Of a DNA stretch of 64,000 nucleotides, positions 1 through 64,000 are shown piece by piece. Position 1 is the first letter of the stretch. Every line of letters starts with the position of its first letter. The notes under the pieces are model-generated. The model made no database searches. It saw only the letters and a program-made list of their open reading frames with translations, and was not told where the DNA came from. The stretch is from Xanthomonas sp. NCPPB 1128 (lineage in GTDB: Bacteria > Pseudomonadota > Gammaproteobacteria > Xanthomonadales > Xanthomonadaceae), in contig NZ_LFME01000001.1 in the NCBI RefSeq assembly GCF_001043115.1, positions 62,001-126,000 on the forward strand, in the 5' to 3' direction. The position numbers and the translations under genes were made by a program.

Positions 1-229
1 TGCACTGCTGCGCGAAGCGCCACTGCTGGTGCTGGACGAACCCACCGAAGGCCTGGACGTCGACACTGCGCAGGCGCTGTTGCGCGACCTGGCGCAAGCG
101 TTGGGCCAGCGCAGCCTGCTGCTGATCAGCCACGATGCGCTGCCCGAGGGTGTGGTGCATGTGTGGTATCGGTTGCAGGACGGACGGCTTGTGCGTGGCG
201 CCGAGGCTTCAAACGCCGACATCGTGTGA
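1..229 (+). CDS. cydC: CydC, thiol/glutathione ABC exporter subunit (3' end only)
   Basis: This is the C-terminal part of an ABC-type ATPase cut by the left edge; the coding frame runs from base 2 to a TGA at 227-229. Visible elements are the Walker B/D-loop segment LLVLDEPTEGLD and the H-loop LLLISHD, followed by a short tail. The EPTEGLD wording is typical of CydC, the half-transporter that pairs with CydD to export cysteine and glutathione to the periplasm and is needed for assembly of cytochrome bd oxidase. The Walker A and membrane domain lie outside the window, so another type of half-transporter cannot be fully excluded. Confidence 0.7.
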   Translation, partial: ALLREAPLLVLDEPTEGLDVDTAQALLRDLAQALGQRSLLLISHDALPEGVVHVWYRLQDGRLVRGAEASNADIV

Positions 230-499
230 GACAGACGCGACGTCCCCGGTGACGCGCTGCGCACGTCTGCCACGAACGGCAGCAACGCCCCAGGCATGCG
301 CGTTGCGGAACGGTGACAACTGAGACGAGATTCTCTGATGGTATACAACGCACCGCCAGTGTCGGCCGGTGAGACGCAGCCGCTCTAGAATTTCGTGACG
401 GTCGGTGATGCGGAACGAATACTGCGACGCGGTTTATCAGTTTCTTTCCGGATGACCGGGCGACAGGGGGTTGCCCATCAGAGAAAAGGAGCTTCACTT

Positions 500-2371
500 A
501 TGTCTGGAACAATGTTCACGAAGAAACGTCTGTCTGCCCTGGTGCGCTTGGGGGCGTTGATAGGACTGGCGCTAAGTAGCTCGGCCCACGCACAGGCGCC
601 TACCAACGATCCGCTTTCGGCGCAGCAGTGGAATCTCAGTGCTGTTCGTGTGCCACAAGCGTGGGCGCTATCGCCGGCAACAGGTGAAAAAGTTCGGGTT
701 GCCATCATCGATTCGGGGTATTCGGCTCATCCGGACGTGAATTGGGCGAAAGACGGTGGTGGTAGGCCTTTGTATCGGGATACGTATTATGCGGGAGATG
801 GGTTGCAGCCGGACTTTTTTGCTCATGGTACGCATGTTGCGGGCATTATCGCCGCCAAGACTGGTAATGGAGCCGGAATTGCCGGCATATGCCCGCAATG
901 CGAGATTCTCTCGATAAAAGTGACCTCGCCGGCCAGTGATCAAGATATCGCGATTGCCATCGGGCTTGCCGTTCAAGAAGGTGCCAGGGTTATTAACATG
1001 AGTCTGGCGGAGGCTGGAAAGAAGTGCGGTGCCAATCCTCGCACGCAGAGGGCGATTGCAACGGCGCAGCTTGCCGGTGTCTCGTTCGTGACTTCTGCCG
1101 GGAATCACAATGGTGCCGGGGTTGAGTACGAACAAGGCGCTCCTGACAACAAATCTGATGTCGCCGAGGTTAGTCCTGCTTCCTGTCCGGATGTCATTTC
1201 AGTTGGTGCGACGGATCAAATGAATCTGGAAGCACCGTACAGCAATGACGGGCCGACATTGACGCTAATGGCGCCGGGAGGCGGCGTCACGCCTGAGGAG
1301 GGTGTGTACGGGGCGATAGTTGGGGGATGCCTAGGCGCGACCAATGAAAAGACGGGGGGCACAGGTGTCACGACACTCGGAGTCTTGTCTGCTTGGGTAA
1401 AAAAAAGCGGGAGCTGGTCGAGTTGCTATCGCTATTTGTCGGGAACTTCGATGGCGGCACCGCATGTTGCGGGTGTGATCGGCCTAATGCTGTCCGTAAA
1501 CCCGGCATTGACACCTTCTCAAATAAGGAACGCTCTGCAAGGCACCGCCACGCCGATGGTATGCGCGAATAACGCCTGCGGTGCAGGACTGCTGAACGCT
1601 GAGGCTGCAGTCAACGCGGCTCGTATGTTGGCCGGAGGTGCTGCAGCTGTCGGCGCATGTCGATACAACTTCGGCCATCGGTTCCTTGTGGATCGTCCGT
1701 GTAAGTTGGATACCATTGATGAAGCGCCTGGTGGTGGGGAGACCGTGACTGCTTACGGTCATCTTTGGAGATTCGATGCGCAAGGCAAGCTGCTTGGAAA
1801 GCCGTCCTTGCTGAGTAGCTCATCCATCTATGCTGGCGGCAATGGTCCTTGTTCGCCGCAGTTCTTTCCGGTCTCGGAAGTGTGTACTTTCGAAACCCGC
1901 GCCGAAGTGAACTACCCGGGCGTGGGCTATCTCGAATCTATTACTGCCTACGGGCGCTATTGGAACTTCGATGCGAATGGGCAGCCTTTCGGTCCTCAGG
2001 GTGGGAAGTTGAGCGACGTCCCACGTTACGCGGCAGGGCCATGCCAGGGTAAAGATCTATGTGAGTTCGACACGCGCTCGCTGGTCGTGTTCCCGGAATG
2101 GGGCGGTCTGGTTGAGTCGGTCAACGCGTACGGGCAGTACTGGATGTGGGATGCGAACGGCAAGCTGCTTGCGTCAGGCCCTTTGCAGAGCGTGGCCCGC
2201 TACCAGCAGATCTGCTGGTACGGGCCGGCAGGCGAGCCCTGCAAGTTCGACACCCGCGAGCTCAAGAACAACCGGCATGAGGTGATCACCGCCTATGGCC
2301 GCTACTTCGAGTTCGACGGTGAGACGCTGATTCAGAACACGGCGCTGGCAGACATGGCGCGGTTCAACTGA
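500..2371 (+). CDS. Secreted S8 (subtilisin-like) serine protease with C-terminal repeats
   Basis: Predicted extracellular or periplasmic endopeptidase of 623 aa. The ATG at 500 is preceded by AAGGAG about nine bases upstream and begins a signal peptide ending near AHAQA (residue 32), so the longer open frame from 395 is not needed. The catalytic triad is visible: Asp71 in VAIIDSG, His109 in HGTHVAG and Ser317 in GTSMAAPHVAG. No clear I9 propeptide is seen; the catalytic domain begins soon after the signal peptide. Residues 401-623 form four roughly 60-residue repeats, each with a Cys-x-Phe-Asp-Thr-Arg-like start and an AYGxYWxFDxxG core. Base composition of the catalytic half is visibly less GC-rich than the neighbours, suggesting transfer. 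It follows cydC in the same direction after 270 bases with no obvious shared function. Confidence 0.9.
   Translation: MSGTMFTKKRLSALVRLGALIGLALSSSAHAQAPTNDPLSAQQWNLSAVRVPQAWALSPATGEKVRVAIIDSGYSAHPDVNWAKDGGGRPLYRDTYYAGDGLQPDFFAHGTHVAGIIAAKTGNGAGIAGICPQCEILSIKVTSPASDQDIAIAIGLAVQEGARVINMSLAEAGKKCGANPRTQRAIATAQLAGVSFVTSAGNHNGAGVEYEQGAPDNKSDVAEVSPASCPDVISVGATDQMNLEAPYSNDGPTLTLMAPGGGVTPEEGVYGAIVGGCLGATNEKTGGTGVTTLGVLSAWVKKSGSWSSCYRYLSGTSMAAPHVAGVIGLMLSVNPALTPSQIRNALQGTATPMVCANNACGAGLLNAEAAVNAARMLAGGAAAVGACRYNFGHRFLVDRPCKLDTIDEAPGGGETVTAYGHLWRFDAQGKLLGKPSLLSSSSIYAGGNGPCSPQFFPVSEVCTFETRAEVNYPGVGYLESITAYGRYWNFDANGQPFGPQGGKLSDVPRYAAGPCQGKDLCEFDTRSLVVFPEWGGLVESVNAYGQYWMWDANGKLLASGPLQSVARYQQICWYGPAGEPCKFDTRELKNNRHEVITAYGRYFEFDGETLIQNTALADMARFN
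1700..2371 (+). repeat. Fourfold ~60-residue repeat in the protease C-terminus
   Basis: Units start at the cysteine codons at 1700, 1883, 2060 and 2240 (residues 401, 462, 521 and 581), so the period is 59-61 residues. Each has the pattern C-[KTE]-[LF]-[DE]-T-[IR] followed about 15-20 residues later by [TN]AYGxxWxFD or a close variant, and the first three end in a glycine/cysteine-containing linker. The last unit is truncated. The pattern suggests a small beta-rich binding module, but I do not recognise the family. Confidence 0.75.
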
Positions 2372-2408
2372 TTTCTTCGTTGCCAGCGTTCTGCTGCAAC
2401 GGTCGAGG

Positions 2409-2439
2409 GGGAGCACGGCAAAGGATATGCCGTGCTCCC
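2409..2439. terminator. Perfect 12-bp hairpin between convergent genes
   Basis: GGGAGCACGGCA at 2409-2420 pairs perfectly with TGCCGTGCTCCC at 2428-2439 across a 7-base loop. It lies 38 bases after the protease stop and upstream of the convergent metX stop. The following T-run is poor, so termination strength is uncertain; it could serve both strands. Confidence 0.6.
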
Positions 2440-2658
2440 GCTCTTGCCGGTGGCAGTTGGTCTGTCGCCTGCATTCGTTTGGGCAGCGCGTACGGCCGTT
2501 GCAATGCCTACCTGCGAGCGATCTGTGATGTGGGATGGGCCGGAGAAACTCAACTTACCTAGCGGGAAGCGTGTTGGGATGAGCTCTCCTCGACCGATGC
2601 CGATGACGGTGTCGCCAGGCAACGCATGAGTGCGTGGCGCAGCCAGTGGGCCGCACCA

Positions 2659-3771
2659 CTACAGCGCGTCCAGAAACTCCCGCACCGCCGGCCCAAAACG
2701 CGCGAAATCGACCAGGAAGGCGTCGTGCCCCTGCGGCGAATCCAGCCCGATGAACTGCGCCTGTGCGCCACCAGCACGCAGGCCGTCGGCGATCTGTTGC
2801 TGCTGCTGCACCGGAAACAGGATGTCGGTGTTGGCACCGATCGCCAGCGCGCGCTCGACGCGGATCGTGGCGATGCCGGCGAGCACGTCGCCGCCAGCGG
2901 GCTCGGCCAGGTCGAACCAGTCCATCGAGCGGCTCAGGTACAGATAGCAGTTCGGGTCGAAGCGGCGCACGAAGCGGCGGGCGTGGCCTTCCAGGTAGCT
3001 CTCGACCTGGAATTCCAGGCCGAACGGATCGTCGTCGGTCTGGTCCGAATCCAGGCGGACGCGGCCGAAGCGGCCGTCCCATTCCAGCGCCGAGCGATAG
3101 GTGATCACGCCGAGCTTGCGCGCCATGCGCATGCCCGACTCGGGATAGGTCGCTTCGTCGTAGTCGCCACCGTTCCAGTTCGGGTCCAGCCGGATCGCCT
3201 CGCGCTGCAGCGAGCGGATCGCGATCGAGAACGGCAGCGCCTGCGCGCTGCCGGAGATATTGATGTGGCTGCGCGCCAGGCCGGGATGCCGGTGCAGCAG
3301 CGCCAGGGCGGTCATGCCGCCCATGGAGTTGCCGATCACGCAGGCCAGCTGCGCGATGCCCAGTGCCCGCACCACCTGCGCCGCGGCATCGGCGCCATCC
3401 TCGATCGACAGCTCGGGGAAGCGCAGGCGATACGGTTGGCCGTCGTCCGGATGCGGCGAAGCGGGCCCCGTCGAGCCCTTGCAACTGCCCAGCGAGTTCA
3501 CGCAGATCACGAACCAGCGCTGCGTGTCGATCGGCTTGCCCGGGCCGAGCATGCCGTCCCACCAGCCTGGCGTGGGATCGTCGGCATTGGCCGCGGCATG
3601 CGCGTCGGGCGAGAGTCCGGTGACGATCAGGACCGCGTTGTCGCGCGCAGCCGACAGCGTGCCCCAGGTTTCGTAGGCGACCCGCGCGCCATGCAGCTGG
3701 CCGCAGCGCTTCATCGGGAACGGCGAGGGCAGGGCGAGGAAGCGGCTGCCGGGCGGGATGAATTCGGTCAT
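2659..3771 (-). CDS. metX: MetX-family acyltransferase (serine O-succinyltransferase or homoserine O-acyltransferase)
   Basis: Alpha/beta-hydrolase acyltransferase of 370 aa, the usual length of the family. The nucleophile elbow is GNSMGGM with Ser149, the Asp is expected in GANTDILFP, and the catalytic His lies in GHDAFLVD near residue 350. The family transfers an acyl group from acetyl- or succinyl-CoA to the hydroxyl of homoserine or serine, feeding methionine or cysteine synthesis in the cytoplasm. The substrate loop reads NSLGSCKGSTGP instead of the LGGC form usual in homoserine acetyltransferases. From memory, Xanthomonas homologues have been reported as serine O-succinyltransferases, so that activity is the preferred guess, not proven here. 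The gene stands alone, with repeat-filled DNA upstream. Confidence 0.85.
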   Translation of the reverse strand: MTEFIPPGSRFLALPSPFPMKRCGQLHGARVAYETWGTLSAARDNAVLIVTGLSPDAHAAANADDPTPGWWDGMLGPGKPIDTQRWFVICVNSLGSCKGSTGPASPHPDDGQPYRLRFPELSIEDGADAAAQVVRALGIAQLACVIGNSMGGMTALALLHRHPGLARSHINISGSAQALPFSIAIRSLQREAIRLDPNWNGGDYDEATYPESGMRMARKLGVITYRSALEWDGRFGRVRLDSDQTDDDPFGLEFQVESYLEGHARRFVRRFDPNCYLYLSRSMDWFDLAEPAGGDVLAGIATIRVERALAIGANTDILFPVQQQQQIADGLRAGGAQAQFIGLDSPQGHDAFLVDFARFGPAVREFLDAL

Positions 3772-4159
3772 GCGCCGATTCTAGCCGCGCCATTGCGCAT
3801 CCGCGTATGCGTGGTGCGAGATGCAGCGTGTCGATGGCGATGGCATCGGCCAGCTGCGCAGGAGCCGCTTGCGGCCGCTTCCAAGCATTCGGTCGTGCGT
3901 GAATCAGCGTGACGGTTCATTGCCGCGTAGGAGCGGCTTCAGGGCACTTGCAAGAGGGACGGCGGGTCATGTGTAGGAGCGGCTTCAGCCGCGACGGGCT
4001 TTATCGGTAGCGCCTCGTCGCGGCTGAAGCCGCTCCTACAAGGGCGCCTCCCATCGTTGGTGGGTTCTAGCTCTACCCGCGACCGGGTTTCCCTGGTGAG
4101 GCTGCTCGCAACCGATGCCTCCAAAGCCAAAAGCCACACCTGCGCCCATGTCGCAACGG
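3772..4159. other. Intergenic gap with dispersed repeats
   Basis: No supportable gene lies in this 388-base stretch between the minus-strand metX and ccmI genes. It holds one half copy (3927-3942) and one full inverted copy (3972-4040) of the GTAGGAGCGGCTTCAG family. A promoter for metX is expected near 3772-3900 but no convincing -35/-10 pair was picked out. Confidence 0.6.
3972..4040. repeat. Full inverted copy of the GTAGGAGCGGCTTCAG repeat
   Basis: TGTAGGAGCGGCTTCAGCCG at the left end is matched by its inverted complement ending GCTCCTACA at 4040. The arms are about 24 bases and the centre about 20 bases, giving a long potential hairpin. A half copy is at 3927-3942. This family occurs in many Xanthomonas intergenic regions. 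Confidence 0.85.
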
Positions 4160-5209
4160 CTACGGCTTCCCGATCACCAGCTCCACCGGCGCGGTCGCCG
4201 GCAAGGTCACCGTCACCGGCGCCGATTCCAGGTCGCCCTCCTGGCGCATCGCGTTGCCGCTGGCCGACAGCCGCGCCACGACCTGCACTTGCTTGAGCTG
4301 CGAGAGTTTCTGCGTCGGCATCGGGCTGTCCGCATCGCTCAGCGTCACCCGCAACGGCAGTGCCTGCAGCGGATGCTTCTGCACCGCCACTGGCATTGGT
4401 GGGCCGCCCGGCACGCGCGCGATCACGAACACGCTGGCGTCGCCGCGCAGGCGTACGCGGGCGGCGAACGCCGGATCCAGCGACACCGCCACGGCCAGGC
4501 CGCTGCTGGCCGGGGCCTTCGCATCCTGCGCCGCGGCGGCCGCGCTGCCGGCGGCGGGCAAGGCCGGCAATGCGGGCAGGCCGGCCGCGCTGCGCGCCGC
4601 GTCGATCTGCGGCCGCAGCGCCGCGGCGGTGGCCGCGTCCACGCGCGGCAACAGGGCTTCCCAGGTGGCGGCGGCGGCCGCGTCCTGCCCGCGCTGGCGC
4701 TGGGCGATGCCCAGGAACCAGGCGCCGCGCTCGCTGCCCGGTGCCAGTTGCAAGGCGTGCTGCAGCCAGGCCAGCGCCTGGTCGTCGAACTGCCGTTGCG
4801 GGTTGGCCAGCGCACGCGCCTCGGCTGCTTCGATCAGCAAGGGCGCCTGCTCTGGCGCCAATTGCACGGCGCGTGCGAAGGCGTTGGCGGCCTCGGCGGC
4901 GTGCCCCAGCGACAGCTGGCTGCGGCCGAGCAAGGCCCAGCCGTCGGCCCGATTCGGATCCTTGGCCAGCGCCGCCTGCAGTTGCTTCACGCCGTCCTCC
5001 AGCGTGCGCGGCGCCTCGCGGTTCTGCGCCTGCAGGGCGCGCGGGGTGCCGACCAGGGCATACAGCGCCGCGGTCGCCACACCCAGCGCCAGCACCGCGA
5101 CCGCCAACAGCGCGCCGTTGCGGCCGCTGCCGCGCAGCGGCCACAGCACCACCGCGAACACCAGCGCGGCCAGCGCCACCGCTGCAGCCGACATGCCCCA
5201 ACTCAGCAT
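4160..5209 (-). CDS. ccmI: CcmI, apocytochrome c chaperone of the heme ligation complex
   Basis: Protein of 349 aa in the last position of the ccm operon. The N-terminus has two hydrophobic segments (about residues 5-23 and 33-52) flanking a short loop, as in the membrane part of CcmI/CycH. Residues about 65-205 contain TPR-like helices (for example DGWALLGRSQLSLGHAAEAANAFARAVQLAP), which in the family bind the C-terminal helix of apocytochrome c and present it to CcmF/H. An Ala-rich linker near residue 210-235 leads to a beta-rich periplasmic C-terminal domain. The start lies four bases after the ccmH stop. Confidence 0.9.
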   Translation of the reverse strand: MLSWGMSAAAVALAALVFAVVLWPLRGSGRNGALLAVAVLALGVATAALYALVGTPRALQAQNREAPRTLEDGVKQLQAALAKDPNRADGWALLGRSQLSLGHAAEAANAFARAVQLAPEQAPLLIEAAEARALANPQRQFDDQALAWLQHALQLAPGSERGAWFLGIAQRQRGQDAAAAATWEALLPRVDAATAAALRPQIDAARSAAGLPALPALPAAGSAAAAAQDAKAPASSGLAVAVSLDPAFAARVRLRGDASVFVIARVPGGPPMPVAVQKHPLQALPLRVTLSDADSPMPTQKLSQLKQVQVVARLSASGNAMRQEGDLESAPVTVTLPATAPVELVIGKP

Positions 5210-5213
5210 CGCC

Positions 5214-5669
5214 TCACCATTCCTGTTCGTCCTGCAGCGGCAGGGCGGTCGTCGCTGGCGCGCGCCGCCGCACCATCCGGATCAGTACCACCGCGCCACC
5301 GGCCAGCAACAGCAAGGGGCCGAACCACAGCAGCCAGGTCCGCGCTTCCAGTTGCGGCCGGTACAGCACGAACTCGCCATAGCGATCGACCAGGAACTGC
5401 TTGATCTGCGCATCCGACTTGCCCTGGTGCATGAGTTCCAGCACTTCGCGGCGCAGGTCCATGGCGATCTGCGCGTGCGAGTCGGCCAGCGACTGGTTCT
5501 GGCATTGCACGCAGCGCAGTTCCGCGGTCAGCGCATGGAAGCGCGCTTCCTCGGCGGCGGAGCGGTAGGCCAGCGGCGTCGGATCGGACACCGGTTCGGC
5601 GCCGGCCAGTGCAGACCACGCCAGCAACGCCAGCAGGCCCAGCCGCAGCGCACGCCGGCCGTGGCTCAT
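5214..5669 (-). CDS. ccmH: CcmH, apocytochrome c thioreductase of the heme ligation complex
   Basis: Short CcmH/CycL type protein of 151 aa. It has a signal peptide ending near LAGAEP, the redox motif RCVQCQ with Cys53 and Cys56, a three-helix periplasmic domain, and one C-terminal membrane segment (WLLWFGPLLLLAGGAVVLI) followed by Arg-rich cytoplasmic residues. It keeps the CXXCH cysteines of apocytochrome c reduced for heme attachment, together with CcmF and CcmI. The ATG at 5669 overlaps the ccmG stop as ATGA, which decides the start and indicates translational coupling. Confidence 0.93.
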   Translation of the reverse strand: MSHGRRALRLGLLALLAWSALAGAEPVSDPTPLAYRSAAEEARFHALTAELRCVQCQNQSLADSHAQIAMDLRREVLELMHQGKSDAQIKQFLVDRYGEFVLYRPQLEARTWLLWFGPLLLLAGGAVVLIRMVRRRAPATTALPLQDEQEW

Positions 5670-6271
5670 GGCGTGGCCTTGCCTTGCGCCCGGGTCGGCG
5701 GGGCGTCGCGCTCGGCCTGCTGCAAGGCCGGCAGCAGTTCGTCGCGGATGATCTGGTCGGTCAGCGGCCCGGCATGCTTCCAGCGCACCACGCCGCGCGC
5801 ATCGACCAGGAAGGTCTCCGGCGCCGCGGCCACGCCCCAGTCGATCGCGGTGCGCCCCTCGGGATCGAACAGCACCGCCAGGAACGGATTGCCGAGCTGC
5901 TCCAGCCAGCGCAGCGCGTCCTCGCGGCTGTCCTTCCAGTCGTAGCCGATCACCCGCACGCGCTTGCTCAGCGCGAAGCGGGTCAGCACCGGATGTTCCT
6001 CGCGGCAGGCCGGGCACCAGCTGCCCCACACGTTGAGCACATACGGCGCGCCCAGCAACTCGCTGCTGCGCACGCGGATCGAGGCGTCGTGCAGCAGCGG
6101 CAGTTCGAACGCCGGCGCCGGCTTGCCGATCAGCGCCGACGGCAGTGCGTCGCGATCGGCGCTGCCGGAGCGCTGCACCGCATACACCATCAACGCCAGC
6201 AGGCCGAGGAAGAACAGGGCGCCCAGCAGGATGGCGGGCAGCGGCAGGCGACGTGGTGCGGGAGCGGACAT
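5666..6271 (-). CDS. ccmG: CcmG/DsbE, membrane-anchored thiol:disulfide oxidoreductase
   Basis: Periplasmic thioredoxin-fold protein of 201 aa anchored by one N-terminal membrane helix (about residues 11-32). The active site is WGSWCPAC with Cys86 and Cys89, and the cis-proline region reads AAPETFLVD. It passes electrons from DsbD-type proteins to CcmH or apocytochrome c in cytochrome c maturation. The start overlaps the ccmF stop by one base (TGATG) and the stop overlaps ccmH (ATGA), so it sits in a tightly coupled operon. Confidence 0.93.
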   Translation of the reverse strand: MSAPAPRRLPLPAILLGALFFLGLLALMVYAVQRSGSADRDALPSALIGKPAPAFELPLLHDASIRVRSSELLGAPYVLNVWGSWCPACREEHPVLTRFALSKRVRVIGYDWKDSREDALRWLEQLGNPFLAVLFDPEGRTAIDWGVAAAPETFLVDARGVVRWKHAGPLTDQIIRDELLPALQQAERDAPPTRAQGKATP

Positions 6272-8202
6272 CAGGGGGTCTCCGGGGAACGACGGAAGCG
6301 CCGGTCGGCGGCGGTGACGAAACCGCCCAGCGCCATCAGCGCCGCGCCAAGCCAGATCCAGCGCACGAAAGGTTTGACGTGCACGCGCATCGCCCAGGCA
6401 TTGCCGCCCAGCGGCTCGCCCAGGGCGACGTAGACGTCGCCGAACAGGCCGGGATGGATGCCGGCTTCGGTCATGTTCTGGCCGCCGCTGGCGTACAGGC
6501 GCTTTTCCGGGTGCAGCAGCGCCAGCGGGCGATCGTCGCGCAGCACCTGCACGTGCGCACGCTCGGCCACATAGTTGGGCCCCTTGCGCTGGTCCAGCCC
6601 CTGCAGCTCGAAGCGGTAGCGGCCCAGGTCCAAATGCTGTCCGGGTGCCAGCGCCACTTCGCGCTGCTGCTCCAGGGCCTCGACCAGCAGCGCACCGGCC
6701 AGGAACACTGCGATGCCGGTGTGGGCCAGGGTCATGCCCAGCATCTCGGCAGTGAAGCGGCTGCCCTTGAGCTGGCGCCGGCTCCACACGAAGCGTGCGG
6801 TGCCCAACAGTACCCAGGTTGCGGCAGCGACGCCGGCGGCGGTCTTCCACGCGCCCTGTGGTGCCAGGAAGAAGCCGATTGCGCCGGCCAGCAGCGCCAG
6901 GCCGGCCCACGGTGCCAGCAGCGCCAGCGGCCGCGACGCCTGTTCGCGCTGCCAGCGGGTCAGCGGCCCGAACGGCAGCAGCGCCACCAGCGGCGCCATC
7001 AGCACGATGAACAAGGTGCCGAAGTAGGGCGGCCCCACCGACAGCTTGCCCAGGTCCAGCGCATCGGCCAGCAGCGGATACAGCGTGCCCAGCAGCACCA
7101 TCGCACAGGCGCAGGTCAGCAGCAGGTTGTTGGCCAGCAGCAGGGTCTCGCGCGAGGCCGGGGCGAAGCGTTGCCGCGCCTCGTCGGCCGCCGCCACGCG
7201 ACCGCCGCGCAGCGCGTACAGCAGCAGCGAGCCGCCGCACAGCAGGCTCAGGAACACCAGGATGAACAGGCCGCGGGCCGGATCGGCGGCAAAGGAATGC
7301 ACGCTGGTGAGCACGCCCGAGCGGACCAGGAAGGTGCCCAGCAGCGACAACGAGAACGCGGCGATCGCCAGCAACAGGGTCCAGGCGCCGAAGCTGCCGC
7401 GCTTCTCGGTGACCGCCTGCGAATGCAGCAGCGCCGCGCCGGCCAGCCACGGCATGAAGCTGGCGTTCTCCACCGGGTCCCAGAACCACCAGCCGCCCCA
7501 GCCCAGTTCGTAGTATGCCCACCAGCTGCCCAGGGCGATACCGATGGTCAAAAAGCCCCAGGCCACGTTGGTCCACGGCCGCGTCCAGCGCAGCCAGCGC
7601 GCGTCCACCTGGCCGTCCAGCAGCGCGGCGATGGCGAACGCGAACGGCACCGCGAAGCCGACATAGCCGGCGTACAGCAGCGGCGGATGGATCACCAGGC
7701 CGGGATCCTGCAGCAGCGGGTTGAGGTCGCGCCCTTGCAGCGGCGCCGGCAGCAGCCGCGCGAACGGGTTGGAAGTGAACAGCAGGAACGCCAGGAAGCC
7801 GATGCTGACCAGCGCCAGGGTGCCGATCACCCGCGCCACCACCGGGGCCGGCAGGCGCCGCGAGTACAGCGCCACCGTGCCGGTCCACAGCGCCAGGATC
7901 AGCGTCCACAGCAGCAGCGAGCCCTCGTGCGCGCCCCACACCGCCGAGTAGCGGTACACCAGCGGCAGCAGCGAATTGGAGTTCTCGGCCACGTAGGCCA
8001 CCGAGAAGTCCTGGGTCACGAACGCATGGGTGAGGATCGCGAAGGCGCCGGCCACCAACGCCAGCTGCGCGAACGCCGCCGGCCGCGCCACCGCCATCCA
8101 GCGCGCATCGCCGCGCTGCGCGCCGGCGAGCGGCAGCAGCGCCTGCAGCACGGCGGTCAGCAGGGCGAGGATCAGCAGGAGCTGACCGACCTCAGGCAGC
8201 AT
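6271..8202 (-). CDS. ccmF: CcmF, cytochrome c heme lyase membrane subunit
   Basis: Polytopic membrane protein of 643 aa, normal CcmF length, with many hydrophobic helices. The tryptophan-rich WWD heme-handling motif reads WGGWWFWDPVEN near residue 235, and conserved histidines flank it (for example HEGSLLLW and HPPLLYAGY). CcmF joins heme from holo-CcmE to reduced apocytochrome c with CcmH and CcmI. It is separated from ccmE by about 200 bases that hold a G-rich repeat, so the ccmFGHI half may need its own transcription start or read-through. Confidence 0.95.
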   Translation of the reverse strand: MLPEVGQLLLILALLTAVLQALLPLAGAQRGDARWMAVARPAAFAQLALVAGAFAILTHAFVTQDFSVAYVAENSNSLLPLVYRYSAVWGAHEGSLLLWTLILALWTGTVALYSRRLPAPVVARVIGTLALVSIGFLAFLLFTSNPFARLLPAPLQGRDLNPLLQDPGLVIHPPLLYAGYVGFAVPFAFAIAALLDGQVDARWLRWTRPWTNVAWGFLTIGIALGSWWAYYELGWGGWWFWDPVENASFMPWLAGAALLHSQAVTEKRGSFGAWTLLLAIAAFSLSLLGTFLVRSGVLTSVHSFAADPARGLFILVFLSLLCGGSLLLYALRGGRVAAADEARQRFAPASRETLLLANNLLLTCACAMVLLGTLYPLLADALDLGKLSVGPPYFGTLFIVLMAPLVALLPFGPLTRWQREQASRPLALLAPWAGLALLAGAIGFFLAPQGAWKTAAGVAAATWVLLGTARFVWSRRQLKGSRFTAEMLGMTLAHTGIAVFLAGALLVEALEQQREVALAPGQHLDLGRYRFELQGLDQRKGPNYVAERAHVQVLRDDRPLALLHPEKRLYASGGQNMTEAGIHPGLFGDVYVALGEPLGGNAWAMRVHVKPFVRWIWLGAALMALGGFVTAADRRFRRSPETP

Positions 8203-8367
8203 GGCGCTCGGACCGGAACGTGCGAGCGGGTAGGGCGTGGAGCGCCGCTAGGTACCTGTCATCCGCGGAGGCGGAATGCGGGATGCATGCGGCGCAAGGA
8301 TGGCTCCCCGGGTTCCGTCGCCGCTGCTCGGTGGTGCCAACGATCAAGCACGCGCTTTTGCTTCGAC

Positions 8368-8396
8368 GATTCCCCATTCCCCAATCCCGATTCCCG
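8368..8396. repeat. G-rich heptamer-type repeat between ccmE and ccmF
   Basis: Units of the form ATTCCCC, AATCCCG and ATTCCCG follow one another at about seven-base steps. The same element recurs in plus orientation at 12609-12639, 45545-45632 and 48482-48507. The gap 8203-8409 contains nothing else that I can support. Confidence 0.65.
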
Positions 8397-8409
8397 CCCC
8401 GCCGGCACC

Positions 8410-8859
8410 TCACTGCATCGCCCCCACATCATGCTTGCGATGCGCGCTGCCCATCTTGTCCGCCAGTTCCTTCGGCATGTAGGTCTCGTCGTGCTTGGCC
8501 AGCACGTCCTCGGCGACGAACACGCCGTCGTGCATGCGGCCGGTGGCCACCACCGCCTGGCCCTCGCGGAACAGGTCGGGCAGGATCCGGTCGTACTGCA
8601 CGGTGAGCTGCGCATCGCCGTCGGTGACCCGGAAGTGCGACTGCAGCGACCCCGGGGCGCGCTGGAACGAGCCCTTCTCGACCATGCCGCCGAGGCGGAA
8701 GCGCGCGTGCGCGCCGGTCTTGCCGGCCAGCACCTCGGCCGGGGTGTACAGGTAGGCGGTATTGCGCTGCAGGGCCATCGCCACCAGGGTGGTGGTCAGG
8801 CCGGCGGCCAGCACCAGCAGCATCAGCCACAGCAGGCGGCGCTTGCGCTGCGGATTCAT
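8410..8859 (-). CDS. ccmE: CcmE, periplasmic heme chaperone
   Basis: Protein of 149 aa with an N-terminal membrane anchor (about residues 9-30) and an OB-fold periplasmic domain. The heme-binding segment is [11 protein letters not shown], with His123 as the residue that binds heme covalently and Tyr127 as axial ligand by family knowledge. It receives heme from CcmABCD and hands it to CcmF. The start overlaps the ccmD stop as ATGA. Confidence 0.95.
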
Positions 8860-9032
8860 CGGCTCAGCTCCAGCGGCGGCGCCGGTTCGGCCTTGGCCTG
8901 GCGCTTGCGCTGCGCGCGCAGGCGCGCCGCCCGCAGCGCAGTGCGCACCTGCAGCCGCGCCAGCACGAAATCGGCGAGCAGCACGCCGGCGAACACCGCA
9001 TAGGCGCCGACCACATACGGCAGGTAGTTCAT
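8856..9032 (-). CDS. ccmD: CcmD, small membrane factor for release of holo-CcmE
   Basis: Small protein of 58 aa with one hydrophobic helix ([20 protein letters not shown]) followed by an Arg-rich cytoplasmic segment, the standard CcmD plan. Sequence is poorly conserved in this family, so position counts: it lies between ccmC and ccmE and overlaps both by four bases (ATGA). It helps CcmABC release heme-loaded CcmE. Confidence 0.88.
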
Positions 9033-9778
9033 CCGCGTGCCTCCGCCAGCTGCGTCACCCAGTCCTTGCCGGCCTCGCGGCGCAGGTTGTCGGCGCGCGC
9101 GCGCGCCAGCAGCGAGCCGGCGAACCAGAACTTGGTCGCCGCCACCATCAGCCACAGCGGCGGCAGCATGCTCGGGTCCATGCTGGACTGGCCGAACAGG
9201 CGGATGGTCTGGCCCTGGTGCAGCGAGTTCCACCACACCACCGAATAGCGGATCACCGGCAGCAGCACCACGCCGACGATGGCCAGCAGCCCGGCCGCGC
9301 GCGCCGCGGTGCGCCGGTCCTCGATGGCCAGGTACAGGCCCATCACGCCGATGTACAGGAACAACAGGATCAGTTCGGTGGTCAGGCGCGGGTCCCAGTC
9401 CCACCAGGCGCCCCACATCGGCTTGCCCCAGATGCTGCCGGTGAGCAGGGTGATCAGGGTGAAGGCGGCGCCGATCGGCGCGCAGGCCATCGCCAGGATC
9501 TCGCACAGCTTGATCCGCCACACCTGGGCGATGGCCGCGTACACGGCCATCAGGCCGAACACGAACAGGCTCATCCAGGCGCTGGGCACATGGATGTAGA
9601 GGATGCGGAAGGCGTCGCTCTGCAGGCGGTCGGCCGGCACCACGAACAGCGCCTGCCAGATGCCCACGCCAGCCAGCAGCAGCGCCGCCAGATAGCACCA
9701 CGGCGTCCAGCGCGCCGCGAAGCGGTCGAAGGTCGGCGGCGAACCGAGTTGGTGGAACCAGCGGACGAGAGAGGCCAT
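9029..9778 (-). CDS. ccmC: CcmC, heme-handling membrane protein
   Basis: Six-helix membrane protein of 249 aa. The WWD motif reads [12 protein letters not shown] near residues 128-140, with conserved histidines in [10 protein letters not shown] and WWNSLHQG. CcmC binds heme and catalyses its attachment to CcmE. The stop overlaps the ccmD start. The 128 bases upstream to the ccmB stop are open intergenic DNA. Confidence 0.95.
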
Positions 9779-9906
9779 GCGGACGATTCTAGCTGGCGGG
9801 AGGCGGGCTTCGATGCGACAACATTCGATGCGACAACGACGGAACGGCGAGGGAGCACTGCGCTTGCATGGTACGGCCGCCGCCGCGCCGGTGCTGCGCC
9901 AAAGGC

Positions 9907-10602
9907 TCAGCTCAGCGAGATGCGGATCGCCGCGGCCGCCGCCAACGGCGCCAGCACCAGGCCCGCGACCAGGCCCGCCGCCAGCAACAGCAGGCCGCCG
10001 GCCGGGTCCAGGCCCTGCGCCGCCGCCGCCACGCTGCCGGCGCCGAATACCAGCACCGGCACGTACAGCGGCAAGGCCAGCAGCGCGACCAGGATGCCGG
10101 CGCGCTTCATGCCCACCGTCAGCGCCGCGACCACCGCGCCGAGCAGGCTCAGCAGTGGTGTCCCCAGCGCCAACGATGCCAGCAGCACCGGCATGCGGTC
10201 ATGCGGCAGGTGCAGCAATTCGCCGAGTAGCGGTGCGGCGACGATCAGCGGCAACGCGGTGGTGACCCAGTGCAGCAGCACCCGCACCAGCACCAGCCAG
10301 GCCAGCGGCACCGGCGCCAGCAGCCATTGCTCCAGCGAGCCGTCCTCGGCGTCGCTGCGGAACAGGCTGTCCAGCGCCAGCAGGCCGGCCAGCAGCACCG
10401 CCAGCCACAGTGCGGCGCCAGCCACCTCGCCGAGCAGGCGCGGCTGGTTGCCCAGCGCCAGCGCGAACAGGGCCACGATCAGCAGGGCGAACAGCGCCGG
10501 CTGCAGCGCGTCGCCGCGACGCCGCCACAGCAGGCGCAGGTCGCGCACCAGCAGGGCGCGGGTGGCTTGCCAGAGGGAAGGAACGGGCGTGGCCAGGCTC
10601 AT
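9907..10602 (-). CDS. ccmB: CcmB, membrane subunit of the CcmAB ABC complex
   Basis: Membrane protein of 231 aa with about six hydrophobic segments and the N-terminal [16 protein letters not shown] stretch common in CcmB. With CcmA it forms the ATPase that drives release of holo-CcmE from CcmCD. The ATG at 10602 overlaps the ccmA stop as ATGA, which fixes the start. Confidence 0.93.
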
Positions 10603-11246
10603 GCGGCGACTCCGCTCAAGGTCAGCATGCGGGTGCGCACCGGTGGCGCGGCATAGGCGCCATGGGTGGTGACCAGGGCCGCGCCGCCGCTGCGCAGGTG
10701 CGCGGCGATCATGCGGTTGACCAGGGTGATGCCGTCCAGGTCGAGGTTGGCGTAGGGCTCGTCGAGCAGCCACAGCGGCGCCGGCGACAGCCACATCCGC
10801 GCCAGCGCCAGGCGCTTCTTCTGCCCGGCCGACAACTGCCGCACCAGGGTGTCCTCGTAGCCGGCCAGGCCGACGATGGCCAGCGCGCTGCCGGGCATCT
10901 GCTTGGCCCGGCGCCCCTGCAGGCCGCACAGGTAGTGCAGGTTCTCCAGGGTGCTCAGGTCGGCCTTCAGCGCGCCGAGGTGGCCCAGGTAGGCCATGAA
11001 GCGGGCGCGGTCGCCGCGCCGCACCGGGTGGCCGTCGATCTCGATGCGCCCGGCCTCGGCGCGCAGCAGGCCGACCAGCACCCGCAGCAGGGTGGTCTTG
11101 CCGGCGCCGTTGTCGCCCTGCACCAGCAGCGCCTCGCCCGCATCCAGGTGGAAGTCCAGCGGACCGAACACCGCGGCGTCGTCGCGGGCGAACGTGAGCC
11201 CGTGCGCGGCCAGCAGCGGCGGCGGGGTGTACAGCGGATCGGTCAT
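10599..11246 (-). CDS. ccmA: CcmA, ATPase subunit of the CcmAB ABC complex
   Basis: ABC ATPase of 215 aa and first gene of the ccm operon. Walker A is [10 protein letters not shown], the signature is [14 protein letters not shown], Walker B is LWLLDEP and the H-loop is TTHGAY. The KKR form of the signature and the short length are typical of CcmA. The start at 11246 was chosen because it gives the standard N-terminus directly before the beta-strand [11 protein letters not shown]. The operon promoter should lie in 11247-11447, shared with the divergent transaminase gene. Confidence 0.95.
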
Positions 11247-11447
11247 CGGCGAAGGCCGCGGCGGATGGCGGCGAAGGGGGCAGGGAAGGCGCGCATTGTA
11301 TCGGCATGCGGGCGTCCGGCGGATGCCGGCGGCGGCCATGTGCAGCGATGTGCGTGCGCTGCGGCAAGGGCGGCGGGCCGCTGACGCATCGCCGGCAAGC
11401 GGCTTTGCGTACACTCGGCGTTTTCCCGCTGCCCGCAGATCCCCCGC

Positions 11448-12596
11448 ATGCATCCGCAGACCAAGCTGCCCAAGGTGGGCACCACCATCTTCACCGTGAT
11501 GTCGCAACTGGCCGCCGAGCATGGCGCGGTCAACCTGGGCCAGGGCTTTCCCGACTTCCCGGTGCCGCCGCGGCTGATCGACGCGCTGGCCCGGGCCATG
11601 CGCGACGGCCACAACCAGTACCCGCCGATGACCGGCGTGCCGGCGCTGCGCCAGGCGATCGCCGAGAAGGCGCTGCGCTGCTACGGCGCCCAGGTCGATG
11701 CCGATACCGAGGTCACGGTCACCAGCGGCGCCACCGAGGCGCTGTTCAACGCCATCCACGCCGTGGTGCGCCCGGGCGAGGAGGTGATCGTGCTGGATCC
11801 GGCCTACGACAGCTACGAGCCGGCGATCGACCTGGCCGGCGCGCGTGCGGTGCACGTGCCGCTGGACCCGCACACGTTCGCGGTGGACTGGGAGCGCGTG
11901 CGCGCGGCGATCACCCCGCGCACCCGCCTGCTGATGCTCAACAGCCCGCACAACCCGTCCGGGGCGATGTTCGGCGCCGACGACCTGCAGGCGGTGGGCG
12001 AGCTGTTGCGCGGCAGCGACATCTTCCTGATCTCCGACGAGGTCTACGAACACATCGTGTTCGACGGCCGCCGCCACGAGTCGGTGCTGCGCTGGCCGGA
12101 GCTGCGCGAGCGCGCCTTCGTCGTCTCCAGCTTCGGCAAGACCTATCACTGCACCGGCTGGAAGATCGGCTACGCGATCGCGCCGCCGGCGCTCAGTGCC
12201 GAGTTCCGCAAGGTCCACCAGTACAACACCTTCGCCAGCTTCGGCCCGGCCCAGCACGCCTTCGCCGCGATGATCCGCGAGGAGCCCGAGCACGACGAGC
12301 AGCTCGGCGCGTTCTACCAGGCCAAGCGCGACCGCTTCCGCGAACAGTTGCTGGGCACGCGGCTGAAACCACTGCCGGTGCCGGGCGGCTACTTCCAGTT
12401 GGTGGACTATTCGGCGGTCAGCGACCTGCCCGACACCGAGTTCGTGAAGTGGCTGACCATCGAGAAGGGCGTGGCGGCGATCCCGCTGTCGCCGTTCTAC
12501 CAGGACCCGCCGCAGGGGCAGCGCCTGGCGCGGCTGTGCTTCGCCAAGAACGAGGCGACGCTGGATGCGGCGATCGAGCGTCTACGCGCGCTGTAG
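11448..12596 (+). CDS. Class I aminotransferase, methionine/glutamine transaminase type (YbdL-like)
   Basis: PLP-dependent aminotransferase of 382 aa. Key features are the PLP lysine Lys231 in [13 protein letters not shown], the NSPHNPSG loop, SDEVYEH, and the C-terminal [14 protein letters not shown]. The overall wording matches the YbdL/glutamine transaminase K group, which transaminates methionine, phenylalanine and other acids with 2-oxo acids such as KMTB. An omega-amidase gene lies 380 bases downstream, the partner known to remove alpha-ketoglutaramate. That pairing supports a role in methionine salvage and glutamine carbon recycling. Exact substrate is not shown by the sequence. Confidence 0.85.
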
Positions 12597-12608
12597 CGCG
12601 CTTAAGCG

Positions 12609-12639
12609 CCGGGATTGGGGGTTCGGGAATGGGGAATCG
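12609..12639. repeat. G-rich heptamer-type repeat
   Basis: GGGATTG, GGGGTTC, GGGAATG and GGGAATC units follow each other in the 73-base gap after the transaminase. Same family as 8368-8396 on the opposite strand. Confidence 0.6.
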
Positions 12640-12669
12640 TAGAAGCGGGTTCCTGGTGCGGGGTGGGGA

Positions 12670-12978
12670 ATGTCGGTCGCTGGGATCTATTTCGGCGTGA
12701 CGTTTGGGTTGGCCGCGGCTTGTGCGGTGGTCGACGGCGCGCTGTTCTATGGGCATGTGCTGACGGGATTGGCCGATCGCGGCCAGCGGGTCGGGATGGA
12801 TTTCAGCATGGTGCCGTTCCGGCGGCAGGCCTACGTGGATCGCTATCTTGCGCTGCTGACGCCGCAGGAGCGGGGCACGCTGGCCAATCGCCTGGTCCGC
12901 CATCTGCCATGGGTAACGCCTACACTGTGCCTGCTGTGCCTGGTCGGCACGATCTGCATCGGAGTACGTTGGGGATGA
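12670..12978 (+). CDS. Small membrane protein of unknown function
   Basis: Protein of 102 aa with a hydrophobic N-terminal segment (about residues 4-30) and a C-terminal one (about 80-98), separated by a charged loop rich in Arg and Asp. I do not recognise a family. Its TGA overlaps the ATG of the omega-amidase gene (ATGA), so the two are probably co-translated, and it may belong to the transaminase-amidase operon. The start ATG sits directly after a G-rich stretch that could act as ribosome binding site. Confidence 0.6.
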   Translation: MSVAGIYFGVTFGLAAACAVVDGALFYGHVLTGLADRGQRVGMDFSMVPFRRQAYVDRYLALLTPQERGTLANRLVRHLPWVTPTLCLLCLVGTICIGVRWG

Positions 12979-13802
12979 CACAGGTGGCACAGGATCTGAG
13001 GATCTCGTTGGTCCAGGGCGATACCCGCTGGCACGATCCGGCCGGCAACCGCGCGCACTACGCCGACCTGCTGGCGCCGCTGGCCCGCGTCACCGACCTG
13101 GTGATCCTGCCGGAGACCTTCACCAGCGGTTTCTCCAACGACGCGCTGGCGCAGGCCGAGGACATGGACGGGCCGACCGTGGCCTGGATCCGCGAGCAGG
13201 CGGTGCGGCTGGGCGCGGCGGTGACCGGCAGCGTGCAGTTGCGCGTGCCTGGCGCCGATGGCGAGGCCAAGGTGTTCAACCGCCTGCTGTGGGCCACGCC
13301 GGACGGCGCATTGCAGCATTACGACAAGCGGCATCTGTTCCGCTACGGCAACGAACACCTGCGCTACGCCGCCGGCCGCGCGCGCCTGTGCGTGGAGTGG
13401 AAGGGCTGGCGGATCAATCCGCAGGTCTGCTACGACCTGCGCTTTCCGGTGTTCTGCCGCAACCGCTACGACGTCGAGCGCCCGGGACAGATGGATTTCG
13501 ACCTGCAGCTGTTCGTCGCCAACTGGCCCTCGGCACGTGCCTACGCCTGGCGCACGCTGCTGCGCGCGCGCGCGATCGAGAACCTGTGCTTCGTGGCCGC
13601 GGTCAACCGGGTCGGCGTGGACGGCAACGACCTGCACTACGCCGGCGACAGCGCGGTGATCGATTTCCTCGGCCAGCCGCAACTGGAGATCCGCGAGCGC
13701 GAGCAGGTGGCCACCACCACCATCTCCGCCGCCTCGTTGGCCGCGCACCGCGCGCGCTTCCCGGCCATGCTCGATGCGGACGCCTTCAGCCTGGACGATT
13801 AG
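12975..13802 (+). CDS. yafV: Nitrilase-superfamily omega-amidase (YafV/NIT2-like)
   Basis: Carbon-nitrogen hydrolase of 275 aa. The catalytic triad is visible as Glu47 in LPETFTSGF, Lys118 in YDKRHLF and Cys152 in QVCYDLRFP. The RYGNEH and NWPSARAYAWRTLLRARAIEN segments are characteristic of the YafV/NIT2 omega-amidases, which hydrolyse 2-oxoglutaramate to 2-oxoglutarate and ammonia. Placement after a glutamine/methionine transaminase fits this. The ATG at 12975 overlaps the upstream stop. Confidence 0.88.
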   Translation: MTQVAQDLRISLVQGDTRWHDPAGNRAHYADLLAPLARVTDLVILPETFTSGFSNDALAQAEDMDGPTVAWIREQAVRLGAAVTGSVQLRVPGADGEAKVFNRLLWATPDGALQHYDKRHLFRYGNEHLRYAAGRARLCVEWKGWRINPQVCYDLRFPVFCRNRYDVERPGQMDFDLQLFVANWPSARAYAWRTLLRARAIENLCFVAAVNRVGVDGNDLHYAGDSAVIDFLGQPQLEIREREQVATTTISAASLAAHRARFPAMLDADAFSLDD

Positions 13803-13859
13803 CGTCCGGTTCCAGCGACGCCGGAAGGACTCACCTTTTCCATCCCTGAAGGCCCCGGT

Positions 13860-13914
13860 TGTAGGAGCGGCTTCAGCCGCGACGGGCTTTCCCGGTAACC
13901 CCTGTCGCGGCTGA
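13860..13914. repeat. Truncated GTAGGAGCGGCTTCAG-family inverted repeat
   Basis: The left arm is intact but the right arm stops after GTCGCGGCTGA, so the last 12 or so bases of the inverted arm are missing. The sequence between is nearly the same as in the copies at 3972 and 49485. Confidence 0.75.
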
Positions 13915-13974
13915 TTTCGAAACGGCGGCGAGAGCCCCTTCCGCAGCATGTTGCGGCAAGCCCGGCGGGTGCAC

Positions 13975-14000
13975 TGTGGGAGGGACTTCAGTCCCGACGC
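13975..14000. repeat. Half copy, GGGACTTCAGTCCC variant of the repeat
   Basis: TGTGGGAGGGACTTCAGTCC lacks an opposite arm here. The same variant appears as a full element at 49660-49724. It differs from the main family by carrying GGGAC/GTCCC where the other carries GCGGC/GCCGC. Confidence 0.65.
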
Positions 14001-14277
14001 ATGACGCCATCAGAAAGTGCTTCGCACCTCGCCGCTGCATGCTCGTTGACGCCTACAACGCACCGAGGCAGTCAGGCCAAGCCGCCGCAGACGAGTTCTG
14101 GAGATGTTTGGCGCCGTCCTCGCGTCCTCCCTGTGCCTCGGCCAGGCCGGGTCCGGCCCTGCCCGCCGCGAGTGGAAATGCCTGCTGAACGCACCCGCGG
14201 CGACCTGGCAGCCTTGTCGCGGCCACGACGCCCGCGTTGCTACTCTCGCGCCCAGTCCACCCACCGGGAATGCCCAC

Positions 14278-14715
14278 ATGATCAAGTCGCTCTCTCTATT
14301 CGCGCTGCTGGGCGCCGCCGTCGTCGCGCCGCAGGCCCAGGCCGCCGGCAACATCGATTGCAAGCTCTCCTTCAACCTGTCCGGCTGGTCGGTGTTCTAC
14401 AAGACCGCCAAGGGCACCGGCACCATCACCTGCAACGACGGCGCGGTGATCCCGGTCAAGATCAGCAGCAAGGGCGGTGGCCTGACCGTCGGCAAGTCCA
14501 AGATTGTCGGCGGCCGCGGCACCTTCACTGGCGCCTACAGCCTCAACGACCTGTTCGGCACCTATGCCGCCGCCGAAGCGCACGCCGGCGTGGTGAAGTC
14601 CAGCACCGCGCAGGTCGTCACCAAGGGCGATATCTCGCTGGCCCTGGCCGGCACCGGCGAAGGTGTCGATCTCGGCGTCAACGTCGGCAACTTCGTGATC
14701 GAGCGCCGCAAGTAA
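14278..14715 (+). CDS. Small exported protein of unknown function
   Basis: Protein of 145 aa with a clean signal peptide ending near AQAAG (residue 22-23). The mature part is glycine-rich, with alternating hydrophobic and polar residues (GTGTITCNDG, VGGRGTFTGAY, LGVNVGNFVIERR), suggesting a beta-barrel or beta-sandwich periplasmic domain. It vaguely recalls EipA/DUF1134 proteins at the C-terminus, but this is too weak to name. Monocistronic: repeat-filled DNA lies upstream and a strong terminator downstream. Confidence 0.75.
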   Translation: MIKSLSLFALLGAAVVAPQAQAAGNIDCKLSFNLSGWSVFYKTAKGTGTITCNDGAVIPVKISSKGGGLTVGKSKIVGGRGTFTGAYSLNDLFGTYAAAEAHAGVVKSSTAQVVTKGDISLALAGTGEGVDLGVNVGNFVIERRK

Positions 14716-14775
14716 GGTTCAGCGTTCTGCCCTGCCGTCGTGTTGCAGGTAGGGCGAAGAAAACGCAAACGCATC

Positions 14776-14808
14776 GAATCCAGGCGCAGTGCGCCTGGAT
14801 TCTTTTTT
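14776..14808 (+). terminator. Rho-independent terminator after the exported protein
   Basis: GAATCCAGGCGC (14776-14787) pairs perfectly with GCGCCTGGATTC (14791-14802) around a 3-base loop and is followed by six T. It is 60 bases after the stop at 14715. Confidence 0.9.
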
Positions 14809-14917
14809 GTGTCGACGATCTCGCGGCGATTCGTCGCGAACTGGTCGTGCGTTGGATAGGCAACGCGATCCGACGAAGCGCGCCGGGCGAGGGACGCGCT
14901 TCGCGTGTACCTCGCGC

Positions 14918-15625
14918 TTACTGCTGCGCGAACACCCAGGCCAACTGGCCGCGCACCGGCTCCGGGGTCGCCAGTGCCTGGCGGTACAGCGTGCGTGCGG
15001 TCCAGCAGGCATCCTCGTCGTTGGCCGTGGTGATCTGCGGCAGCACCCGCATCAGGCGCTGCTGCTGGTCGGCGGGCAGCGATTTGACCAGGGTGCCCAT
15101 CGCCGCCTGGATCTGCTCCTGGGTCACCGGCTGCGCCGGGGTCTTGTTCAACTCCGCGTCGGTGGCTTTCAGCGAGACGTCGAACCAGCGGTCGATCTGC
15201 GCCTGCGGCAGCTTTTCCAGTCCCGACAGCATCGCCGCGCTCAGCGCCTGCGCATCGTTGGGATTGCCGCCACGGGCCAGCACGGCGCACTGCGGCACGT
15301 CGACCTTGTCGCTGACCTGCGACAGGATCTGCAGGCGCTGTTCCAGCGTGGCGTGGTCCAGGCGCGCGATGCCGTTCTGCGCCAGTTGGAAGCCGGCCTG
15401 CTGCGCCTGCGGGCCGCTCTGCTTGAGCAGCGCCACGTAGCGCGGATCGTTGGCCAGCTTGCGCAGCATGCGATCGAACGGCGCATGCAGCGGTGAACTG
15501 GCCGGGTAGGGGTTCTGCGCCGCGGCGATCTCTTCCTGGGCCTTCTGCTGCGCCTTCTGGCAGGCGCCGAGGCTCAGCACGCCGGCGATCAGCAGCGGCA
15601 GGGCGATCTTCATCTTCCGTGTCAT
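14918..15625 (-). CDS. Predicted lipoprotein of unknown function
   Basis: Protein of 235 aa with a lipoprotein signal, lipobox LSLGAC with Cys22. The mature part is helical and Gln/Ala-rich, without recognisable catalytic motifs; repeated LxxxLPxxQxxR stretches suggest helical hairpins. The start at 15625 is preceded by AGGA about ten bases upstream; a second Met at 15613 would also give a functional signal. Convergent with the gene at 14278. Probably membrane-anchored in the periplasm. Confidence 0.75.
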   Translation of the reverse strand: MTRKMKIALPLLIAGVLSLGACQKAQQKAQEEIAAAQNPYPASSPLHAPFDRMLRKLANDPRYVALLKQSGPQAQQAGFQLAQNGIARLDHATLEQRLQILSQVSDKVDVPQCAVLARGGNPNDAQALSAAMLSGLEKLPQAQIDRWFDVSLKATDAELNKTPAQPVTQEQIQAAMGTLVKSLPADQQQRLMRVLPQITTANDEDACWTARTLYRQALATPEPVRGQLAWVFAQQ

Positions 15626-15870
15626 CGGGATTCCTGGTCGGTGAGGGCGACCGCCAGCGGCGGCGGCCGGATGCGCCAGGATATCGACTTCGCCCGCTCA
15701 GGGCGAACGGCGCAGGGCCGGGCGCGCTGGTGTCGCCACACGCATGTCGTTCAACAGCGCAGACGCATCCTGCGCCGCTTGGGCGCCAGCCGCCACGGTC
15801 ATCGCCATTGAGCGCGGACCTTGGCGCTGCATATCATCGCGATCCTCCCACTGCGCGCGAGATCGTCCTC

Positions 15871-16317
15871 ATGAATGCCGGAATGCTGGTTGGCCTTGTC
15901 GCGCTTGGCATGAGTGCGTCGTCCCTGGCCGCCTCGCACGAGGCAGGCGTCACGGATGCGATCATCCAGCACCTGGACCTGACCTCGTTCCCCAACTCGG
16001 TCGGTCCCCGTCGCATGCCGGGGAAGACGACGTTCGCGGACTATGGCTTCGTGGACGTCACGAAAACCGCCGATGGCGCGCGCCTGCTCCAGGCCGACAA
16101 GGGCTGGATGATGCGCTTCGAGGTGCTGTCCGCCGATCCCACGTCGGTGCGCCTGTGTTTCCATGACAGCGGGCTTGCCAGGCCGGGCGACACAAGCGCC
16201 CCGAGCTACAACGCAACCTCGGCGCTGCTCGTTGCGAAATCTTCCCGCGGCAACTGGACCGCCAGGCAGGTCCCCGCGGGCTTTGCGGACTGCAGGAACG
16301 ATCCTGTCGATGCGTGA
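15871..16317 (+). CDS. Small exported protein of unknown function
   Basis: Protein of 148 aa with a short signal peptide ending near SSLAASHE. The mature sequence has two cysteines (in RLCFHDSG and FADCRNDP) that could form a disulfide, and mixed beta-type composition. No family recognised. No clear ribosome binding site precedes the ATG, so the start has some doubt. The next gene is convergent. Confidence 0.6.
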   Translation: MNAGMLVGLVALGMSASSLAASHEAGVTDAIIQHLDLTSFPNSVGPRRMPGKTTFADYGFVDVTKTADGARLLQADKGWMMRFEVLSADPTSVRLCFHDSGLARPGDTSAPSYNATSALLVAKSSRGNWTARQVPAGFADCRNDPVDA

Positions 16318-16415
16318 GCGAGCGGGCGGTCGTGGTGCGGACCGCCTCACGTACATGGCACGGACCCCGGCGTCCAGCGGCCAGTTGCAGTCCCGCTGGC
16401 GGTAGCGCCCCCACG

Positions 16416-16444
16416 AAAAAGGGCGCCGCTTGCGCAGACGCCCT
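16416..16444 (-). terminator. Terminator of rluB
   Basis: Read on the minus strand, AAGGGCG and CGCCCTT flank a GC-rich 13-base centre and run into TTTTT. It lies 47 bases beyond the rluB stop at 16491. Confidence 0.75.
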
Positions 16445-16490
16445 TGTCGGGAGCGGGGCTGGCCGACGCACGCCGCGTCGGCGCCGTCAC

Positions 16491-18044
16491 TCAGCCGCCG
16501 CGCGAACCGCCACGGTTGCCGCCACCACCGGGACGGCCGCCGCCGCCCGGAGGACGACCGCCGGCCGGGCGGTTGCCGCCGCCGGGGCGCCCGCCCGGAC
16601 CCGGGCCGCGCTTCTGGCCGCCGGCCGGGCGCGCTGCGCGCGGCGCGGCGCCGTAGGGATTGAAGCCAGGGGTGGCGTGATCGGACGGGAAGCTCGGCGC
16701 ATTGGCCGGATGTCCGTACGGGTGCGCCTTGCGCTGCCCCTGGCCCTGGCCCGGACCGCGGCCCTGGCCGGCAACTGCACCAGCGCCGGCACCGGCCGGA
16801 CGCGGCTTGGCGTAAGGACGCCCCTGGCCTTGACCCTGGCCGCGGCCGCCGGGACCGGCGTTGCGGTGGCCGGTCGGGCCGGTGCTGACACCGTCGGGCA
16901 CGTACCAGGTGCGGAACGCGGCGGGGTTGCCGTCCGGCAGCGGCTTGGGGCCCTTCGGCGTGCGCTGCTTGAACGGCTTCTGCGCCTGCTTGGCGGCCAT
17001 TTCGCCGCTCACGGTCAGGCCGCCGTGCGGCTTCTTGCCGCCGCGGCCACGGCCGCGGTCCTCGCGGAAATTGTCGAAGCGGCGCAGCTCGCGGCCTTCG
17101 TCGGCGGTGTTGTGGCCGTTGACGTAGGCGTTGCCGCCGCGGCCGACCTGCACGGTGGCCTTGGCCGCCTTGCGCTGGCCGATCACCGGCTGCAGGGTCA
17201 GCGCCGACGGGGTGCCTTCCTCCAGCTTCAGCTCGGCGCGCAGCGCCTCGACCTTGTCCTGCGCCAGTTCCATCGAGTGCCCGCGCAGCAGTTCGCGCGG
17301 CAGCGCGATCTTGCCGTAGCGGGTGCGCTTGAGCCGGCTGACCTGGCAGCCCTGCGATTCCCACAACCGCCGCACTTCGCGGTTGCGGCCTTCCTTCACC
17401 ACCACCCGGAACCAGTCGTGCGAGTCGGTGCCGCCGATGCGTTCGATCTCGTCGAACTTGGCGCCGCCGTCCTCCAGCAGCACGCCGCGCGAGAGCCGCT
17501 CGATCATGCTGTCGGGCACGGTCTCTTCGCCTTCCGGGGCGCGCACGCGCACCACGTACTCGCGCTCGATCTCGTAGGAGGGGTGCATCATCGCGTTGGC
17601 CAGCTCGCCGTCGGTGGTGAGCAGCAGCAGGCCGGTGGTGTTGATGTCCAGGCGGCCGATCGCGATCCAGCGCGCGCCCTTCAGCGCCGGCAGCGCTTCG
17701 AAGATGGTCGGGCGGCCTTCGGGATCTTCGCGCGTGGTCACTTCGCCTTCGGGCTTGTTGTAGATGAGCACGCGCGAGGGCTCGGTCAGCGCGCTGGCAA
17801 CGAAGCTGCGGCCGTCCAGCTCGATCTTGTCGCCGCTGCGGATCGACATGCCGGTCTGCGCGACCTCGCCGTTGACCTTGACCAGGCCGTCGGCGATGCG
17901 CTGTTCCAGCGCCCGGCGCGACCCCAGCCCGGCCTGGGCCAGGACCTTGTGCAGGCGTTCTTCCAGTTTCGGCTGCTCGGCGGCAGCGGCGTCGCGCTTG
18001 AGCGAGAGCTTGTTCAACGACAGCTTGCGGGAGGTGTCACTCAT
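16491..18044 (-). CDS. rluB: RluB-type 23S rRNA pseudouridine synthase with long Gly/Arg-rich tail
   Basis: Protein of 517 aa. Residues about 28-75 form an S4 RNA-binding domain (RLHKVLAQAGLGSRRALEQ). The RsuA-type catalytic domain follows, with the catalytic Asp in GRLDINTTGLLLLT and the KEGRNREVRRL motif. The family makes pseudouridine at position 2605 of 23S rRNA. From about residue 315 on, the protein continues as a low-complexity tail rich in Gly, Arg, Pro and Gln ending in RGG-like runs, making it far longer than the roughly 290 aa of E. coli RluB. The start overlaps the scpB stop by eight bases. Confidence 0.92.
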   Translation of the reverse strand: MSDTSRKLSLNKLSLKRDAAAAEQPKLEERLHKVLAQAGLGSRRALEQRIADGLVKVNGEVAQTGMSIRSGDKIELDGRSFVASALTEPSRVLIYNKPEGEVTTREDPEGRPTIFEALPALKGARWIAIGRLDINTTGLLLLTTDGELANAMMHPSYEIEREYVVRVRAPEGEETVPDSMIERLSRGVLLEDGGAKFDEIERIGGTDSHDWFRVVVKEGRNREVRRLWESQGCQVSRLKRTRYGKIALPRELLRGHSMELAQDKVEALRAELKLEEGTPSALTLQPVIGQRKAAKATVQVGRGGNAYVNGHNTADEGRELRRFDNFREDRGRGRGGKKPHGGLTVSGEMAAKQAQKPFKQRTPKGPKPLPDGNPAAFRTWYVPDGVSTGPTGHRNAGPGGRGQGQGQGRPYAKPRPAGAGAGAVAGQGRGPGQGQGQRKAHPYGHPANAPSFPSDHATPGFNPYGAAPRAARPAGGQKRGPGPGGRPGGGNRPAGGRPPGGGGRPGGGGNRGGSRGG

Positions 18045-19026
18045 TTACTTGGCTCCGGCCGGCGCGTTGTGCGTCGGCCTGTGGTTCGGAATCGGCATCG
18101 TCAACAGCCACGGTCGTCGTCGCGACGGCGTTGTCTTCGGCTTCGTTCGCATCCGCCGCGCGCTCTCCCGGCGCGGCTTCGGGTTCGCCCGTCGGGGCGG
18201 TCGTGGGATCCGTGGCCGTCGACGCATCGGCGTCGTCGGTCGCGGGGGTGTGCGGTGCTGCGGTGTCGCTTGCGTCTGCTGCATCGGCATCGGCATCGGC
18301 GTCTGCGGCATCGGCCGCGTCTGCCTGCGCCGTCGCGCGGGGCTCGGCGGATTCGTCGGTGGCCGCGGCCTGCGCCATGGTGTCGCCCTGGGCGCCTTGC
18401 TTGCTCTGGTCGGCGTCATCACCCGGGGCGGCGTCGGCCTGGGCCATGTCGCCGACCGGCAGCGCGTCGCGGTCCAGCGGCAGCTGCGGTTCCAGTTCGC
18501 CGATGTCCTTGAGTTCGGACAGCGGCGGCAGTTCGTCCAGGCGCTTGAGCCCGAAATAGTCCAGGAAGGTCTTGGTGGTGCCGAACAGCGCCGGCTTGCC
18601 CGGCACGTCGCGGTGTCCGACCACGCGGATCCATTCGCGTTCTTCCAGCGCCTGGATGATGTTGCTGCTGACCGCCACGCCGCGTACCTGCTCGATCTCG
18701 CCGCGGGTGATCGGCTGCCGGTAGGCGATCAGCGCCAGGGTCTCCAGCGTGGCGCGGGTGTAGCGGGTCTTGCGCTCGGTCCACAGCCGCGCCACCCAGG
18801 CGTGCACGTCGCTGCGCACCTGGTAGCGGAACCCCGACGCCACTTCGACCAGTTCCACGCCGCGGTCCGCGCAGGCCTCGCGCAGCAGTTCCAGCGCGCG
18901 CTCGATACTGCCCGGCGGCGCGGGTTCCTCCTCCGGGAACAGGCCGTGCAACTGCGCCAGCGGCAACGGCTGGTTGGCGGCGAGCAGGGCGGCCTCGACG
19001 ATGCGGTTGATCAGCGCTTGATCCAT
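18037..19026 (-). CDS. scpB: ScpB, condensin (SMC) complex subunit, with acidic tail
   Basis: Protein of 329 aa. The first about 190 residues form the two winged-helix domains of ScpB (ETLALIAYRQPITRGEIEQVRGV and the following GTTKTFLDYFGLKRLDELP). ScpB dimers bind ScpA and SMC in chromosome compaction and segregation. Residues about 195-329 are an Ala/Asp/Glu/Thr-rich low-complexity tail, roughly doubling the usual size. It lies 23 bases after scpA and overlaps rluB, forming a scpA-scpB-rluB operon. Confidence 0.93.
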   Translation of the reverse strand: MDQALINRIVEAALLAANQPLPLAQLHGLFPEEEPAPPGSIERALELLREACADRGVELVEVASGFRYQVRSDVHAWVARLWTERKTRYTRATLETLALIAYRQPITRGEIEQVRGVAVSSNIIQALEEREWIRVVGHRDVPGKPALFGTTKTFLDYFGLKRLDELPPLSELKDIGELEPQLPLDRDALPVGDMAQADAAPGDDADQSKQGAQGDTMAQAAATDESAEPRATAQADAADAADADADADAADASDTAAPHTPATDDADASTATDPTTAPTGEPEAAPGERAADANEAEDNAVATTTVAVDDADSEPQADAQRAGRSQVNE

Positions 19027-19049
19027 GCGGGGGCGGGTTCTCGGTGGGC

Positions 19050-19991
19050 TCAGGTAGTGGCGTCGGCGGCGTCGCTGTCGTCGAACTCGCTGTTGAACTG
19101 CAGTGGTGCGTTGGTGTTGCCCAGCGCCAGCGACTTGACGTAGATCGGCGGCATCGGTGGCCGCTCGGTGGCCTCGGCGGGAACGTGCGCCAGCGGCTCC
19201 TGGACGATGTCCAGCAACTGCTCCTTGGCCAGTTCCAGCAGCGCCAGGAAGGTGACCAGCACGCCGAGCTTGCCTTCTTCGGTACTGAACAGCGATTCGA
19301 AACGGTGGAACTTGCCGTCGTCCAGACGGCCCAGCACGTCGCCCATGCGCTGGCGCACGCTCAGCGCCTCGCGCTTGATCGCGTGGCCGCTGAACAGTTC
19401 GGCGCGCTTGAGCACGTCGTACAGCGCCAGCAGCATTTCCTTCAGCTCCACCGGCGGCGGCAGCTTGACCGCGGCACGGTCCGGCACGTGGGCGTGTACC
19501 GGGGTGGTGTCGCGGTCCTGCCGCGGCAGCGCGTCGATGTCCTCGGCCGCCTGCTTGAAGCGTTCGTACTCCTGCAAGCGGCGGACCAGTTCAGCGCGCG
19601 GGTCCGTTTCCTCACCGTCCTCGGCCGGCGGCCGCGGCAGCAGCATCCGCGACTTGATCTCGGCCAGGATCGCGGCCATCACCAGGTATTCGGCCGCCAG
19701 TTCGAAGCGCAGCTCCTGCATCACGTTGATGTAGTCCACGTACTGCCGGGTGATCTCGGCGACGGGGATGTCCAGGATGTCCAGGTTCTGCCGGCGGATC
19801 AGGTACAGCAGCAGGTCCAGCGGGCCTTCGAACGCGTCCAGGATCACTTCCAGCGCGTCCGGCGGGATGTAAAGATCCTGCGGGATCTGCAGCACCGGTT
19901 GCCCATGCACGACCGCCAGCGGCATTTCCTGCTGCTGTGGCGAGGTCGTCTGGATTGGCGGGTTCGCGTCGAGCGCGAGTTCGGAGGTCAT
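19050..19991 (-). CDS. scpA: ScpA, condensin (SMC) kleisin subunit
   Basis: Kleisin of 313 aa. The N-terminal AFEGPLDLLLYLIRRQNLDILDIPVAEIT block is diagnostic, and a winged-helix C-terminal segment is expected near VLVTFLALLELAKEQ. ScpA bridges SMC heads and binds ScpB. The ATG at 19991 gives a natural N-terminus; the open frame extends 47 codons further to a GTG at 20132 with an unconvincing Cys-rich stretch, which I rejected. Confidence 0.93.
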   Translation of the reverse strand: MTSELALDANPPIQTTSPQQQEMPLAVVHGQPVLQIPQDLYIPPDALEVILDAFEGPLDLLLYLIRRQNLDILDIPVAEITRQYVDYINVMQELRFELAAEYLVMAAILAEIKSRMLLPRPPAEDGEETDPRAELVRRLQEYERFKQAAEDIDALPRQDRDTTPVHAHVPDRAAVKLPPPVELKEMLLALYDVLKRAELFSGHAIKREALSVRQRMGDVLGRLDDGKFHRFESLFSTEEGKLGVLVTFLALLELAKEQLLDIVQEPLAHVPAEATERPPMPPIYVKSLALGNTNAPLQFNSEFDDSDAADATT

Positions 19992-20365
19992 CGGTTGGAC
20001 ATCGGTGTTGCGGTAGCGAAGGGCCGGGCAGGCGCGACCCGGCGCGGCTCCTTGCCGGCAGTGCTGCGGTTCAATGGCGCGTCGTCCCCGCAACGCGCTC
20101 GGTACTTCAACAAGACACACGACGCACGCCACGCGTGTCGTGGCGGCGGGAACTGCAGAGGAGGACGTCTGCGCGGGCGGTGTCAGGCAGCGAATCGGTC
20201 GTCGGAAGGGGCTTGGGGTCGCCGATCACCGACGGGCCGCTGCATCCGGCCGCGTGCAATGGGACCAAGGGTAATGCGCCGGCGGGGTCGGTGTCCAGCG
20301 CCGTCGCGCCGGGCCAGGTCCTACAATGACATGTCTCTGGATGCAGGAACGAGGGCGAAGACGCG
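19992..20365. other. Divergent intergenic region of scpA and the YciI gene
   Basis: No gene is supported in these 374 bases. The region must carry promoters for both directions but no box pair is clear enough to report. No repeat element was seen. Confidence 0.5.
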
Positions 20366-20665
20366 ATGTGGTACGTGATCGAGGGGTACGACGTGGCCGA
20401 GGCGCTGCCGCGGCGGGCGGCGGCGCGGCCGGCGCATCTGCAGCGGCTGACCCAGTTGCAGGAGGCCGGACGGCTGTTGCTGGCCGGGCCGTGCCCGGCG
20501 ATCGACGCCGAGGATCCGGGCCCGGCCGGCTTCAGCGGCAGCCTGGTGGTGGCCGCGTTCGACTCGCTGGCCGAGGCGCGGGCCTGGGCCGAGGCCGACC
20601 CGTATGTCGACGCTGGCGTCTACGCCCGGGTCGAGGTGCGGCCGTTCCGCAAGGTGCTGCCATGA
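20366..20665 (+). CDS. YciI-like protein
   Basis: Small cytoplasmic protein of 99 aa with the ferredoxin-like YciI fold: N-terminal MWYVIEGYDV strand, the RPAHLQRLTQLQEAGRLLLAGP helix with the conserved His, and the ADPYVDAGVYARVEVRPFRKV end. Function of the family is unsettled; some members act as dehydrochlorinases or stress proteins. Its TGA overlaps the BolA start (ATGA). The pair sits downstream of no other gene in this direction. Confidence 0.88.
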   Translation: MWYVIEGYDVAEALPRRAAARPAHLQRLTQLQEAGRLLLAGPCPAIDAEDPGPAGFSGSLVVAAFDSLAEARAWAEADPYVDAGVYARVEVRPFRKVLP

Positions 20666-20946
20666 GCGAGGTCGGCGCCGAGCGGGTGGCGCGGATCCGC
20701 GCCGCGCTGGAAGCGGCGTTCGCGCCGCAGGCGCTGGAAGTGGAGGACGACAGCCACCGTCATGCCGGCCACGCCGGCGCGCGCGATGGCCGCGGGCATT
20801 TCAATGTCCGGGTGGTCAGTGCGGCCTTCGCCGGGATGGCGCCGCTGGCCCGGCATCGCGCCGTCTACGCGGCGCTGGGCGAGATGATGCAGACCGACAT
20901 CCATGCGTTGTCGATCCACGCCGAGGTGCCGATCACGGGCGGCTGA
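20662..20946 (+). CDS. BolA-family protein
   Basis: Protein of 94 aa with the class II-KH-like BolA fold. Visible are DDSHRHAGHAGARDGRGHFNVRVVS with the conserved histidines, and the C-terminal HALSIHAEVP helix/strand. BolA proteins partner with monothiol glutaredoxins in iron-sulfur trafficking and affect morphology and stress responses. Translation is coupled to the preceding YciI-like gene. A 16-bp palindrome at 20983-20998 follows. Confidence 0.9.
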   Translation: MSEVGAERVARIRAALEAAFAPQALEVEDDSHRHAGHAGARDGRGHFNVRVVSAAFAGMAPLARHRAVYAALGEMMQTDIHALSIHAEVPITGG

Positions 20947-20982
20947 TGCCCGCGGCGGGAAGGGGTGCCGCTGGCCCGGAAA

Positions 20983-20998
20983 CGGGGTGCGCACCCCG
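20983..20998. terminator. Possible hairpin after bolA
   Basis: CGGGGTGCGCACCCCG is a perfect palindrome that can form a 6-bp stem with a GCGC loop 36 bases after the stop. No T-run follows, so it may be a terminator only with help of other factors, or a protein-binding site. Confidence 0.4.
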
Positions 20999-21125
20999 CG
21001 GGAAAGCGGAATCCGCACCTGGATTATGTTGCGCTGCGGTACGATTCCGACCGGTTTCGCATTATTCAAGCGACTGAAAAACAAGACTTTTATTGGAAAA
21101 ATAACAAAAGGCTTCTGCCTCGCGC

Positions 21126-21139
21126 TGAAAACGATTACA
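21126..21139. promoter_or_regulatory. LacI-type operator in front of the regulator gene
   Basis: TGAAAACGATTACA fits the symmetrical pattern TGWAAWCGWTTWCA at every position. It lies 45-58 bases before the ATG of the LacI-family gene, just after an unusually AT-rich stretch (about 21060-21118) that probably contains the promoter. Position suggests autoregulation. Confidence 0.7.
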
Positions 21140-21183
21140 GTCCGCGCCAGTTTCTCAAGGTCTCTGCCGCGGAGGGCGGCACG

Positions 21184-22197
21184 ATGGCGAAGAGCGCGGT
21201 CACCATCAAAGACGTCGCACGTGAGGCCCGGGTCTCCGTGGCCACCGTGTCGCGTGCGCTCAACGGCCACGAGAACGTGGCCGCGCCGGTGCGGACCCTG
21301 GTCCTGGAAGTGGCCGAGCGCCTGCGCTACAGCCCGCATGCGGCGGCGCGCAGCCTCAGCAGCCGCCGCACCCAGACGCTGGGCGTGGTGCTGCCGGACC
21401 TGTACGGCGAATTCTTCTCCGAACTGATCCGCGGCATCGACGGCGCCGCCCGCGCGCGCCGCCAGCACCTGCTGGTGTCCAGCTACCACGGCGACCCGGA
21501 AGAACAGGGACGGGCGCTGCGGGCAATGCGCGGCCGCGTCGATGGCCTGCTGGTGCTGTCGCCGTATGCCGAGCGCCCCGGCTTCCTCACCGACAACCTG
21601 CCGCAGGCGCTGCCGACGGTGTTGATCAACACCCATCTGCCGGGCACCGAGTACCCGGTGCTGAGCATCGACGACCATGCCGGCGCGGTGGCGATGACCG
21701 AACACCTGCTGGCGATGGGGCATCGCCGCATCGCCTTCATCGGCGGCCCGGAATTGAATTTCGACGCGCGCGAACGCCTGCGTGGCTTCCGCGACGCCAT
21801 CGCGCGCCATCCCGGGCAAGCGCACGGCGAGGAGTTTCCGGGCGACTTCGACGAAGCTTCCGGCTATCGCGCCGGACAGGCGATGCTGCAGGCCGGCGCG
21901 CTGCCCGATGCGGTGTTCGCCGCCAATGACATGACCGCGCTCGGTTGCCTGTACGCCTTCACCCAACGCGATGTGCGCGTGCCCGACGACGTCGCGCTCG
22001 CCGGCTTCGACGACATTCCGCTGGCGCGTTTCGTTCACCCATCCCTCACCACCATGCGCGTCAGCATCGCCGGGCTTGGTGAGCAGGCGATGCATCGCCT
22101 CCTGCACCTGATCGATCGGCCCGACGCGGACGACCGGCAGCGGCAGACCCTGGTTCCTACGTTGGTCGTGCGCGATTCCAGCACGGCCCGTTCCTGA
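21184..22197 (+). CDS. LacI-family transcriptional regulator of the carbohydrate locus
   Basis: Repressor-type protein of 337 aa. Residues about 6-27 are the LacI helix-turn-helix (TIKDVAREARVSVATVSRAL), followed by the hinge helix SPHAAARSLSS and a periplasmic-binding-protein-like effector domain ending GFDDIPLARFVHPSLTTMR. It is placed directly before the TonB receptor and glucanase/transporter genes in the same direction. Three copies of a 14-bp LacI-type palindrome in the window (21126, 25344, 40500) are its likely targets. The inducer is unknown; a sugar released from the imported oligosaccharide is expected. An earlier in-frame start at 20965 would add a non-homologous leader and was rejected. 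Confidence 0.9.
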   Translation: MAKSAVTIKDVAREARVSVATVSRALNGHENVAAPVRTLVLEVAERLRYSPHAAARSLSSRRTQTLGVVLPDLYGEFFSELIRGIDGAARARRQHLLVSSYHGDPEEQGRALRAMRGRVDGLLVLSPYAERPGFLTDNLPQALPTVLINTHLPGTEYPVLSIDDHAGAVAMTEHLLAMGHRRIAFIGGPELNFDARERLRGFRDAIARHPGQAHGEEFPGDFDEASGYRAGQAMLQAGALPDAVFAANDMTALGCLYAFTQRDVRVPDDVALAGFDDIPLARFVHPSLTTMRVSIAGLGEQAMHRLLHLIDRPDADDRQRQTLVPTLVVRDSSTARS

Positions 22198-22223
22198 TGC
22201 GACGCGAACGTTCGCGCCGCATC
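22196..22223. promoter_or_regulatory. 28-bp interrupted palindrome between regulator and receptor
   Basis: Thirteen of fourteen base pairs match in a palindrome centred at 22209/22210, with core CGCGAACGTTCGCG and outer arms GATGCG and CGCATC. It begins within the stop codon of the regulator and lies 79 bases before the receptor ATG. The AACGTT core resembles LacI-family half-sites but the flanks differ from the 14-bp sites. It may be an operator or an RNA hairpin. Confidence 0.5.
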
Positions 22224-22301
22224 GCTTGTTCCACTTCGACCATCGAAGCACCACGCACCACCCATAACGAGCACCACGTCTTTCCTGGAGGGAAACCCCA
22301 C

Positions 22302-25274
22302 ATGCAACACACCCCGCACTCCACCCGGCCCTCGCGCAAGCTGTTGAGCTGCGCTCTCGCCAGTTGCCTGCTGCTGGGCGCCGCGCCGGCATTCGCGCAG
22401 AGCACCGGCGCCACCATTCGCGGCCAGGTCAAGGTCGATTCGGCGCCCGCCGCGTCCGCGCAGGTCACCGCCACCAACCTGGCCACCGGTCTGACCCGCA
22501 GCGTGCAGACCAGCAACAGCACCTATTCGGTCGGCGGCCTGCCGCCGGGTTCCTATCGCATCGACGTCAACGCCGACGGCAAGACCACCTCGCAGAACGT
22601 CACCGTGCAGGTCGGCCAGACCGCGACCCTGGACCTGGGTGTGGGTGGCGAAGCGGCCACCGCCAGCGGGCAGGGCGCGACCACGCTCGACGCGGTACAG
22701 GTGCAGGCGCCGCCGGTGCTGGTGGAAACCCGCACCTCGGAGAACGCCACCTATATTTCCAATGTGCAGATCGAGAAGCTGCCGCAGGCCACGCGCAACT
22801 TCCTGGAGCTGGCTGACAGCGTGCCGAGCGTGCAGTTCCAGCGCGACGCCAAGGGCAACACCACGGTGCGCTCCGGCGCGACCTCGGCCAACGGCACCAA
22901 CGTCTACATCGACGGCATCAGCCAGAAGAACTATGTGCTGACCGGCGGCGTCAGCGGCCAGGATTCCAGCCGTGGCAATCCGTTCCCGCAGTCGGCGATC
23001 GGCGAGTACAAGGTCATCACCTCCAACTACAAGGCCGAGTTCGACCAGGTCAGCAGCGCGGCGATCGTCGCTTCGACCAAGTCCGGCACCAACGATTTCC
23101 ACGGCAGCTTCTTCTGGGATACGACCAACGACGACTGGCGTGCCGAAAGCCCGCTGGAGCGCAAGGCCGGCCAGCGCGACGACTTCTCCGAGACCCAGTA
23201 CGGCGCCACCTTCAGCGGCCCGATCCTCAAGGACCGCGCGCACTTCTTCGTGGCCTACGAGGCCAAGGAATACACCACGCCGAACACGGTGATCCCGGGC
23301 GGCATCTACGCCGACCGCGTCGACCAGTTGCCGGCGCAGCTGCAGCCGCTGGTGGCCACCTACAGCACGCCGTTCAAGGAAGACCTGTACTTCGGCAAGA
23401 TCGACTGGACCCTGGGCGACAACAACCTGTTCGAGCTGACCGGCAAGTACCGCAAGGAAGACGAGCTGTCGGACATCGGCGACACCACCACCTACCAGCA
23501 CGGCAGCAGCAACGGGCAGAAGGAAAAGCGCGCCAACCTGCGTTGGCAGTACAGCGGCGAGGCCTTCCTCAACGATCTGAACCTGAGCTACGAGAGCGCG
23601 TTCTGGACCCAGACCCCGCTCACCGACGGCAGCGGCTATGTGCTGTCCTACGTGCCGCAGGCCGGCAACGAGACCACCATCCTCAGCGCCGGCGCCGGCA
23701 GCAGCTTCCAGAACAAGGGCCAGAAGGGCTGGACCCTGCAGGACGACCTGACCCTCAACAGCCTCGAGTGGCACGGCAGCCACACCATCAAGATGGGGGT
23801 GAAGTACAAGGACATCCAGCTCGATTCGACCCAGATCAATCCGGCCAATCCGCAGTACTACTACAACATCCTCAGCGATGTCGGCACGCCGTACCGGGTG
23901 CGTTTCGGCGACACCGGCGACGGCGGTTCGGTGCAGTCGCAGAACAAGCAGTACGGCATCTATCTGCAGGACGACTGGGAGGTCAACGAGCACCTGACCC
24001 TGAACCTGGGCGTGCGCTACGACTACGAGAAGACCCCGTCGTTCCTCGACTTCGTCACCCCGGCCGACGTCGCCAGCGCGCTGCTGAACTGGCGCAACCT
24101 GGACAACGCCAACTACGACATCGCCAACTACATCAGCACCGGCAACAACCGCAAGGCGTTCAAGGACGCCTGGCAACCGCGCCTGGGCTTCTCCTACGAC
24201 CTGTTCGGCGACCAGGCGCACGTGATCTACGGCGGTGCCGGCCGTGCCTACGACCGCAACCTGTTCGACTACCTGGCGCTGGAGCAGCTCAACAACAACT
24301 TCCGCTCCTACAGCTACTACTTCAGCAGCGCCAACACGCCGTGCCTCGGCCAGCCGTGCGTGGCGTGGGATCCGAACTATGCGACCCAGGCCGGCCTGAA
24401 CGGGCTGGCGGCGTCCAACACCGGTGGCGCCGGCGGTGGCCGCGAGGTCTACCTGATCGATAACAACATCAAGGTGCCGTACTCCGACCAGTTCAGCCTG
24501 GGCATGCGCAACATGGTGCATTTCTGGGGCAACGACTGGTACACGGACGTGACCCTGAGCCGCATCGTCAGCGAGGACGGCTTCGTGTTCCTGCGCGGCA
24601 ATCGCCGTGCCGACGGTTCGTTCTTCCTGCCCGGCACCACCTCCGGCGTGCCGACCGACTCGCCCAATGGCTACAGCGCGATCGTGCTCGGCACCAACGG
24701 CCTGAAGACGCGCAACAACCAACTGGCGCTGAAGCTGGACAAGCCCTACGACAAGGAGTCCGGCTGGGGCCTGACCGTGGCGTACACCTTCTCCGATGCC
24801 AAGGAGAACCGGCAGTACGGCGAGCACTACGCGCTGGACCAGCCGTCGATGGCCGGCTATGGCTGGCGTGAGGCCGGCGGCATCCCGAAGAACCGCCTGG
24901 TGGTCACCGGCATCTACGATCTGCCCTACGACATCACCCTGTCGGCCAAGCTGTCGCTGGCCAGCCAGACCCCGCGTTACGGCACCAACTGCCTGGCGGG
25001 CAACGACCAGTGCTATATCATTCAGTACAAGCCGGATTCCACGCTGGGCTACAAGGAATTCAGCCTGGCGGCGAACAAGGAATGGGATACCGGATCGGGC
25101 ATCAAGTTCAACGTGCGCGCCGATGTCATCAACCTGTTCAACTGGACCAACTATGCGGACTACAACACCGCGACCGGCACCTACGCCGACCTGAACACGG
25201 CGTTCGGCACGCCGAACGGCGTGCTCGCCTCGCCGATGCGGACGTTCAAGCTGTCGTTCGGCTTGAACTGGTAA
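22302..25274 (+). CDS. TonB-dependent outer-membrane receptor, Oar-like
   Basis: Outer-membrane beta-barrel transporter of 990 aa. A signal peptide ends near APAFAQ (residue 33). Residues about 38-115 form a carboxypeptidase-regulatory-like beta domain (GATIRGQVKVDSAPAASAQV), followed by the plug and a barrel ending in the aromatic terminus SFGLNW. This Oar type is common among Xanthomonas sugar-uptake receptors. The ATG at 22302 is preceded by GGAGGG. It lies 104 bases after the LacI-family gene and before a glucanase and ABC importer, so uptake of an oligosaccharide is inferred; ExbB/ExbD encoded at 53.8 kb could power it. Confidence 0.92.
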   Translation: MQHTPHSTRPSRKLLSCALASCLLLGAAPAFAQSTGATIRGQVKVDSAPAASAQVTATNLATGLTRSVQTSNSTYSVGGLPPGSYRIDVNADGKTTSQNVTVQVGQTATLDLGVGGEAATASGQGATTLDAVQVQAPPVLVETRTSENATYISNVQIEKLPQATRNFLELADSVPSVQFQRDAKGNTTVRSGATSANGTNVYIDGISQKNYVLTGGVSGQDSSRGNPFPQSAIGEYKVITSNYKAEFDQVSSAAIVASTKSGTNDFHGSFFWDTTNDDWRAESPLERKAGQRDDFSETQYGATFSGPILKDRAHFFVAYEAKEYTTPNTVIPGGIYADRVDQLPAQLQPLVATYSTPFKEDLYFGKIDWTLGDNNLFELTGKYRKEDELSDIGDTTTYQHGSSNGQKEKRANLRWQYSGEAFLNDLNLSYESAFWTQTPLTDGSGYVLSYVPQAGNETTILSAGAGSSFQNKGQKGWTLQDDLTLNSLEWHGSHTIKMGVKYKDIQLDSTQINPANPQYYYNILSDVGTPYRVRFGDTGDGGSVQSQNKQYGIYLQDDWEVNEHLTLNLGVRYDYEKTPSFLDFVTPADVASALLNWRNLDNANYDIANYISTGNNRKAFKDAWQPRLGFSYDLFGDQAHVIYGGAGRAYDRNLFDYLALEQLNNNFRSYSYYFSSANTPCLGQPCVAWDPNYATQAGLNGLAASNTGGAGGGREVYLIDNNIKVPYSDQFSLGMRNMVHFWGNDWYTDVTLSRIVSEDGFVFLRGNRRADGSFFLPGTTSGVPTDSPNGYSAIVLGTNGLKTRNNQLALKLDKPYDKESGWGLTVAYTFSDAKENRQYGEHYALDQPSMAGYGWREAGGIPKNRLVVTGIYDLPYDITLSAKLSLASQTPRYGTNCLAGNDQCYIIQYKPDSTLGYKEFSLAANKEWDTGSGIKFNVRADVINLFNWTNYADYNTATGTYADLNTAFGTPNGVLASPMRTFKLSFGLNW

Positions 25275-25282
25275 GCAAGGCC

Positions 25283-25313
25283 GCCGCGGCACCCGTGCAC
25301 CGGGCGCCGCGGC
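25283..25313 (+). terminator. Hairpin between receptor and glucanase operon
   Basis: GCCGCGGC at 25283-25290 and again at 25306-25313 (self-complementary) can pair across a 15-base loop just after the receptor stop. A T-rich stretch (TTATTTTTT) follows 15 bases later, too far for a classic terminator. It may reduce read-through into the downstream operon. Confidence 0.45.
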
Positions 25314-25343
25314 GATGCGGAAGTGGGTTATTTTTTGCGTGCA

Positions 25344-25357
25344 TGTAAACGATTTCA
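25344..25357. promoter_or_regulatory. LacI-type operator in front of the glucanase/ABC operon
   Basis: TGTAAACGATTTCA fits TGWAAWCGWTTWCA fully. It lies only 12 bases before the ATG at 25369 and just after a T-rich stretch, so a bound repressor would block the promoter or early transcription. Confidence 0.75.
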
Positions 25358-25368
25358 CGGGGGGCACG

Positions 25369-26994
25369 ATGAAGAAGCAGGGCAGTTTCATCAGGTTTTC
25401 GTTGATGGTGATGGCGGCAGGGGTGCTGCTGACGGCGTGCAAGAAGACCGACGAGGAGCCGAAGGCGGTGGAGAAGAAGCCGGTCAAGGTGATCCTGGTC
25501 GAGGCCGAGTTGCCGCCGAAACTGTCGAAGCCGGAATTGCCGCCCCTGTTCGAGGACATCGAACGCCGCACCTTCCAGTTCTTCTGGGACACCACCAACG
25601 AACAGAACGGCATGGCGGTGGACCGCTATCCGTCGCGGCCCTTCGCGTCCATCGCCTCGATCGGCTTCGCCCTTACCGTCTATCCGATCGGTTACGAAAA
25701 CGGCTGGATCAGCCGCGAGCAGGCGGTGCAGCGCACCCTGACCACGCTGCGCTTCCTGCGCGACGTGCCGGTCGGCCCGCAGCGCACCGGCCGCGCCGGC
25801 TACAAGGGCTTCTACTACCACTTCCTGGACATGCAGAAGGGGCTGCGCTACGACCAGTGGGTGGAATTGTCGACCATCGACACCGCGCTGTTGATGATGG
25901 GGGTGCTGTTCGCCCAGTCCTACTACGAAGGCGACACCGCCGACGAGAAGGAGATCCGCCAGATCGCCGATACCCTGTATCGTCGCGTGGACTGGCCGTG
26001 GATGCAGCAGCGCAAGCCGCTGATCACGATGGGCTGGTACCCCGAGCGCGGCTTCATCCAGCACGACTGGATGGGCTACAACGAAGGCATGATGGTGTAT
26101 CTGCTGGCGTTGGGTTCGCCCACGCATCCGATCGAGCCGGACGCGTGGCAGGAATGGACGCGCACCTACAACAAGGACTGGGGCGTGTACTACGGCCAGG
26201 AATACCTGGCGTTCGGCCCGCTGTTCGCGCACCAGTACAACCACGTCTGGATCGACTTCCGCGACATCCAGGACCAGTACATGCGCGAGCACGGCATCGA
26301 CTACTTCCTCAACAGCCGCCGCGCCACGCTGGCGCAGCGCGAGTACGCCATCGACAATCCGATGAAGTGGAAGGAGTACGGCGAGAACGTGTGGGGCCTG
26401 ACCGCCAGCGACGGTCCGCAGAACACCACCCAGGAGTACCGCGGCGAACAGCGCCAGTTCTTCCACTACCGCACGCGCGGCGCCGGCCTGTTCGAGGCCT
26501 TCGACGACGGCACCATCGCGCCGACCGCGGCGGTGTCCTCAATCGTGTTCGCGCCGGAGGTGGTGATCCCGGCGACCCAGGAAATGCACAAGCGCTTCGG
26601 CGATTTCGTGTATTCGAGCTACGGCTTCCTGGATTCGTTCAACCCCAGCTTCAACTACGATATTCCGCTCAAGACCGGCCGCATGATCCCCAACCGCGGC
26701 TGGGTGGCCGGCGACTACATCGGCATCGATCAGGGTGCGATCGTCACCATGATCGCCAACTACCGCAACGAGTTCGTCTGGAACGTGATGAAGAAGAACA
26801 AGTACCTGCGCACCGGGCTGGAGCGCGCCGGCTTCACCGGCGGCTGGCTGACCCCGGAGGGCGAGGCCCAGCCGTTGCCGAAGAAGGACGAGCAGGCGGC
26901 CAATGCGCGTGCGCTGGGCATCGCCGAGTCGCGCGCCGCCGCCGCCGAGGCGCAGCCCAACCCCGCCCAGCGCCAGCCGCAGCAGCCGGAATGA
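25369..26994 (+). CDS. GH144-like (glycoamylase-like, COG5368/PF10091) lipoprotein glucanase
   Basis: Lipoprotein of 541 aa with lipobox LLTAC (Cys24). From about residue 60 it follows the (alpha/alpha)6 glycoamylase-like pattern: RRTFQFFWDTTN, ELSTIDTALLMMG, GSPTHP, FAHQYNHVWIDFRDIQD, NSRRATLAQREYAID, NVWGLTASDGP and DDGTIAPTAAVSSIVFAPE. Characterised members of this group are beta-1,2-glucan hydrolases (GH144), so this enzyme may cleave beta-1,2-glucan or sophoro-oligosaccharides in the periplasm. The C-terminal about 45 residues are Ala/Gln/Pro-rich. The Met at 25369 starts a clean lipoprotein signal; the frame opens earlier at 25315. Its stop overlaps the next gene (ATGA). Confidence 0.85.
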   Translation: MKKQGSFIRFSLMVMAAGVLLTACKKTDEEPKAVEKKPVKVILVEAELPPKLSKPELPPLFEDIERRTFQFFWDTTNEQNGMAVDRYPSRPFASIASIGFALTVYPIGYENGWISREQAVQRTLTTLRFLRDVPVGPQRTGRAGYKGFYYHFLDMQKGLRYDQWVELSTIDTALLMMGVLFAQSYYEGDTADEKEIRQIADTLYRRVDWPWMQQRKPLITMGWYPERGFIQHDWMGYNEGMMVYLLALGSPTHPIEPDAWQEWTRTYNKDWGVYYGQEYLAFGPLFAHQYNHVWIDFRDIQDQYMREHGIDYFLNSRRATLAQREYAIDNPMKWKEYGENVWGLTASDGPQNTTQEYRGEQRQFFHYRTRGAGLFEAFDDGTIAPTAAVSSIVFAPEVVIPATQEMHKRFGDFVYSSYGFLDSFNPSFNYDIPLKTGRMIPNRGWVAGDYIGIDQGAIVTMIANYRNEFVWNVMKKNKYLRTGLERAGFTGGWLTPEGEAQPLPKKDEQAANARALGIAESRAAAAEAQPNPAQRQPQQPE

Positions 26995-28301
26995 GCACAG
27001 CACGCATGATCGGTCGTTGGTTGTCGTTGGGTCTGTTGGTCGTGGCGGTGTGCGGCTGCGCACGCGCGCCGCAGGGCGAGGTGGTGCGATTCTGGGCAAT
27101 GGGCCGCGAGGCCGAGGTGGTGGCCGAACTGATCCCGCAGTTCGAGAAGGAGAATCCCGGCATCCACGTGGACATCCAGAACATCCCGTGGACCGCCGCG
27201 CACGAGAAGCTGCTCACCGCCTTCGCCGCCGACGGCCTGCCGGACGTGTGCCAGCTGGGCAACACCTGGATCCCGGAATTCGCCGAACTGGGCACGCTGC
27301 AGCCGCTGCAGCCCTATGTCGACCGCTCCAAGGTGGTCGATCCGAAGGACTACTTCCCCGGCATCTGGGACACCAGCGTCATCGATGGCCATCTCTACGG
27401 CATCCCCTGGTACGTGGACACGCGCCTGCTGTTCTACCGCAAGGACATGCTGCGCGACGCCGGGGTGACCAAGCTGCCGCAGACCTGGGCCGAGTGGGAG
27501 CAGGCGATGGCGGCGGTGAAGAAGCACGTCGGGCCCAAGCGCTACGCGATCCTGATGCCGCTCAACGAGTTCGAGCAGCAGCTGTCGCTGGGTCTGCAGA
27601 TGCCTGATCCGCTGCTGCGCGACCACGACAACTACGGCAATTTCGAAAGCCCCGGCTTCCGCAAGGCGCTGGCGTTCTACGCCAACATGTTCGACCAGGG
27701 CTGGGCGCCGAAGATGTCGGAGACGCAGATCTCCAACGTCTGGGACGAGTTCTTCAACGGCTTCTATGCGTTCTACATCTCCGGCCCGTGGAACATCCGC
27801 GAGTTCCGCAAGGTGCAGCCGCCGGCGCTCAAGGACCAATGGGGCACCATGCCGCTGCCCGGTCCGGACGGTCCCGGTGCCGGGATCGCCGGCGGCACCA
27901 GCCTGGTGATCTTCCGCAAGTCCGAGCACAAGGATGCGGCCTGGAAGCTGATCGAGTTCCTGTCGCGGCCGCAGATCCAGGCGCGCTTCCACGCGCTGAT
28001 CGGCGACATGCCGCCGCGGCGCAGCACCTGGGCGTATCCGTCGCTGGCCGACGATCCGCTGGCGCATGCGTTCCGCGATCAGTTGGAGCGGGTCAAGCCG
28101 GCACCGAAGGTCCTGGAGTGGGAGCGCATCGTGCAGGAGATGCGGCTGGCCACCGAGCGGGTGGTGCGCGGCGGCGAACCGCAGGAGAAGGCGATGCGGG
28201 AACTGGACAAGCGGGTCGACGAGATCCTGGAGAAACGCCGCTGGATCCACCAGCAGCATCGCGAAGGCACGGCGGCGCCGGCCGCGGGAGCGGCGCCATG
28301 A
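26991..28301 (+). CDS. ABC sugar transporter, solute-binding lipoprotein
   Basis: Family 1 extracellular solute-binding protein of 436 aa, with a lipoprotein signal ending VCGC (Cys23). Typical elements are VVRFWAMGREAEVVAELIPQFEKENPGI, WTAAHEKLLTAFAADGLPDV and DGHLYGIPWYVDTRLLFYRKDM. It captures an oligosaccharide in the periplasm for the two downstream permeases. The ATG overlaps the glucanase stop and the TGA overlaps the permease start, so the four genes form one operon. The last about 25 residues are Ala/Pro-rich. Confidence 0.92.
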   Translation: MSTARMIGRWLSLGLLVVAVCGCARAPQGEVVRFWAMGREAEVVAELIPQFEKENPGIHVDIQNIPWTAAHEKLLTAFAADGLPDVCQLGNTWIPEFAELGTLQPLQPYVDRSKVVDPKDYFPGIWDTSVIDGHLYGIPWYVDTRLLFYRKDMLRDAGVTKLPQTWAEWEQAMAAVKKHVGPKRYAILMPLNEFEQQLSLGLQMPDPLLRDHDNYGNFESPGFRKALAFYANMFDQGWAPKMSETQISNVWDEFFNGFYAFYISGPWNIREFRKVQPPALKDQWGTMPLPGPDGPGAGIAGGTSLVIFRKSEHKDAAWKLIEFLSRPQIQARFHALIGDMPPRRSTWAYPSLADDPLAHAFRDQLERVKPAPKVLEWERIVQEMRLATERVVRGGEPQEKAMRELDKRVDEILEKRRWIHQQHREGTAAPAAGAAP

Positions 28302-29179
28302 AGCGCGGTTCCCTGATCGGCTGGCTGTTCGCCGGCCCGGCGCTGATCGTGATCGGCGTGTTCTTCGGCCTGCCGGTGCTGTCGGCGCTGGCGCTGAGCG
28401 TCACCGACTTCGACCTGTATTCGCTGGCCGACCGCCACAACCTGCGCTTCGTCGGCTTCGGCAACTACCTCGAGTTGCTGCAGACGCCGATGTTCTGGAA
28501 GTCGCTGTGGAACACCACGTACTTCGTGATCGTCGGCGTGCCGCTGTCCATCGGCGCCTCGCTGGGCGCGGCGCTGCTGCTGAACGCGCCGGTGGCACGG
28601 TTCAAGGCGCTGTTCCGCACCGCCTTGTTTGCGCCGGTGGTGACCACCCTGGTGGCGGTGGCGGTGATCTGGCGCTACCTGTTCCACACCAGCTACGGCC
28701 TGGTCAACTACGGCCTGGCGCACCTGGGTATCGGCCCGATCGACTGGCTGGGCGACCCGCACTGGGCGATGCCGACCATCATGCTGTTCGCGGTGTGGAA
28801 GAACTTTGGCTACAACATGGTGATCTTCCTCGCCGGCCTGCAGGCCATCCCGCAGGACCTGTACGAGGCGGCGCGCATCGACGGCGCCTCGAAGTGGCGG
28901 CAGTTCCTGCACATCACCTTGCCGATGCTGGGGCCGGTGTTGCTGGTGGTTGGGGTGATCACCGTGTCCGGCTACTTCCAGCTGTTCGCCGAACCCTATG
29001 TGATGACCCGCGGCGATCCCCTGCAGAGCACGGTCAGCGTGCTGTATTACATGTTCGAGGAAGGTTTCAAGTGGTGGAACCTCGGCCGCGCCTCGGCGGT
29101 GGCGTTCCTGCTGTTCCTGATCATCCTGGGAGTGACGACGGTGATGCTGCGCTTCGGCCGCAAGAGGGACCTGGTATGA
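28298..29179 (+). CDS. ABC sugar transporter permease, MalF/UgpA type
   Basis: Inner-membrane permease of 293 aa with six hydrophobic segments. The EAA loop reads EAARIDGASKWRQFLHITLPML, the docking site for the ATPase. No ATPase gene follows the operon; the MalK/UgpC-type ATPase at 40643 is the natural partner. Starts and ends with four-base overlaps with its neighbours. Confidence 0.93.
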   Translation: MKRGSLIGWLFAGPALIVIGVFFGLPVLSALALSVTDFDLYSLADRHNLRFVGFGNYLELLQTPMFWKSLWNTTYFVIVGVPLSIGASLGAALLLNAPVARFKALFRTALFAPVVTTLVAVAVIWRYLFHTSYGLVNYGLAHLGIGPIDWLGDPHWAMPTIMLFAVWKNFGYNMVIFLAGLQAIPQDLYEAARIDGASKWRQFLHITLPMLGPVLLVVGVITVSGYFQLFAEPYVMTRGDPLQSTVSVLYYMFEEGFKWWNLGRASAVAFLLFLIILGVTTVMLRFGRKRDLV

Positions 29180-30012
29180 GCCGGGAGATCGGCGCCTCGC
29201 GCTGGAACACGCTGCTGGTCAACGGCGGGCTGCTGCTGCTCGCCGTGATCAGCCTGGCGCCGCTGTTGTGGATGGTGTCGGTGTCGTTCATGCCGGCGGG
29301 GCAGGCCAGCCGCTTCCCGCCGCCGATGTTGCCCACCGGCGCCACCCTGGCCAATTACGGCGAGCTGTTCTCGCGCACCGGCATGGCCCGCAACTTCGCC
29401 AACAGCTTGCTGGTGTCGTGCGCGATCACCTTCGGCTCGCTGCTGATCAACACCATGGCCGGCTATGCCTTCGCCAAGCTGCGCTTCGTCGGCAAGGAAC
29501 GGATCTTCCAGATCCTGCTGGCGGCGCTGGTGATCCCGGCGCAGGTGGCGATGCTGCCGTTGTTCCTGTTGATGAAGCAGCTGCATCTGGTTAACAACTT
29601 CGGCGGCGTGGTCGTGCCGGCGCTGGCGACGGTGTTCGGCATCTTCCTGGTGCGCCAGTACGCGCGTTCCATCCCGGACGAACTGCTGGAGGCCGCCCGC
29701 ATCGACGGCGCCGGCGAGCTGCGGATCTTCTTCCAGATCGTGCTGCCGATGCTCAAGCCGGTGCTGGTGACGCTGACCATCTTCACCTTCATGGCGGCGT
29801 GGAACGACTTCATGTGGCCGCTGATCGTGCTGACCGACCAGGAGCACTACACCTTGCCGGTGGCGCTGGCGGCGCTGTCGCGCGAGCACATCATGGACGT
29901 GGAGATGATGATGGCGGGTGCCGTGGTCACCGTGATCCCGGTACTGGCGCTGTTCCTGGCGTTGCAGCGCTACTACATCCAGGGCCTGCTGCTCGGCAGC
30001 GTGAAGGGGTGA
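29176..30012 (+). CDS. ABC sugar transporter permease, MalG/UgpE type
   Basis: Inner-membrane permease of 278 aa with six hydrophobic segments and the EAA loop EAARIDGAGELRIFFQIVLPML. It pairs with the preceding permease as a heterodimeric channel. The stop is followed by 15 bases and then a 108-bp tandem repeat array, so the operon either ends here or reads through to the discoidin-domain gene. Confidence 0.93.
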   Translation: MSREIGASRWNTLLVNGGLLLLAVISLAPLLWMVSVSFMPAGQASRFPPPMLPTGATLANYGELFSRTGMARNFANSLLVSCAITFGSLLINTMAGYAFAKLRFVGKERIFQILLAALVIPAQVAMLPLFLLMKQLHLVNNFGGVVVPALATVFGIFLVRQYARSIPDELLEAARIDGAGELRIFFQIVLPMLKPVLVTLTIFTFMAAWNDFMWPLIVLTDQEHYTLPVALAALSREHIMDVEMMMAGAVVTVIPVLALFLALQRYYIQGLLLGSVKG

Positions 30013-30026
30013 GGCGCAACGCTTGC

Positions 30027-30297
30027 GCGCCACTGGCGCGCGTTGCGCCGAACGCCCGGCCATGGATGGCCGGGCAGGACGTTCTGGTGTGGGATGGTTG
30101 CGCCATGGATGGCAATAGCGGAGTAGAACATCGAGCGCCACTGGCTCGCGCGTTCGCGAACGCCTGGCCATGGATGGCCAGGCCGGACGATCTGGTGTGG
30201 GATTTTTGCGCCATGGATGGCAGCGGCGATGCGGAACACCGAGCGCCACTGGCGCGCGTTGCGCCGAACGCCCGGCCATGGATGGCCGGGCAGGACG
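30027..30297. repeat. 108-bp tandem repeat, 2.5 copies
   Basis: Units start at 30027, 30135 and 30243, each with GCGCCACTGG, and are exactly 108 bases apart. Each contains GGCCATGGATGGCC (or a CTGG/CCAG variant) at about +27 and a second CCATGGATGGC about 56 bases further. The third copy stops after about 55 bases. Local inverted symmetry around CCATGG is visible. The translated frames are open because the period is a multiple of three, but no start or family supports coding. Confidence 0.9.
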
Positions 30298-30321
30298 TGT
30301 AGGAGCGGCTTCAGCCGCGAC
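30298..30321. repeat. Half copy of the GTAGGAGCGGCTTCAG repeat
   Basis: A single left arm, TGTAGGAGCGGCTTCAGCCG plus four bases, directly abuts the end of the 108-bp array. No right arm follows. Confidence 0.7.
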
Positions 30322-30398
30322 AGCAGACCGAGAAATGGCATCGGGGCCGACGCCCCTCTGAAAACAGCAGACACGCAACGCAACGAACGGGGAACACG

Positions 30399-33300
30399 AT
30401 GAGGGACGGGATGGCGACGACGTGCGCACGCGCGCTGCTGGCGATGCTGGGACTGGCGGCGGCACACGCCGTTGCGGCGCCACCGACCTCCACGGTGACG
30501 CTGGACAGCTTCAGCGATCTGGACAAGTGGCAGATCGTCGTCTCCAACCAGGTCACCGCCTCGACCCGGCTGGTGCAGGCGCCCAGCGGCGGCCGCGCCA
30601 AGGCGTTGTGCCTTGACTACGACTTCAACGGCGTGTCCGGCTATGCCGGGATCCGCCGCACGCTGCCGATCGACTATCCGGACAACTACCAGTTCGCGTT
30701 CCAGCTGCGCGGCGATTCGCCGAGCAACGACCTGCAGTTCAAGCTGGTCGACGCCAGTGGCGACAACGTGTGGTGGGTCAATCGCCCGCGCTACGATTTT
30801 CCGAAGCAGTGGAGCACGGTCACCTTCAAGAAGCGACAGATCGACAAGGCCTGGGGACCGAGTCCGGAGAAGGAACTCACCCGCAGCGCGCAGATCGAGT
30901 TCACCATCTACAACCAGGTCGGCGGCGCCGGCACGGTGTGTTTCGACCAGCTGACCCTGACCCCGCTGCCGCCGCAGGACACCTCGCCGCTGACGATGAA
31001 GGTCAGCACCGATACCGCGCCGGCGCTGGAGCAGCGCATCGCCGACGGCAAGCCGGACACGGTCTGGTACAGCGGCAACGCCAAGAACCAGACGATCATG
31101 CTGGACCTGGGCAAGGTGCGCGAGTTCGGCGGTGCCAAGGTGCAGTGGGCGCCGGGGGTGTACGCCTCGCGCTATACCGTGCAGGGCTCGGCCGACGGGC
31201 GCAGCTGGCGCGAGTTGCGCCAGGTGACCGCCGGCAATGGCGGCACCGACTGGCTGGCGCTGCCGGAGACCGAGGCGCGCTACGTGCGCTTCGACCTGCA
31301 GGACGGCCCCAGCTTCCGCTACGGTATCGCCGATATCGCGCTGCAGCCGCTGGCCTTCGCCGCGACCCAGAACGACTTCATCAAGTCGGTGGCGGCGCAG
31401 TCCACCCGCGGCTGGTTCCCGCGCGGCTTCAGCGGCGAGCAACCGTACTGGACCATCGTCGGCCTGGACGGCGGCCGCGAGCAGGGCCTGGTCGGCGAGG
31501 ATGGCGCGATCGAGGTGGGCAAGGGCGGCTTCAGCATCGAGCCGTTCCTGGTGCTGGACGGCAAGCGCCTGAGCTGGGCCGACGTCAAGACTGCGCAGAG
31601 CCTGCAGGACGACTACCTGCCGATTCCCAGCGTGGACTGGACCCACGACAACGCCGCGCTGCGCGTCACCGCCTTCGTGCAGGGCGAGCCGGAGCAGGCG
31701 CAACTGGTGGCACGCTACCGGCTCAGCAACCCGAGCAAGCAGCCGCACGACTACACCCTGGCGCTGGCGGTGCGTCCGTTCCAGGTCAATCCGCCCAGCC
31801 AGTTCCTCAACACGGTCGGCGGCGTCAGCTCGATCCGCTCGCTGGCCTTCGCCGGCACGCAGGTGCAGGTCAATGGCCAGCCGCGGGTGTTCGCGGTGCA
31901 GAAGCCGGATGCGGCCTATGCCAGCGCGTTCGACGCCGGCATCGACGTCGAACGGCTCGGCACCGACGCCAGCGGCCTGCCGCAGCAGGCGCAGGATCCC
32001 GACGGGCTGGCCTCCGGCGCGCTGCTGTACCGCGGGCGTCTGGCCCCGGGCGAGGTGCGCGAGGTGGCACTGGTGATTCCGCAGACCGGCAACGCCGCGC
32101 TGCCCGCGGGCTTCGACGCCGCGCGTGCGCAGCAGCAGGTCGCCGCGCAGTGGCACGAAAAGCTGGACCGCGTGCAGTTGCACGTGCCGGCGCAAGGCAA
32201 GGCAGTCACCGACACGCTGCGCACCGCGCTGGCGCACATGCTGATCTCGCGGATCGGGCCGCGCCTGCAGCCGGGCACGCGCTCGTACTCGCGCAGCTGG
32301 ATCCGCGACGGTGCGATGATCTCCGAAGGCCTGCTGCGGCTGGGCCGCGCCGACGTTGTGCGCGAATACGTGGAGTGGTACGCGCCGTACCAGTTCGCCA
32401 ACGGCATGGTGCCGTGCTGCGTGGACGACCGCGGCAGCGACCCGGTGCCGGAAAACGACAGCCACGGCGAGTTGATCTACAGCGTCGCCGACTACTACCG
32501 CTACAGCGGCGACCGCGCGTTCCTGGAGCAGATGTGGCCGCACGTGCTCGGCGCCTACACCTACATGGAGCAGTTGCGGCTGAGCGAGCGCACCGACGAG
32601 AATCGGGCGCGCAACGCAGCCTTCTACGGGATGATGCCGGTGTCGATCAGCCACGAGGGCTATTCGGCCAAGCCGATGCACTCGTACTGGGACAACTTCT
32701 GGGCGCTGCGCGGCTACAAGGACGCGGTGAGCATCGCCGCCGAGCTGGGCCGCATCGACGATGCCGCGCGCTTCGCCACCTCGCGCGACCAGTTCCGCCA
32801 GGACCTGTACGCCTCGCTGGACGCGGCCACCCAGCAGCACCACATCGACTTCCTGCCGGGCTCGGCGGAGCTGGGCGATTTCGATCCGACCTCCACCACC
32901 ATCGCGCTGGCGCCGGGCGGTGAGCAGGGCCGGCTGCCGCAGGCCTTGCTCGACAACACCTTCGAGCGCTACTGGGGCGAGTTCGTCGGCCGCCGCGACG
33001 GGACTCGCGAGTGGAAGGACTACACGCCGTACGAGTGGCGCAACGTGTCCGCGTTCGTGCGCCTGGGCTGGCGCGAGCGCGCCTGGGAGGCGACGCAGTT
33101 CTTCTTCAAGGACCGCACGCCGCAGGCGTGGAACCAGTGGGCCGAGGTGGTCTCGCGCACGCCGCGCAAGCCGTTCTTCCTCGGCGACCTGCCGCATGCC
33201 TGGGTCGCCTCGGATTTCGTGCGCTCGGTGCTGGACATGTTCGCCTACGCCCGCGACGTCGACGACAGCCTGGTACTGGCAGCGGGCCTTCCCACCGACT

Positions 33301-33560
33301 GGTTCGACGGCAAGGGCGTGGCGATCGAGCAACTGCGCACACCGCAGGGGCCGCTGAGCTACCAGCTGCGCCGGCAGAAGAACCGCTTGCTGCTGAACAT
33401 CCCCGAGGGCCTGCGCATGCCCAGCGGCGGCCTGGTGCTGCCGTGGCCATACCCGGGCGAACCCGGCCGCACCCTGGTCAACGGCGAAACGGCGCAGTGG
33501 GAGCACGGAGAGTTACGGATCCGTACGCTGCCGGCGGATGTGCAGGTGGATGTGCGGTGA
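30399..33560 (+). CDS. Large exported discoidin-domain protein with C-terminal helical (alpha/alpha)6-type domain
   Basis: Protein of 1053 aa with a signal peptide ending near AHAVAAPP. Residues about 28-195 resemble a carbohydrate-binding beta-sandwich (LDSFSDLDKWQIVVSN...VCFDQLTLTPL). Residues about 205-320 fit a discoidin (F5/8 type C) module (KPDTVWYSGNAKNQTIMLDLGKV). The middle is beta-rich, and residues about 600-930 are helical with motifs such as SYSRSWIRDGAMISEG, DDRGSDPVPENDSHGELIY and YWDNFWALRGY, like inverting glycosidases or phosphorylases with an (alpha/alpha)6 barrel. Acidic residues in WIRDGAMISEG and PENDSHGE are candidate catalytic sites. Exact family unknown. Neighbourhood points to oligosaccharide breakdown in the periplasm. 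A second Met at 30411 is an alternative start. Confidence 0.75.
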   Translation: MRDGMATTCARALLAMLGLAAAHAVAAPPTSTVTLDSFSDLDKWQIVVSNQVTASTRLVQAPSGGRAKALCLDYDFNGVSGYAGIRRTLPIDYPDNYQFAFQLRGDSPSNDLQFKLVDASGDNVWWVNRPRYDFPKQWSTVTFKKRQIDKAWGPSPEKELTRSAQIEFTIYNQVGGAGTVCFDQLTLTPLPPQDTSPLTMKVSTDTAPALEQRIADGKPDTVWYSGNAKNQTIMLDLGKVREFGGAKVQWAPGVYASRYTVQGSADGRSWRELRQVTAGNGGTDWLALPETEARYVRFDLQDGPSFRYGIADIALQPLAFAATQNDFIKSVAAQSTRGWFPRGFSGEQPYWTIVGLDGGREQGLVGEDGAIEVGKGGFSIEPFLVLDGKRLSWADVKTAQSLQDDYLPIPSVDWTHDNAALRVTAFVQGEPEQAQLVARYRLSNPSKQPHDYTLALAVRPFQVNPPSQFLNTVGGVSSIRSLAFAGTQVQVNGQPRVFAVQKPDAAYASAFDAGIDVERLGTDASGLPQQAQDPDGLASGALLYRGRLAPGEVREVALVIPQTGNAALPAGFDAARAQQQVAAQWHEKLDRVQLHVPAQGKAVTDTLRTALAHMLISRIGPRLQPGTRSYSRSWIRDGAMISEGLLRLGRADVVREYVEWYAPYQFANGMVPCCVDDRGSDPVPENDSHGELIYSVADYYRYSGDRAFLEQMWPHVLGAYTYMEQLRLSERTDENRARNAAFYGMMPVSISHEGYSAKPMHSYWDNFWALRGYKDAVSIAAELGRIDDAARFATSRDQFRQDLYASLDAATQQHHIDFLPGSAELGDFDPTSTTIALAPGGEQGRLPQALLDNTFERYWGEFVGRRDGTREWKDYTPYEWRNVSAFVRLGWRERAWEATQFFFKDRTPQAWNQWAEVVSRTPRKPFFLGDLPHAWVASDFVRSVLDMFAYARDVDDSLVLAAGLPTDWFDGKGVAIEQLRTPQGPLSYQLRRQKNRLLLNIPEGLRMPSGGLVLPWPYPGEPGRTLVNGETAQWEHGELRIRTLPADVQVDVR

Positions 33561-33567
33561 GATGAAG

Positions 33568-33616
33568 CCGGGACTCGGGGTTCGGGACTCGGTGAAGCCG
33601 GGGCCCGGGACCCGGA
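33568..33616. repeat. G-rich heptamer-type repeat (GGGACTC/GGGACCC form)
   Basis: GGGACTCGGGGTTCGGGACT and, after a short spacer, GGGGCCCGGGACCCGG lie just after the stop of the discoidin-domain gene. Related arrays are at 34219, 36947 and 41725. Confidence 0.6.
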
Positions 33617-33670
33617 AGGGCAAGAGCCGGCGCGAGCAGTGAGATTCGGAGGCGACGTCAGGAGAAGTGC

Positions 33671-34099
33671 ATGAAACATCTGCCGGGCTTCCTGAAGAAC
33701 GTCGAGGGAGATGCCAGCGGTTTCGAGGTGGTCGGTTTCGACATCGAGGAGGAGGCCGGGAAGCGCGCCATCCCGGTCACGTCATGGGGCAGGCTCGATT
33801 TTCCTGACAAAGGGCGAGTGGCTCATGCAGTCGCCGACGACATGGAGGCATCGGCCATCATCCGGGAGATTCTTTCGGCCAGAAGCGCGGAGTGCGATCT
33901 GACGATCGTTTGGTCGAATGCCGATCTTGCAGAAATCAAATGCAGTGCGCGATTGGTCATCGACCATGCGCTCGAGATAGTCACTGAAGATTGGGACGTG
34001 TGGATCTTCGGTGACGGCTGGGTCATCGAGAAGTATCACGAAGGAGAGTTGATTTTCTTCGGTGGTCATCCATCCGGACAGGCCGCGGTCCCGGACTGA
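33671..34099 (+). CDS. Small acidic protein of unknown function
   Basis: Soluble protein of 142 aa, rich in Asp and Glu, with a good ribosome binding site (GGAGAAG) before the ATG. The sequence has mixed alpha/beta character with Trp-rich C-terminal strands (EDWDVWIFGDGWVIEKYHEGELIFFGG). Base composition is clearly less GC-rich than the flanking sugar genes, which hints at acquisition. I recognise no family; size, acidity and lone position resemble immunity proteins of polymorphic toxins, but no toxin gene is adjacent. Flanked on both sides by heptamer repeats. Confidence 0.65.
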   Translation: MKHLPGFLKNVEGDASGFEVVGFDIEEEAGKRAIPVTSWGRLDFPDKGRVAHAVADDMEASAIIREILSARSAECDLTIVWSNADLAEIKCSARLVIDHALEIVTEDWDVWIFGDGWVIEKYHEGELIFFGGHPSGQAAVPD

Positions 34100-34218
34100 A
34101 GCGGGAACACGCCCAAGCGCACGATGCAGTGCGCAGCATATTGCCGATCAACACAGCGCGGCCGCCATCACCAACAAAAGAAAGCGCCGGCATGCCGGCG
34201 CTTCTGCTTTGCTGTTTC

Positions 34219-34262
34219 GAGTCCCGAGTCCCGAGTCCCGGGTCCCGGGTCCCGGGTCCCGG
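34219..34262. repeat. Tandem heptamer array GTCCCGA/GTCCCGG
   Basis: Six exact 7-base units (two GTCCCGA, four GTCCCGG) run head to tail just downstream of the convergent eda stop. Isolated units also occur at 34269-34278, inside the eda end. Confidence 0.85.
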
Positions 34263-34264
34263 CT

Positions 34265-34918
34265 TTACCGGGTCCCGGCAACTATCGCCGCCGCCTTCGC
34301 CGAGCTCTCGCGTACCTTGTCCCATTCGCCGTTGGCCAGCCAGTCCTTGGGCACCATCCACGAGCCGCCGATGCAGACGACGTTGGGCTGGGCCAGGTAC
34401 TCGGCGGCGGTGCTTTCGCCGATGCCGCCGGTGGGGCACAGCTTGAGCTCGGCCAGGGGGCCGGCCAGGCCCTTGAGCATCGCCAGGCCGCCGACGGCGG
34501 AGGCGGGGAACAGCTTGCACACGCGGAAGCCGCGCTCCATCAGCGCCAGCAGTTCGCTCGGGGTGGCCGCGCCCGGCACCACCGGCAGCGGCGCCTGCGC
34601 CAGGGCGTCGGCCAGAGTCGGGGTGGTCCCGGGGGTGACGATGAAATCGGCACCGGCGTCGATCGACTGTTGCAGCTGGGTGGCGTTGAGTACGGTGCCG
34701 GCGCCGATCACGATGTCCGGCAACTCGCGCTTGAGCATCGCCAGCGCGTCCATCGCCACCGGCGTGCGCAGGGTCAGTTCGATCGCCGGCAGGCCGCCTT
34801 CGAGCAGCGCTGCCGACACGCGGCGCGCCTCTTCCAGGCTGTGGACGGTGACGACGGGCAGGATGCCGGCCGCGCGCAGCAGTTGTTCGGCCTTGGTCTG
34901 GTGTTCGGCGATGGTCAT
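34265..34918 (-). CDS. eda: KDPG/KHG aldolase
   Basis: 2-keto-3-deoxy-6-phosphogluconate aldolase of 217 aa, normal length. The Schiff-base lysine is Lys135 in CKLFPAS, with Glu47 in ELTLRT, and GAGTV, VTPGTTPT and PTGGIGE motifs in place. It cleaves KDPG into pyruvate and glyceraldehyde 3-phosphate, last step of the Entner-Doudoroff route. The ATG at 34918 fits the family N-terminus; a longer form from 34960 adds 14 residues without support. Last gene of the zwf-glk-pgl-edd-eda cluster; the stop region is entered by a heptamer repeat. Confidence 0.95.
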   Translation of the reverse strand: MTIAEHQTKAEQLLRAAGILPVVTVHSLEEARRVSAALLEGGLPAIELTLRTPVAMDALAMLKRELPDIVIGAGTVLNATQLQQSIDAGADFIVTPGTTPTLADALAQAPLPVVPGAATPSELLALMERGFRVCKLFPASAVGGLAMLKGLAGPLAELKLCPTGGIGESTAAEYLAQPNVVCIGGSWMVPKDWLANGEWDKVRESSAKAAAIVAGTR

Positions 34919-34999
34919 GAGCGTCTCGGTTGCGAAGGGGGCGAGGCCCGGGCCGCGCACGGCCAGGGCAGGGTAGGCGCGCGGCGGTAGCGCGGCCGG

Positions 35000-36919
35000 T
35001 CAGGCGTCCTTGGATTCGTGCGGCGCGGCGGCGGCCTCGGCATCGCGGCCCAGGTCGTACTCGGCGTCGTAGTTCCACAGGTCGCCGTCGGCGGCCGGCG
35101 GGCCGCAGGAGATCGACAGCGCGCCCTGGTCGGCGGGGCCGACCATGCGGCGGTTGAGCCCGAACAGGTTGCGGCCCATGTCGTGCGCGGCCGGCGCGGT
35201 GTTCGGCGCCAGCGGCCGCGCTGCCCATTCGGCGGCATCCACCAGCACTTCCAGGGTGCCGGCCTCGCCGTCCAGGCGCACGATGTCGCCTTCGCGCACC
35301 CGTGCCAGAGGACCACCACGCGCCGCTTCCGGGGTCACGTGGATGGCCGCGGGGAACTTGCCGGAGGCGCCGGACAGGCGCCCATCGGTGACCAGCGCCA
35401 CGCGCCGGCCCTGGTTCTGCAGCAGGCCCAGCAGCGGCGCCAGCGAATGCAGTTCCGGCATGCCGTTGGCCTGCGGGCCCTGGTAGCGCAGCACCACCAC
35501 GAAGTCGTGCGGCAGCGCGCCGGCGGCGTGCAGCTTGTTCAGCGCCTGCGGCGCGTCGATCACCACGGCCGGGGCTTCGATGGTGCGGAACTGCGGCTTC
35601 ACCGCCGACAGCTTGATCAGCGAGCGGCCGAGGTTGCCGCGCAGCAGGCGCAGGCCGCCCTGCGCCTCGAACGGGTTGGAGGCAGGACGCACCACCGCCT
35701 CGTCGGCGCTCTTGGCCGGACTCGGCACGTAGGCCAGCTTGCCGTCCTGCACGCACGGCTCGTCGCCGTAGGCGCGCATGCCGCCGGGCACGATGGTGGC
35801 CAGGTCGTCGTGCATCAGCCCGGCGTCCATCAGCTCGCGGAACACGAAGCCGATGCCGCCGGCGGCGGCGAAGTGGTTCACGTCGGCCTCGCCGTTCGGG
35901 TACACCCGCGCCAGCAGCGGCACCAGCTGCGACAGCGCGTCCAGGTCGTCCCAGGTCAGCACGATGCCGGCCGCGCGCGCCACCGCCAGCCAGTGGATGG
36001 TGTGGTTGGTGGAGCCGCCGGTGGCCATCAGCGCGACCACGGCGTTGACGATGGCGCGCTCGTCGATCAAGCGGCCGAGCGGGCGGAAGTCGCTGCCCAG
36101 CGCGGTGATGCGCAGCGCGCGTTCGGTCGCCTGCTGGGTCAGCGCCTCGCGCAGCGGGGTGCCGGGATTGACGAAGGAGGCGCCGGGCAACTGCACGCCC
36201 ATCGCTTCCAGCAGCACCTGGTTGGAATTGGCGGTGCCGTAGAAGGTGCAGGTGCCGGGCGCGTGATAGGACGCCGATTCGGCTGCCAGCAGTTCCTCGC
36301 GGGTGGCCTGGCCGGCGGCGTAGCGCTCGCGCACCTCGGCCTTCTGCTTGTTGGGGATGCCCGGGGTCATCGGCCCGGCCGGCACGAACACCGCCGGCAG
36401 ATGGCCGAAGGCCAGCGCGCCGATCAGCAGGCCGGGCACGATCTTGTCGCACACGCCCAGGTACAGGCTGGTGTCGAACATGTCGTGGCTCAGGCCGATG
36501 GCGGTGGCCTGGGCGATCACGTCGCGCGAGAACAGCGACAGTTCCATGCCGGGCCGACCCTGGGTCACGCCGTCGCACATCGCTGGCACGCCGCCGGCCA
36601 CCTGCGCGGTAGCGCCGAGCGCGCGCGCGGTGTTGCGGATGATCTCCGGATAGTGCTCGAACGGCTGGTGCGCCGAGAGCATGTCGTTGTAGGCGGTGAT
36701 GATGCCGAGGTTGGGGGTGATCCCGCCTTCCAGCCGGCTCTTGTCGGTGGGGCCGCAGGCGGCGAAGCCGTGGGCGAGGTTGCCGCAGCTCAGGCGGCTG
36801 CGGAACGGGCCGTCGCGCAGCGCGGCGTCGATGCCGGCCAGGTAGGCGCGCCGCGACGGCGCACTGCGCTGGCGGATGCGTTCGGTGATCGCGTGGAGGG
36901 TCGGATGCAGGGTGGTCAT
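35000..36919 (-). CDS. edd: 6-phosphogluconate dehydratase
   Basis: IlvD/Edd-family dehydratase of 639 aa. Motifs include [56 protein letters not shown] and [17 protein letters not shown]; the conserved cysteines in MCDG and GTCTFYG hold the iron-sulfur cluster. It converts 6-phosphogluconate to KDPG in the cytoplasm. Separated from eda by 81 bases and from pgl by a 120-base gap occupied by an inverted heptamer repeat, so mRNA structure could tune expression between the two parts. Confidence 0.96.
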
Positions 36920-36946
36920 TGGCTGAAGTGGCTATGGGGGGAGAGG

Positions 36947-37037
36947 CGGGACCCGGGACCCGGGACCGGGGACCCGGGAAAAGCAAAGGCAGGCGGTGCT
37001 GCTGTTCCGGGTCCCGGGTCCCGGGCCCCGGGTCCCG
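36947..37037. repeat. Inverted pair of heptamer arrays between edd and pgl
   Basis: GGGACCC units at 36947-36978 face the complementary GGGTCCC-type units at 37007-37037, around a spacer of 28 bases rich in A and G. The pair can form a long GC-rich hairpin within the operon; its right arm ends just before the pgl stop codon. Confidence 0.8.
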
Positions 37038-37039
37038 CC

Positions 37040-37759
37040 TCACTCACACCAATGCACGCGCAGGCGCGCACCAGGCGTATCGAAGGCGACGCGGATCGGG
37101 TACTCGTGCGGGTCGGTGCCGGCCAGCGCGCGCTCCAGCACCTCCAGCTTCTGCTTGCCGCGCAACAGCAGCATGCGCTGGCCGATCGGCGCCAGGCCGG
37201 CCGGGGTCAGGGTGATGCGCAGCGGCCAGGTGTTGGCGCCGGGGCAGCCGGTGGCGTCGAGCGCGGCATAGGGCAGCGGGTTGGTCAGCGCCTTGTTCAA
37301 ATCGGTGGCGCCGGGGAACAGCGAGGCGGTGTGGCCGTCGCCGCCCATGCCCAGCACCGCCATGCACGCGGCCGGGGCGTGCTGCGCGTGCAGGTTGGCC
37401 GCGTGCACGCAGTCCTGCAGCGGCTTGCCGACCCGCACCAGCGGCTCGAAGCGCGCATCCTCGGTCCGGTCGAGCAGGCTGTGCCGGATCAGGTAGGCGT
37501 TGCTGTCGCTGTCCTGCGGCGACAGCCAGCGCTCGTCGACCAGGCCGACCTCCAGTTTCGACCAGTCCAGCGGCAGTTCGGCCAGCGCCTGGTACACCGG
37601 CGCCGGGGTGGTGCCGCCGGACAGCAGCAGGCGCGCGCCGCCGCGACGCTGGATCTCCTCGCGCAGCGCGGTGCCGATCTCGGCTGCCGCCGCGTCGATC
37701 CATTCGTCCGGATCGTCGTAGCGGATCAGCGTGATGCGGTCGGACAGCGTGGGGCTCAT
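37040..37759 (-). CDS. pgl: 6-phosphogluconolactonase
   Basis: SOL/DevB-type lactonase of 239 aa. LLLSGGTTPAPVY, VGLVDERW and the signature VLGMGGDGHTASLFPG are all present. It hydrolyses 6-phosphogluconolactone to 6-phosphogluconate. The start overlaps the glk stop (ATGA). Confidence 0.95.
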   Translation of the reverse strand: MSPTLSDRITLIRYDDPDEWIDAAAAEIGTALREEIQRRGGARLLLSGGTTPAPVYQALAELPLDWSKLEVGLVDERWLSPQDSDSNAYLIRHSLLDRTEDARFEPLVRVGKPLQDCVHAANLHAQHAPAACMAVLGMGGDGHTASLFPGATDLNKALTNPLPYAALDATGCPGANTWPLRITLTPAGLAPIGQRMLLLRGKQKLEVLERALAGTDPHEYPIRVAFDTPGARLRVHWCE

Positions 37760-38763
37760 GCAATGGCTCCTGGGGATTGCCGCGCGGCGTCCACCGCGTA
37801 GGCGGCGGCGCCGAGCAGGCCGGGACGGGGATGGATCACCGCCAGCGACGGCACCCGCGCCATGATCGACGAAAACCGGCCCTTGTGCTCGAAGCGCTGG
37901 CGGAACCCGGAATGCTGGATCGCATCGAGCATCTTCGGCACCAGCCCGCCGGTCAGGAACACGCCGTCCCAGGCGCCCTGCATCAGCACCAGGTCACCGG
38001 CGATGGCGCCGAACACGGCGCAGAACACGTCCACGGTGCGCATCGCCCGGTAGTCGCCCTGCGCGGCGCGCGCGGTGATGTCCTCCGGCTGCAGCGGGCC
38101 CGGGTCGTCGCCGGCCATCTCGCTGAGCGCGCGATGGATGTTGACCAGGCCGGGGCCGCAGATCAGGCGCTCGTTGGAGACGCGGCCGAACTGCTGCGAC
38201 AGCAGTTCCAGGATGCGGATCTCCTCCGGCGTGCCCGGCGGGAAGCTGACGTGGCCGCCCTCGGTCTCCAGCGGAAAGCAGCGCCCGCCGCGCATCAGCA
38301 GGCCGCCCACGCCCAGGCCGGTGCCGGGGCCGATCACGCCGTAGTTGCGCGGCACCTCGATCGGCGACGGCGTCCAGCTGGCGCCGCCGACCTGGACCAC
38401 GTCCTGCGGCCGCAGCAGGCTGATCGCCATCGCCTGCGCGGCGAAGTCGTTGATCAGGTGCAGTTCGTCGAAGCCGAGCATGGCGCGGGTGCGCGCCCGC
38501 GAGATCACCCAAGGATGGTTGGTGATGCGCGCCTCGCCGCCGTCGACGCGGCCGGCGACCGCGAAGGTGCCGCTGCGCGCGTCCACCCCGGTCTGTTCCA
38601 GGTAGTGGCGGGCGGCGTCGCCCAGCGACGGGAATTCCACCACCGAGTAGGTCTGGGTGCTGTCGTCAAGCAGCGGCACCGAGGCGTCGAGATCGGCGAG
38701 GGCGAAACGGGCATTGGTGCCGCCGATGTCGGCGACCAGCACCGGGCGCTGCGGCGCGCTCAC
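37756..38763 (-). CDS. glk: Glucokinase
   Basis: Bacterial glucokinase of 335 aa with the ATP-binding LVADIGGTNARFAL, the glucose-binding INDFAAQA, GPGTGLGVGGL and ETEGGHVSF motifs. It phosphorylates cytoplasmic glucose to glucose 6-phosphate for zwf. The start is GTG at 38763, overlapping the zwf stop as GTGA, so the two are translationally coupled. Confidence 0.95.
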   Translation of the reverse strand: MSAPQRPVLVADIGGTNARFALADLDASVPLLDDSTQTYSVVEFPSLGDAARHYLEQTGVDARSGTFAVAGRVDGGEARITNHPWVISRARTRAMLGFDELHLINDFAAQAMAISLLRPQDVVQVGGASWTPSPIEVPRNYGVIGPGTGLGVGGLLMRGGRCFPLETEGGHVSFPPGTPEEIRILELLSQQFGRVSNERLICGPGLVNIHRALSEMAGDDPGPLQPEDITARAAQGDYRAMRTVDVFCAVFGAIAGDLVLMQGAWDGVFLTGGLVPKMLDAIQHSGFRQRFEHKGRFSSIMARVPSLAVIHPRPGLLGAAAYAVDAARQSPGAIA

Positions 38764-40223
38764 GGCGCGACCTTCGGCGCGGCGCCGGACTGGTCGCAGG
38801 AGACGTAGGCCTGCGCTTCCTCCGGCCCCCAGCTGCCGGCGGGGTAGGGCTGCAGCGGCAGCAGCGCCTGCGCCCAGGCGGCGCTGACGCTGTCGATCCA
38901 GGCCCAGGCGGCGCGCACCTCGTCGTCGCGCACGAACAGTGCGTGGTTGCCGTTGAGCGCGTCGAGCATCAGCCGCTCGTAGGCGATGCGCCGGTGCAGG
39001 CCGGTGGGCACCGACAGTTCCAGTTCTAGCGGCTGCAGTTCCAGCGCACCCCATTCCGGGCCGGCCAGGCTGCTCATCAGCCCCAGTTCGATGTTCTCCT
39101 GCGGCTGCAGCTGGAAGGTCAGCCGGTTCGGCGCCACCTGCTGCGCGGCCGGGCGCTCGAACAGCCAGTGGGTGACCGGCTTGAGCGTGACCACCACGCG
39201 GGTGGAGCGCTCGGCCAGGCGCTTGCCGGTGCACAGGCGGAACGGCACGCCGGCCCAGCGCCAGTTGTCGATGTAGGCGGTGACCGCGGCGAAGGTTTCC
39301 ACGTCGCTGCCTTCCGGCGGCTGGTAGGCCTGCGCCGGCTGGCCGTTGATGGTGCCGGCGGTGTAGCGCCCGCGCACGCTGTCGCGGGCGGCATGCTCTG
39401 CGCTCAGCGGGCGCAGCGCGCGCAGCACCTTGACCTTCTCGTCGCGGATGCGGTCGGCTTCCAGCGACGCCGGCGGCTCCATCGCCACCAGGCACAGCAA
39501 CTGCAGGATATGGCTCTGCACCATGTCGCGCAGCGCGCCGGAGCGTGCGTAGTAGGCGTCGCGGCCGTCCACGCCTTCGCTTTCGGCGACCAGGATATCC
39601 ACCGACTCGATGTAGTTGCGGTTCCACACCGCTTCCAGCAGCGTGTTGCCGAAGCGCAGCGCGATCAGGTTCTGCACCGCGGCCTTGCCCAGGTAGTGGT
39701 CCAGGCGGAACACGCGGTCCTCGTCGATCAGCGCGCCGATCGCCTGCACGATCTCGCGGGCGCTGTCCGAATCGTGGCCGATCGGCTTCTCCAGCATCAG
39801 CCGGTGCGGCGCGGCCAGGGCGCCGCCCAGGGCCAGGCCCTGGCAAGTGCTGATGTACAGCCCCGGCGGGATCGCCAGGTAGCTCACGCAGCGGCGTGCG
39901 GTCAGGTCGCGCACCGCGGCGGCCACCGATTCGGCATCGCGCAGGTCCACCGAGCGGTAGTCGATGCGCGCCAGCAGCGCCTGCACGATCGATTCGCCGA
40001 TCTGCGGCATTGCCGCCTGCAGGCGCGGCTTGAGGAGCTCGTGGAACTTGGCGGTGTCGTGCGGCGACAGCGCCAGCGCGCGGATGCGGAAGTCTTCCGG
40101 CAGGAAGCCGTCGTCGAGCATGCGCAGCAGCGAGGGGAACAGATAGCGCTGGGCCAGATCGCCGGTGGCGCCGAACAGCAGGAAGGTATCGTGCATCGAC
40201 CGGGTTTCGGTTTCGGGTGACAT
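38760..40223 (-). CDS. zwf: Glucose-6-phosphate 1-dehydrogenase
   Basis: NADP-dependent dehydrogenase of 487 aa, first gene of the Entner-Doudoroff operon. LFGATGDLAQRYLFPSL is the coenzyme loop and RLDHYLGKAAVQN the active site with the catalytic His. The ATG at 40223 was chosen; a second Met at 40196 (MHDTFLLFGATGDL) is a real alternative since the domain begins right there. The upstream open frame to 40394 lacks homology. The regulatory region is shared with the divergent transporter ATPase gene and holds a LacI-type site. Confidence 0.95.
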   Translation of the reverse strand: MSPETETRSMHDTFLLFGATGDLAQRYLFPSLLRMLDDGFLPEDFRIRALALSPHDTAKFHELLKPRLQAAMPQIGESIVQALLARIDYRSVDLRDAESVAAAVRDLTARRCVSYLAIPPGLYISTCQGLALGGALAAPHRLMLEKPIGHDSDSAREIVQAIGALIDEDRVFRLDHYLGKAAVQNLIALRFGNTLLEAVWNRNYIESVDILVAESEGVDGRDAYYARSGALRDMVQSHILQLLCLVAMEPPASLEADRIRDEKVKVLRALRPLSAEHAARDSVRGRYTAGTINGQPAQAYQPPEGSDVETFAAVTAYIDNWRWAGVPFRLCTGKRLAERSTRVVVTLKPVTHWLFERPAAQQVAPNRLTFQLQPQENIELGLMSSLAGPEWGALELQPLELELSVPTGLHRRIAYERLMLDALNGNHALFVRDDEVRAAWAWIDSVSAAWAQALLPLQPYPAGSWGPEEAQAYVSCDQSGAAPKVAP

Positions 40224-40642
40224 GGTGTCGATCACCTGGGGGCTAGGAGTGACGTGGCGTGGGAAAGCGAACGGCGGGAACGGCCTGTATCCGGCCGGTT
40301 CGGGCGAAGGCGTGACGCGGGAGGGCCGCCAAGCGGAGACGCACGATCCAGGAGATGAATACGACTGCCAGACCTCTGAGCATACCTCTCCCATGCCTCA
40401 TGCTGCAGGCCGGACTTCATCCGGCTGGGTGACGACGGCGCGCCGGATCGGCGGCTGGCGGATCGCATTGCGTGCCCTCCCAGGCTCGATGTTGCCCCGT
40501 GAAAACGGTTACATGGCAGAATACCGCATCGCGATGCATTGTTGCCTGCGCGCGGGCACGATGCGACCCGCATTCGTATGCACTGCCTTCGGGAGGGACC
40601 GGCGGCAGCCCGTTCCTCCTGCCGGAAACCGGATACCGCACC
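40224..40642. promoter_or_regulatory. Divergent regulatory region of zwf and the sugar-ABC ATPase
   Basis: No gene is supported in these 419 bases. The stretch carries a LacI-type operator at 40500-40513 and a perfect 12-bp palindrome GCATCGCGATGC at 40526-40537. Both lie about 105-145 bases before the ATPase start and about 275-315 bases from the zwf start. Confidence 0.6.
40500..40513. promoter_or_regulatory. LacI-type operator, near-consensus
   Basis: TGAAAACGGTTACA matches TGWAAWCGWTTWCA with one deviation (G at position 9). It is almost the same as the site before the LacI-family gene (TGAAAACGATTACA), which suggests the same regulator controls the transporter ATPase and possibly zwf. 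Confidence 0.65.
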
Positions 40643-41767
40643 ATGGCGAAAGTACAACTGGACAACATCCGCAAGGTCTACGACAACGGCCAGGTCGCCG
40701 TGCACGGGGCCAGCTTCGAAGTGGCCGACGGCGAACTGATGGTGCTGGTCGGGCCGTCGGGGTGCGGCAAGTCCACGCTGCTGCGGATGATCGCCGGCCT
40801 GGAAGAGATCAGCGGCGGCGAGCTGCGCATCGGCGAGCGCGTGGTCAACGAGGTGGCGCCGAAGGATCGCGACATCGCCATGGTGTTCCAGAGCTATGCG
40901 CTGTACCCGCACATGACCGTGGCCGAGAACCTGGCGTTCGGGCTCAAGCTGCGCGGCGAGAGCAAGGAGGTCATCCGCCAGCGCGTGGCCGCCGCCGCCG
41001 ACACCCTGGGCCTGACCCCGATGCTGGACAAGCTGCCGCGCGCCATGTCCGGCGGCCAGCGCCAGCGCGTGGCGCTGGCGCGCGCGCTGGTGCGCGAGCC
41101 GGCGGTGTTCCTGCTCGACGAGCCGTTGTCCAACCTGGATGCCAAGCTGCGCCATTCGGTGCGCACCGAGATCGCGCAGCTGCACCGCAAGCTCGGCACC
41201 ACCATGATCTACGTCACCCACGACCAGGTCGAGGCGATGACCCTGGGCCAGCGCATCGTCGTGCTCAAGGACGGGCTGATCCAGCAGATCGACACGCCGA
41301 TGGCGCTGTACGACCGCCCGGCCAACCTGTTCGTGGCCGGCTTCCTCGGCAGCCCTGCGATGAACGTGCTGCGCGGACGGCTGGTGGAAGAGGGCGGCCT
41401 GCAGCTGCAGTTGCAGGACGGCGGGCGGGTGCCGCTGCCGGGGGCGCAGATCGCGCCGCAGTGGCTGGGCCGGGAGCTGGCGATCGGCGTGCGGCCGGAA
41501 CACCTGCAGCCCAGTGACGATGCGCAGGGCGGCTTCGAGGCCACCATCGAGGTAATCGAGCCGGTCGGCAACGAGATCTTCGTCAATCTCAGCCATGGCG
41601 CGCAGCCGCTGGTGATGCGGGTGGCGCCGCGCGCGCTGCCGGGCCTGGGCGAACGCCTGCGGGTGGCGGTGCGCGGCGACGCGCTGCACTTCTTCGATGC
41701 CGAGAGCGGGGAGAGGCTGGAAAGCCGGGACCCGGGGCCCGGGACCCGGGGCCCGCAACAGCCGTAA
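40643..41767 (+). CDS. Sugar ABC transporter ATPase, MalK/UgpC type
   Basis: CUT1-family ATPase of 374 aa. Walker A is GPSGCGKSTL, the signature is MSGGQRQRVALARAL, Walker B VFLLDEPLSNLD and the H-loop YVTHDQ. A C-terminal OB-fold (TOBE) regulatory domain spans about residues 240-360. As the glucanase/ABC operon encodes no ATPase, this protein probably energises those permeases and perhaps others. The last about 15 residues (SRDPGPGTRGPQQP) come from a heptamer repeat running into the gene, so the native C-terminus has been altered. Confidence 0.93.
   Translation: MAKVQLDNIRKVYDNGQVAVHGASFEVADGELMVLVGPSGCGKSTLLRMIAGLEEISGGELRIGERVVNEVAPKDRDIAMVFQSYALYPHMTVAENLAFGLKLRGESKEVIRQRVAAAADTLGLTPMLDKLPRAMSGGQRQRVALARALVREPAVFLLDEPLSNLDAKLRHSVRTEIAQLHRKLGTTMIYVTHDQVEAMTLGQRIVVLKDGLIQQIDTPMALYDRPANLFVAGFLGSPAMNVLRGRLVEEGGLQLQLQDGGRVPLPGAQIAPQWLGRELAIGVRPEHLQPSDDAQGGFEATIEVIEPVGNEIFVNLSHGAQPLVMRVAPRALPGLGERLRVAVRGDALHFFDAESGERLESRDPGPGTRGPQQP
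41725..41755. repeat. Heptamer repeat inside the 3' end of the ATPase gene
   Basis: GGGACCCGGGGCCC occurs twice in succession within the coding sequence and ends 12 bases before the stop codon. Same family as 33568, 34219 and 36947. Confidence 0.75.
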
Positions 41768-41795
41768 GCGACGGCGAGTGCGGCTGTTGGCGCGC

Positions 41796-42668
41796 TCAGC
41801 GCGCCAGGCCCTCGATCAATGGCTGCCAGCGTGCGGGGTGGCCGTCGACGTCCAGCCCCGCCGGTGGTGTATCGTCCAGAGGCAGCACCGCCAATGCCAG
41901 GGTGCCGGCAACGCTGACCACGCTGCCGAACGGCTGGCCGTCGCGCTGCACCGGTGCGTCGATCGCGACGGTCGCATCCAGTTCCAGCAACTGCACGGCG
42001 CGCTTGGCCTTGCCCAGGAAGTGGGTGCGGGCGACGATTTCCTGGCCGGGGTAGCAGCCCTTCTTGACGCTGAAGGCGTGCAGCCGGTCCAGACCCAGTT
42101 GCTGTGGCGTCCACTGTTCGCGCTGGCTCGGTGCAAGCCGGACCAGGCCCAGGCGCAGGTCGGCCGCGCGCCAGGCCTGCGCCAGCGCCGGGTCGGCCGC
42201 CGGTGCATCCGCGGCCGCTGCCGGCACCAGGCGCAGCGTGCGCGGCAGGCCGTCGCCGCCCATGTCCAGCTCGATCACGCCGGCCTCATCGTGCGCCGAC
42301 GTCGCGCCCCGTGCCTGCTCCGGTAGGCTCAGGCGACCCAAGGCAAGCAGTGTGTCCTTGATGGTGATGCGCAGCTTGCGCCGGAACACGAAGCGGCCCA
42401 GCGCCGTCGCCAACTCCTCGGCGCCGCCGTCGGGTAGCAGTGCCAGCAAGGCGTCGTCGGCCTGGCGCAGCAGCGCGAACACCGCGATCACCCGGCCCTT
42501 GGCGGTGAGCCAGGCGTTCCATTGCCACTGGCCCACGGCCAGCGCCTGCACGTCGTTGGCGAACTGCGCATGCGCGAAGGCCACCGCATCCGGGCCGCGC
42601 AAGGCGACGTATTGCAGGTGTGGCAAGGCGGAAAAACCGCCGGATTCCAGATTCAGGTTGTCAGGCAC
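41796..42668 (-). CDS. ygfZ: YgfZ/GcvT-family folate-binding protein for Fe-S enzyme maintenance
   Basis: Protein of 290 aa related to the T-protein of glycine cleavage. The diagnostic motif KGCYPGQEIVART is present near residue 205-217. YgfZ (COG0354) supports assembly or repair of certain iron-sulfur enzymes in a folate-dependent way. It is divergent from the succinate dehydrogenase genes, whose SdhB carries three iron-sulfur clusters; the two starts are only 39 bases apart, so they share a control region. Confidence 0.92.
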   Translation of the reverse strand: MPDNLNLESGGFSALPHLQYVALRGPDAVAFAHAQFANDVQALAVGQWQWNAWLTAKGRVIAVFALLRQADDALLALLPDGGAEELATALGRFVFRRKLRITIKDTLLALGRLSLPEQARGATSAHDEAGVIELDMGGDGLPRTLRLVPAAAADAPAADPALAQAWRAADLRLGLVRLAPSQREQWTPQQLGLDRLHAFSVKKGCYPGQEIVARTHFLGKAKRAVQLLELDATVAIDAPVQRDGQPFGSVVSVAGTLALAVLPLDDTPPAGLDVDGHPARWQPLIEGLAR

Positions 42669-42707
42669 GAGAGGGGAGGACTAAAATTGACGAGTTGTGA
42701 GACCCGC

Positions 42708-42878
42708 ATGATAGGCCAACCAACCCCCACACCCGAGTCCGATCCCGAAACGCAGCGGCCCGCCGAGGACACCCCTCCGCAGACCGAGCCTGCGCCGCGG
42801 GAGATCGGCGGACGCGGCGGCCTCGAGCCGACGCGCTACGGCGACTGGGAGAAAAACGGACGCTGCATCGATTTTTGA
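42708..42878 (+). CDS. DUF1674 protein, SDHAF4-like succinate dehydrogenase assembly factor
   Basis: Small protein of 56 aa. The N-terminal half is Pro/Glu/Thr-rich and likely disordered; the C-terminus has the family core GGRGGLEPTRYGDWEKNGR followed by CIDF. Homologues of this family (Sdh8/SDHAF4) bind the flavinated SdhA subunit before it joins SdhB. It lies 60 bases before sdhC in the same direction, strongly supporting that role. Start chosen at the ATG at 42708; the frame is open further upstream on a stretch belonging to the divergent ygfZ. Confidence 0.85.
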   Translation: MIGQPTPTPESDPETQRPAEDTPPQTEPAPREIGGRGGLEPTRYGDWEKNGRCIDF

Positions 42879-42938
42879 GCAGCTTTGAGCCAACGCGGCC
42901 TTAAGCACGCCGCCCAGCCGAGACAACGAGCCCAGCGA

Positions 42939-43331
42939 ATGGCTACGCGCGAACGTCCTCTTTCCCCGCATCTGCAGGTCTATCGCTGGCAGATCCAGAT
43001 GGTGACCTCGATCCTGAATCGAGCCACCGGCATCGTGCTGTCGATCGGTGCCCTGATCATCGCCGCCGGCCTGTTGGCACTGATGCTTGGCCCCGCCTCC
43101 TGGAACTGCTTCCGCGACATCGCCGGGGCCTGGTACGGCCAGGTCTTCCTGTTCGGCTGGACCTGGTGCTTCGCCTTCCACCTGTTCGGCGGCCTGCGCC
43201 ACATCCTGCAGGATTTCGGCCAGGGCTACGCGGTCCGCGCCTTCGTCACCATCGGCTGGCTGTCGGTCGTGCTCAGCTTCGTGCTGACCGCCGCCGTGTG
43301 GGCCTACGTGCTGCTGGGAGCCAATGCATGA
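42939..43331 (+). CDS. sdhC: Succinate dehydrogenase cytochrome b556 subunit
   Basis: Membrane anchor of 130 aa with three helices. The RPLSPHLQVYRW start and the heme-ligand His in HLFGGLRHILQD are typical. With SdhD it binds heme b and ubiquinone. The Met at 42939 gives the standard N-terminus; its stop overlaps sdhD (ATGA). Confidence 0.93.
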   Translation: MATRERPLSPHLQVYRWQIQMVTSILNRATGIVLSIGALIIAAGLLALMLGPASWNCFRDIAGAWYGQVFLFGWTWCFAFHLFGGLRHILQDFGQGYAVRAFVTIGWLSVVLSFVLTAAVWAYVLLGANA

Positions 43332-43714
43332 GCCGCTATCGCACCCCGTTGAAGAACGTCCGCGGCCTGGGCGCGGCCAAGACCGGCACCGAGCATTTCG
43401 TGGTGCAGCGCCTGACCGCCACCGCATTGGTGCCGCTGTCGATCTGGTTCCTGATCTTCGTGCTGAGCCTGCTCGGCTCGGACTACGTCGCCGCCACCGA
43501 GGCCGTGGCCAAGCCGTGGAACGCGATCCTGCTGGTCGGTTTCCTGATCGCCGCGTTCTGGCACGCCCAGCTCGGCATGCAGGTGGTGCTGGAAGACTAC
43601 GTGCACACCTCGCTGCTGGCCCTGGCCGCGCAGACCATCGTGCGCTTCGTCGCCGTGCTCGGCGCCATCGTCAGCATCTTCGCCGTGGCGCGCATCGCGC
43701 TGGGCATCGCCTGA
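43328..43714 (+). CDS. sdhD: Succinate dehydrogenase membrane anchor subunit
   Basis: Membrane anchor of 128 aa with three helices and the typical start NVRGLGAAKTGTEHFVVQRLTA. HAQLGMQVVLEDYVH carries the conserved His and Asp-Tyr of the quinone/heme site. Translationally coupled to sdhC. Confidence 0.93.
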   Translation: MSRYRTPLKNVRGLGAAKTGTEHFVVQRLTATALVPLSIWFLIFVLSLLGSDYVAATEAVAKPWNAILLVGFLIAAFWHAQLGMQVVLEDYVHTSLLALAAQTIVRFVAVLGAIVSIFAVARIALGIA

Positions 43715-43747
43715 TCCAACGGCGCCCCCTCTAGGAACCACATTTCG

Positions 43748-45538
43748 ATGTCCGCTTACAAGATCACCGAACACAAGTACGACATGGTCGTGATCGGCGC
43801 CGGCGGCGCCGGCCTGCGCGCGACCTTCGGCCTGGCCCAGAAGGGCCTGCAGACGGTCTGCCTGACCAAGGTCTTCCCGACCCGCTCGCACACCGTGGCC
43901 GCGCAGGGCGGCATCTCCGCCGCGCTCGGCAACATGGGCGAGGACGACTGGCGCTACCACTTCTACGACACCATCAAGGGCTCGGACTGGCTGGGCGACC
44001 AGGACGCCATCGAGTACATGTGCCGCGAGGCGATCCCCGCGATCATCGAGCTGGAGCACTACGGCGTGCCGTTCAGCCGCACCGAGGACGGCAAGATCTA
44101 CCAGCGTCCGTTCGGCGGCATGACCACCAAGTACGGCGAAGGTCCGTCCGCGCAGCGCACCTGCGCCGCCGCCGACCGTACCGGCCACGCCATGCTGCAC
44201 ACGCTGTACCAGCAGTCGCTGGCGCACAACGCGCGCTTCATGATCGAGTACTTCGCGCTCGACCTGATCTTCGACGAGGAAGGCGCCTGCCGCGGCGTGC
44301 TCGCCCTGGACATGGCCGAAGGCTCGCTGCACCTGTTCCGCGCCCATGGCGTGGTGCTGGCCACCGGCGGCTACGGCCGCGCCTACTTCAGCGCCACCTC
44401 GGCGCACACCTGCACCGGCGACGGCGGCGGCCTGGTGATGCGCGCCGGCCTGCCGATGCAGGACATGGAGTTCGTGCAGTTCCACCCGACCGGCATCTAC
44501 GGCGCCGGCTGCCTGATCACCGAAGGCGTGCGCGGCGAAGGCGGCATCCTGCGCAACAGCAGCGGCGAGCGCTTCATGGAGCGCTACGCGCCGCACTACA
44601 AGGACCTGGCCTCGCGCGACGTGGTGTCGCGTTCGATGACCATCGAGATCCGCGAAGGCCGCGGCGTCGGCGAGCACAAGGACCACATCCTGCTCGACCT
44701 GACCCACCTCGGCCCGGGCGTGATCGACGACAAGCTGCCCGGCATCGCCGAGAGCGCGCGCATCTTCGCCGGCGTCGACGTGCACAAGCAGCCGATCCCG
44801 GTGATCCCGACCGTGCACTACAACATGGGCGGCATCCCGACCAACTACCACGGCGAAGTGGTGCGCAAGGACGGCGACAACCCCGATGCGGTGGTGCCGG
44901 GCCTGTACGCCATCGGCGAGGCCGCCTGCGTGTCGGTGCACGGCGCCAACCGCCTGGGCTCCAACTCGCTGCTGGACCTGGTGGTGTTCGGCCGCGCGGT
45001 GGCCAACCGCTGCGCCGAGACGATCAAGACCGGCGCCCCGCACAAGGGCCTGCCGGGCGATGCCTGCGACAAGGCGCTGGGTCTGCTGGACAAGCTGCGC
45101 AACGCCAACGGCAGCACCCCGACCTCGGTGATCCGCGACAAAATGCAGCGCACCATGCAGTCCGACGCGGCGGTGTTCCGCACCAGCAAGACGCTGAAGG
45201 AAGGCGTGGACAAGATGGCCGACATCTTCGCCAGCTTCGAGGACGTGAAGGTGTCGGACCGTTCGCTGGTGTGGAATTCCGACCTGATCGAGACCTACGA
45301 GTTGAACAACCTGCTGCTCAACGCGGTGGCGACGATCAACTCGGCCGAACAGCGCAAGGAAAGCCGCGGCGCGCACGCCCACGAGGATTTCCCCGACCGC
45401 GACGACGTCAACTGGCAGAAGCACACGCTGGTCACCGTCGACGACAAGGGCCAGTGCAGCTTCGACTACCGCCCGGTGCACATGTACACGCTCAGCAAGG
45501 ACGTGGACGTGGTGCCGCCGAAGCCGCGCGTTTACTGA
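43748..45538 (+). CDS. sdhA: Succinate dehydrogenase flavoprotein subunit
   Basis: Catalytic subunit of 596 aa. The Rossmann motif [12 protein letters not shown] binds FAD, and His48 in [11 protein letters not shown] is the covalent flavin site. [21 protein letters not shown] and [16 protein letters not shown] are standard. It oxidises succinate to fumarate at the cytoplasmic face. The flavin is inserted with the help of SdhE, encoded downstream, and the DUF1674 factor upstream. Confidence 0.97.
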
Positions 45539-45544
45539 CCAAAG

Positions 45545-45632
45545 CCGGGATTGGGGAGTGGGGATTCGGGATTCGACAACGCTTCGTTTCCTGCTCTCGC
45601 CCAAATCTCCAATCCCTAATCCCCAATCCCGG
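45545..45632. repeat. Inverted G-rich repeat inside the sdh operon
   Basis: CCGGGATTGGGGA at 45545-45557 is matched by TCCCCAATCCCGG at 45620-45632, with further ATTCGGG/AATCTCC-type units between. The hairpin fills the 105-base gap between sdhA and sdhB, an unusual break in an operon whose genes are normally close. Confidence 0.8.
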
Positions 45633-45643
45633 ATTTAAAAGCC

Positions 45644-46426
45644 ATGGCAGAGTTCACCCTCCCCAAGAATTCCAAGATCGGCAAGGGCAAGCACTTTCCC
45701 GCCAAGGGCGCGAAGAACGTGCGGACCTTCAAGGTCTACCGGTGGAATCCGGACGACGACAGCAACCCGCGGACCGACACCTACGAGGTGGACCTGGACG
45801 CGTGCGGCCCGATGGTTCTGGACGCGCTGATCAAGATCAAGAACGAGATCGACCCGACCCTGACCTTCCGCCGCTCGTGCCGCGAGGGCATCTGCGGGTC
45901 GTGCGCGATGAACATCGACGGCACCAACACGCTGGCCTGCACCAAGGCGATCGCCGATTGCGGCAAGAAGGAAGTGCCGATCTACCCGCTGCCGCACATG
46001 AGCGTGGTCAAGGATCTGGTGCCGGACCTGACCCACTTCTACGCGCAGTACGCCTCGATCAAGCCGTGGATCCGCACCCAGACCCCGCCACCGCCGGATC
46101 GCGAGCGGCTGCAGTCGCCGGAAGACCGCAAGAAGCTCGACGGCCTGTACGAATGCATCCTGTGCGCGTGCTGCTCGACCAGCTGCCCGAGCTACTGGTG
46201 GAACGGCGAGCGTTACCTGGGTCCGGCGATCCTGCTGCAGGCCTACCGCTGGATCATCGACTCGCGCGACGAGGACACCGGGGCGCGCCTGGACGATCTG
46301 GAAGATCCGTTCAAGCTGTACCGCTGCCACACCATCATGAACTGCGCGCGGACCTGCCCGAAGGGGCTGAACCCGGCGCTGGCGATCGCCGAGATCAAGA
46401 AGCTGATGATGGCGCGCCGCGCCTGA
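45644..46426 (+). CDS. sdhB: Succinate dehydrogenase iron-sulfur subunit
   Basis: Protein of 260 aa with [2Fe-2S] ligands in [14 protein letters not shown] and the following TLACTK, and [4Fe-4S]/[3Fe-4S] ligands in [16 protein letters not shown] and [17 protein letters not shown]. It passes electrons from SdhA to quinone. Twelve bases separate its start from the inverted repeat. Confidence 0.97.
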
Positions 46427-46470
46427 TCGCGGCAGCGTACGTTCCACACGGCGGGGCTGCCCGCCGACCG

Positions 46471-46509
46471 CGCGGCACCGGCTTTCGGGTTCGGTGCCGC
46501 GTTCGTTTT
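46471..46509 (+). terminator. Terminator-like hairpin after sdhB
   Basis: CGCGGCACCG (46471-46480) pairs perfectly with CGGTGCCGCG (46492-46501) and is followed by TTCGTTTT. It lies 45 bases after sdhB and 44 bases before sdhE, so it may separate sdhCDAB from sdhE-ygfX or allow partial read-through. Confidence 0.7.
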
Positions 46510-46552
46510 CGGCGGCTGCCGTGCGGCGCCGCCCCAGGCAAGGGCGCATGCG

Positions 46553-46801
46553 ATGGACGACACCACCGAACTGAAGAAGCTGCGCTGGCGCTGCCGGCGC
46601 GGCATGCGTGAGCTGGACCAACTGTTCGGCCGTTACCTGGACCGGCGCTGGGCGGAGGCTTCCGAGGACGAGCGCGGGGTTTTCCTATACCTGCTCGATT
46701 GCGAGGACGATAAGTTGTGGCGCTGGTTCATGGGCTACGAGGCTTGTCCCGATGCACGCGCCGCCGACCTCATCGCGTCCATCCGCGCCATGCCGGCTTG
46801 A
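46553..46801 (+). CDS. sdhE: SdhE, FAD assembly factor for succinate dehydrogenase
   Basis: Small helical protein of 82 aa with the diagnostic [15 protein letters not shown] segment (RGxxE motif) and the C-terminal [15 protein letters not shown]. SdhE (YgfY/SDHAF2 family) assists covalent attachment of FAD to SdhA. It follows sdhB and overlaps the next gene by about 50 bases. Confidence 0.95.
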
Positions 46802-47204
46802 CTGGCGCCCCTCGCGCTGGCTGCTGGCCGCGCTGACCCTGCTCGGCGCGCTGGCGCCGCTGTCGCTGCTCGGTTCCGACCTGCCGCCACACCTGGCCTG
46901 GCCGGCGGCCGTGCTCGCGCTGCTGTACGCGGCGTGGCTGCTGCGCCGCGAGGCCAGGCGGCCACCGCGCACGCTGGTGCTTCCCGCCGGCGCCGGCGCG
47001 CCCAGCGTCGACGGTGTGGCGGCGAGCGACCTGCAGGTCGCCTGGCGCGGACCGCTGGCGTTCGTGCGCTGGCGCGACGCGCAGGGGCGCACGCAGCGCC
47101 TGGCGTGGTGGCCGGACACGCTGCCGGCGGCGGCACGACGTGAACTGCGTCTGGCCGCTTCGGCCCTTGCCGCTTCGTCTGCGCCGCCGCAAATGGCACC
47201 ATAG
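46752..47204 (+). CDS. YgfX/CptA-like membrane protein
   Basis: Protein of about 150 aa, with two hydrophobic segments (about residues 24-41 and 46-63) followed by a basic, beta-type cytoplasmic region ending [19 protein letters not shown]. Size, two-helix hairpin and overlap with sdhE match YgfX, which in E. coli follows ygfY/sdhE. Some reports describe YgfX as a toxin acting on cytoskeletal proteins; others doubt that. The ATG at 46752 is the nearest in-frame Met, inside the end of sdhE; translation from this overlap is likely but the start is uncertain. Confidence 0.7.
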
Positions 47205-47227
47205 CGCTCCCTGGATGGTGGCTGCGC

Positions 47228-48472
47228 ATGTTCAAACCCTTACCCGTGGCCATCGGCCTGCGCTATCTGCGCGCCAAGCGCCGCAACAATTTCATCTCCT
47301 TCATCTCCATGGCTTCGATCCTCGGCATCGCCCTGGGCGTGACCGTGCTGATCACCACCCTGGCAGTGATGAGCGGCTTCCAGAAGGAGATCCGCGACCG
47401 CCTGCTGCAGATGGCCGCGCACGCCACAGTCAGCGCGCAGGGCGCGCCGATGGAGGACTGGCAGCACGCGGTGGACGTGGCCATGCGCGACAAGCGCGTC
47501 GCCGGCGCCGCGCCCTATGTCGAGGAAGAGGCGCTGCTCACCGGCCAGCGCAACCAGCCGGCGATCGTCCGCGGCATCCTGCCCAAGGAAGAAGCCAAGG
47601 TCTCGGTGCTGGCGCAGAAGATGAAGCAGGGCTCGGTCGATAGCCTGACCCCGGGGTCCTACAACATCCTGCTCGGCCAGGAACTGGCGCTGTGGCTGGG
47701 CGTGGGCGTGGGCGACAAGGTCGTGGTGATGCTCGGCGAGCCGCAGGCCAGCCCGATGGGCATGGTGCCGCGCTACAAGCGCTTCACCGTCAGCGGCATC
47801 TTCGAGGCCGGCTACAACGAGATCGACCGCGGCCTGGCGGTGACCAGCATGCCCGACCTGCAGCGGGTGCTGCGCATGGGCGACGGCGTCACCGGCGTGC
47901 GCCTGAGGCTGCACGACATGGACCAGGCCTGGAACGTGGCGCGCGATCTGGCGCTGAACCTGCATGGCCCGTACATGGTCAGCGACTGGACCCGCGAGAA
48001 CGCCAACCTGTACCAGTCGCTGAAGATGGAAAAGACGGTGATGGGCATCCTGCTGTCGCTGATCATCGCGATGGGCGCGTTCAACCTGGTGTCCTCGCAG
48101 GTGATGCTGGTGACCGACAAGCAGGCCGACATCGCCATCCTGCGCACGCTGGGGCTGAGCCCGGGCGGGGTGATGCAGGTGTTCATGGTGCAGGGCACGC
48201 TGATCGGCGTGATCGGTACCGTCGCCGGCGTGATCGGCGGCATCGTGCTGACGCTCAACCTGGAACGGATCCTGGCCGGCATCGAGGCGGTGTTCAACAT
48301 CAAGCTGCTGCCGGAGGACGTCTACTACATCACCGGCCTGCCCACCGACATGCAGCCGCACGACGTCATGGTGATCACCATCGTGGCCTTGCTGATGAGC
48401 TTCCTGGCCACGCTGTACCCGGCCTGGCGCGCGGCGCGCACGCAGCCGGCTGAGGCGCTGCGCTATGAATGA
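47228..48472 (+). CDS. lolC: LolC/LolE-type lipoprotein-releasing ABC permease
   Basis: Inner-membrane protein of 414 aa. One N-terminal helix ([26 protein letters not shown]), a large periplasmic domain (about residues 45-265), and three C-terminal helices with the FtsX-type [23 protein letters not shown]. With LolD it extracts outer-membrane lipoproteins for LolA. Only one permease gene is seen here, so it may act as a homodimer or pair with a gene elsewhere. The stop overlaps the lolD start by eight bases. Confidence 0.93.
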
Positions 48473-49220
48473 GGGCAGGGAGTTGGGAATCGGCAATCGG
48501 GAATCGAACGTGCAGAACGCAGCGACGCAGCAGGCGGCGATCCGCGCCGAAGGCCTGGCCAAGACCTACGCCGAAGGCAAGATGCGCACGCCGGTGTTCG
48601 ACGGCCTGGAGTTGAGCGTGGCGGCGGGCGAGACCGTGGCCATCGTCGGCGCCTCCGGTGCCGGCAAGAGCACCTTGCTGCACCTGCTCGGCGGCCTCGA
48701 CGTGCCGACCTCCGGCGAGGTCTACGTGGCCGGGCAGCGCATGTCGGCGCTGACCGACGCGGCGCGCGGGCAGTTGCGCAACCGCTCGCTGGGGTTCGTC
48801 TACCAGTTTCATCACCTGCTGCCCGAGTTCACCGCGCTGGAGAACGTGATGATGCCGGTGCTGCTCGGCGGCGCGCCGATGCAGGACGCCGATGCGCGCG
48901 CGCGGGCGCTGCTGGAATCGGTGGGCCTGGGCCATCGCCTGGAGCACAAGCCGGGCGAACTGTCCGGCGGCGAGCGCCAGCGCGCCGCGGTGGCACGTGC
49001 GCTGGTCAATCGTCCCGCTTGTGTGCTCGGCGACGAGCCGACTGGCAATCTCGACGACAAGACTGCGGCCAATGTGTTCGCGCTGATGCTCGAGCTCAAC
49101 CGCGCGCAGCGCACCAGCCTGGTCCTGGTCACCCACGACCGCAGCCTGGCGCGCAAGCTCGACCGCGTGCTGGAACTGCACCAGGGCAAGCTGCGCGAAC
49201 TGGCGCCTGCGGACGTTTGA
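48465..49220 (+). CDS. lolD: LolD, lipoprotein-releasing ABC ATPase
   Basis: ABC ATPase of 251 aa: Walker [10 protein letters not shown], signature [15 protein letters not shown], Walker [14 protein letters not shown]-loop VTHDRSL. The first about 15 residues ([15 protein letters not shown]) are the translation of an intruding G-rich repeat (48482-48507), not part of the conserved fold that begins near [13 protein letters not shown]. The start at 48465 is the only one coupled to lolC; a later start would need a non-ATG codon. Confidence 0.93.
48482..48507. repeat. G-rich heptamer-type repeat inside the lolD 5' end
   Basis: TTGGGAATCGGCAATCGGGA and the following AATCG form three imperfect seven-base units inside the first codons of lolD. 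Confidence 0.55.
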
Positions 49221-49484
49221 ACGCGCGCGGTGGCAGCCGCCGTAGCGCGGCGCCACCGCACCGCATGATGCTGGGCATGCCGCGGCCTGACGGCCGTGAG
49301 TGGCTGAAGCCTGTTGCGCGGAGTCCAGGTGTGACGGCGTCCAGGCGCGGCAGCGACGCTTCCTGGGGCAGCGCCTGCAATCGCGACGACAGGGCCGTGC
49401 TGCCCACCGATGCGGTCGGCGCCGCGACGGAAGGGCACCTCCACACTCGCGTTGTCGCGGCGCAGCCGGACACACCGTGACCCT

Positions 49485-49552
49485 CGTAGGAGCGGCTTCA
49501 GCCGCGACGGGCATTCCCGGTAGAGCCTGTCGCGGCTGAAGCCGCTCCTACA
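49485..49552. repeat. Full inverted GTAGGAGCGGCTTCAG repeat
   Basis: Complete element with both arms, nearly the same as the one at 3972-4040 including the central GGGC-TT-CCGGTAG stretch. Confidence 0.85.
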
Positions 49553-49659
49553 GTGGGGCTTGCGTCGTTCCTGCCCGCTGGTTCGCCGACAACGCGGCAT
49601 TCGCAGTCCGCGAGTGATGCGAACGCTAGTGGCATCGCTATCCTGCCAACCAGGATCGT

Positions 49660-49724
49660 TGTAGGAGGGACGTCAGTCCCGACGCTTCAGACAACAACGC
49701 GTCGGGGCTGAAGCCCCTCCCACA
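49660..49724. repeat. Full inverted repeat, GGGAC/GTCCC variant
   Basis: TGTAGGAGGGACGTCAGTCC at the left, GGGGCTGAAGCCCCTCCCAC at the right. The arms match imperfectly, and the two arms appear to come from different subtypes. Confidence 0.7.
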
Positions 49725-49800
49725 GGGTGTGGCGCGGCGCGGCGTTGCTGCATTTGGAAAGGCATGACGATCGCGTCATCCAGCGGTGCATCCCCATCTG

Positions 49801-49904
49801 TCGCAGGAGTGGCTTCAGCCGCGACGGGGCGTCACCGAGAAAGCAAGCTGCGGCTGAGCCGCTCCCGCGAGAGCTTGCACTGTAGGAGCGGCTTCAGCCG
49901 CGAC
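49801..49904. repeat. Degenerate full copy plus adjoining half copy of the repeat
   Basis: A decayed element at 49801-49870 (TCGCAGGAGTGGCTTCAGCC ... GAGCCGCTCCCGCGA) is followed after ten bases by a clean left arm at 49881-49904. Confidence 0.7.
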
Positions 49905-50077
49905 CAACGCAGCCGAACACATGGCAGCCTCGGGTTGCTGCCGGCAGCGAAACTGCTCCCGCAGCACCAGAAAAACCTTCTGCAGCATGACGAACAAAGG
50001 CGCCACCCCCAAACGCATTGCAACGCTCCTGGATTGCCGCTTTCGTGCCGCAGGATGGCCCTGGCAGGTAAGGTTCC

Positions 50078-51142
50078 TCAGGGAATCACCCGTTGCGCAC
50101 GCAGCCGCGTGAACAGTTCCAGGAACGAGGCGCGGCTGTCGTAGTAGCCGAGGAAACCCAGATCGCGGCTCTTGGTCATGTCGTTGACGCATTCGATCTC
50201 GCGGCCCAGATCGGCATCGGTATGCCACCACGACGCGAGCTGGTTCACATCCGCCTGGACCAGCCCATGCTGCTCGGCGATCTCGCGCCACAGTGCCGGC
50301 GCGGTGTCCTGCAGGCGCGGCTGCAGCGGCATCGGCGCATCCGGATAGGGCGCAGGTTCCAGGCCGAAGAACGCGGCGATCTCGCCCCACATCCAGCGCC
50401 AGCGGAACACGTCGCCGTTGACCGTGTTGAAGGCCTGGTTGCGTGCGGCCGGACTGGTCGCGGCCCAGGCCAGTTGGCGGCCGAGCAGGCCGGCATCGGT
50501 GAGGTCGGTGAGGCTGTCCCACTGTGCCCGCGAGCCCGGGAACACGAATGGCTGCCCGCCGTGCTTGCACAGCGTCGCGTACACCGCCAGGGTCACGCCC
50601 ATGTTCATCGCATTGCTGCCGTTGGCCTGGCCGATCATGGTGTGCGAGCGATGCACGCTCCAGCCGAAGCCGTGGCGCGCGGCGGCGTCGAACAGCAGGT
50701 CTTCCAGCGTGTAGTAGAAATTCTCGCCCGGCTGCCGCGGTTCGCTCTCGCGGAACGGCGTCTCCGCCTTGCCGCTGCCGTAGTGCTCGAACGAGCCCAG
50801 GTAGTGCTTGGTGCCGGTGACCAGCGCCATGTGCTGCAGCGTGGTGCCGTCGAGGCCTTCGCAGAGGTGCCGCAGCATCGCGCCGTTGGCGGCGACGTTC
50901 TCCTTCTCGGTGTCGCGTCGCGTCCAGGTGCAGAAGAACACGTGGGTGATCGGCAGCCCGCGCAGCGCGGCCACGGTGGCCTCGCGGTCGAGCAGATCGG
51001 CCGCCACCGGGATCACGCCGTCCTGCGGCACCGGGCGACGCGCCAGCCCATAGACGGTCCAGCCGTCGGCGACCAGCACGTTGGCGAGGTTATAGCCGGA
51101 GATGCCAGTGACTCCGACGATCAGTGCGATGCCCTTGCGCAT
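50078..51142 (-). CDS. PRISE-type SDR (progesterone 5-beta-reductase/iridoid synthase-like)
   Basis: NAD(P)-dependent reductase of 354 aa. The nucleotide loop is VGVTGISGYNLA, and THVFFCTW, GSFEHYGSGKAETPF and NFYYTLEDLLFD are typical of PRISE enzymes, which reduce activated C=C bonds of enones. The ATG at 51142 is preceded by AAGGAG at seven bases and begins the Rossmann strand, so it is preferred to the Met at 51169. The natural substrate in bacteria is unknown. Gene stands alone. Confidence 0.85.
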   Translation of the reverse strand: MRKGIALIVGVTGISGYNLANVLVADGWTVYGLARRPVPQDGVIPVAADLLDREATVAALRGLPITHVFFCTWTRRDTEKENVAANGAMLRHLCEGLDGTTLQHMALVTGTKHYLGSFEHYGSGKAETPFRESEPRQPGENFYYTLEDLLFDAAARHGFGWSVHRSHTMIGQANGSNAMNMGVTLAVYATLCKHGGQPFVFPGSRAQWDSLTDLTDAGLLGRQLAWAATSPAARNQAFNTVNGDVFRWRWMWGEIAAFFGLEPAPYPDAPMPLQPRLQDTAPALWREIAEQHGLVQADVNQLASWWHTDADLGREIECVNDMTKSRDLGFLGYYDSRASFLELFTRLRAQRVIP

Positions 51143-51398
51143 GCGCGCACTCCTTACGACGTTGGGCACTGCACCATAGGCGCCTGGCGATGAAGCCGCG
51201 GCGAACTGCGCCGGGACTGTGACGCGGCGCGCGCTCGGGCGTTAGGCAAATTCTGACGTGGTGTCCCGGCGTAGACCGATGGCCTGCGCCGAGAGGCGAT
51301 GCGACGCTGGCTTTGCGATCGCGATGGTGTTGCGCGATGCGTATGGCGCGGCGACGTGGCGCTGCTTCGGACCCATCGATGCCCAGGAGGGCAAGCAC

Positions 51399-53951
51399 AT
51401 GCAACCGTCTGCCGAGGACGTCCCGCGTCGAGACATCGCCGCCGCCGACGCTAAGCGTTGGCTGGCAGTGACGCCGTTCGGTCCAGCGGTCGCCGCCGGC
51501 CTCGCTGCCGGCGTGCTGGCCGCGCTGTGGCTGCCGCGCCTGCCGCCGTGGCCGCTTGCATTGGCGGTCCTGTTCGCCGGGGCGATGCTCTATGCGGTGG
51601 CACCGCGCTGGCGCTGGCTAGGGGCGTTCGCGATCGGTGCCGGCTGGCTGGCACTGGTGGCCGGCGTGGTGCTGGCGCGGCAGTTGCCGGCCGACTGGGA
51701 AAAACGCGTGGTCGACGTCCGCGGCCAGGTGGTGGAACTGCCGCAGGCCGAAACCCGCCGTACCCGCTTCCTGTTTCGCGTGGACGCCGATGCGGCGCAG
51801 CCGGCGCCGTTGCGCGGGCGCCTGCTGCAACTGGCGTGGTACGACGACTTCGGCACGCATCAGGCGGGGCCGCGCAGCGCGCTGCGCGCCGGCGCGCGCT
51901 GGCAGTTGCAGGTGCGCGTGCGCGCACCACGTGGCCTGAGCAATCCCGGCGGCTTCGACGCCGAGGCCTATGCGTTGGCGCAGCGGATCAGCGCCAGCGG
52001 CTACGTGGTGGCGCCGCATGCGGCAGCGCAACTGGCGCCGGGACAGGGCATCGACGCCTGGCGCGCGGGCATGTCCGCACGCATCGCTGCGGCGATACCG
52101 CAGGCCTCGGCGCGCTACGCGCAGGCGCTGGCGCTGGGCGACACGCGGCGTCTGGACGATCGCGACTGGCGCATCCTGCGCGCTGCCGGGCTGACCCATC
52201 TCATCGCCATTTCCGGCTTCCATGTCGGCCTGGTCGCCGGCGCCTTCGCGTTGCTCGGCGGCGGCCTGTGGCGGCTGTGGCCGCAACTCGGTCGCTACTG
52301 GCCGCGCCGCCAGGCTGCGGCGGCGCTGGCGCTGCTCGGCGCCGGCGGCTACACCCTGGTGTCGGGCATGGCCCTGCCGACCGTGCGCACCGCCCTGATG
52401 ATCGCGGTGGTGGTGGCGGCACGGCTGTGGCGGCGACCGGTGCGGGTGGTCGATGCATTGGCGCTGGCGGCGATCGCCATGCTGCTCTGCGACCCGCTGG
52501 CGGTGCTCTCGGCCGGCTTCTGGCTGAGCTTCCTCGGTGTCGCCTGGCTGGCCTGGTGCATGCCCGATGCCGGCCGCGGCTGGCGCGAGACGTTGCGCAG
52601 TTTCCTGACCGCGCAGGGCGTGGCCACGGTCGGCCTGCTGCCGGTGAGCACGATGCTGTTCGGGCAGGCCTCGCTGGTCGGGCCGCTGGCCAATCTGCTG
52701 GCGATTCCGTGGTGGAGCCTGGTGGTGGTGCCGCTGGCCCTGCTCGGGACCGCGCTGGAGGCGCTGCATGCCGGCGCCGGTGCCTGGCTGTGGCGTCTGG
52801 CCGCGGCCTGCTTCGACCTGACCTGGCCGCTGTTCGTGGCCCTGGGCGAGAGCCGCTTCGCACTGCGCTGGTTGCCGGAGGCGCGCGACTGGGCGCTGCC
52901 GCTGGCCCTGCTGGGTGCGTTCTGGCTGCTGTTGCCGCGCGCGGTGCCGGGCAAGCCGCTGGCGGCGCTGCTGTGGTTGCCGTTGTTGCATCCGCCGCTG
53001 GAGCGGCCGCGGCCGGGCGAGGCCGATCTGGTGATGTTCGACGTGGGGCAGGGGCTGTCGTTGCTGGTGCGCACCGCCCACCACCAGTTGCTGTACGACA
53101 CCGGGCCGGCGGTGGAGGATGGCTACGACGCCGGCGAGCGGGTGGTGGTGCCGACGCTGCACGCGCTCGGCGTGGCGCGGCTGGATCGCGCGGTGATCAG
53201 TCATGGCGACAACGATCACGCCGGTGGCCTGGCCGCCGTGCGCGCGGCACTGCCGATCGGCCTGGTCCAGGCCCCGGCAGGCGCGCCGGTGCCGCTGGAC
53301 CGGCCCTGCGTCGCCGGCCATGCCTGGGAATGGGATGGCGTGCGTTTCCGGTTCCTGCATCCGGCACCGCACTTTCCCTATCTGCGCAACGAGTCCAGCT
53401 GCGTGCTGCGCGTGGAAACCGCGCATGGGGTGCTGCTGCTGGCCGGCGACATCGGCGACGTGGTCGAGCGGAAGCTGCTGCGCGAGGCGCCGCAGGCGCT
53501 GCGCGCCGACGTGGTGGTGGCGCCGCACCATGGCAGCGGACACTCCTCGCATCCAGGCTTCGTCGCCGCCACGGGCGCGCGGCTGGTGCTGGTCTCGGCG
53601 GCCTACGGCAACCGCTTCGGCCATCCGCATCCAGGTGTGGTGGCGCGCTGGCAGGCGGCCGGTGCCGAGGTCGCCGGCACGCCGCAGGGTGGTGCGCTGC
53701 GCGTGTGGCTGGGACGCACCGGCCTGCAACTGCGCGAGCGGCGGCCCTGGCGGGCGCGGCTATGGGATGCGGCGGAGCGGGCGCGGGCGGCTGCTATCCT
53801 ATCGGCCAGTGAACGAACGGCCGAGCGTGCCGGAGGGTTGCGACGTGTGGGAACTGGTCAAGGCCGGTGGCTGGCCGATGGTGCCCTTGCTGCTGTTGGG
53901 CGTGGTCGCGCTGGCGATCGTCCTGGAGCGGTTCTGGAGCCTGCGCCGTAG
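51399..53951 (+). CDS. comEC: ComEC/Rec2-type DNA uptake channel
   Basis: Membrane protein of 850 aa. Start at 51399 is preceded by AGGAGG. N-terminal helices, an OB-like loop (about residues 75-175), then the competence domain with GLTHLIAISGFHVGLVAGAF and SGMALPTVRTALMI, and a C-terminal metallo-beta-lactamase-like domain (VMFDVGQGLSLLV, SHGDNDHAGG, VVAPHHGSGHSS). It carries single-stranded DNA across the inner membrane in natural transformation. The frame continues 107 bases into exbB, ending in a low-complexity tail of about 35 residues beyond the usual end. Confidence 0.92.
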   Translation: MQPSAEDVPRRDIAAADAKRWLAVTPFGPAVAAGLAAGVLAALWLPRLPPWPLALAVLFAGAMLYAVAPRWRWLGAFAIGAGWLALVAGVVLARQLPADWEKRVVDVRGQVVELPQAETRRTRFLFRVDADAAQPAPLRGRLLQLAWYDDFGTHQAGPRSALRAGARWQLQVRVRAPRGLSNPGGFDAEAYALAQRISASGYVVAPHAAAQLAPGQGIDAWRAGMSARIAAAIPQASARYAQALALGDTRRLDDRDWRILRAAGLTHLIAISGFHVGLVAGAFALLGGGLWRLWPQLGRYWPRRQAAAALALLGAGGYTLVSGMALPTVRTALMIAVVVAARLWRRPVRVVDALALAAIAMLLCDPLAVLSAGFWLSFLGVAWLAWCMPDAGRGWRETLRSFLTAQGVATVGLLPVSTMLFGQASLVGPLANLLAIPWWSLVVVPLALLGTALEALHAGAGAWLWRLAAACFDLTWPLFVALGESRFALRWLPEARDWALPLALLGAFWLLLPRAVPGKPLAALLWLPLLHPPLERPRPGEADLVMFDVGQGLSLLVRTAHHQLLYDTGPAVEDGYDAGERVVVPTLHALGVARLDRAVISHGDNDHAGGLAAVRAALPIGLVQAPAGAPVPLDRPCVAGHAWEWDGVRFRFLHPAPHFPYLRNESSCVLRVETAHGVLLLAGDIGDVVERKLLREAPQALRADVVVAPHHGSGHSSHPGFVAATGARLVLVSAAYGNRFGHPHPGVVARWQAAGAEVAGTPQGGALRVWLGRTGLQLRERRPWRARLWDAAERARAAAILSASERTAERAGGLRRVGTGQGRWLADGALAAVGRGRAGDRPGAVLEPAP

Positions 53952-54513
53952 CGAGGTATTGCCGCCGGGATTGGGCCAGGAAGTGCGCAACTGGGCCACG
54001 CGCGGCAAGCTCGATCCCACCCACATCGAATCGCTGCGGCGCAATTCGCCGCTGGGCGCGCTGCTCGCCGCCGGCCTGGACGTGCGCAACCGCCCGCGCG
54101 AGATCGTGCGCGAGCGCATCGAGGACACCGGGCGGCACGTCGTGCACCGTATGGAGCGTTATCTGAACGCGTTGGGCACGGTCGCTTCGGCCGGGCCGCT
54201 GCTGGGCCTGCTCGGCACCGTGGTCGGCATGATCCAGATGTTCCTCGGCATCCTCGACCATGGCCTGGGCGACGTGAACCAGCTTGCCGGCGGCATCGGC
54301 AAGGCGCTGGTGTGCACCGCCACCGGCATGATCATCGCGGTGCCGGCGCTGATCTTCCATCGCCATTTCAAGGGCCGCATCGCCGGCTATGTGATCGAGA
54401 TGGAGCAGGAAGCCACCGCGTTGACCGATGCGCTGGACGGCCACGGCCGTGCCGCTGCGGCGGTCGCACCGGCACGCGGCGCCGCGTCGAACGCCGCGGC
54501 GGCCAAGGGCTGA
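53845..54513 (+). CDS. exbB: ExbB/TolQ-type proton channel subunit
   Basis: MotA/TolQ/ExbB protein of 222 aa with three membrane segments. The conserved GPLLGLLGTVVGMIQMF and ATGMIIAVPALIFHRHF are present. GTG at 53845 preceded by GGAGG gives the expected WELVKAGGWPMVPLLLLG start. With ExbD it energises TonB-dependent receptors such as those at 22.3 and 60.2 kb, though this copy, next to msbA, may have a special envelope role. First 107 bases overlap comEC. Confidence 0.9.
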   Translation: MWELVKAGGWPMVPLLLLGVVALAIVLERFWSLRRSEVLPPGLGQEVRNWATRGKLDPTHIESLRRNSPLGALLAAGLDVRNRPREIVRERIEDTGRHVVHRMERYLNALGTVASAGPLLGLLGTVVGMIQMFLGILDHGLGDVNQLAGGIGKALVCTATGMIIAVPALIFHRHFKGRIAGYVIEMEQEATALTDALDGHGRAAAAVAPARGAASNAAAAKG

Positions 54514-54517
54514 GCCG

Positions 54518-54955
54518 GTGCGGATCCGCGACGACCGTGGCCAGGACGAGCCGCAGATCGACCTGGTGCCGTTGATCGACGTCATCCTGGTGCTGATCAT
54601 CTTCTTCGTCGTGACCACCACCTTCGATGCGCGTTCCACGCTGCAGTTGCAACTGCCCAACGCCAGCGACCGTAACGCGCCGCCGCCGGCACGCGCGCTG
54701 AGCGTGTTGATCAACGCCGACGGGCATTACTTCATCAACGACCAGGAAGTGCTGCGCACCGACGTGGAGTCGGTCAAGCGCAGCATCGCCCAGGTCGCCG
54801 GCGACGACCGCGAGCAGCCGGTGCTGCTGCGCGCCGACGCGCGCACGCCGTACCAGGCGGTGGTCACCGCGCAGGACGCGCTGGGCCAGCTCGGGTTCCG
54901 CCGCATCGCCATCGCCACTGCCCCCGAAGTCAACAGGGACGGAAGCTCCAAGTGA
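54518..54955 (+). CDS. exbD: ExbD/TolR-type proton channel subunit
   Basis: Protein of 145 aa with one membrane helix carrying the essential Asp in [19 protein letters not shown], and a periplasmic C-terminal domain. The start is GTG at 54518, four bases after the exbB stop. Its TGA overlaps the GTG start of msbA. Confidence 0.9.
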
Positions 54956-56724
54956 ATGTACCCACCGACGTGCCCGTCCAGGATTCCCCCTGGCGGACCT
55001 ATCGCCGCCTGTTGTCCTATGCCGGCGGCTACCGCGGCCTGCTGCTGATCGCCGCGGTCGGCGCGCTGCTGGAGGCGACGGCCGGCTCCGGCTTCCTGGC
55101 GCTGATGAAGCCGATCACCGACGAGACCTTCATCGCGCGCAATCGCGAGGTGGCGATGTGGCTGCCGCTGCAGATCGTCGGCCTGTTCGTGCTGCGCGGC
55201 ATCGCCGGCTACGTCACCGACATGTCGATGGGCCGCGCGGCGCGGAGCATTTCCCGCGATTTCCGGGTCAACGTGCTGGACAAGTACCTGCGCCTGCCGG
55301 GCAGCCGCTTCGACGCCGAGCCGGTGGCGTCGATGCTGGTGCGGCTGGGCTCGGACAGCGAGCAGGTGGCGCAGGCCGCCGTCGACGCGATGAAGGTGAT
55401 GGTGCAGCAGACCCTGCAGATCGTGGGCGCGCTGGCGGTGATGCTGTGGTACAGCTGGACCGTGACCGTGACCATCCTGCTGGTGGCGCCGCCGCTGGCC
55501 TGGGTGATGGACCGCGTGGCCAAGCGCTACCGGCGGGTCAGCCACCGCATCCAGGAAAGCAATGCCGAACTGATGCAGGCCGCCGAGCAGGCCCTGTCCG
55601 GCAACCAGGAGGTCAAGGTCTACGGCGCGCGCGCCAGCGAGATGGAGCGCTACCAGCAACTGGCGGACACCAACCTGCATCTGGCGATGAAGGTCGAATC
55701 CACCCGCGGCATCTCCTCGGCAGCGGTGCAGTTGCTGGGCGCGATCGGTTTGGCCGCGCTGTTGCTGATCGCCGGCCACGAAGCGCTGGCCGGGCGCCTG
55801 ACCGCCGGCGAGTTCGTCTCGCTGATGACCGCGATGATGGCGATCATCCCGGCACTGAAGAACCTCACCAACGTGCAGAACATGCTGCAGCGGGGCGTCG
55901 CCTCGGCGCAGCGGCTGTTCGTGGTGCTGGACGCGCCGGAGGAGCAGGACAGCGGCACCCGCCACATCGAGCGCGCGCAGGGGCGGATCGAGTTCCGCGA
56001 GGTCACCGCCGCCTATCCGGGGCAGGCGCGACCGGCGCTGGCAGAGGTCAGCTTCGTCGCCGAACCCGGCACCGTCACCGCCATCGTCGGCCGCTCCGGC
56101 AGCGGCAAGTCGAGCCTGGTCAAGCTGATCCCGCGTTTCTACGATCCGCAGTCCGGGCAGATCCTGCTCGACGGCCATCCGCTGCAGGACTATCGCCTGG
56201 AGGATCTGCGCCGGCAGATCGCCCTGGTCGGCCAGCAGGTGATGCTGTTCGACGGCAGCATCGCCGAGAACGTCGCCTATGGCGAAATGCGCGAGGCAGG
56301 CCCGGCGCAGTTGCGCCAGGCGGTCGCCGACGCCAATGCCATGGAATTCGTCGACCACCTGCCGGAGGGCCTGCAGGCGCAGGTCGGGGCCAAGGGCGGG
56401 CGCCTGTCAGGCGGCCAGCGCCAGCGCCTGGCGATCGCCCGGGCGATGCTCAAGGACGCCCCGATCCTGATCCTCGACGAAGCCACCGCCGCGCTGGACA
56501 ACGAATCCGAGCGGCTGGTGCAGGACGCCTTGCACCGGCTGATGCCCGACCGCACCACGCTGGTCATCGCCCACCGGCTGTCGACCATCGAACACGCCGA
56601 CCAGGTGCTGGTGATGGACCACGGCCGTATCGTCGAGCGCGGCACCCATCACGAGCTGCTGGCGCTGGGCGGCGTCTATGCGCACCTGCACAGCATGCAG
56701 TTCCGCGAAAGGCAGTACGGATGA
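54952..56724 (+). CDS. msbA: MsbA, lipid A export ABC transporter
   Basis: ABC half-transporter of 590 aa: six-helix membrane domain (about residues 20-320) and ATPase domain with [36 protein letters not shown] and VIAHRLS. It flips lipid A-core across the inner membrane. GTG start overlaps exbD; stop overlaps lpxK as ATGA. Adjacent lpxK makes lipid A export function more certain than for a generic exporter. Confidence 0.95.
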
Positions 56725-57755
56725 GCGAGCGCGGGCCACACGCACCCGCCTATTGGTACGGCACGGGCGCGCCGCCGCTGCACGCGCGGTTGCTGACCCC
56801 GCTGTACGCGGCGGCGATCGCATTGCGCCGCGCGCTGTACCGGCGCGGCTGGCGCAAGCGCCACAGCATCGCCGCGCCGGTGGTGGTGGTGGGCAATCTC
56901 ACTGCCGGCGGCACCGGCAAGACGCCGCTGACCATCGCCCTGGTGCAGCGCCTGCGCGACGCCGGCTGGACCCCGGGCGTGGCCAGCCGCGGCTACGGCC
57001 GCAGCCAGCCGCAGGAACCGCGCTGGATCGAGCCGGGCACCCCGGCCGAGCAGGGTGGTGACGAGCCGGTGCTGATCGCGCGCAAGACCGGCGTGCCGGT
57101 GCGGGTGGATCGCGACCGCGTGGCCGCGGCGCGGGCGTTGCTGCAGGCCGGCTGCGACATCGTGGTCTGCGACGACGGCCTGCAGCACTACCGCCTGCAG
57201 CGCGACATCGAGATCGAGGTGGTGGACGGCCAGCGCCGCTACGGCAACGGCCGGTTGCTGCCGGCCGGGCCGCTGCGCGAACCGGTGGCACGCGGCAACG
57301 AATGCGATTTCCGCGTCATCAACCTCGGCCAGGCCAGCGACAGCGGCGCGCTCGAAGCGGGCTTCGGCGAATGGGCGATGCGCCTGCGCATCGACAGCGC
57401 ACAACCGCTGCGCGGCGGGCGGGCGCGGCCGCTGCGCAGTTTCGCCGGCCAGCGCGTGCATGCCGTGGCCGGCATCGCCCACCCGCAGCGCTTCTTCGAC
57501 ATGCTGCGCGCGCAGGGCATCGGCGTGGTGCCGCATGCCTTTCCCGACCATCACCAGTACCGCGCCGCGGATCTTGCTTTCGGCAGCGAACTGCCAGTGC
57601 TGATGACCGAGAAGGATGCGGTCAAATGTGCCGCCTTCGTCAACGATTGGTGCTTCAGCGTGCCGCTGGTCGCCGAGCTGCCGGCGGCGTTCTGGATCGG
57701 CTTGCTGGACCGGCTGGACAAGCTGCGCGGCCGCGCGGGCGAGGCTGGCGACTAG
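56721..57755 (+). CDS. lpxK: Tetraacyldisaccharide 4'-kinase
   Basis: LpxK of 344 aa. N-terminal membrane-associating helix ([23 protein letters not shown]), P-loop [31 protein letters not shown] and [10 protein letters not shown] motifs. It adds the 4'-phosphate to the lipid A precursor. The TAG stop at 57753-57755 coincides with the edge of an IS481-type remnant, so the extreme C-terminus may have been reshaped. kdsB, often nearby in related genomes, lies 4.9 kb downstream. Confidence 0.94.
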
Positions 57756-57990
57756 CTGTGTAAACCCAGTACGTTGTTCATTGGATACGTGAGATGGGCG
57801 GTAGGTATCCGAGGCCGGCGTGAGGATGGTGCCAGCTGTAGCGATGTACCCATGCGGGGACGGCGTTAGCGCGCCGTTGGGAGTTGATGTAGGACCACGC
57901 GTAGGCCCATTCGCGCAGGGTGGTCTGCACTAGACATTCGGCTTTGCCGTTGGTGCGAGGGGTGGGCATACGCAGCGCTCGTGCCTATCG
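57752..57990 (-). pseudogene. IS481-type transposase C-terminal remnant
   Basis: On the minus strand the segment encodes PTPRTNGKAECLVQTTLREW, then YSWHHPHAGLGYLPPISR, the integrase-core end of IS481-family transposases. A frameshift follows: the frame stops at 57778, while another frame continues as NNVLGLHS to a TAG at 57752-57754, the usual family end. Upstream of about 57990 the frame meets a stop and homology fades, so about 80 of about 300 codons remain. It overlaps the lpxK stop by two bases. Confidence 0.85.
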
Positions 57991-58175
57991 CATCGCGAAG
58001 GGGCAGCAGACGCAGCGTTCGCATTCCCTACCGAAACGATCTAGCCTCTGTCGGACGCACACCGCAGCGCCAGACTCAACGATAGCGCCGGATCGCTCCC
58101 CGGCAATGGCATCGCGCGCATGGTCGAAACTACATGTGGCGCACCAGCGCCTTCCTTCAGCCAAGGAACCAGATC
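57991..58175. other. Short gap between IS remnant and sheath gene
   Basis: About 185 bases without a recognisable gene or repeat. Composition is less GC-rich than lpxK. Must hold any promoter of the sheath gene. Confidence 0.4.
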
Positions 58176-59777
58176 GTGAAGAACTCTCCGTACCCCGGCG
58201 TCTCTATCGTTGAAATTCCGACCTCGCGAACCATCCTGAGCGCCGAGACCTCGGTCCCGGCCTTCGTCGGGGTGGCCGAACGTGGGGCGTTCAACACCCC
58301 GATCCTGATCGAGAGTTGGTCTGCCTACGTCCGTGAATTCGGTCACCTGGCCTGGCAAGGATTCAACGCGTGGGCCGTGCACGCGTTCTTCCAGGAAGGC
58401 GGCGAGCGATGTCATGTCGTGCGTCTGCAGGACGACGGCGGTACGCCCGCCACGCTTGATCTGGCTGGTGCGACGTTGATGGCGGCCAGCAACGGCGAGT
58501 GGGGTAACAGCCTGTGCGTACATTTGACCGAAAGCGGCGGCAGGAGCTCCGTTGCCGGTGACGCGGCGCAACCGCTGCGATTGAACTTGCAGGTGCTTCT
58601 GCCTGCATCGCGCGTCCACGAGACCGGCGCGAATGCGACCGCACGATTGTCTAGCCGGTTGCTTGGCGCCTACGTGAACCACAACCAACTGGCGCAGGTC
58701 ACGCTCGGCAACTGTCGTTACTACATCCTGGAAAGCTTCACTGAGTTGGCGGATCTGGGGCCGGAATCACAACAGCGCATCAACAGTCAGTCGATGTTCG
58801 TCCGTGTCGGCGTGCCGGCCAGCGGGCGCGCAACCAGTGTCGGCGCACCGCCAAGCCCGTTGGCCGGTGGCCATGATGGAACGTTGGCGTTCCAGGCTGG
58901 TCTGGAGACGCTGAAGGAGGTGCAGGGCATCGGCCTGGTGGCCACCCCGGATACGGTGGGCATGGTCGACAGCGCCGGCAGTAGCGATATCGCACAGCAG
59001 CGCCGGAGGGCGCAACAGACGTTGCTGCAGTGCGAGCGGCAGGCCACCACGTTCCATGTGGTCGACCCGCCCTACGGGCTGGACATACAGAATGTGCTGG
59101 CATTCAAGCTCGGCACACCACATGCCGAGGCGCTGAACTCCAGCTACGGCGCCCTGTACTATCCGTGGGTCTGGATTCGCAGTCCCTTCGGCAACAGTAA
59201 GGTGCCGATGCCGCCCTCGGGTCCTGTATTGGCCTGCTATGTCCGCACCGATACCGAGGTCGGCGTGTGGAAGTCTCCAGCAGGCATCCATAGTGGCAAG
59301 ATGCGGACGGTTGTCGATCTGGATGCGAGAGTGGTCGATGCCGAGCAAAACGAACTCAATCCAAATGGCATCAATGCGCTGCGAAATTTCCTCGACTCCT
59401 ACGTCGTGTGGGGCGCGCGCACGCTCTCGTTGGAAAGTGACTGGACCTATGTTCTTGTCCGCCGTCTGTTCATCCATATCGCGCAAAGCCTGAAAATCAG
59501 CCATCAATGGACTTTGTTCGAGAAAAGCGACCCTGTCCTGTGGGCAACAGTCAGCCGCGACATCAACGCATTCCTGACCTCGCTATGGCAGCAGGGTGCA
59601 TTGGTCGGATCAAGGCCGAGCGAAGCGTTCGATGTGATCTGCGACGCCTCCAACAATCCGGCGGAGGCACAGGCGCAGGGCCAGCTCTACATCGATATTG
59701 GCTTGGCGCCGATATATCCAGGGGAGTTCATTGTCCTGCCTATCGTGCTGACGACCGCTGCAGCCGTCGCCAGGTAA
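58176..59777 (+). CDS. Lone phage/contractile-injection tail sheath protein
   Basis: Protein of 533 aa of the Phage_sheath family. The N-terminus YPGVSIVEIPTSRTILSAETSVPAFVGVAERG and the C-terminal part RRLFIHIAQSLKISHQWTLFEKSDPVLWATVSRDINAFLTSLW..GALVGSRPSEAFDVICDASNN are diagnostic. GTG at 58176 preceded by AAGGA is the natural start; the open frame begins at 58134. Sheath proteins polymerise around an inner tube and contract to drive it through membranes. No tube, baseplate, spike or ATPase gene is near, and an IS remnant lies upstream, so it is an orphan, perhaps a relic or a partner of structural genes elsewhere. Codon use is less GC-extreme than in neighbours. Confidence 0.9.
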   Translation: MKNSPYPGVSIVEIPTSRTILSAETSVPAFVGVAERGAFNTPILIESWSAYVREFGHLAWQGFNAWAVHAFFQEGGERCHVVRLQDDGGTPATLDLAGATLMAASNGEWGNSLCVHLTESGGRSSVAGDAAQPLRLNLQVLLPASRVHETGANATARLSSRLLGAYVNHNQLAQVTLGNCRYYILESFTELADLGPESQQRINSQSMFVRVGVPASGRATSVGAPPSPLAGGHDGTLAFQAGLETLKEVQGIGLVATPDTVGMVDSAGSSDIAQQRRRAQQTLLQCERQATTFHVVDPPYGLDIQNVLAFKLGTPHAEALNSSYGALYYPWVWIRSPFGNSKVPMPPSGPVLACYVRTDTEVGVWKSPAGIHSGKMRTVVDLDARVVDAEQNELNPNGINALRNFLDSYVVWGARTLSLESDWTYVLVRRLFIHIAQSLKISHQWTLFEKSDPVLWATVSRDINAFLTSLWQQGALVGSRPSEAFDVICDASNNPAEAQAQGQLYIDIGLAPIYPGEFIVLPIVLTTAAAVAR

Positions 59778-59982
59778 ACACGTGGTCCATGAGGATTGCG
59801 GGCCCTGACCACGCCCGCCTGGCAGCGGCGCAGCGGTTTTGTTCGCTGCTCCAAACCATGCAACCGAAGCAGACGATCCTTGCCTGCGCCACTGCGCCTG
59901 CCGGCCAGTGACGCGACGGACCACGCGCTGGCCGGCAACCCGGTCGAACCCTCGAAGCACGCCTTCATGACGATGCCAGCGG
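59778..59982. other. Gap with an inverted repeat after the sheath gene
   Basis: No gene is supported. TGCCGGCCAG (59899-59908) and CTGGCCGGCA (59928-59937) form a 10-bp inverted repeat with a 19-base loop and no T-run, possibly a weak terminator. Confidence 0.45.
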
Positions 59983-60237
59983 CTACTCGGTACGTGACGC
60001 CTCATCGTTCTGATCAGGCTGCAGCGTCGTCAGGTAGGGACCGTTCCTGTCGCGTTGGAAGATGCGCGTCAGCGTCCAGACTGGGACGCTGCCCTTGACG
60101 AACACCGAGGTGTCCACCACGGTGTTGAAGTAGCTCCATTCCCAGTTGCCGGTGCCGATGACGCTGCTGCTGCGGCGGTCGGCTACGGCGTACTTGGGTG
60201 TTCTTTCGACGACTTGATAGCCCTTACGGCGCTTGCG
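59983..60237 (-). pseudogene. Start-less gene fragment downstream of the siderophore receptor
   Basis: Directly after the receptor stop (60238-60240), the same minus-strand frame stays open for 84 codons to a TAG at 59983-59985. The peptide looks like real protein: KGYQVVERTPKYAVADRR, then NWEWSYFNTVVDTSVFVKG, then VWTLTRIFQRDRNGPYLTT. No ATG or good GTG precedes the conserved-looking part. It is therefore likely the C-terminal remnant of a lost gene. I do not recognise the family. Confidence 0.55.
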
Positions 60238-62427
60238 CTAGAACCTGTAGGTCAGCGACAGCGCGGTGTTGCGTGGCGCGCCATAGTAGCCCTGCGCCCA
60301 GTACAGACTGTTGATGTACTTGCGGTCGGTGACGTTGTAGACGTTGAGCGTCGCGTTGAGCCGCGGCGTGATCGCGTACTGCGCCATCAGCCCCAGCAGC
60401 GCATAGCTGCCCTGGCGGGTGTAGATGGCATTGCCGGCGGTGTCCACGGCCTGCTGGTCGCGGACGATGGCGTCCTGCCAGGTCAGGGTCGCGCCGAGCT
60501 TCAGCGCCTCCCATTGCGGCACGGTGTAGGTGGTGGCCAGCTTGAAGGTGCGCCGTGGCACGTAGGTGCGCACGTTGCGCCCGTCGTCGCCCTTGATGCC
60601 CAGTTGGGTATAGCCGGCGTTGAGCTGCCAGTGCGTGCCGATCCGGCCGGCGACGTCGAACTCGTAGCCGGTGGAGGTGGCGTCCACCGGCTTGTAGGTC
60701 TGCAGCGTGCCGACGTAGGTGTCGGCTTCGGCGGTGTTGTCCTGCTTGGCGCGGAACAGGGCGAAGGAGGCATTGACCCGCTGCTGCAACCACTGGCCCT
60801 TGATGCCGAGCTCGGCATTGCTGCCGGTGATCGGGTCCAGCACCTGCAGGTTGCGGTCCAGTTCGGTTTGCGGGTTGAAGATCTCCGCATAGCTGGCGTA
60901 CAGCGCGTAGTTCGAATCGAAGGTGTAGACCGCACCGACGAACGGCGTGGTCTTGCTGTCGTCGTAGGCGTGCTGCACGCCGTAGTTCTGGCCGCGGCTC
61001 TCGATCCTGGTGTGGTTGACGCCGGTGATCAGCTTCAGCGCGTCGCTCAGGTTCCAGCGCGCGGTGGCGTAGGCGGTGCGGCGGGTGATGTCGAACTGGG
61101 CGCCGTCGGAGAAAGCATCGAAACGCGGCTTGGGATAGGCGCCGGTCCAGTCCTGCAATGGCGGCAGCGGTGTGCCGATGTCGTTGCCGTACCAGGACAC
61201 CTGGTCGGCCTCCACGCGGCCCCACTTCACACCCACCACCAGTTCGTGCTCGCGCCCCCCGAGCGCGAACGGTCCGGTGGCGTATACGTCGGCGTACTTC
61301 TGCGTTTCGGTGCTGCCGTACTGCGAGGGATAGGAAAACAGGCCCAGGCCGGTATCGCGGTCGGGGGTGCCGTAGACGTAGAACAGCTGGGCATCGTTGT
61401 CGAGCCTGCGGTAGTTCAGCGCCAGTGTGAGCTGCCAGTCCGCGCCCAGGTCCTGCCGCAGCTCCAGGAAGCCGCGCTTGTCTTCGGTGATCCAGTGCGA
61501 CCAGTCGGCCGAGGTGCTGGTGGACCGCGCGAAATCGGTGGCGCTGCCGTCGCTGTAGTACAGCGGCAGCGCACCCCACATGCCGCCGGTGGCGTCGTTC
61601 TTCTGATCGCTGGCGCCGACGCTCAGGCGGGTGCGATCGCCCAGATCGGCCTCGACGATGCCGTAGATGCTGTGCTTCTTCAGCGCATAGCGGTCCAGGT
61701 AGCTGTCGCCGTCCTGGCCGGCGGCGACCACGCGGCCGCGCACGCTGCCGCTGGCGTTGAGCGGGCCGGACAGGTCGGCGTCCAGCCGCCGCGTGTCCCA
61801 GCTGCCCACCGTCACCCCGGCGCTGCCCTGCAGGTCCTCGGTGGGGCGCTTGCGCACGAAGTTGATCGTGGCCGACGGATTGCCGGTCGAGGACAGCAGT
61901 CCATTGGCGCCGCGCAACACCTCCACACGCTCGTACATCGCGGTGTCCAGGTCGCCCTCGGCGCCGCCGTTGGTGAACGGCAGGCCAAGGCCATCGACCT
62001 GGAAGTTGACCACGTCGAAACCGCGCGCGCTGTAGTAGGTACGGTCGGTCTCGATCTTCTCGACGTTGATGCCAGTGGCCAGCGCCAGCACGTCGTTGGC
62101 GTTGCGCAGGCCGAAGTCGTCCATCTGCTCGCGGCCGATGCTGCTCACCGATTGCGGCGTCTCCAGCGGACTCAACACCAATCCGGTGCCGGTGGCGCTG
62201 GGCGGCACGGTATAGCCGTCCTCGCGCTGCGCGACCACGTCCAGCTTCTGCAGTTGGGTCGGCTCCCGGTCGCCGGCCACCGTGGCGTCGGCCGAGCCGG
62301 CGCTGGCCTCGGCGGCGACGGCCGCGGTCGGCAGCAGCAGGGCGGCGATGGCCAGACACAGCGCGCGGCGCGCGGTGGCGTAGGGGGCCTGTGCAGCGGA
62401 TCGGATGGGGCGGGCGGGGAGGTTCAT
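60238..62427 (-). CDS. TonB-dependent siderophore receptor
   Basis: Outer-membrane receptor of 729 aa. Signal peptide ending near AVAAEAS; plug domain with LETPQSVSSIGREQMDDFG, RGFDVVNFQVDG and VEVLRGANGLL, the FhuE/FpvA-like siderophore pattern; barrel ending in ALSLTYRF with terminal Phe. It should import a ferric siderophore, probably of the pyoverdine/coprogen type by resemblance, but the ligand is not shown. No siderophore synthesis genes are adjacent. An AT-rich Fur-box-like site lies upstream. Part of the segment that separates lpxK from kdsB. Confidence 0.92.
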   Translation of the reverse strand: MNLPARPIRSAAQAPYATARRALCLAIAALLLPTAAVAAEASAGSADATVAGDREPTQLQKLDVVAQREDGYTVPPSATGTGLVLSPLETPQSVSSIGREQMDDFGLRNANDVLALATGINVEKIETDRTYYSARGFDVVNFQVDGLGLPFTNGGAEGDLDTAMYERVEVLRGANGLLSSTGNPSATINFVRKRPTEDLQGSAGVTVGSWDTRRLDADLSGPLNASGSVRGRVVAAGQDGDSYLDRYALKKHSIYGIVEADLGDRTRLSVGASDQKNDATGGMWGALPLYYSDGSATDFARSTSTSADWSHWITEDKRGFLELRQDLGADWQLTLALNYRRLDNDAQLFYVYGTPDRDTGLGLFSYPSQYGSTETQKYADVYATGPFALGGREHELVVGVKWGRVEADQVSWYGNDIGTPLPPLQDWTGAYPKPRFDAFSDGAQFDITRRTAYATARWNLSDALKLITGVNHTRIESRGQNYGVQHAYDDSKTTPFVGAVYTFDSNYALYASYAEIFNPQTELDRNLQVLDPITGSNAELGIKGQWLQQRVNASFALFRAKQDNTAEADTYVGTLQTYKPVDATSTGYEFDVAGRIGTHWQLNAGYTQLGIKGDDGRNVRTYVPRRTFKLATTYTVPQWEALKLGATLTWQDAIVRDQQAVDTAGNAIYTRQGSYALLGLMAQYAITPRLNATLNVYNVTDRKYINSLYWAQGYYGAPRNTALSLTYRF

Positions 62428-62528
62428 CGGTAGGGTCTATAGAATGGGCAGGAGGCAACGCCGTCGTCGCGCCGGAGGCTGGCGCAGCGGGATACGCGCT
62501 GGGCAGTCCGGCCGATCAAGTGGCGAAT

Positions 62529-62552
62529 GCGAACTATTCTCAATAATTCATG
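62529..62552. promoter_or_regulatory. Possible Fur box upstream of the receptor
   Basis: GCGAACTATTCTCAATAATT plus CATG is a short AT-rich island about 100 bases upstream of the receptor start. On the minus strand AATTATTGAGAATAG resembles Fur-box hexamers, with partial match only. The same region must supply a promoter for kdsB on the plus strand. Confidence 0.45.
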
Positions 62553-62644
62553 GGGAAAGATCAATTCATGGCCGGATTCGTCCTGTTCCAGCACGCGCCT
62601 GCCGCCGTGGCCCTTGACGCTCCCGCCGCCGGTGCGGTGCCGGC

Positions 62645-63424
62645 ATGAGCGCCGCCGTGCCGCGCTTCGTGGTCGCCATTCCGGCCCGCTATGCCGCCTC
62701 GCGGCTGCCGGGCAAGCCCTTGCGTGCGCTCGGCGGCGAGCCGCTGATCCGCCACGTGGCGCGGCGCGCGCTCGCCGCCGGCGCCACGCAGGTGTGGGTG
62801 GCCGCCGACGATGCGCGCATCGCCGCCGCGGTGGCCGACCTGGACGGCGTGCACGTGGCCAATACCTCGACCGAGCACGCCTCGGGGACCGATCGCCTGG
62901 CAGAGTGCGCCGACATCGCCGGCTGGGACGATGCGACCCTGGTGGTGAATCTGCAGGGCGACGAGCCGTTCGCGCCGGTCGCCGGCATCGTCGCGGTGGC
63001 GCAGACCCTGGCCGACAGCGGCGCCGAGATGGCGACCCTGGGCACGCCGGTGGACGCGGCCGAGCACCTGTTCGATCCGAACGTGGTCAAGCTGGTGCGC
63101 AGCGCCGCTGGCGATGCACTGTACTTCAGCCGCGCGCCGATCCCCTGGCACCGCGACGCCTTCGCCACCTCGCAGGCGCACCTGCCGCTGCCCGGCCCGT
63201 GGCTGCGGCACATCGGCATCTACGCCTATCGCGCCGGCTTCCTGCGCCGGTTCGCGGCGATGCCGCCGGGCACGCCGGAGCGGATCGAGTCGCTGGAGCA
63301 GTTGCGGGTGTTGGAAGCCGGCTTCCGCATCGCGGTGGCGCTGTCGCCGGCGCCGTTCCCGCCCGGCGTCGATACGCCCGAGGACCTGGCGCGCGCCGAG
63401 GCCTACCTGCAGGGCCAGGCATGA
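62645..63424 (+). CDS. kdsB: CMP-KDO synthetase
   Basis: 3-deoxy-manno-octulosonate cytidylyltransferase of 259 aa. [19 protein letters not shown] is the nucleotide-binding start; [20 protein letters not shown] and [12 protein letters not shown] follow. It activates KDO for attachment to lipid A. The ATG at 62645 follows 217 bases of intergenic DNA. TGA overlaps the next gene (ATGA). Confidence 0.96.
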
Positions 63425-63909
63425 AGCTGCTGTTGGTGTGCCTGGGCAACATCTGCCGTTCGCCGATGGCCGAGGGCGCGTTGCGCCGCCACCTGCAGCG
63501 CTCGCCGCTCGCCGGGTTGGTGGAGGTCGACTCGGCCGGTACCGGCGACTGGCACCGCGGCGAGCCGCCGGATCGGCGCGCGGTGGCCTGCGCCGCCGCG
63601 CATGACGTGGACATCGCCGGCCTGCGTGCGCGGCAGCTGCACAACCGCGACTTTGCCGAGTTCGACTGGATCCTGTGCGCCGATGCGGCCAATCTGCGCG
63701 ACGTGCGCCAGCGCGCACCGGCGTCGGCACACGAGCGCGTGGCGCTGTGGCTGCCGTGGGCCGGCGTGCATGGCCGAAGCGAGATCCCGGATCCGTACAC
63801 CGGCGGCAGCGTGCAGTTCGAGCAGGTCTGGCAACTGGTAGACGAAGCCGCCGCCGGCAGCGTCGCACGACTGTCCGTCGACGTCGGCTCCGGCATAATC
63901 GGCCGATGA
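63421..63909 (+). CDS. Low-molecular-weight protein tyrosine phosphatase
   Basis: Phosphatase of 162 aa. The P-loop CLGNICRSP carries Cys7 and Arg13, and the general acid Asp is in IPDPYTGG. In bacteria such enzymes often act on tyrosine kinases of polysaccharide export; here the gene follows kdsB, with overlap on both sides (ATGA). Length is normal. Confidence 0.93.
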
Positions 63910-64000
63910 ATTCCATCGCCGCCCTGGAACTTCCCGCGTCCGGCGCCTGGCTCAACGCCGAGCCGATCCGCCTGCGCGATCTGCAGGGCCGGGCACTGGT
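63906..64000 (+). CDS. Start of a protein, possibly thioredoxin-like (cut by window end)
   Basis: The ATG at 63906 overlaps the phosphatase stop (ATGA). Only 31 complete codons are visible; the stretch AWLNAEPIRLRDLQGRALV resembles the first strand of redoxin/TlpA-like domains. Too short for certainty. Confidence 0.4.
   Translation, partial: MNSIAALELPASGAWLNAEPIRLRDLQGRAL

Follow-up and report, generated by a model that had tools for sequence, protein, structure and literature searches.

The LacI-type protein encoded at 21184 in the window (the whole 64,000-nucleotide stretch of DNA that was analysed) is likely to be the local repressor of a regulon for β-1,2-glucan utilisation. An earlier note on this DNA had proposed that one operator joins this regulator, a glucanase and importer operon and the ATPase and Entner-Doudoroff genes into a single regulon reaching from import to central metabolism. 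The part that concerns the regulator, the glucanase and importer genes and the ATPase gene finds good support in its conservation from genus to genus. The genes LacI, GH144, ATPase and zwf lie as it had placed them, but the TonB-dependent receptor gene at 22302-25274 was omitted. The regulon is also larger than was proposed, as two GH3 glycosidase genes outside the window (GH3_1 and GH3_2) carry the operator motif.

For this strain we infer operator binding, repression, the inducer and enzyme specificity as follows. When there is no inducer, the regulator would occupy TGWAAWCGNTTWCA operators that overlap or adjoin core promoters and so block lacI itself, the receptor gene and/or the GH144-ABC importer operon, the separate MalK-type ATPase gene and β-glucosidase-type genes, which would be the two GH3 genes here and GH1 genes in other genera. 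The inducer that frees the repressor would be an oligosaccharide derived from β-1,2-glucan, namely sophorose or a short sophoro-oligosaccharide. Cleavage of the glucan at the cell surface would then be followed by uptake of the products and their hydrolysis to glucose, which glucokinase and the Entner-Doudoroff enzymes would burn.

Table 1. Operators, genes and other features of the window (positions counted from its first letter).
Feature	Position	Strand	Basis or remark
Operator O1, TGAAAACGATTACA	21126..21139	.	44 bp 5' of lacI ATG; putative autoregulation
LacI-family regulator, 337 aa	21184..22197	+	PF00356 and PF13377 over cut-off; recognition-helix core VSVATVSR
TonB-dependent receptor (TBDR), OMP_b-brl_4 type	22302..25274	+	Pfam; between lacI and glucanase gene
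Operator O2, TGTAAACGATTTCA	25344..25357	.	11 bp 5' of glucanase ATG
GH144 protein, lipoprotein-like N-terminus	25369..26994	+	PF10091; best PDB match 8xul (XCC2207)
ABC substrate-binding protein	27030..28301 (start approximate)	+	PF01547; matches 3uor and Lin1841 structures
ABC permease 1	28298..29179	+	PF00528, gene call
ABC permease 2	29176..30012	+	PF00528, gene call
F5/8-type-C domain protein	30399..33560 (start 30399 or 30495)	+	Marginal GDE_C match
eda, KDPG aldolase	34265..34960	-	PF01081
edd, 6-phosphogluconate dehydratase	35000..36919	-	PF00920
pgl-like, presumably 6-phosphogluconolactonase	37040..37759	-	Gene order and translation only; product name is our assumption
glk, glucokinase	37756..38763	-	PF02685
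zwf, glucose-6-phosphate dehydrogenase	38760..40223	-	TIGR00871 over cut-off
Genus-conserved block, 34 bp	40357..40390	.	Between O3 and zwf; alignment of 19 genomes
Presumed ATPase-gene promoter	40492..40522	+	TTGCCC 40492-40497, 19-bp spacer containing O3, CAGAAT 40517-40522
Operator O3, TGAAAACGGTTACA	40500..40513	.	129 bp from ATPase ATG, 276 bp from zwf ATG
MalK/UgpC-type ABC ATPase	40643..41767	+	Sole OB_MalK-domain match in genome

Operator sites in the window and the genome

The 14-mers that had been described at 21126, 25344 and 40500 are all present there. O1 and O2 fit the common pattern given for them, TGWAAWCGWTTWCA, exactly, but O3 has one mismatch, a G at position 9. All three are even palindromes with a central CG, as expected of LacI-family operators, O3 being imperfect at one position. 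When up to two mismatches are allowed the window contains 3 matches against 0.18 expected, and none of 100 shuffles reaches 3. In the genome scan that the earlier note had suggested, TGWAAWCGNTTWCA is found at 6 distinct places, 3 of them inside the window, and its reversed pattern at 0, which is not a random density.

That the three sites are chance matches in a GC-rich genome can be given practically no weight. The observation in its favor is that the relaxed motif TGNAANCGNTTNCA with one mismatch sits at background level, without enrichment in the genome (61 matches per strand vs 72 for the reversed control). However, base composition predicts about 0.065 TGWAAWCGNTTWCA sites in the whole genome where 6 places are seen, and the conservation figures given below beat those of permuted patterns. 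The relaxed motif was dropped as evidence, and its lack of enrichment indicates that the operator signal depends on the A/T positions.

The kind of system is an ordinary one. The local LacI-family sugar regulons described by Ravcheev 2014 (PMC4052901, as represented by its main text) share with it an autoregulated LacI protein, an even palindrome with a central CG and sites 5' of transport and hydrolase genes. Unlike those regulons, this one targets β-1,2-glucan genes and, judged by position, extends to the Entner-Doudoroff cluster, and the main text of that study contains no 'Xanthomon', 'Stenotrophomon' or 'glucan'. The specific circuit is a new, testable prediction, and the system is well supported by comparison with relatives.

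Conservation among relatives and the choice of regulator

The locus occurs in Xanthomonas, Stenotrophomonas, Pseudoxanthomonas and relatives, and the sites upstream of orthologues are kept across genera. The site 5' of lacI is found with at most one mismatch at 41/41 loci and, in an overlapping set, at 80/80 named loci, as expected of an autoregulatory site. At the same threshold a site precedes the TBDR or GH144 gene at 33/39 loci (GH144 at 21/39, TBDR at 13/39), and 6/39 loci have no site 5' of either gene. For the ATPase gene, 34 of 38 genomes (from a total of 44, with G030, G016, G197, G002, G020 and G040 left out) have an exact site no more than 250 bp away, and 100 permuted patterns gave 0. 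This site is exact even where a distance of 75 kb to 1.3 Mb separates zwf and the ATPase gene from lacI (G017, G064, G186, G241, G179 and G209). For GH3_2, 19 of the 21 examined have the upstream site with no more than one mismatch, in a survey of 22 genomes with a match of at least 60% (G017 and G030 left out). Across the family, 126 of the 141 genomes with a LacI match at E <=1e-90 contain the exact motif, which is absent from the other 15, compared with 21/106 of the remaining genomes, kinship being ignored in this comparison. Two genomes (G053 and G136) have the regulator, yet no good site 5' of the ATPase gene or GH3_2.

Two genomes of the window's genus, G170 and G226, are without a lacI orthologue and their altered or missing sites provide a natural control. 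They retain GH144, the importer, the F5/8-type-C protein and the ATPase, and the 40 kb around the importer showed no TBDR. In both, the operator at GH144 has degenerated and a search for a GH3_1 site gave nothing; the ATPase site carries 2 changes in G170 and 1 in G226. At GH3_2 the site is retained with a single change even though the regulator is missing.

The regulator combines the HTH and periplasmic-binding-type effector domains of a LacI repressor (PF00356 and PF13377). Its recognition-helix core is VSVATVSR in 40 of the 41 regulators compared, with VSVASVSR in G040. The genome encodes 13 LacI-family proteins, and comparison of recognition helices cut the candidate readers of the motif from all of these to two: 11 differ in this core, and a paralogue encoded on contig C37, 62% identical to the window regulator, has the identical one. 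Because the paralogue has the same core the sites may be shared, and the window regulator is not proven to be the sole one. We find it unlikely, though worth keeping in view, that the paralogue or both proteins bind the operators and that their regulons overlap. Besides the common helix core, the retention of the GH3_2 site with one change in two genomes that have the paralogue alone would fit this. However, the putative operator of the paralogue itself, TGCAAGCGGTTACA, is similar to TGWAAWCGNTTWCA but differs at two positions, and it is identical in 4 of the 5 genomes read (G000, G226, G111 and G238) and changed in G170. Moreover, genomes left with the paralogue alone have decayed or lost GH144 and GH3_1 sites, and the motif precedes lacI itself in every locus tested, which favors the window regulator.

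Probable substrate of the regulon

What had been called a glucanase is a GH144 protein, specifically a relative of the β-1,2-glucanase XCC2207. It aligns to XCC2207 (XcSGL, PDB 8xul), its counterpart in X. campestris, over residues 17 to 537 of 541. According to PMC12102758, XCC2207 acts on β-1,2-glucan, and the other polysaccharides in the same passage are marked N.D.; the passages concerned describe the enzyme and do not deal with regulation. By this relation the window protein is a probable β-1,2-glucanase. The TBDR is probably the counterpart of XCC2208, judging from locus-tag order beside XCC2207, and XCC2208 is presented in PMC1790865 as a receptor without a canonical plug. The F5/8-type-C protein, whose gene is found at 38/41 loci, is a probable glycosidase.

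The closest match of the binding protein is 3uor (E 4.3e-220) and the next-best is Lin1841 (E 3.5e-68). We take 3uor to be the X. citri binding protein named MalE. A regulon serving maltose or trehalose could be read from this closest match and from the MalK/UgpC-like ATPase, but we regard it as very unlikely given the activity of XCC2207, the next-best match to Lin1841, which binds sophoro-oligosaccharides according to the part of PMC12369401 that concerns it, and the types of hydrolases linked to the operator, GH3 in this genome and GH1 in other genera. GH3_2 matches Lin1840 and 5xxl, with other GH3 structures matching better. With β-1,2-glucan as the likely substrate, a circuit is proposed for a locus whose importer relative in X. 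citri has a maltose name.

The β-1,2-glucan clusters of Listeria innocua (Lin1839-1841) and Streptomyces griseus (SGR_2423-2427), as outlined in PMC12369401, contain a related solute-binding protein, ABC permeases and a GH3/GH1 β-glucosidase, and the S. griseus cluster also has a β-1,2-glucanase family gene. Compared with these, the system here has a TonB receptor and GH144 in addition, and its ATPase and β-glucosidase-type genes are apart, with one operator joining them.

The Entner-Doudoroff cluster and further target genes

In the window's genus there is no GH1 gene at the zwf/ATPase locus, and the conserved block lies in the 276 bp between O3 and zwf. The block is a candidate zwf promoter or other regulatory site. 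In the intergenic alignment (19 genomes, 13 of the window's genus) the CAGAAT of the presumed ATPase promoter is kept in 19/19 rows and TTGCC in 14/19, the exceptions being G170, G226, G209, G179 and G214. It may well be that O3 serves the ATPase gene alone and that in this genus zwf and the other Entner-Doudoroff genes simply lie beside it, under a promoter and regulator of their own, though we lean slightly away from this. The position of O3 agrees with it, between TTGCCC and CAGAAT facing the ATPase gene and 129 bp away as opposed to 276 bp for zwf, as does the block nearer zwf, which is conserved in the genus including G170 and G226 without the regulator. Furthermore, the operator is kept by the ATPase gene in 7 genomes with no adjacent zwf (G008, G148, G061, G021, G035, G131 and G127). 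An operator travelling with zwf was rejected, as it goes with the ATPase gene instead.

Other gene orders point toward control of the cluster. In seven genomes the operator is 5' of a GH1 gene that is followed by zwf, with alignment ends of the two genes 6 to 37 bp apart in G144, G023, G241, G125 and G072 and ~120 and ~320 bp in G012 and G052. This arrangement continues with glk-pgl-edd in the other genomes where it was examined, G241 having been read as far as zwf with the genes beyond left out. In G148 glk and pgl come after GH1, and in G158 ~220 bp separate the operator from glk. On the opposite strand CAGAATA gives TATTCT, by our reading a possible -10 towards zwf that comes just before O3, as at GH3_2. 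The GH1-zwf arrangement also led us to reject the view that the Entner-Doudoroff genes just happen to lie nearby in every relative. Control of Entner-Doudoroff genes by the operator is very probable where GH1 and zwf abut, and plausible in the window's genus. The central-metabolism limb of the earlier note is therefore backed by gene order elsewhere (operator, GH1, zwf), but in this genus we only infer it, with O3 lying in the presumed ATPase promoter.

Caulobacter GluR, a predicted LacI regulator of zwf-pgl-edd-glk that is said to be close to β-glucoside regulators, is alike in tying a LacI protein to Entner-Doudoroff genes, the likeness being one of description in PMC4052901, and differs in its 20 bp motif and central-metabolism regulon. 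We predict a response to bacterial β-glucan for the lone MalK-type ATPase, and possibly also for the Entner-Doudoroff operon. A broader speculation, which we consider improbable and put forward as a long shot, is that the glucokinase/Entner-Doudoroff operon of Xanthomonadaceae has a β-1,2-glucan sensor as its main inducible control, instead of a sensor for glucose or KDPG, so that bacterial glucan would set the catabolic capacity, and that GH3 elsewhere replaced the missing GH1 under the same operator. X. campestris itself synthesises a cyclic β-1,2-glucan, a reported infection factor in the portion of PMC11228985 that treats it; the regulon could thus recycle or sense the glucan of the cell itself or its kin, and the breakdown and reuse of this glucan become testable questions.

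Genus-conserved sites are also found 5' of DUF2628 and DUF3829 genes, for which a sugar role is not evident. Relatives have five more distal sites (G238 1130437, G085 C2:562126, G058 4434561, G153 1323146 and G170 3298573), which adjoin none of the six distal targets of the window's own genome that were used as queries. In G226, one of the genomes lacking the regulator, the exact motif is 5' of a DUF481 gene, which speaks against the proposed regulon.

Operator sites and the genes they precede

The three 14-mers (O1, O2 and O3) lie in the window at the positions given by the earlier note, although O3 departs at position 9 from the single consensus proposed there. The strict motif is above chance both in the window (3 occurrences, 0.18 expected) and genome-wide, where we found it at six distinct places against none for the reversed pattern, with about 0.065 expected from base composition. 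Chance is excluded as its source. When the motif is relaxed to TGNAANCGNTTNCA with one mismatch, it is not commoner in the whole genome than its reversed control (61 vs 72 per strand).

Operator sites and associated genes in the window and elsewhere in the genome
Feature	Position	Remarks
O1	21126	before lacI
lacI, LacI-type regulator	start 21184	from gene calls and profile matches
TonB-dependent receptor (TBDR)	start 22302	after lacI
O2	25344	before GH144
GH144	start 25369	after TBDR
ABC binding protein, two permeases		after GH144
F5/8-type-C protein	30399-33560	after permeases
zwf, glk, pgl, edd, eda	40223 down to 34265	opposite strand to the genes from lacI to F5/8-type-C
O3	40500	before ATPase gene
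MalK-type ATPase	start 40643	divergent from zwf
Site C41:19481	L018 9482-9495	overlaps GH3_1 start codon, encodes first residues of GH3_1
Site C33:27662	L017 9663-9676	before DUF2628 gene, which adjoins glycerate kinase
Site C23:78597	L016 8598-8611	before gene for DUF3829 lipoprotein-like product
Site C4:40441		one mismatch; before GH3_2
C37 cluster	L134 1106-10155	F5/8-type-C protein, LacI paralogue, TBDR, tryptophan-halogenase family protein

No ATPase gene was seen within the importer operon, and the only OB_MalK-domain match of a profile search in the genome is the ATPase gene behind O3. Matched by sequence against the structure database, the GH144 product corresponds to XCC2207 (PDB 8xul), reported as an experimentally tested β-1,2-glucanase (PMC12102758). 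The ABC binding protein matches 3uor best and then Lin1841, which is described as a binder of sophoro-oligosaccharides (PMC12369401).

Outside the window, same-genus genomes repeat the GH3_1, DUF2628 and DUF3829 sites, partly with different letters at the variable positions. The site before GH3_2, a second GH3 glycosidase gene, directly follows a TAGAAT hexamer in this genome and most relatives, and is found with at most one mismatch in 19 of the 21 genomes examined (4 exact; missing in G053 and G136). The translation of GH3_2, in which no signal peptide is evident, only suggests a cytoplasmic enzyme. A sugar role is not evident for the DUF2628 and DUF3829 operators, recurrent as they are within the genus, and the DUF481 gene of this genome is preceded by a site with one mismatch that is exact by the relaxed pattern (L020 4497-4510). 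The motif also adjoins one common gene in G085, G058 and G153 (L156, L157 and L161, near 1501), whose protein begins near PRPLDPRLLVELSS; none of our queries matched this gene, and its site has no exact equivalent in this genome.

Conservation with the regulator and its paralogue

Regulator and motif occur together across family genomes. Among 247 of these, the exact motif is present in 126 of the 141 that match the LacI regulator at E ≤ 1e-90 and in 21 of the 106 others, as raw counts that ignore kinship and with G170 and G226, where the best match is a paralogue, included in the 141. In the 150 bp preceding lacI the site is found with at most one mismatch at 41 of 41 loci, our own included (33 exact), and at 80 of 80 (57 exact) in an overlapping set drawn from Xanthomonas, Stenotrophomonas and Pseudoxanthomonas, plus a few records filed under different names. 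At 39 loci the site precedes TBDR in 13, GH144 in 21, and one or both in 33; neither gene has it in G136, G144, G012, G131, G127 and G040. The F5/8-type-C protein is present at 38 of 41 loci having the regulator. Upstream of the ATPase gene the site is exact in 34 of 38 genomes, with one mismatch in G226, two in G170 and G053, and five in G136. A literature search found no earlier description of this regulon; RegPrecise and the supplements of PMC4052901 were beyond its scope and could hold an entry.

G170 and G226 have no lacI orthologue, their best match being a C37-type paralogue (60%), and a search of the 40 kb surrounding the importer genes matched neither lacI nor TBDR. They keep GH144, the binding protein, the permeases, the F5/8-type-C protein, the ATPase and the Entner-Doudoroff genes. 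Their operator before GH144 is degenerate, their ATPase-gene sites are TGGAAACGGTTGCA and TGGAAACGGTTACA respectively, and no GH3_1 site was found within the 1.5 kb examined. The GH3_2 site is retained in both as TGTAAGCGTTTTCT, and an exact motif stands upstream of the DUF481 gene in G226 (L159 1501-1514); together these weigh against the regulator of the window as the sole user of such sites.

The C37 protein has the same recognition-helix core as the window regulator, VSVATVSR, which differs in the other 11 of the genome's 13 LacI-family proteins. The C37 cluster, which resembles that of the window, has an operator of its own, TGCAAGCGGTTACA; this form is found in G000, G226, G111 and G238, with an altered copy in G170. 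In a tree of 46 proteins five paralogues form a separate group with full support. The C37 cluster's F5/8-type-C protein is 35% identical to that of the window.

Possible reach of O3 into central metabolism

In G017, G064, G186, G241, G179 and G209, zwf and the ATPase gene are separated from lacI by 75 kb to 1.3 Mb, and the site before the ATPase gene is exact. A GH1 gene adjoins the operator opposite the ATPase gene in 14 genomes. This GH1 gene is followed by zwf in seven, with gaps between alignment ends of 6-37 bp in G144, G023, G241, G125 and G072, about 120 in G012 and about 320 in G052; zwf is not adjacent in G008, G148, G061, G021, G035, G131 and G127, and in G148 GH1 is followed by glk and pgl. 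Downstream of zwf come glk, pgl and edd in six of these seven genomes, five of which also have eda; the G241 stretch ends short of there. Because of this GH1-zwf-glk-pgl-edd arrangement beside the operator, the regulon of some genera probably includes the Entner-Doudoroff genes.

The earlier note's single regulon from import to central metabolism gains from gene order in those genera; in the window's genus, control of zwf by O3 is no more than plausible. There GH1 is absent from the zwf-ATPase intergenic place, and O3 is flanked by TTGCCC and CAGAAT, both oriented toward the ATPase gene. The 34-bp block at 40357-40390, between O3 and zwf, is conserved in alignments of the genus, also in genomes without the regulator, and is a candidate for the zwf promoter or for a site of another regulator. 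By inspection only, the reverse complement of CAGAATA contains TATTCT, which could serve as a -10 element toward zwf. G158 (L081 17175-19652) shows another arrangement of the divergent promoter: its operator has the ATPase gene on one side and glk on the other, with no zwf match in that stretch.
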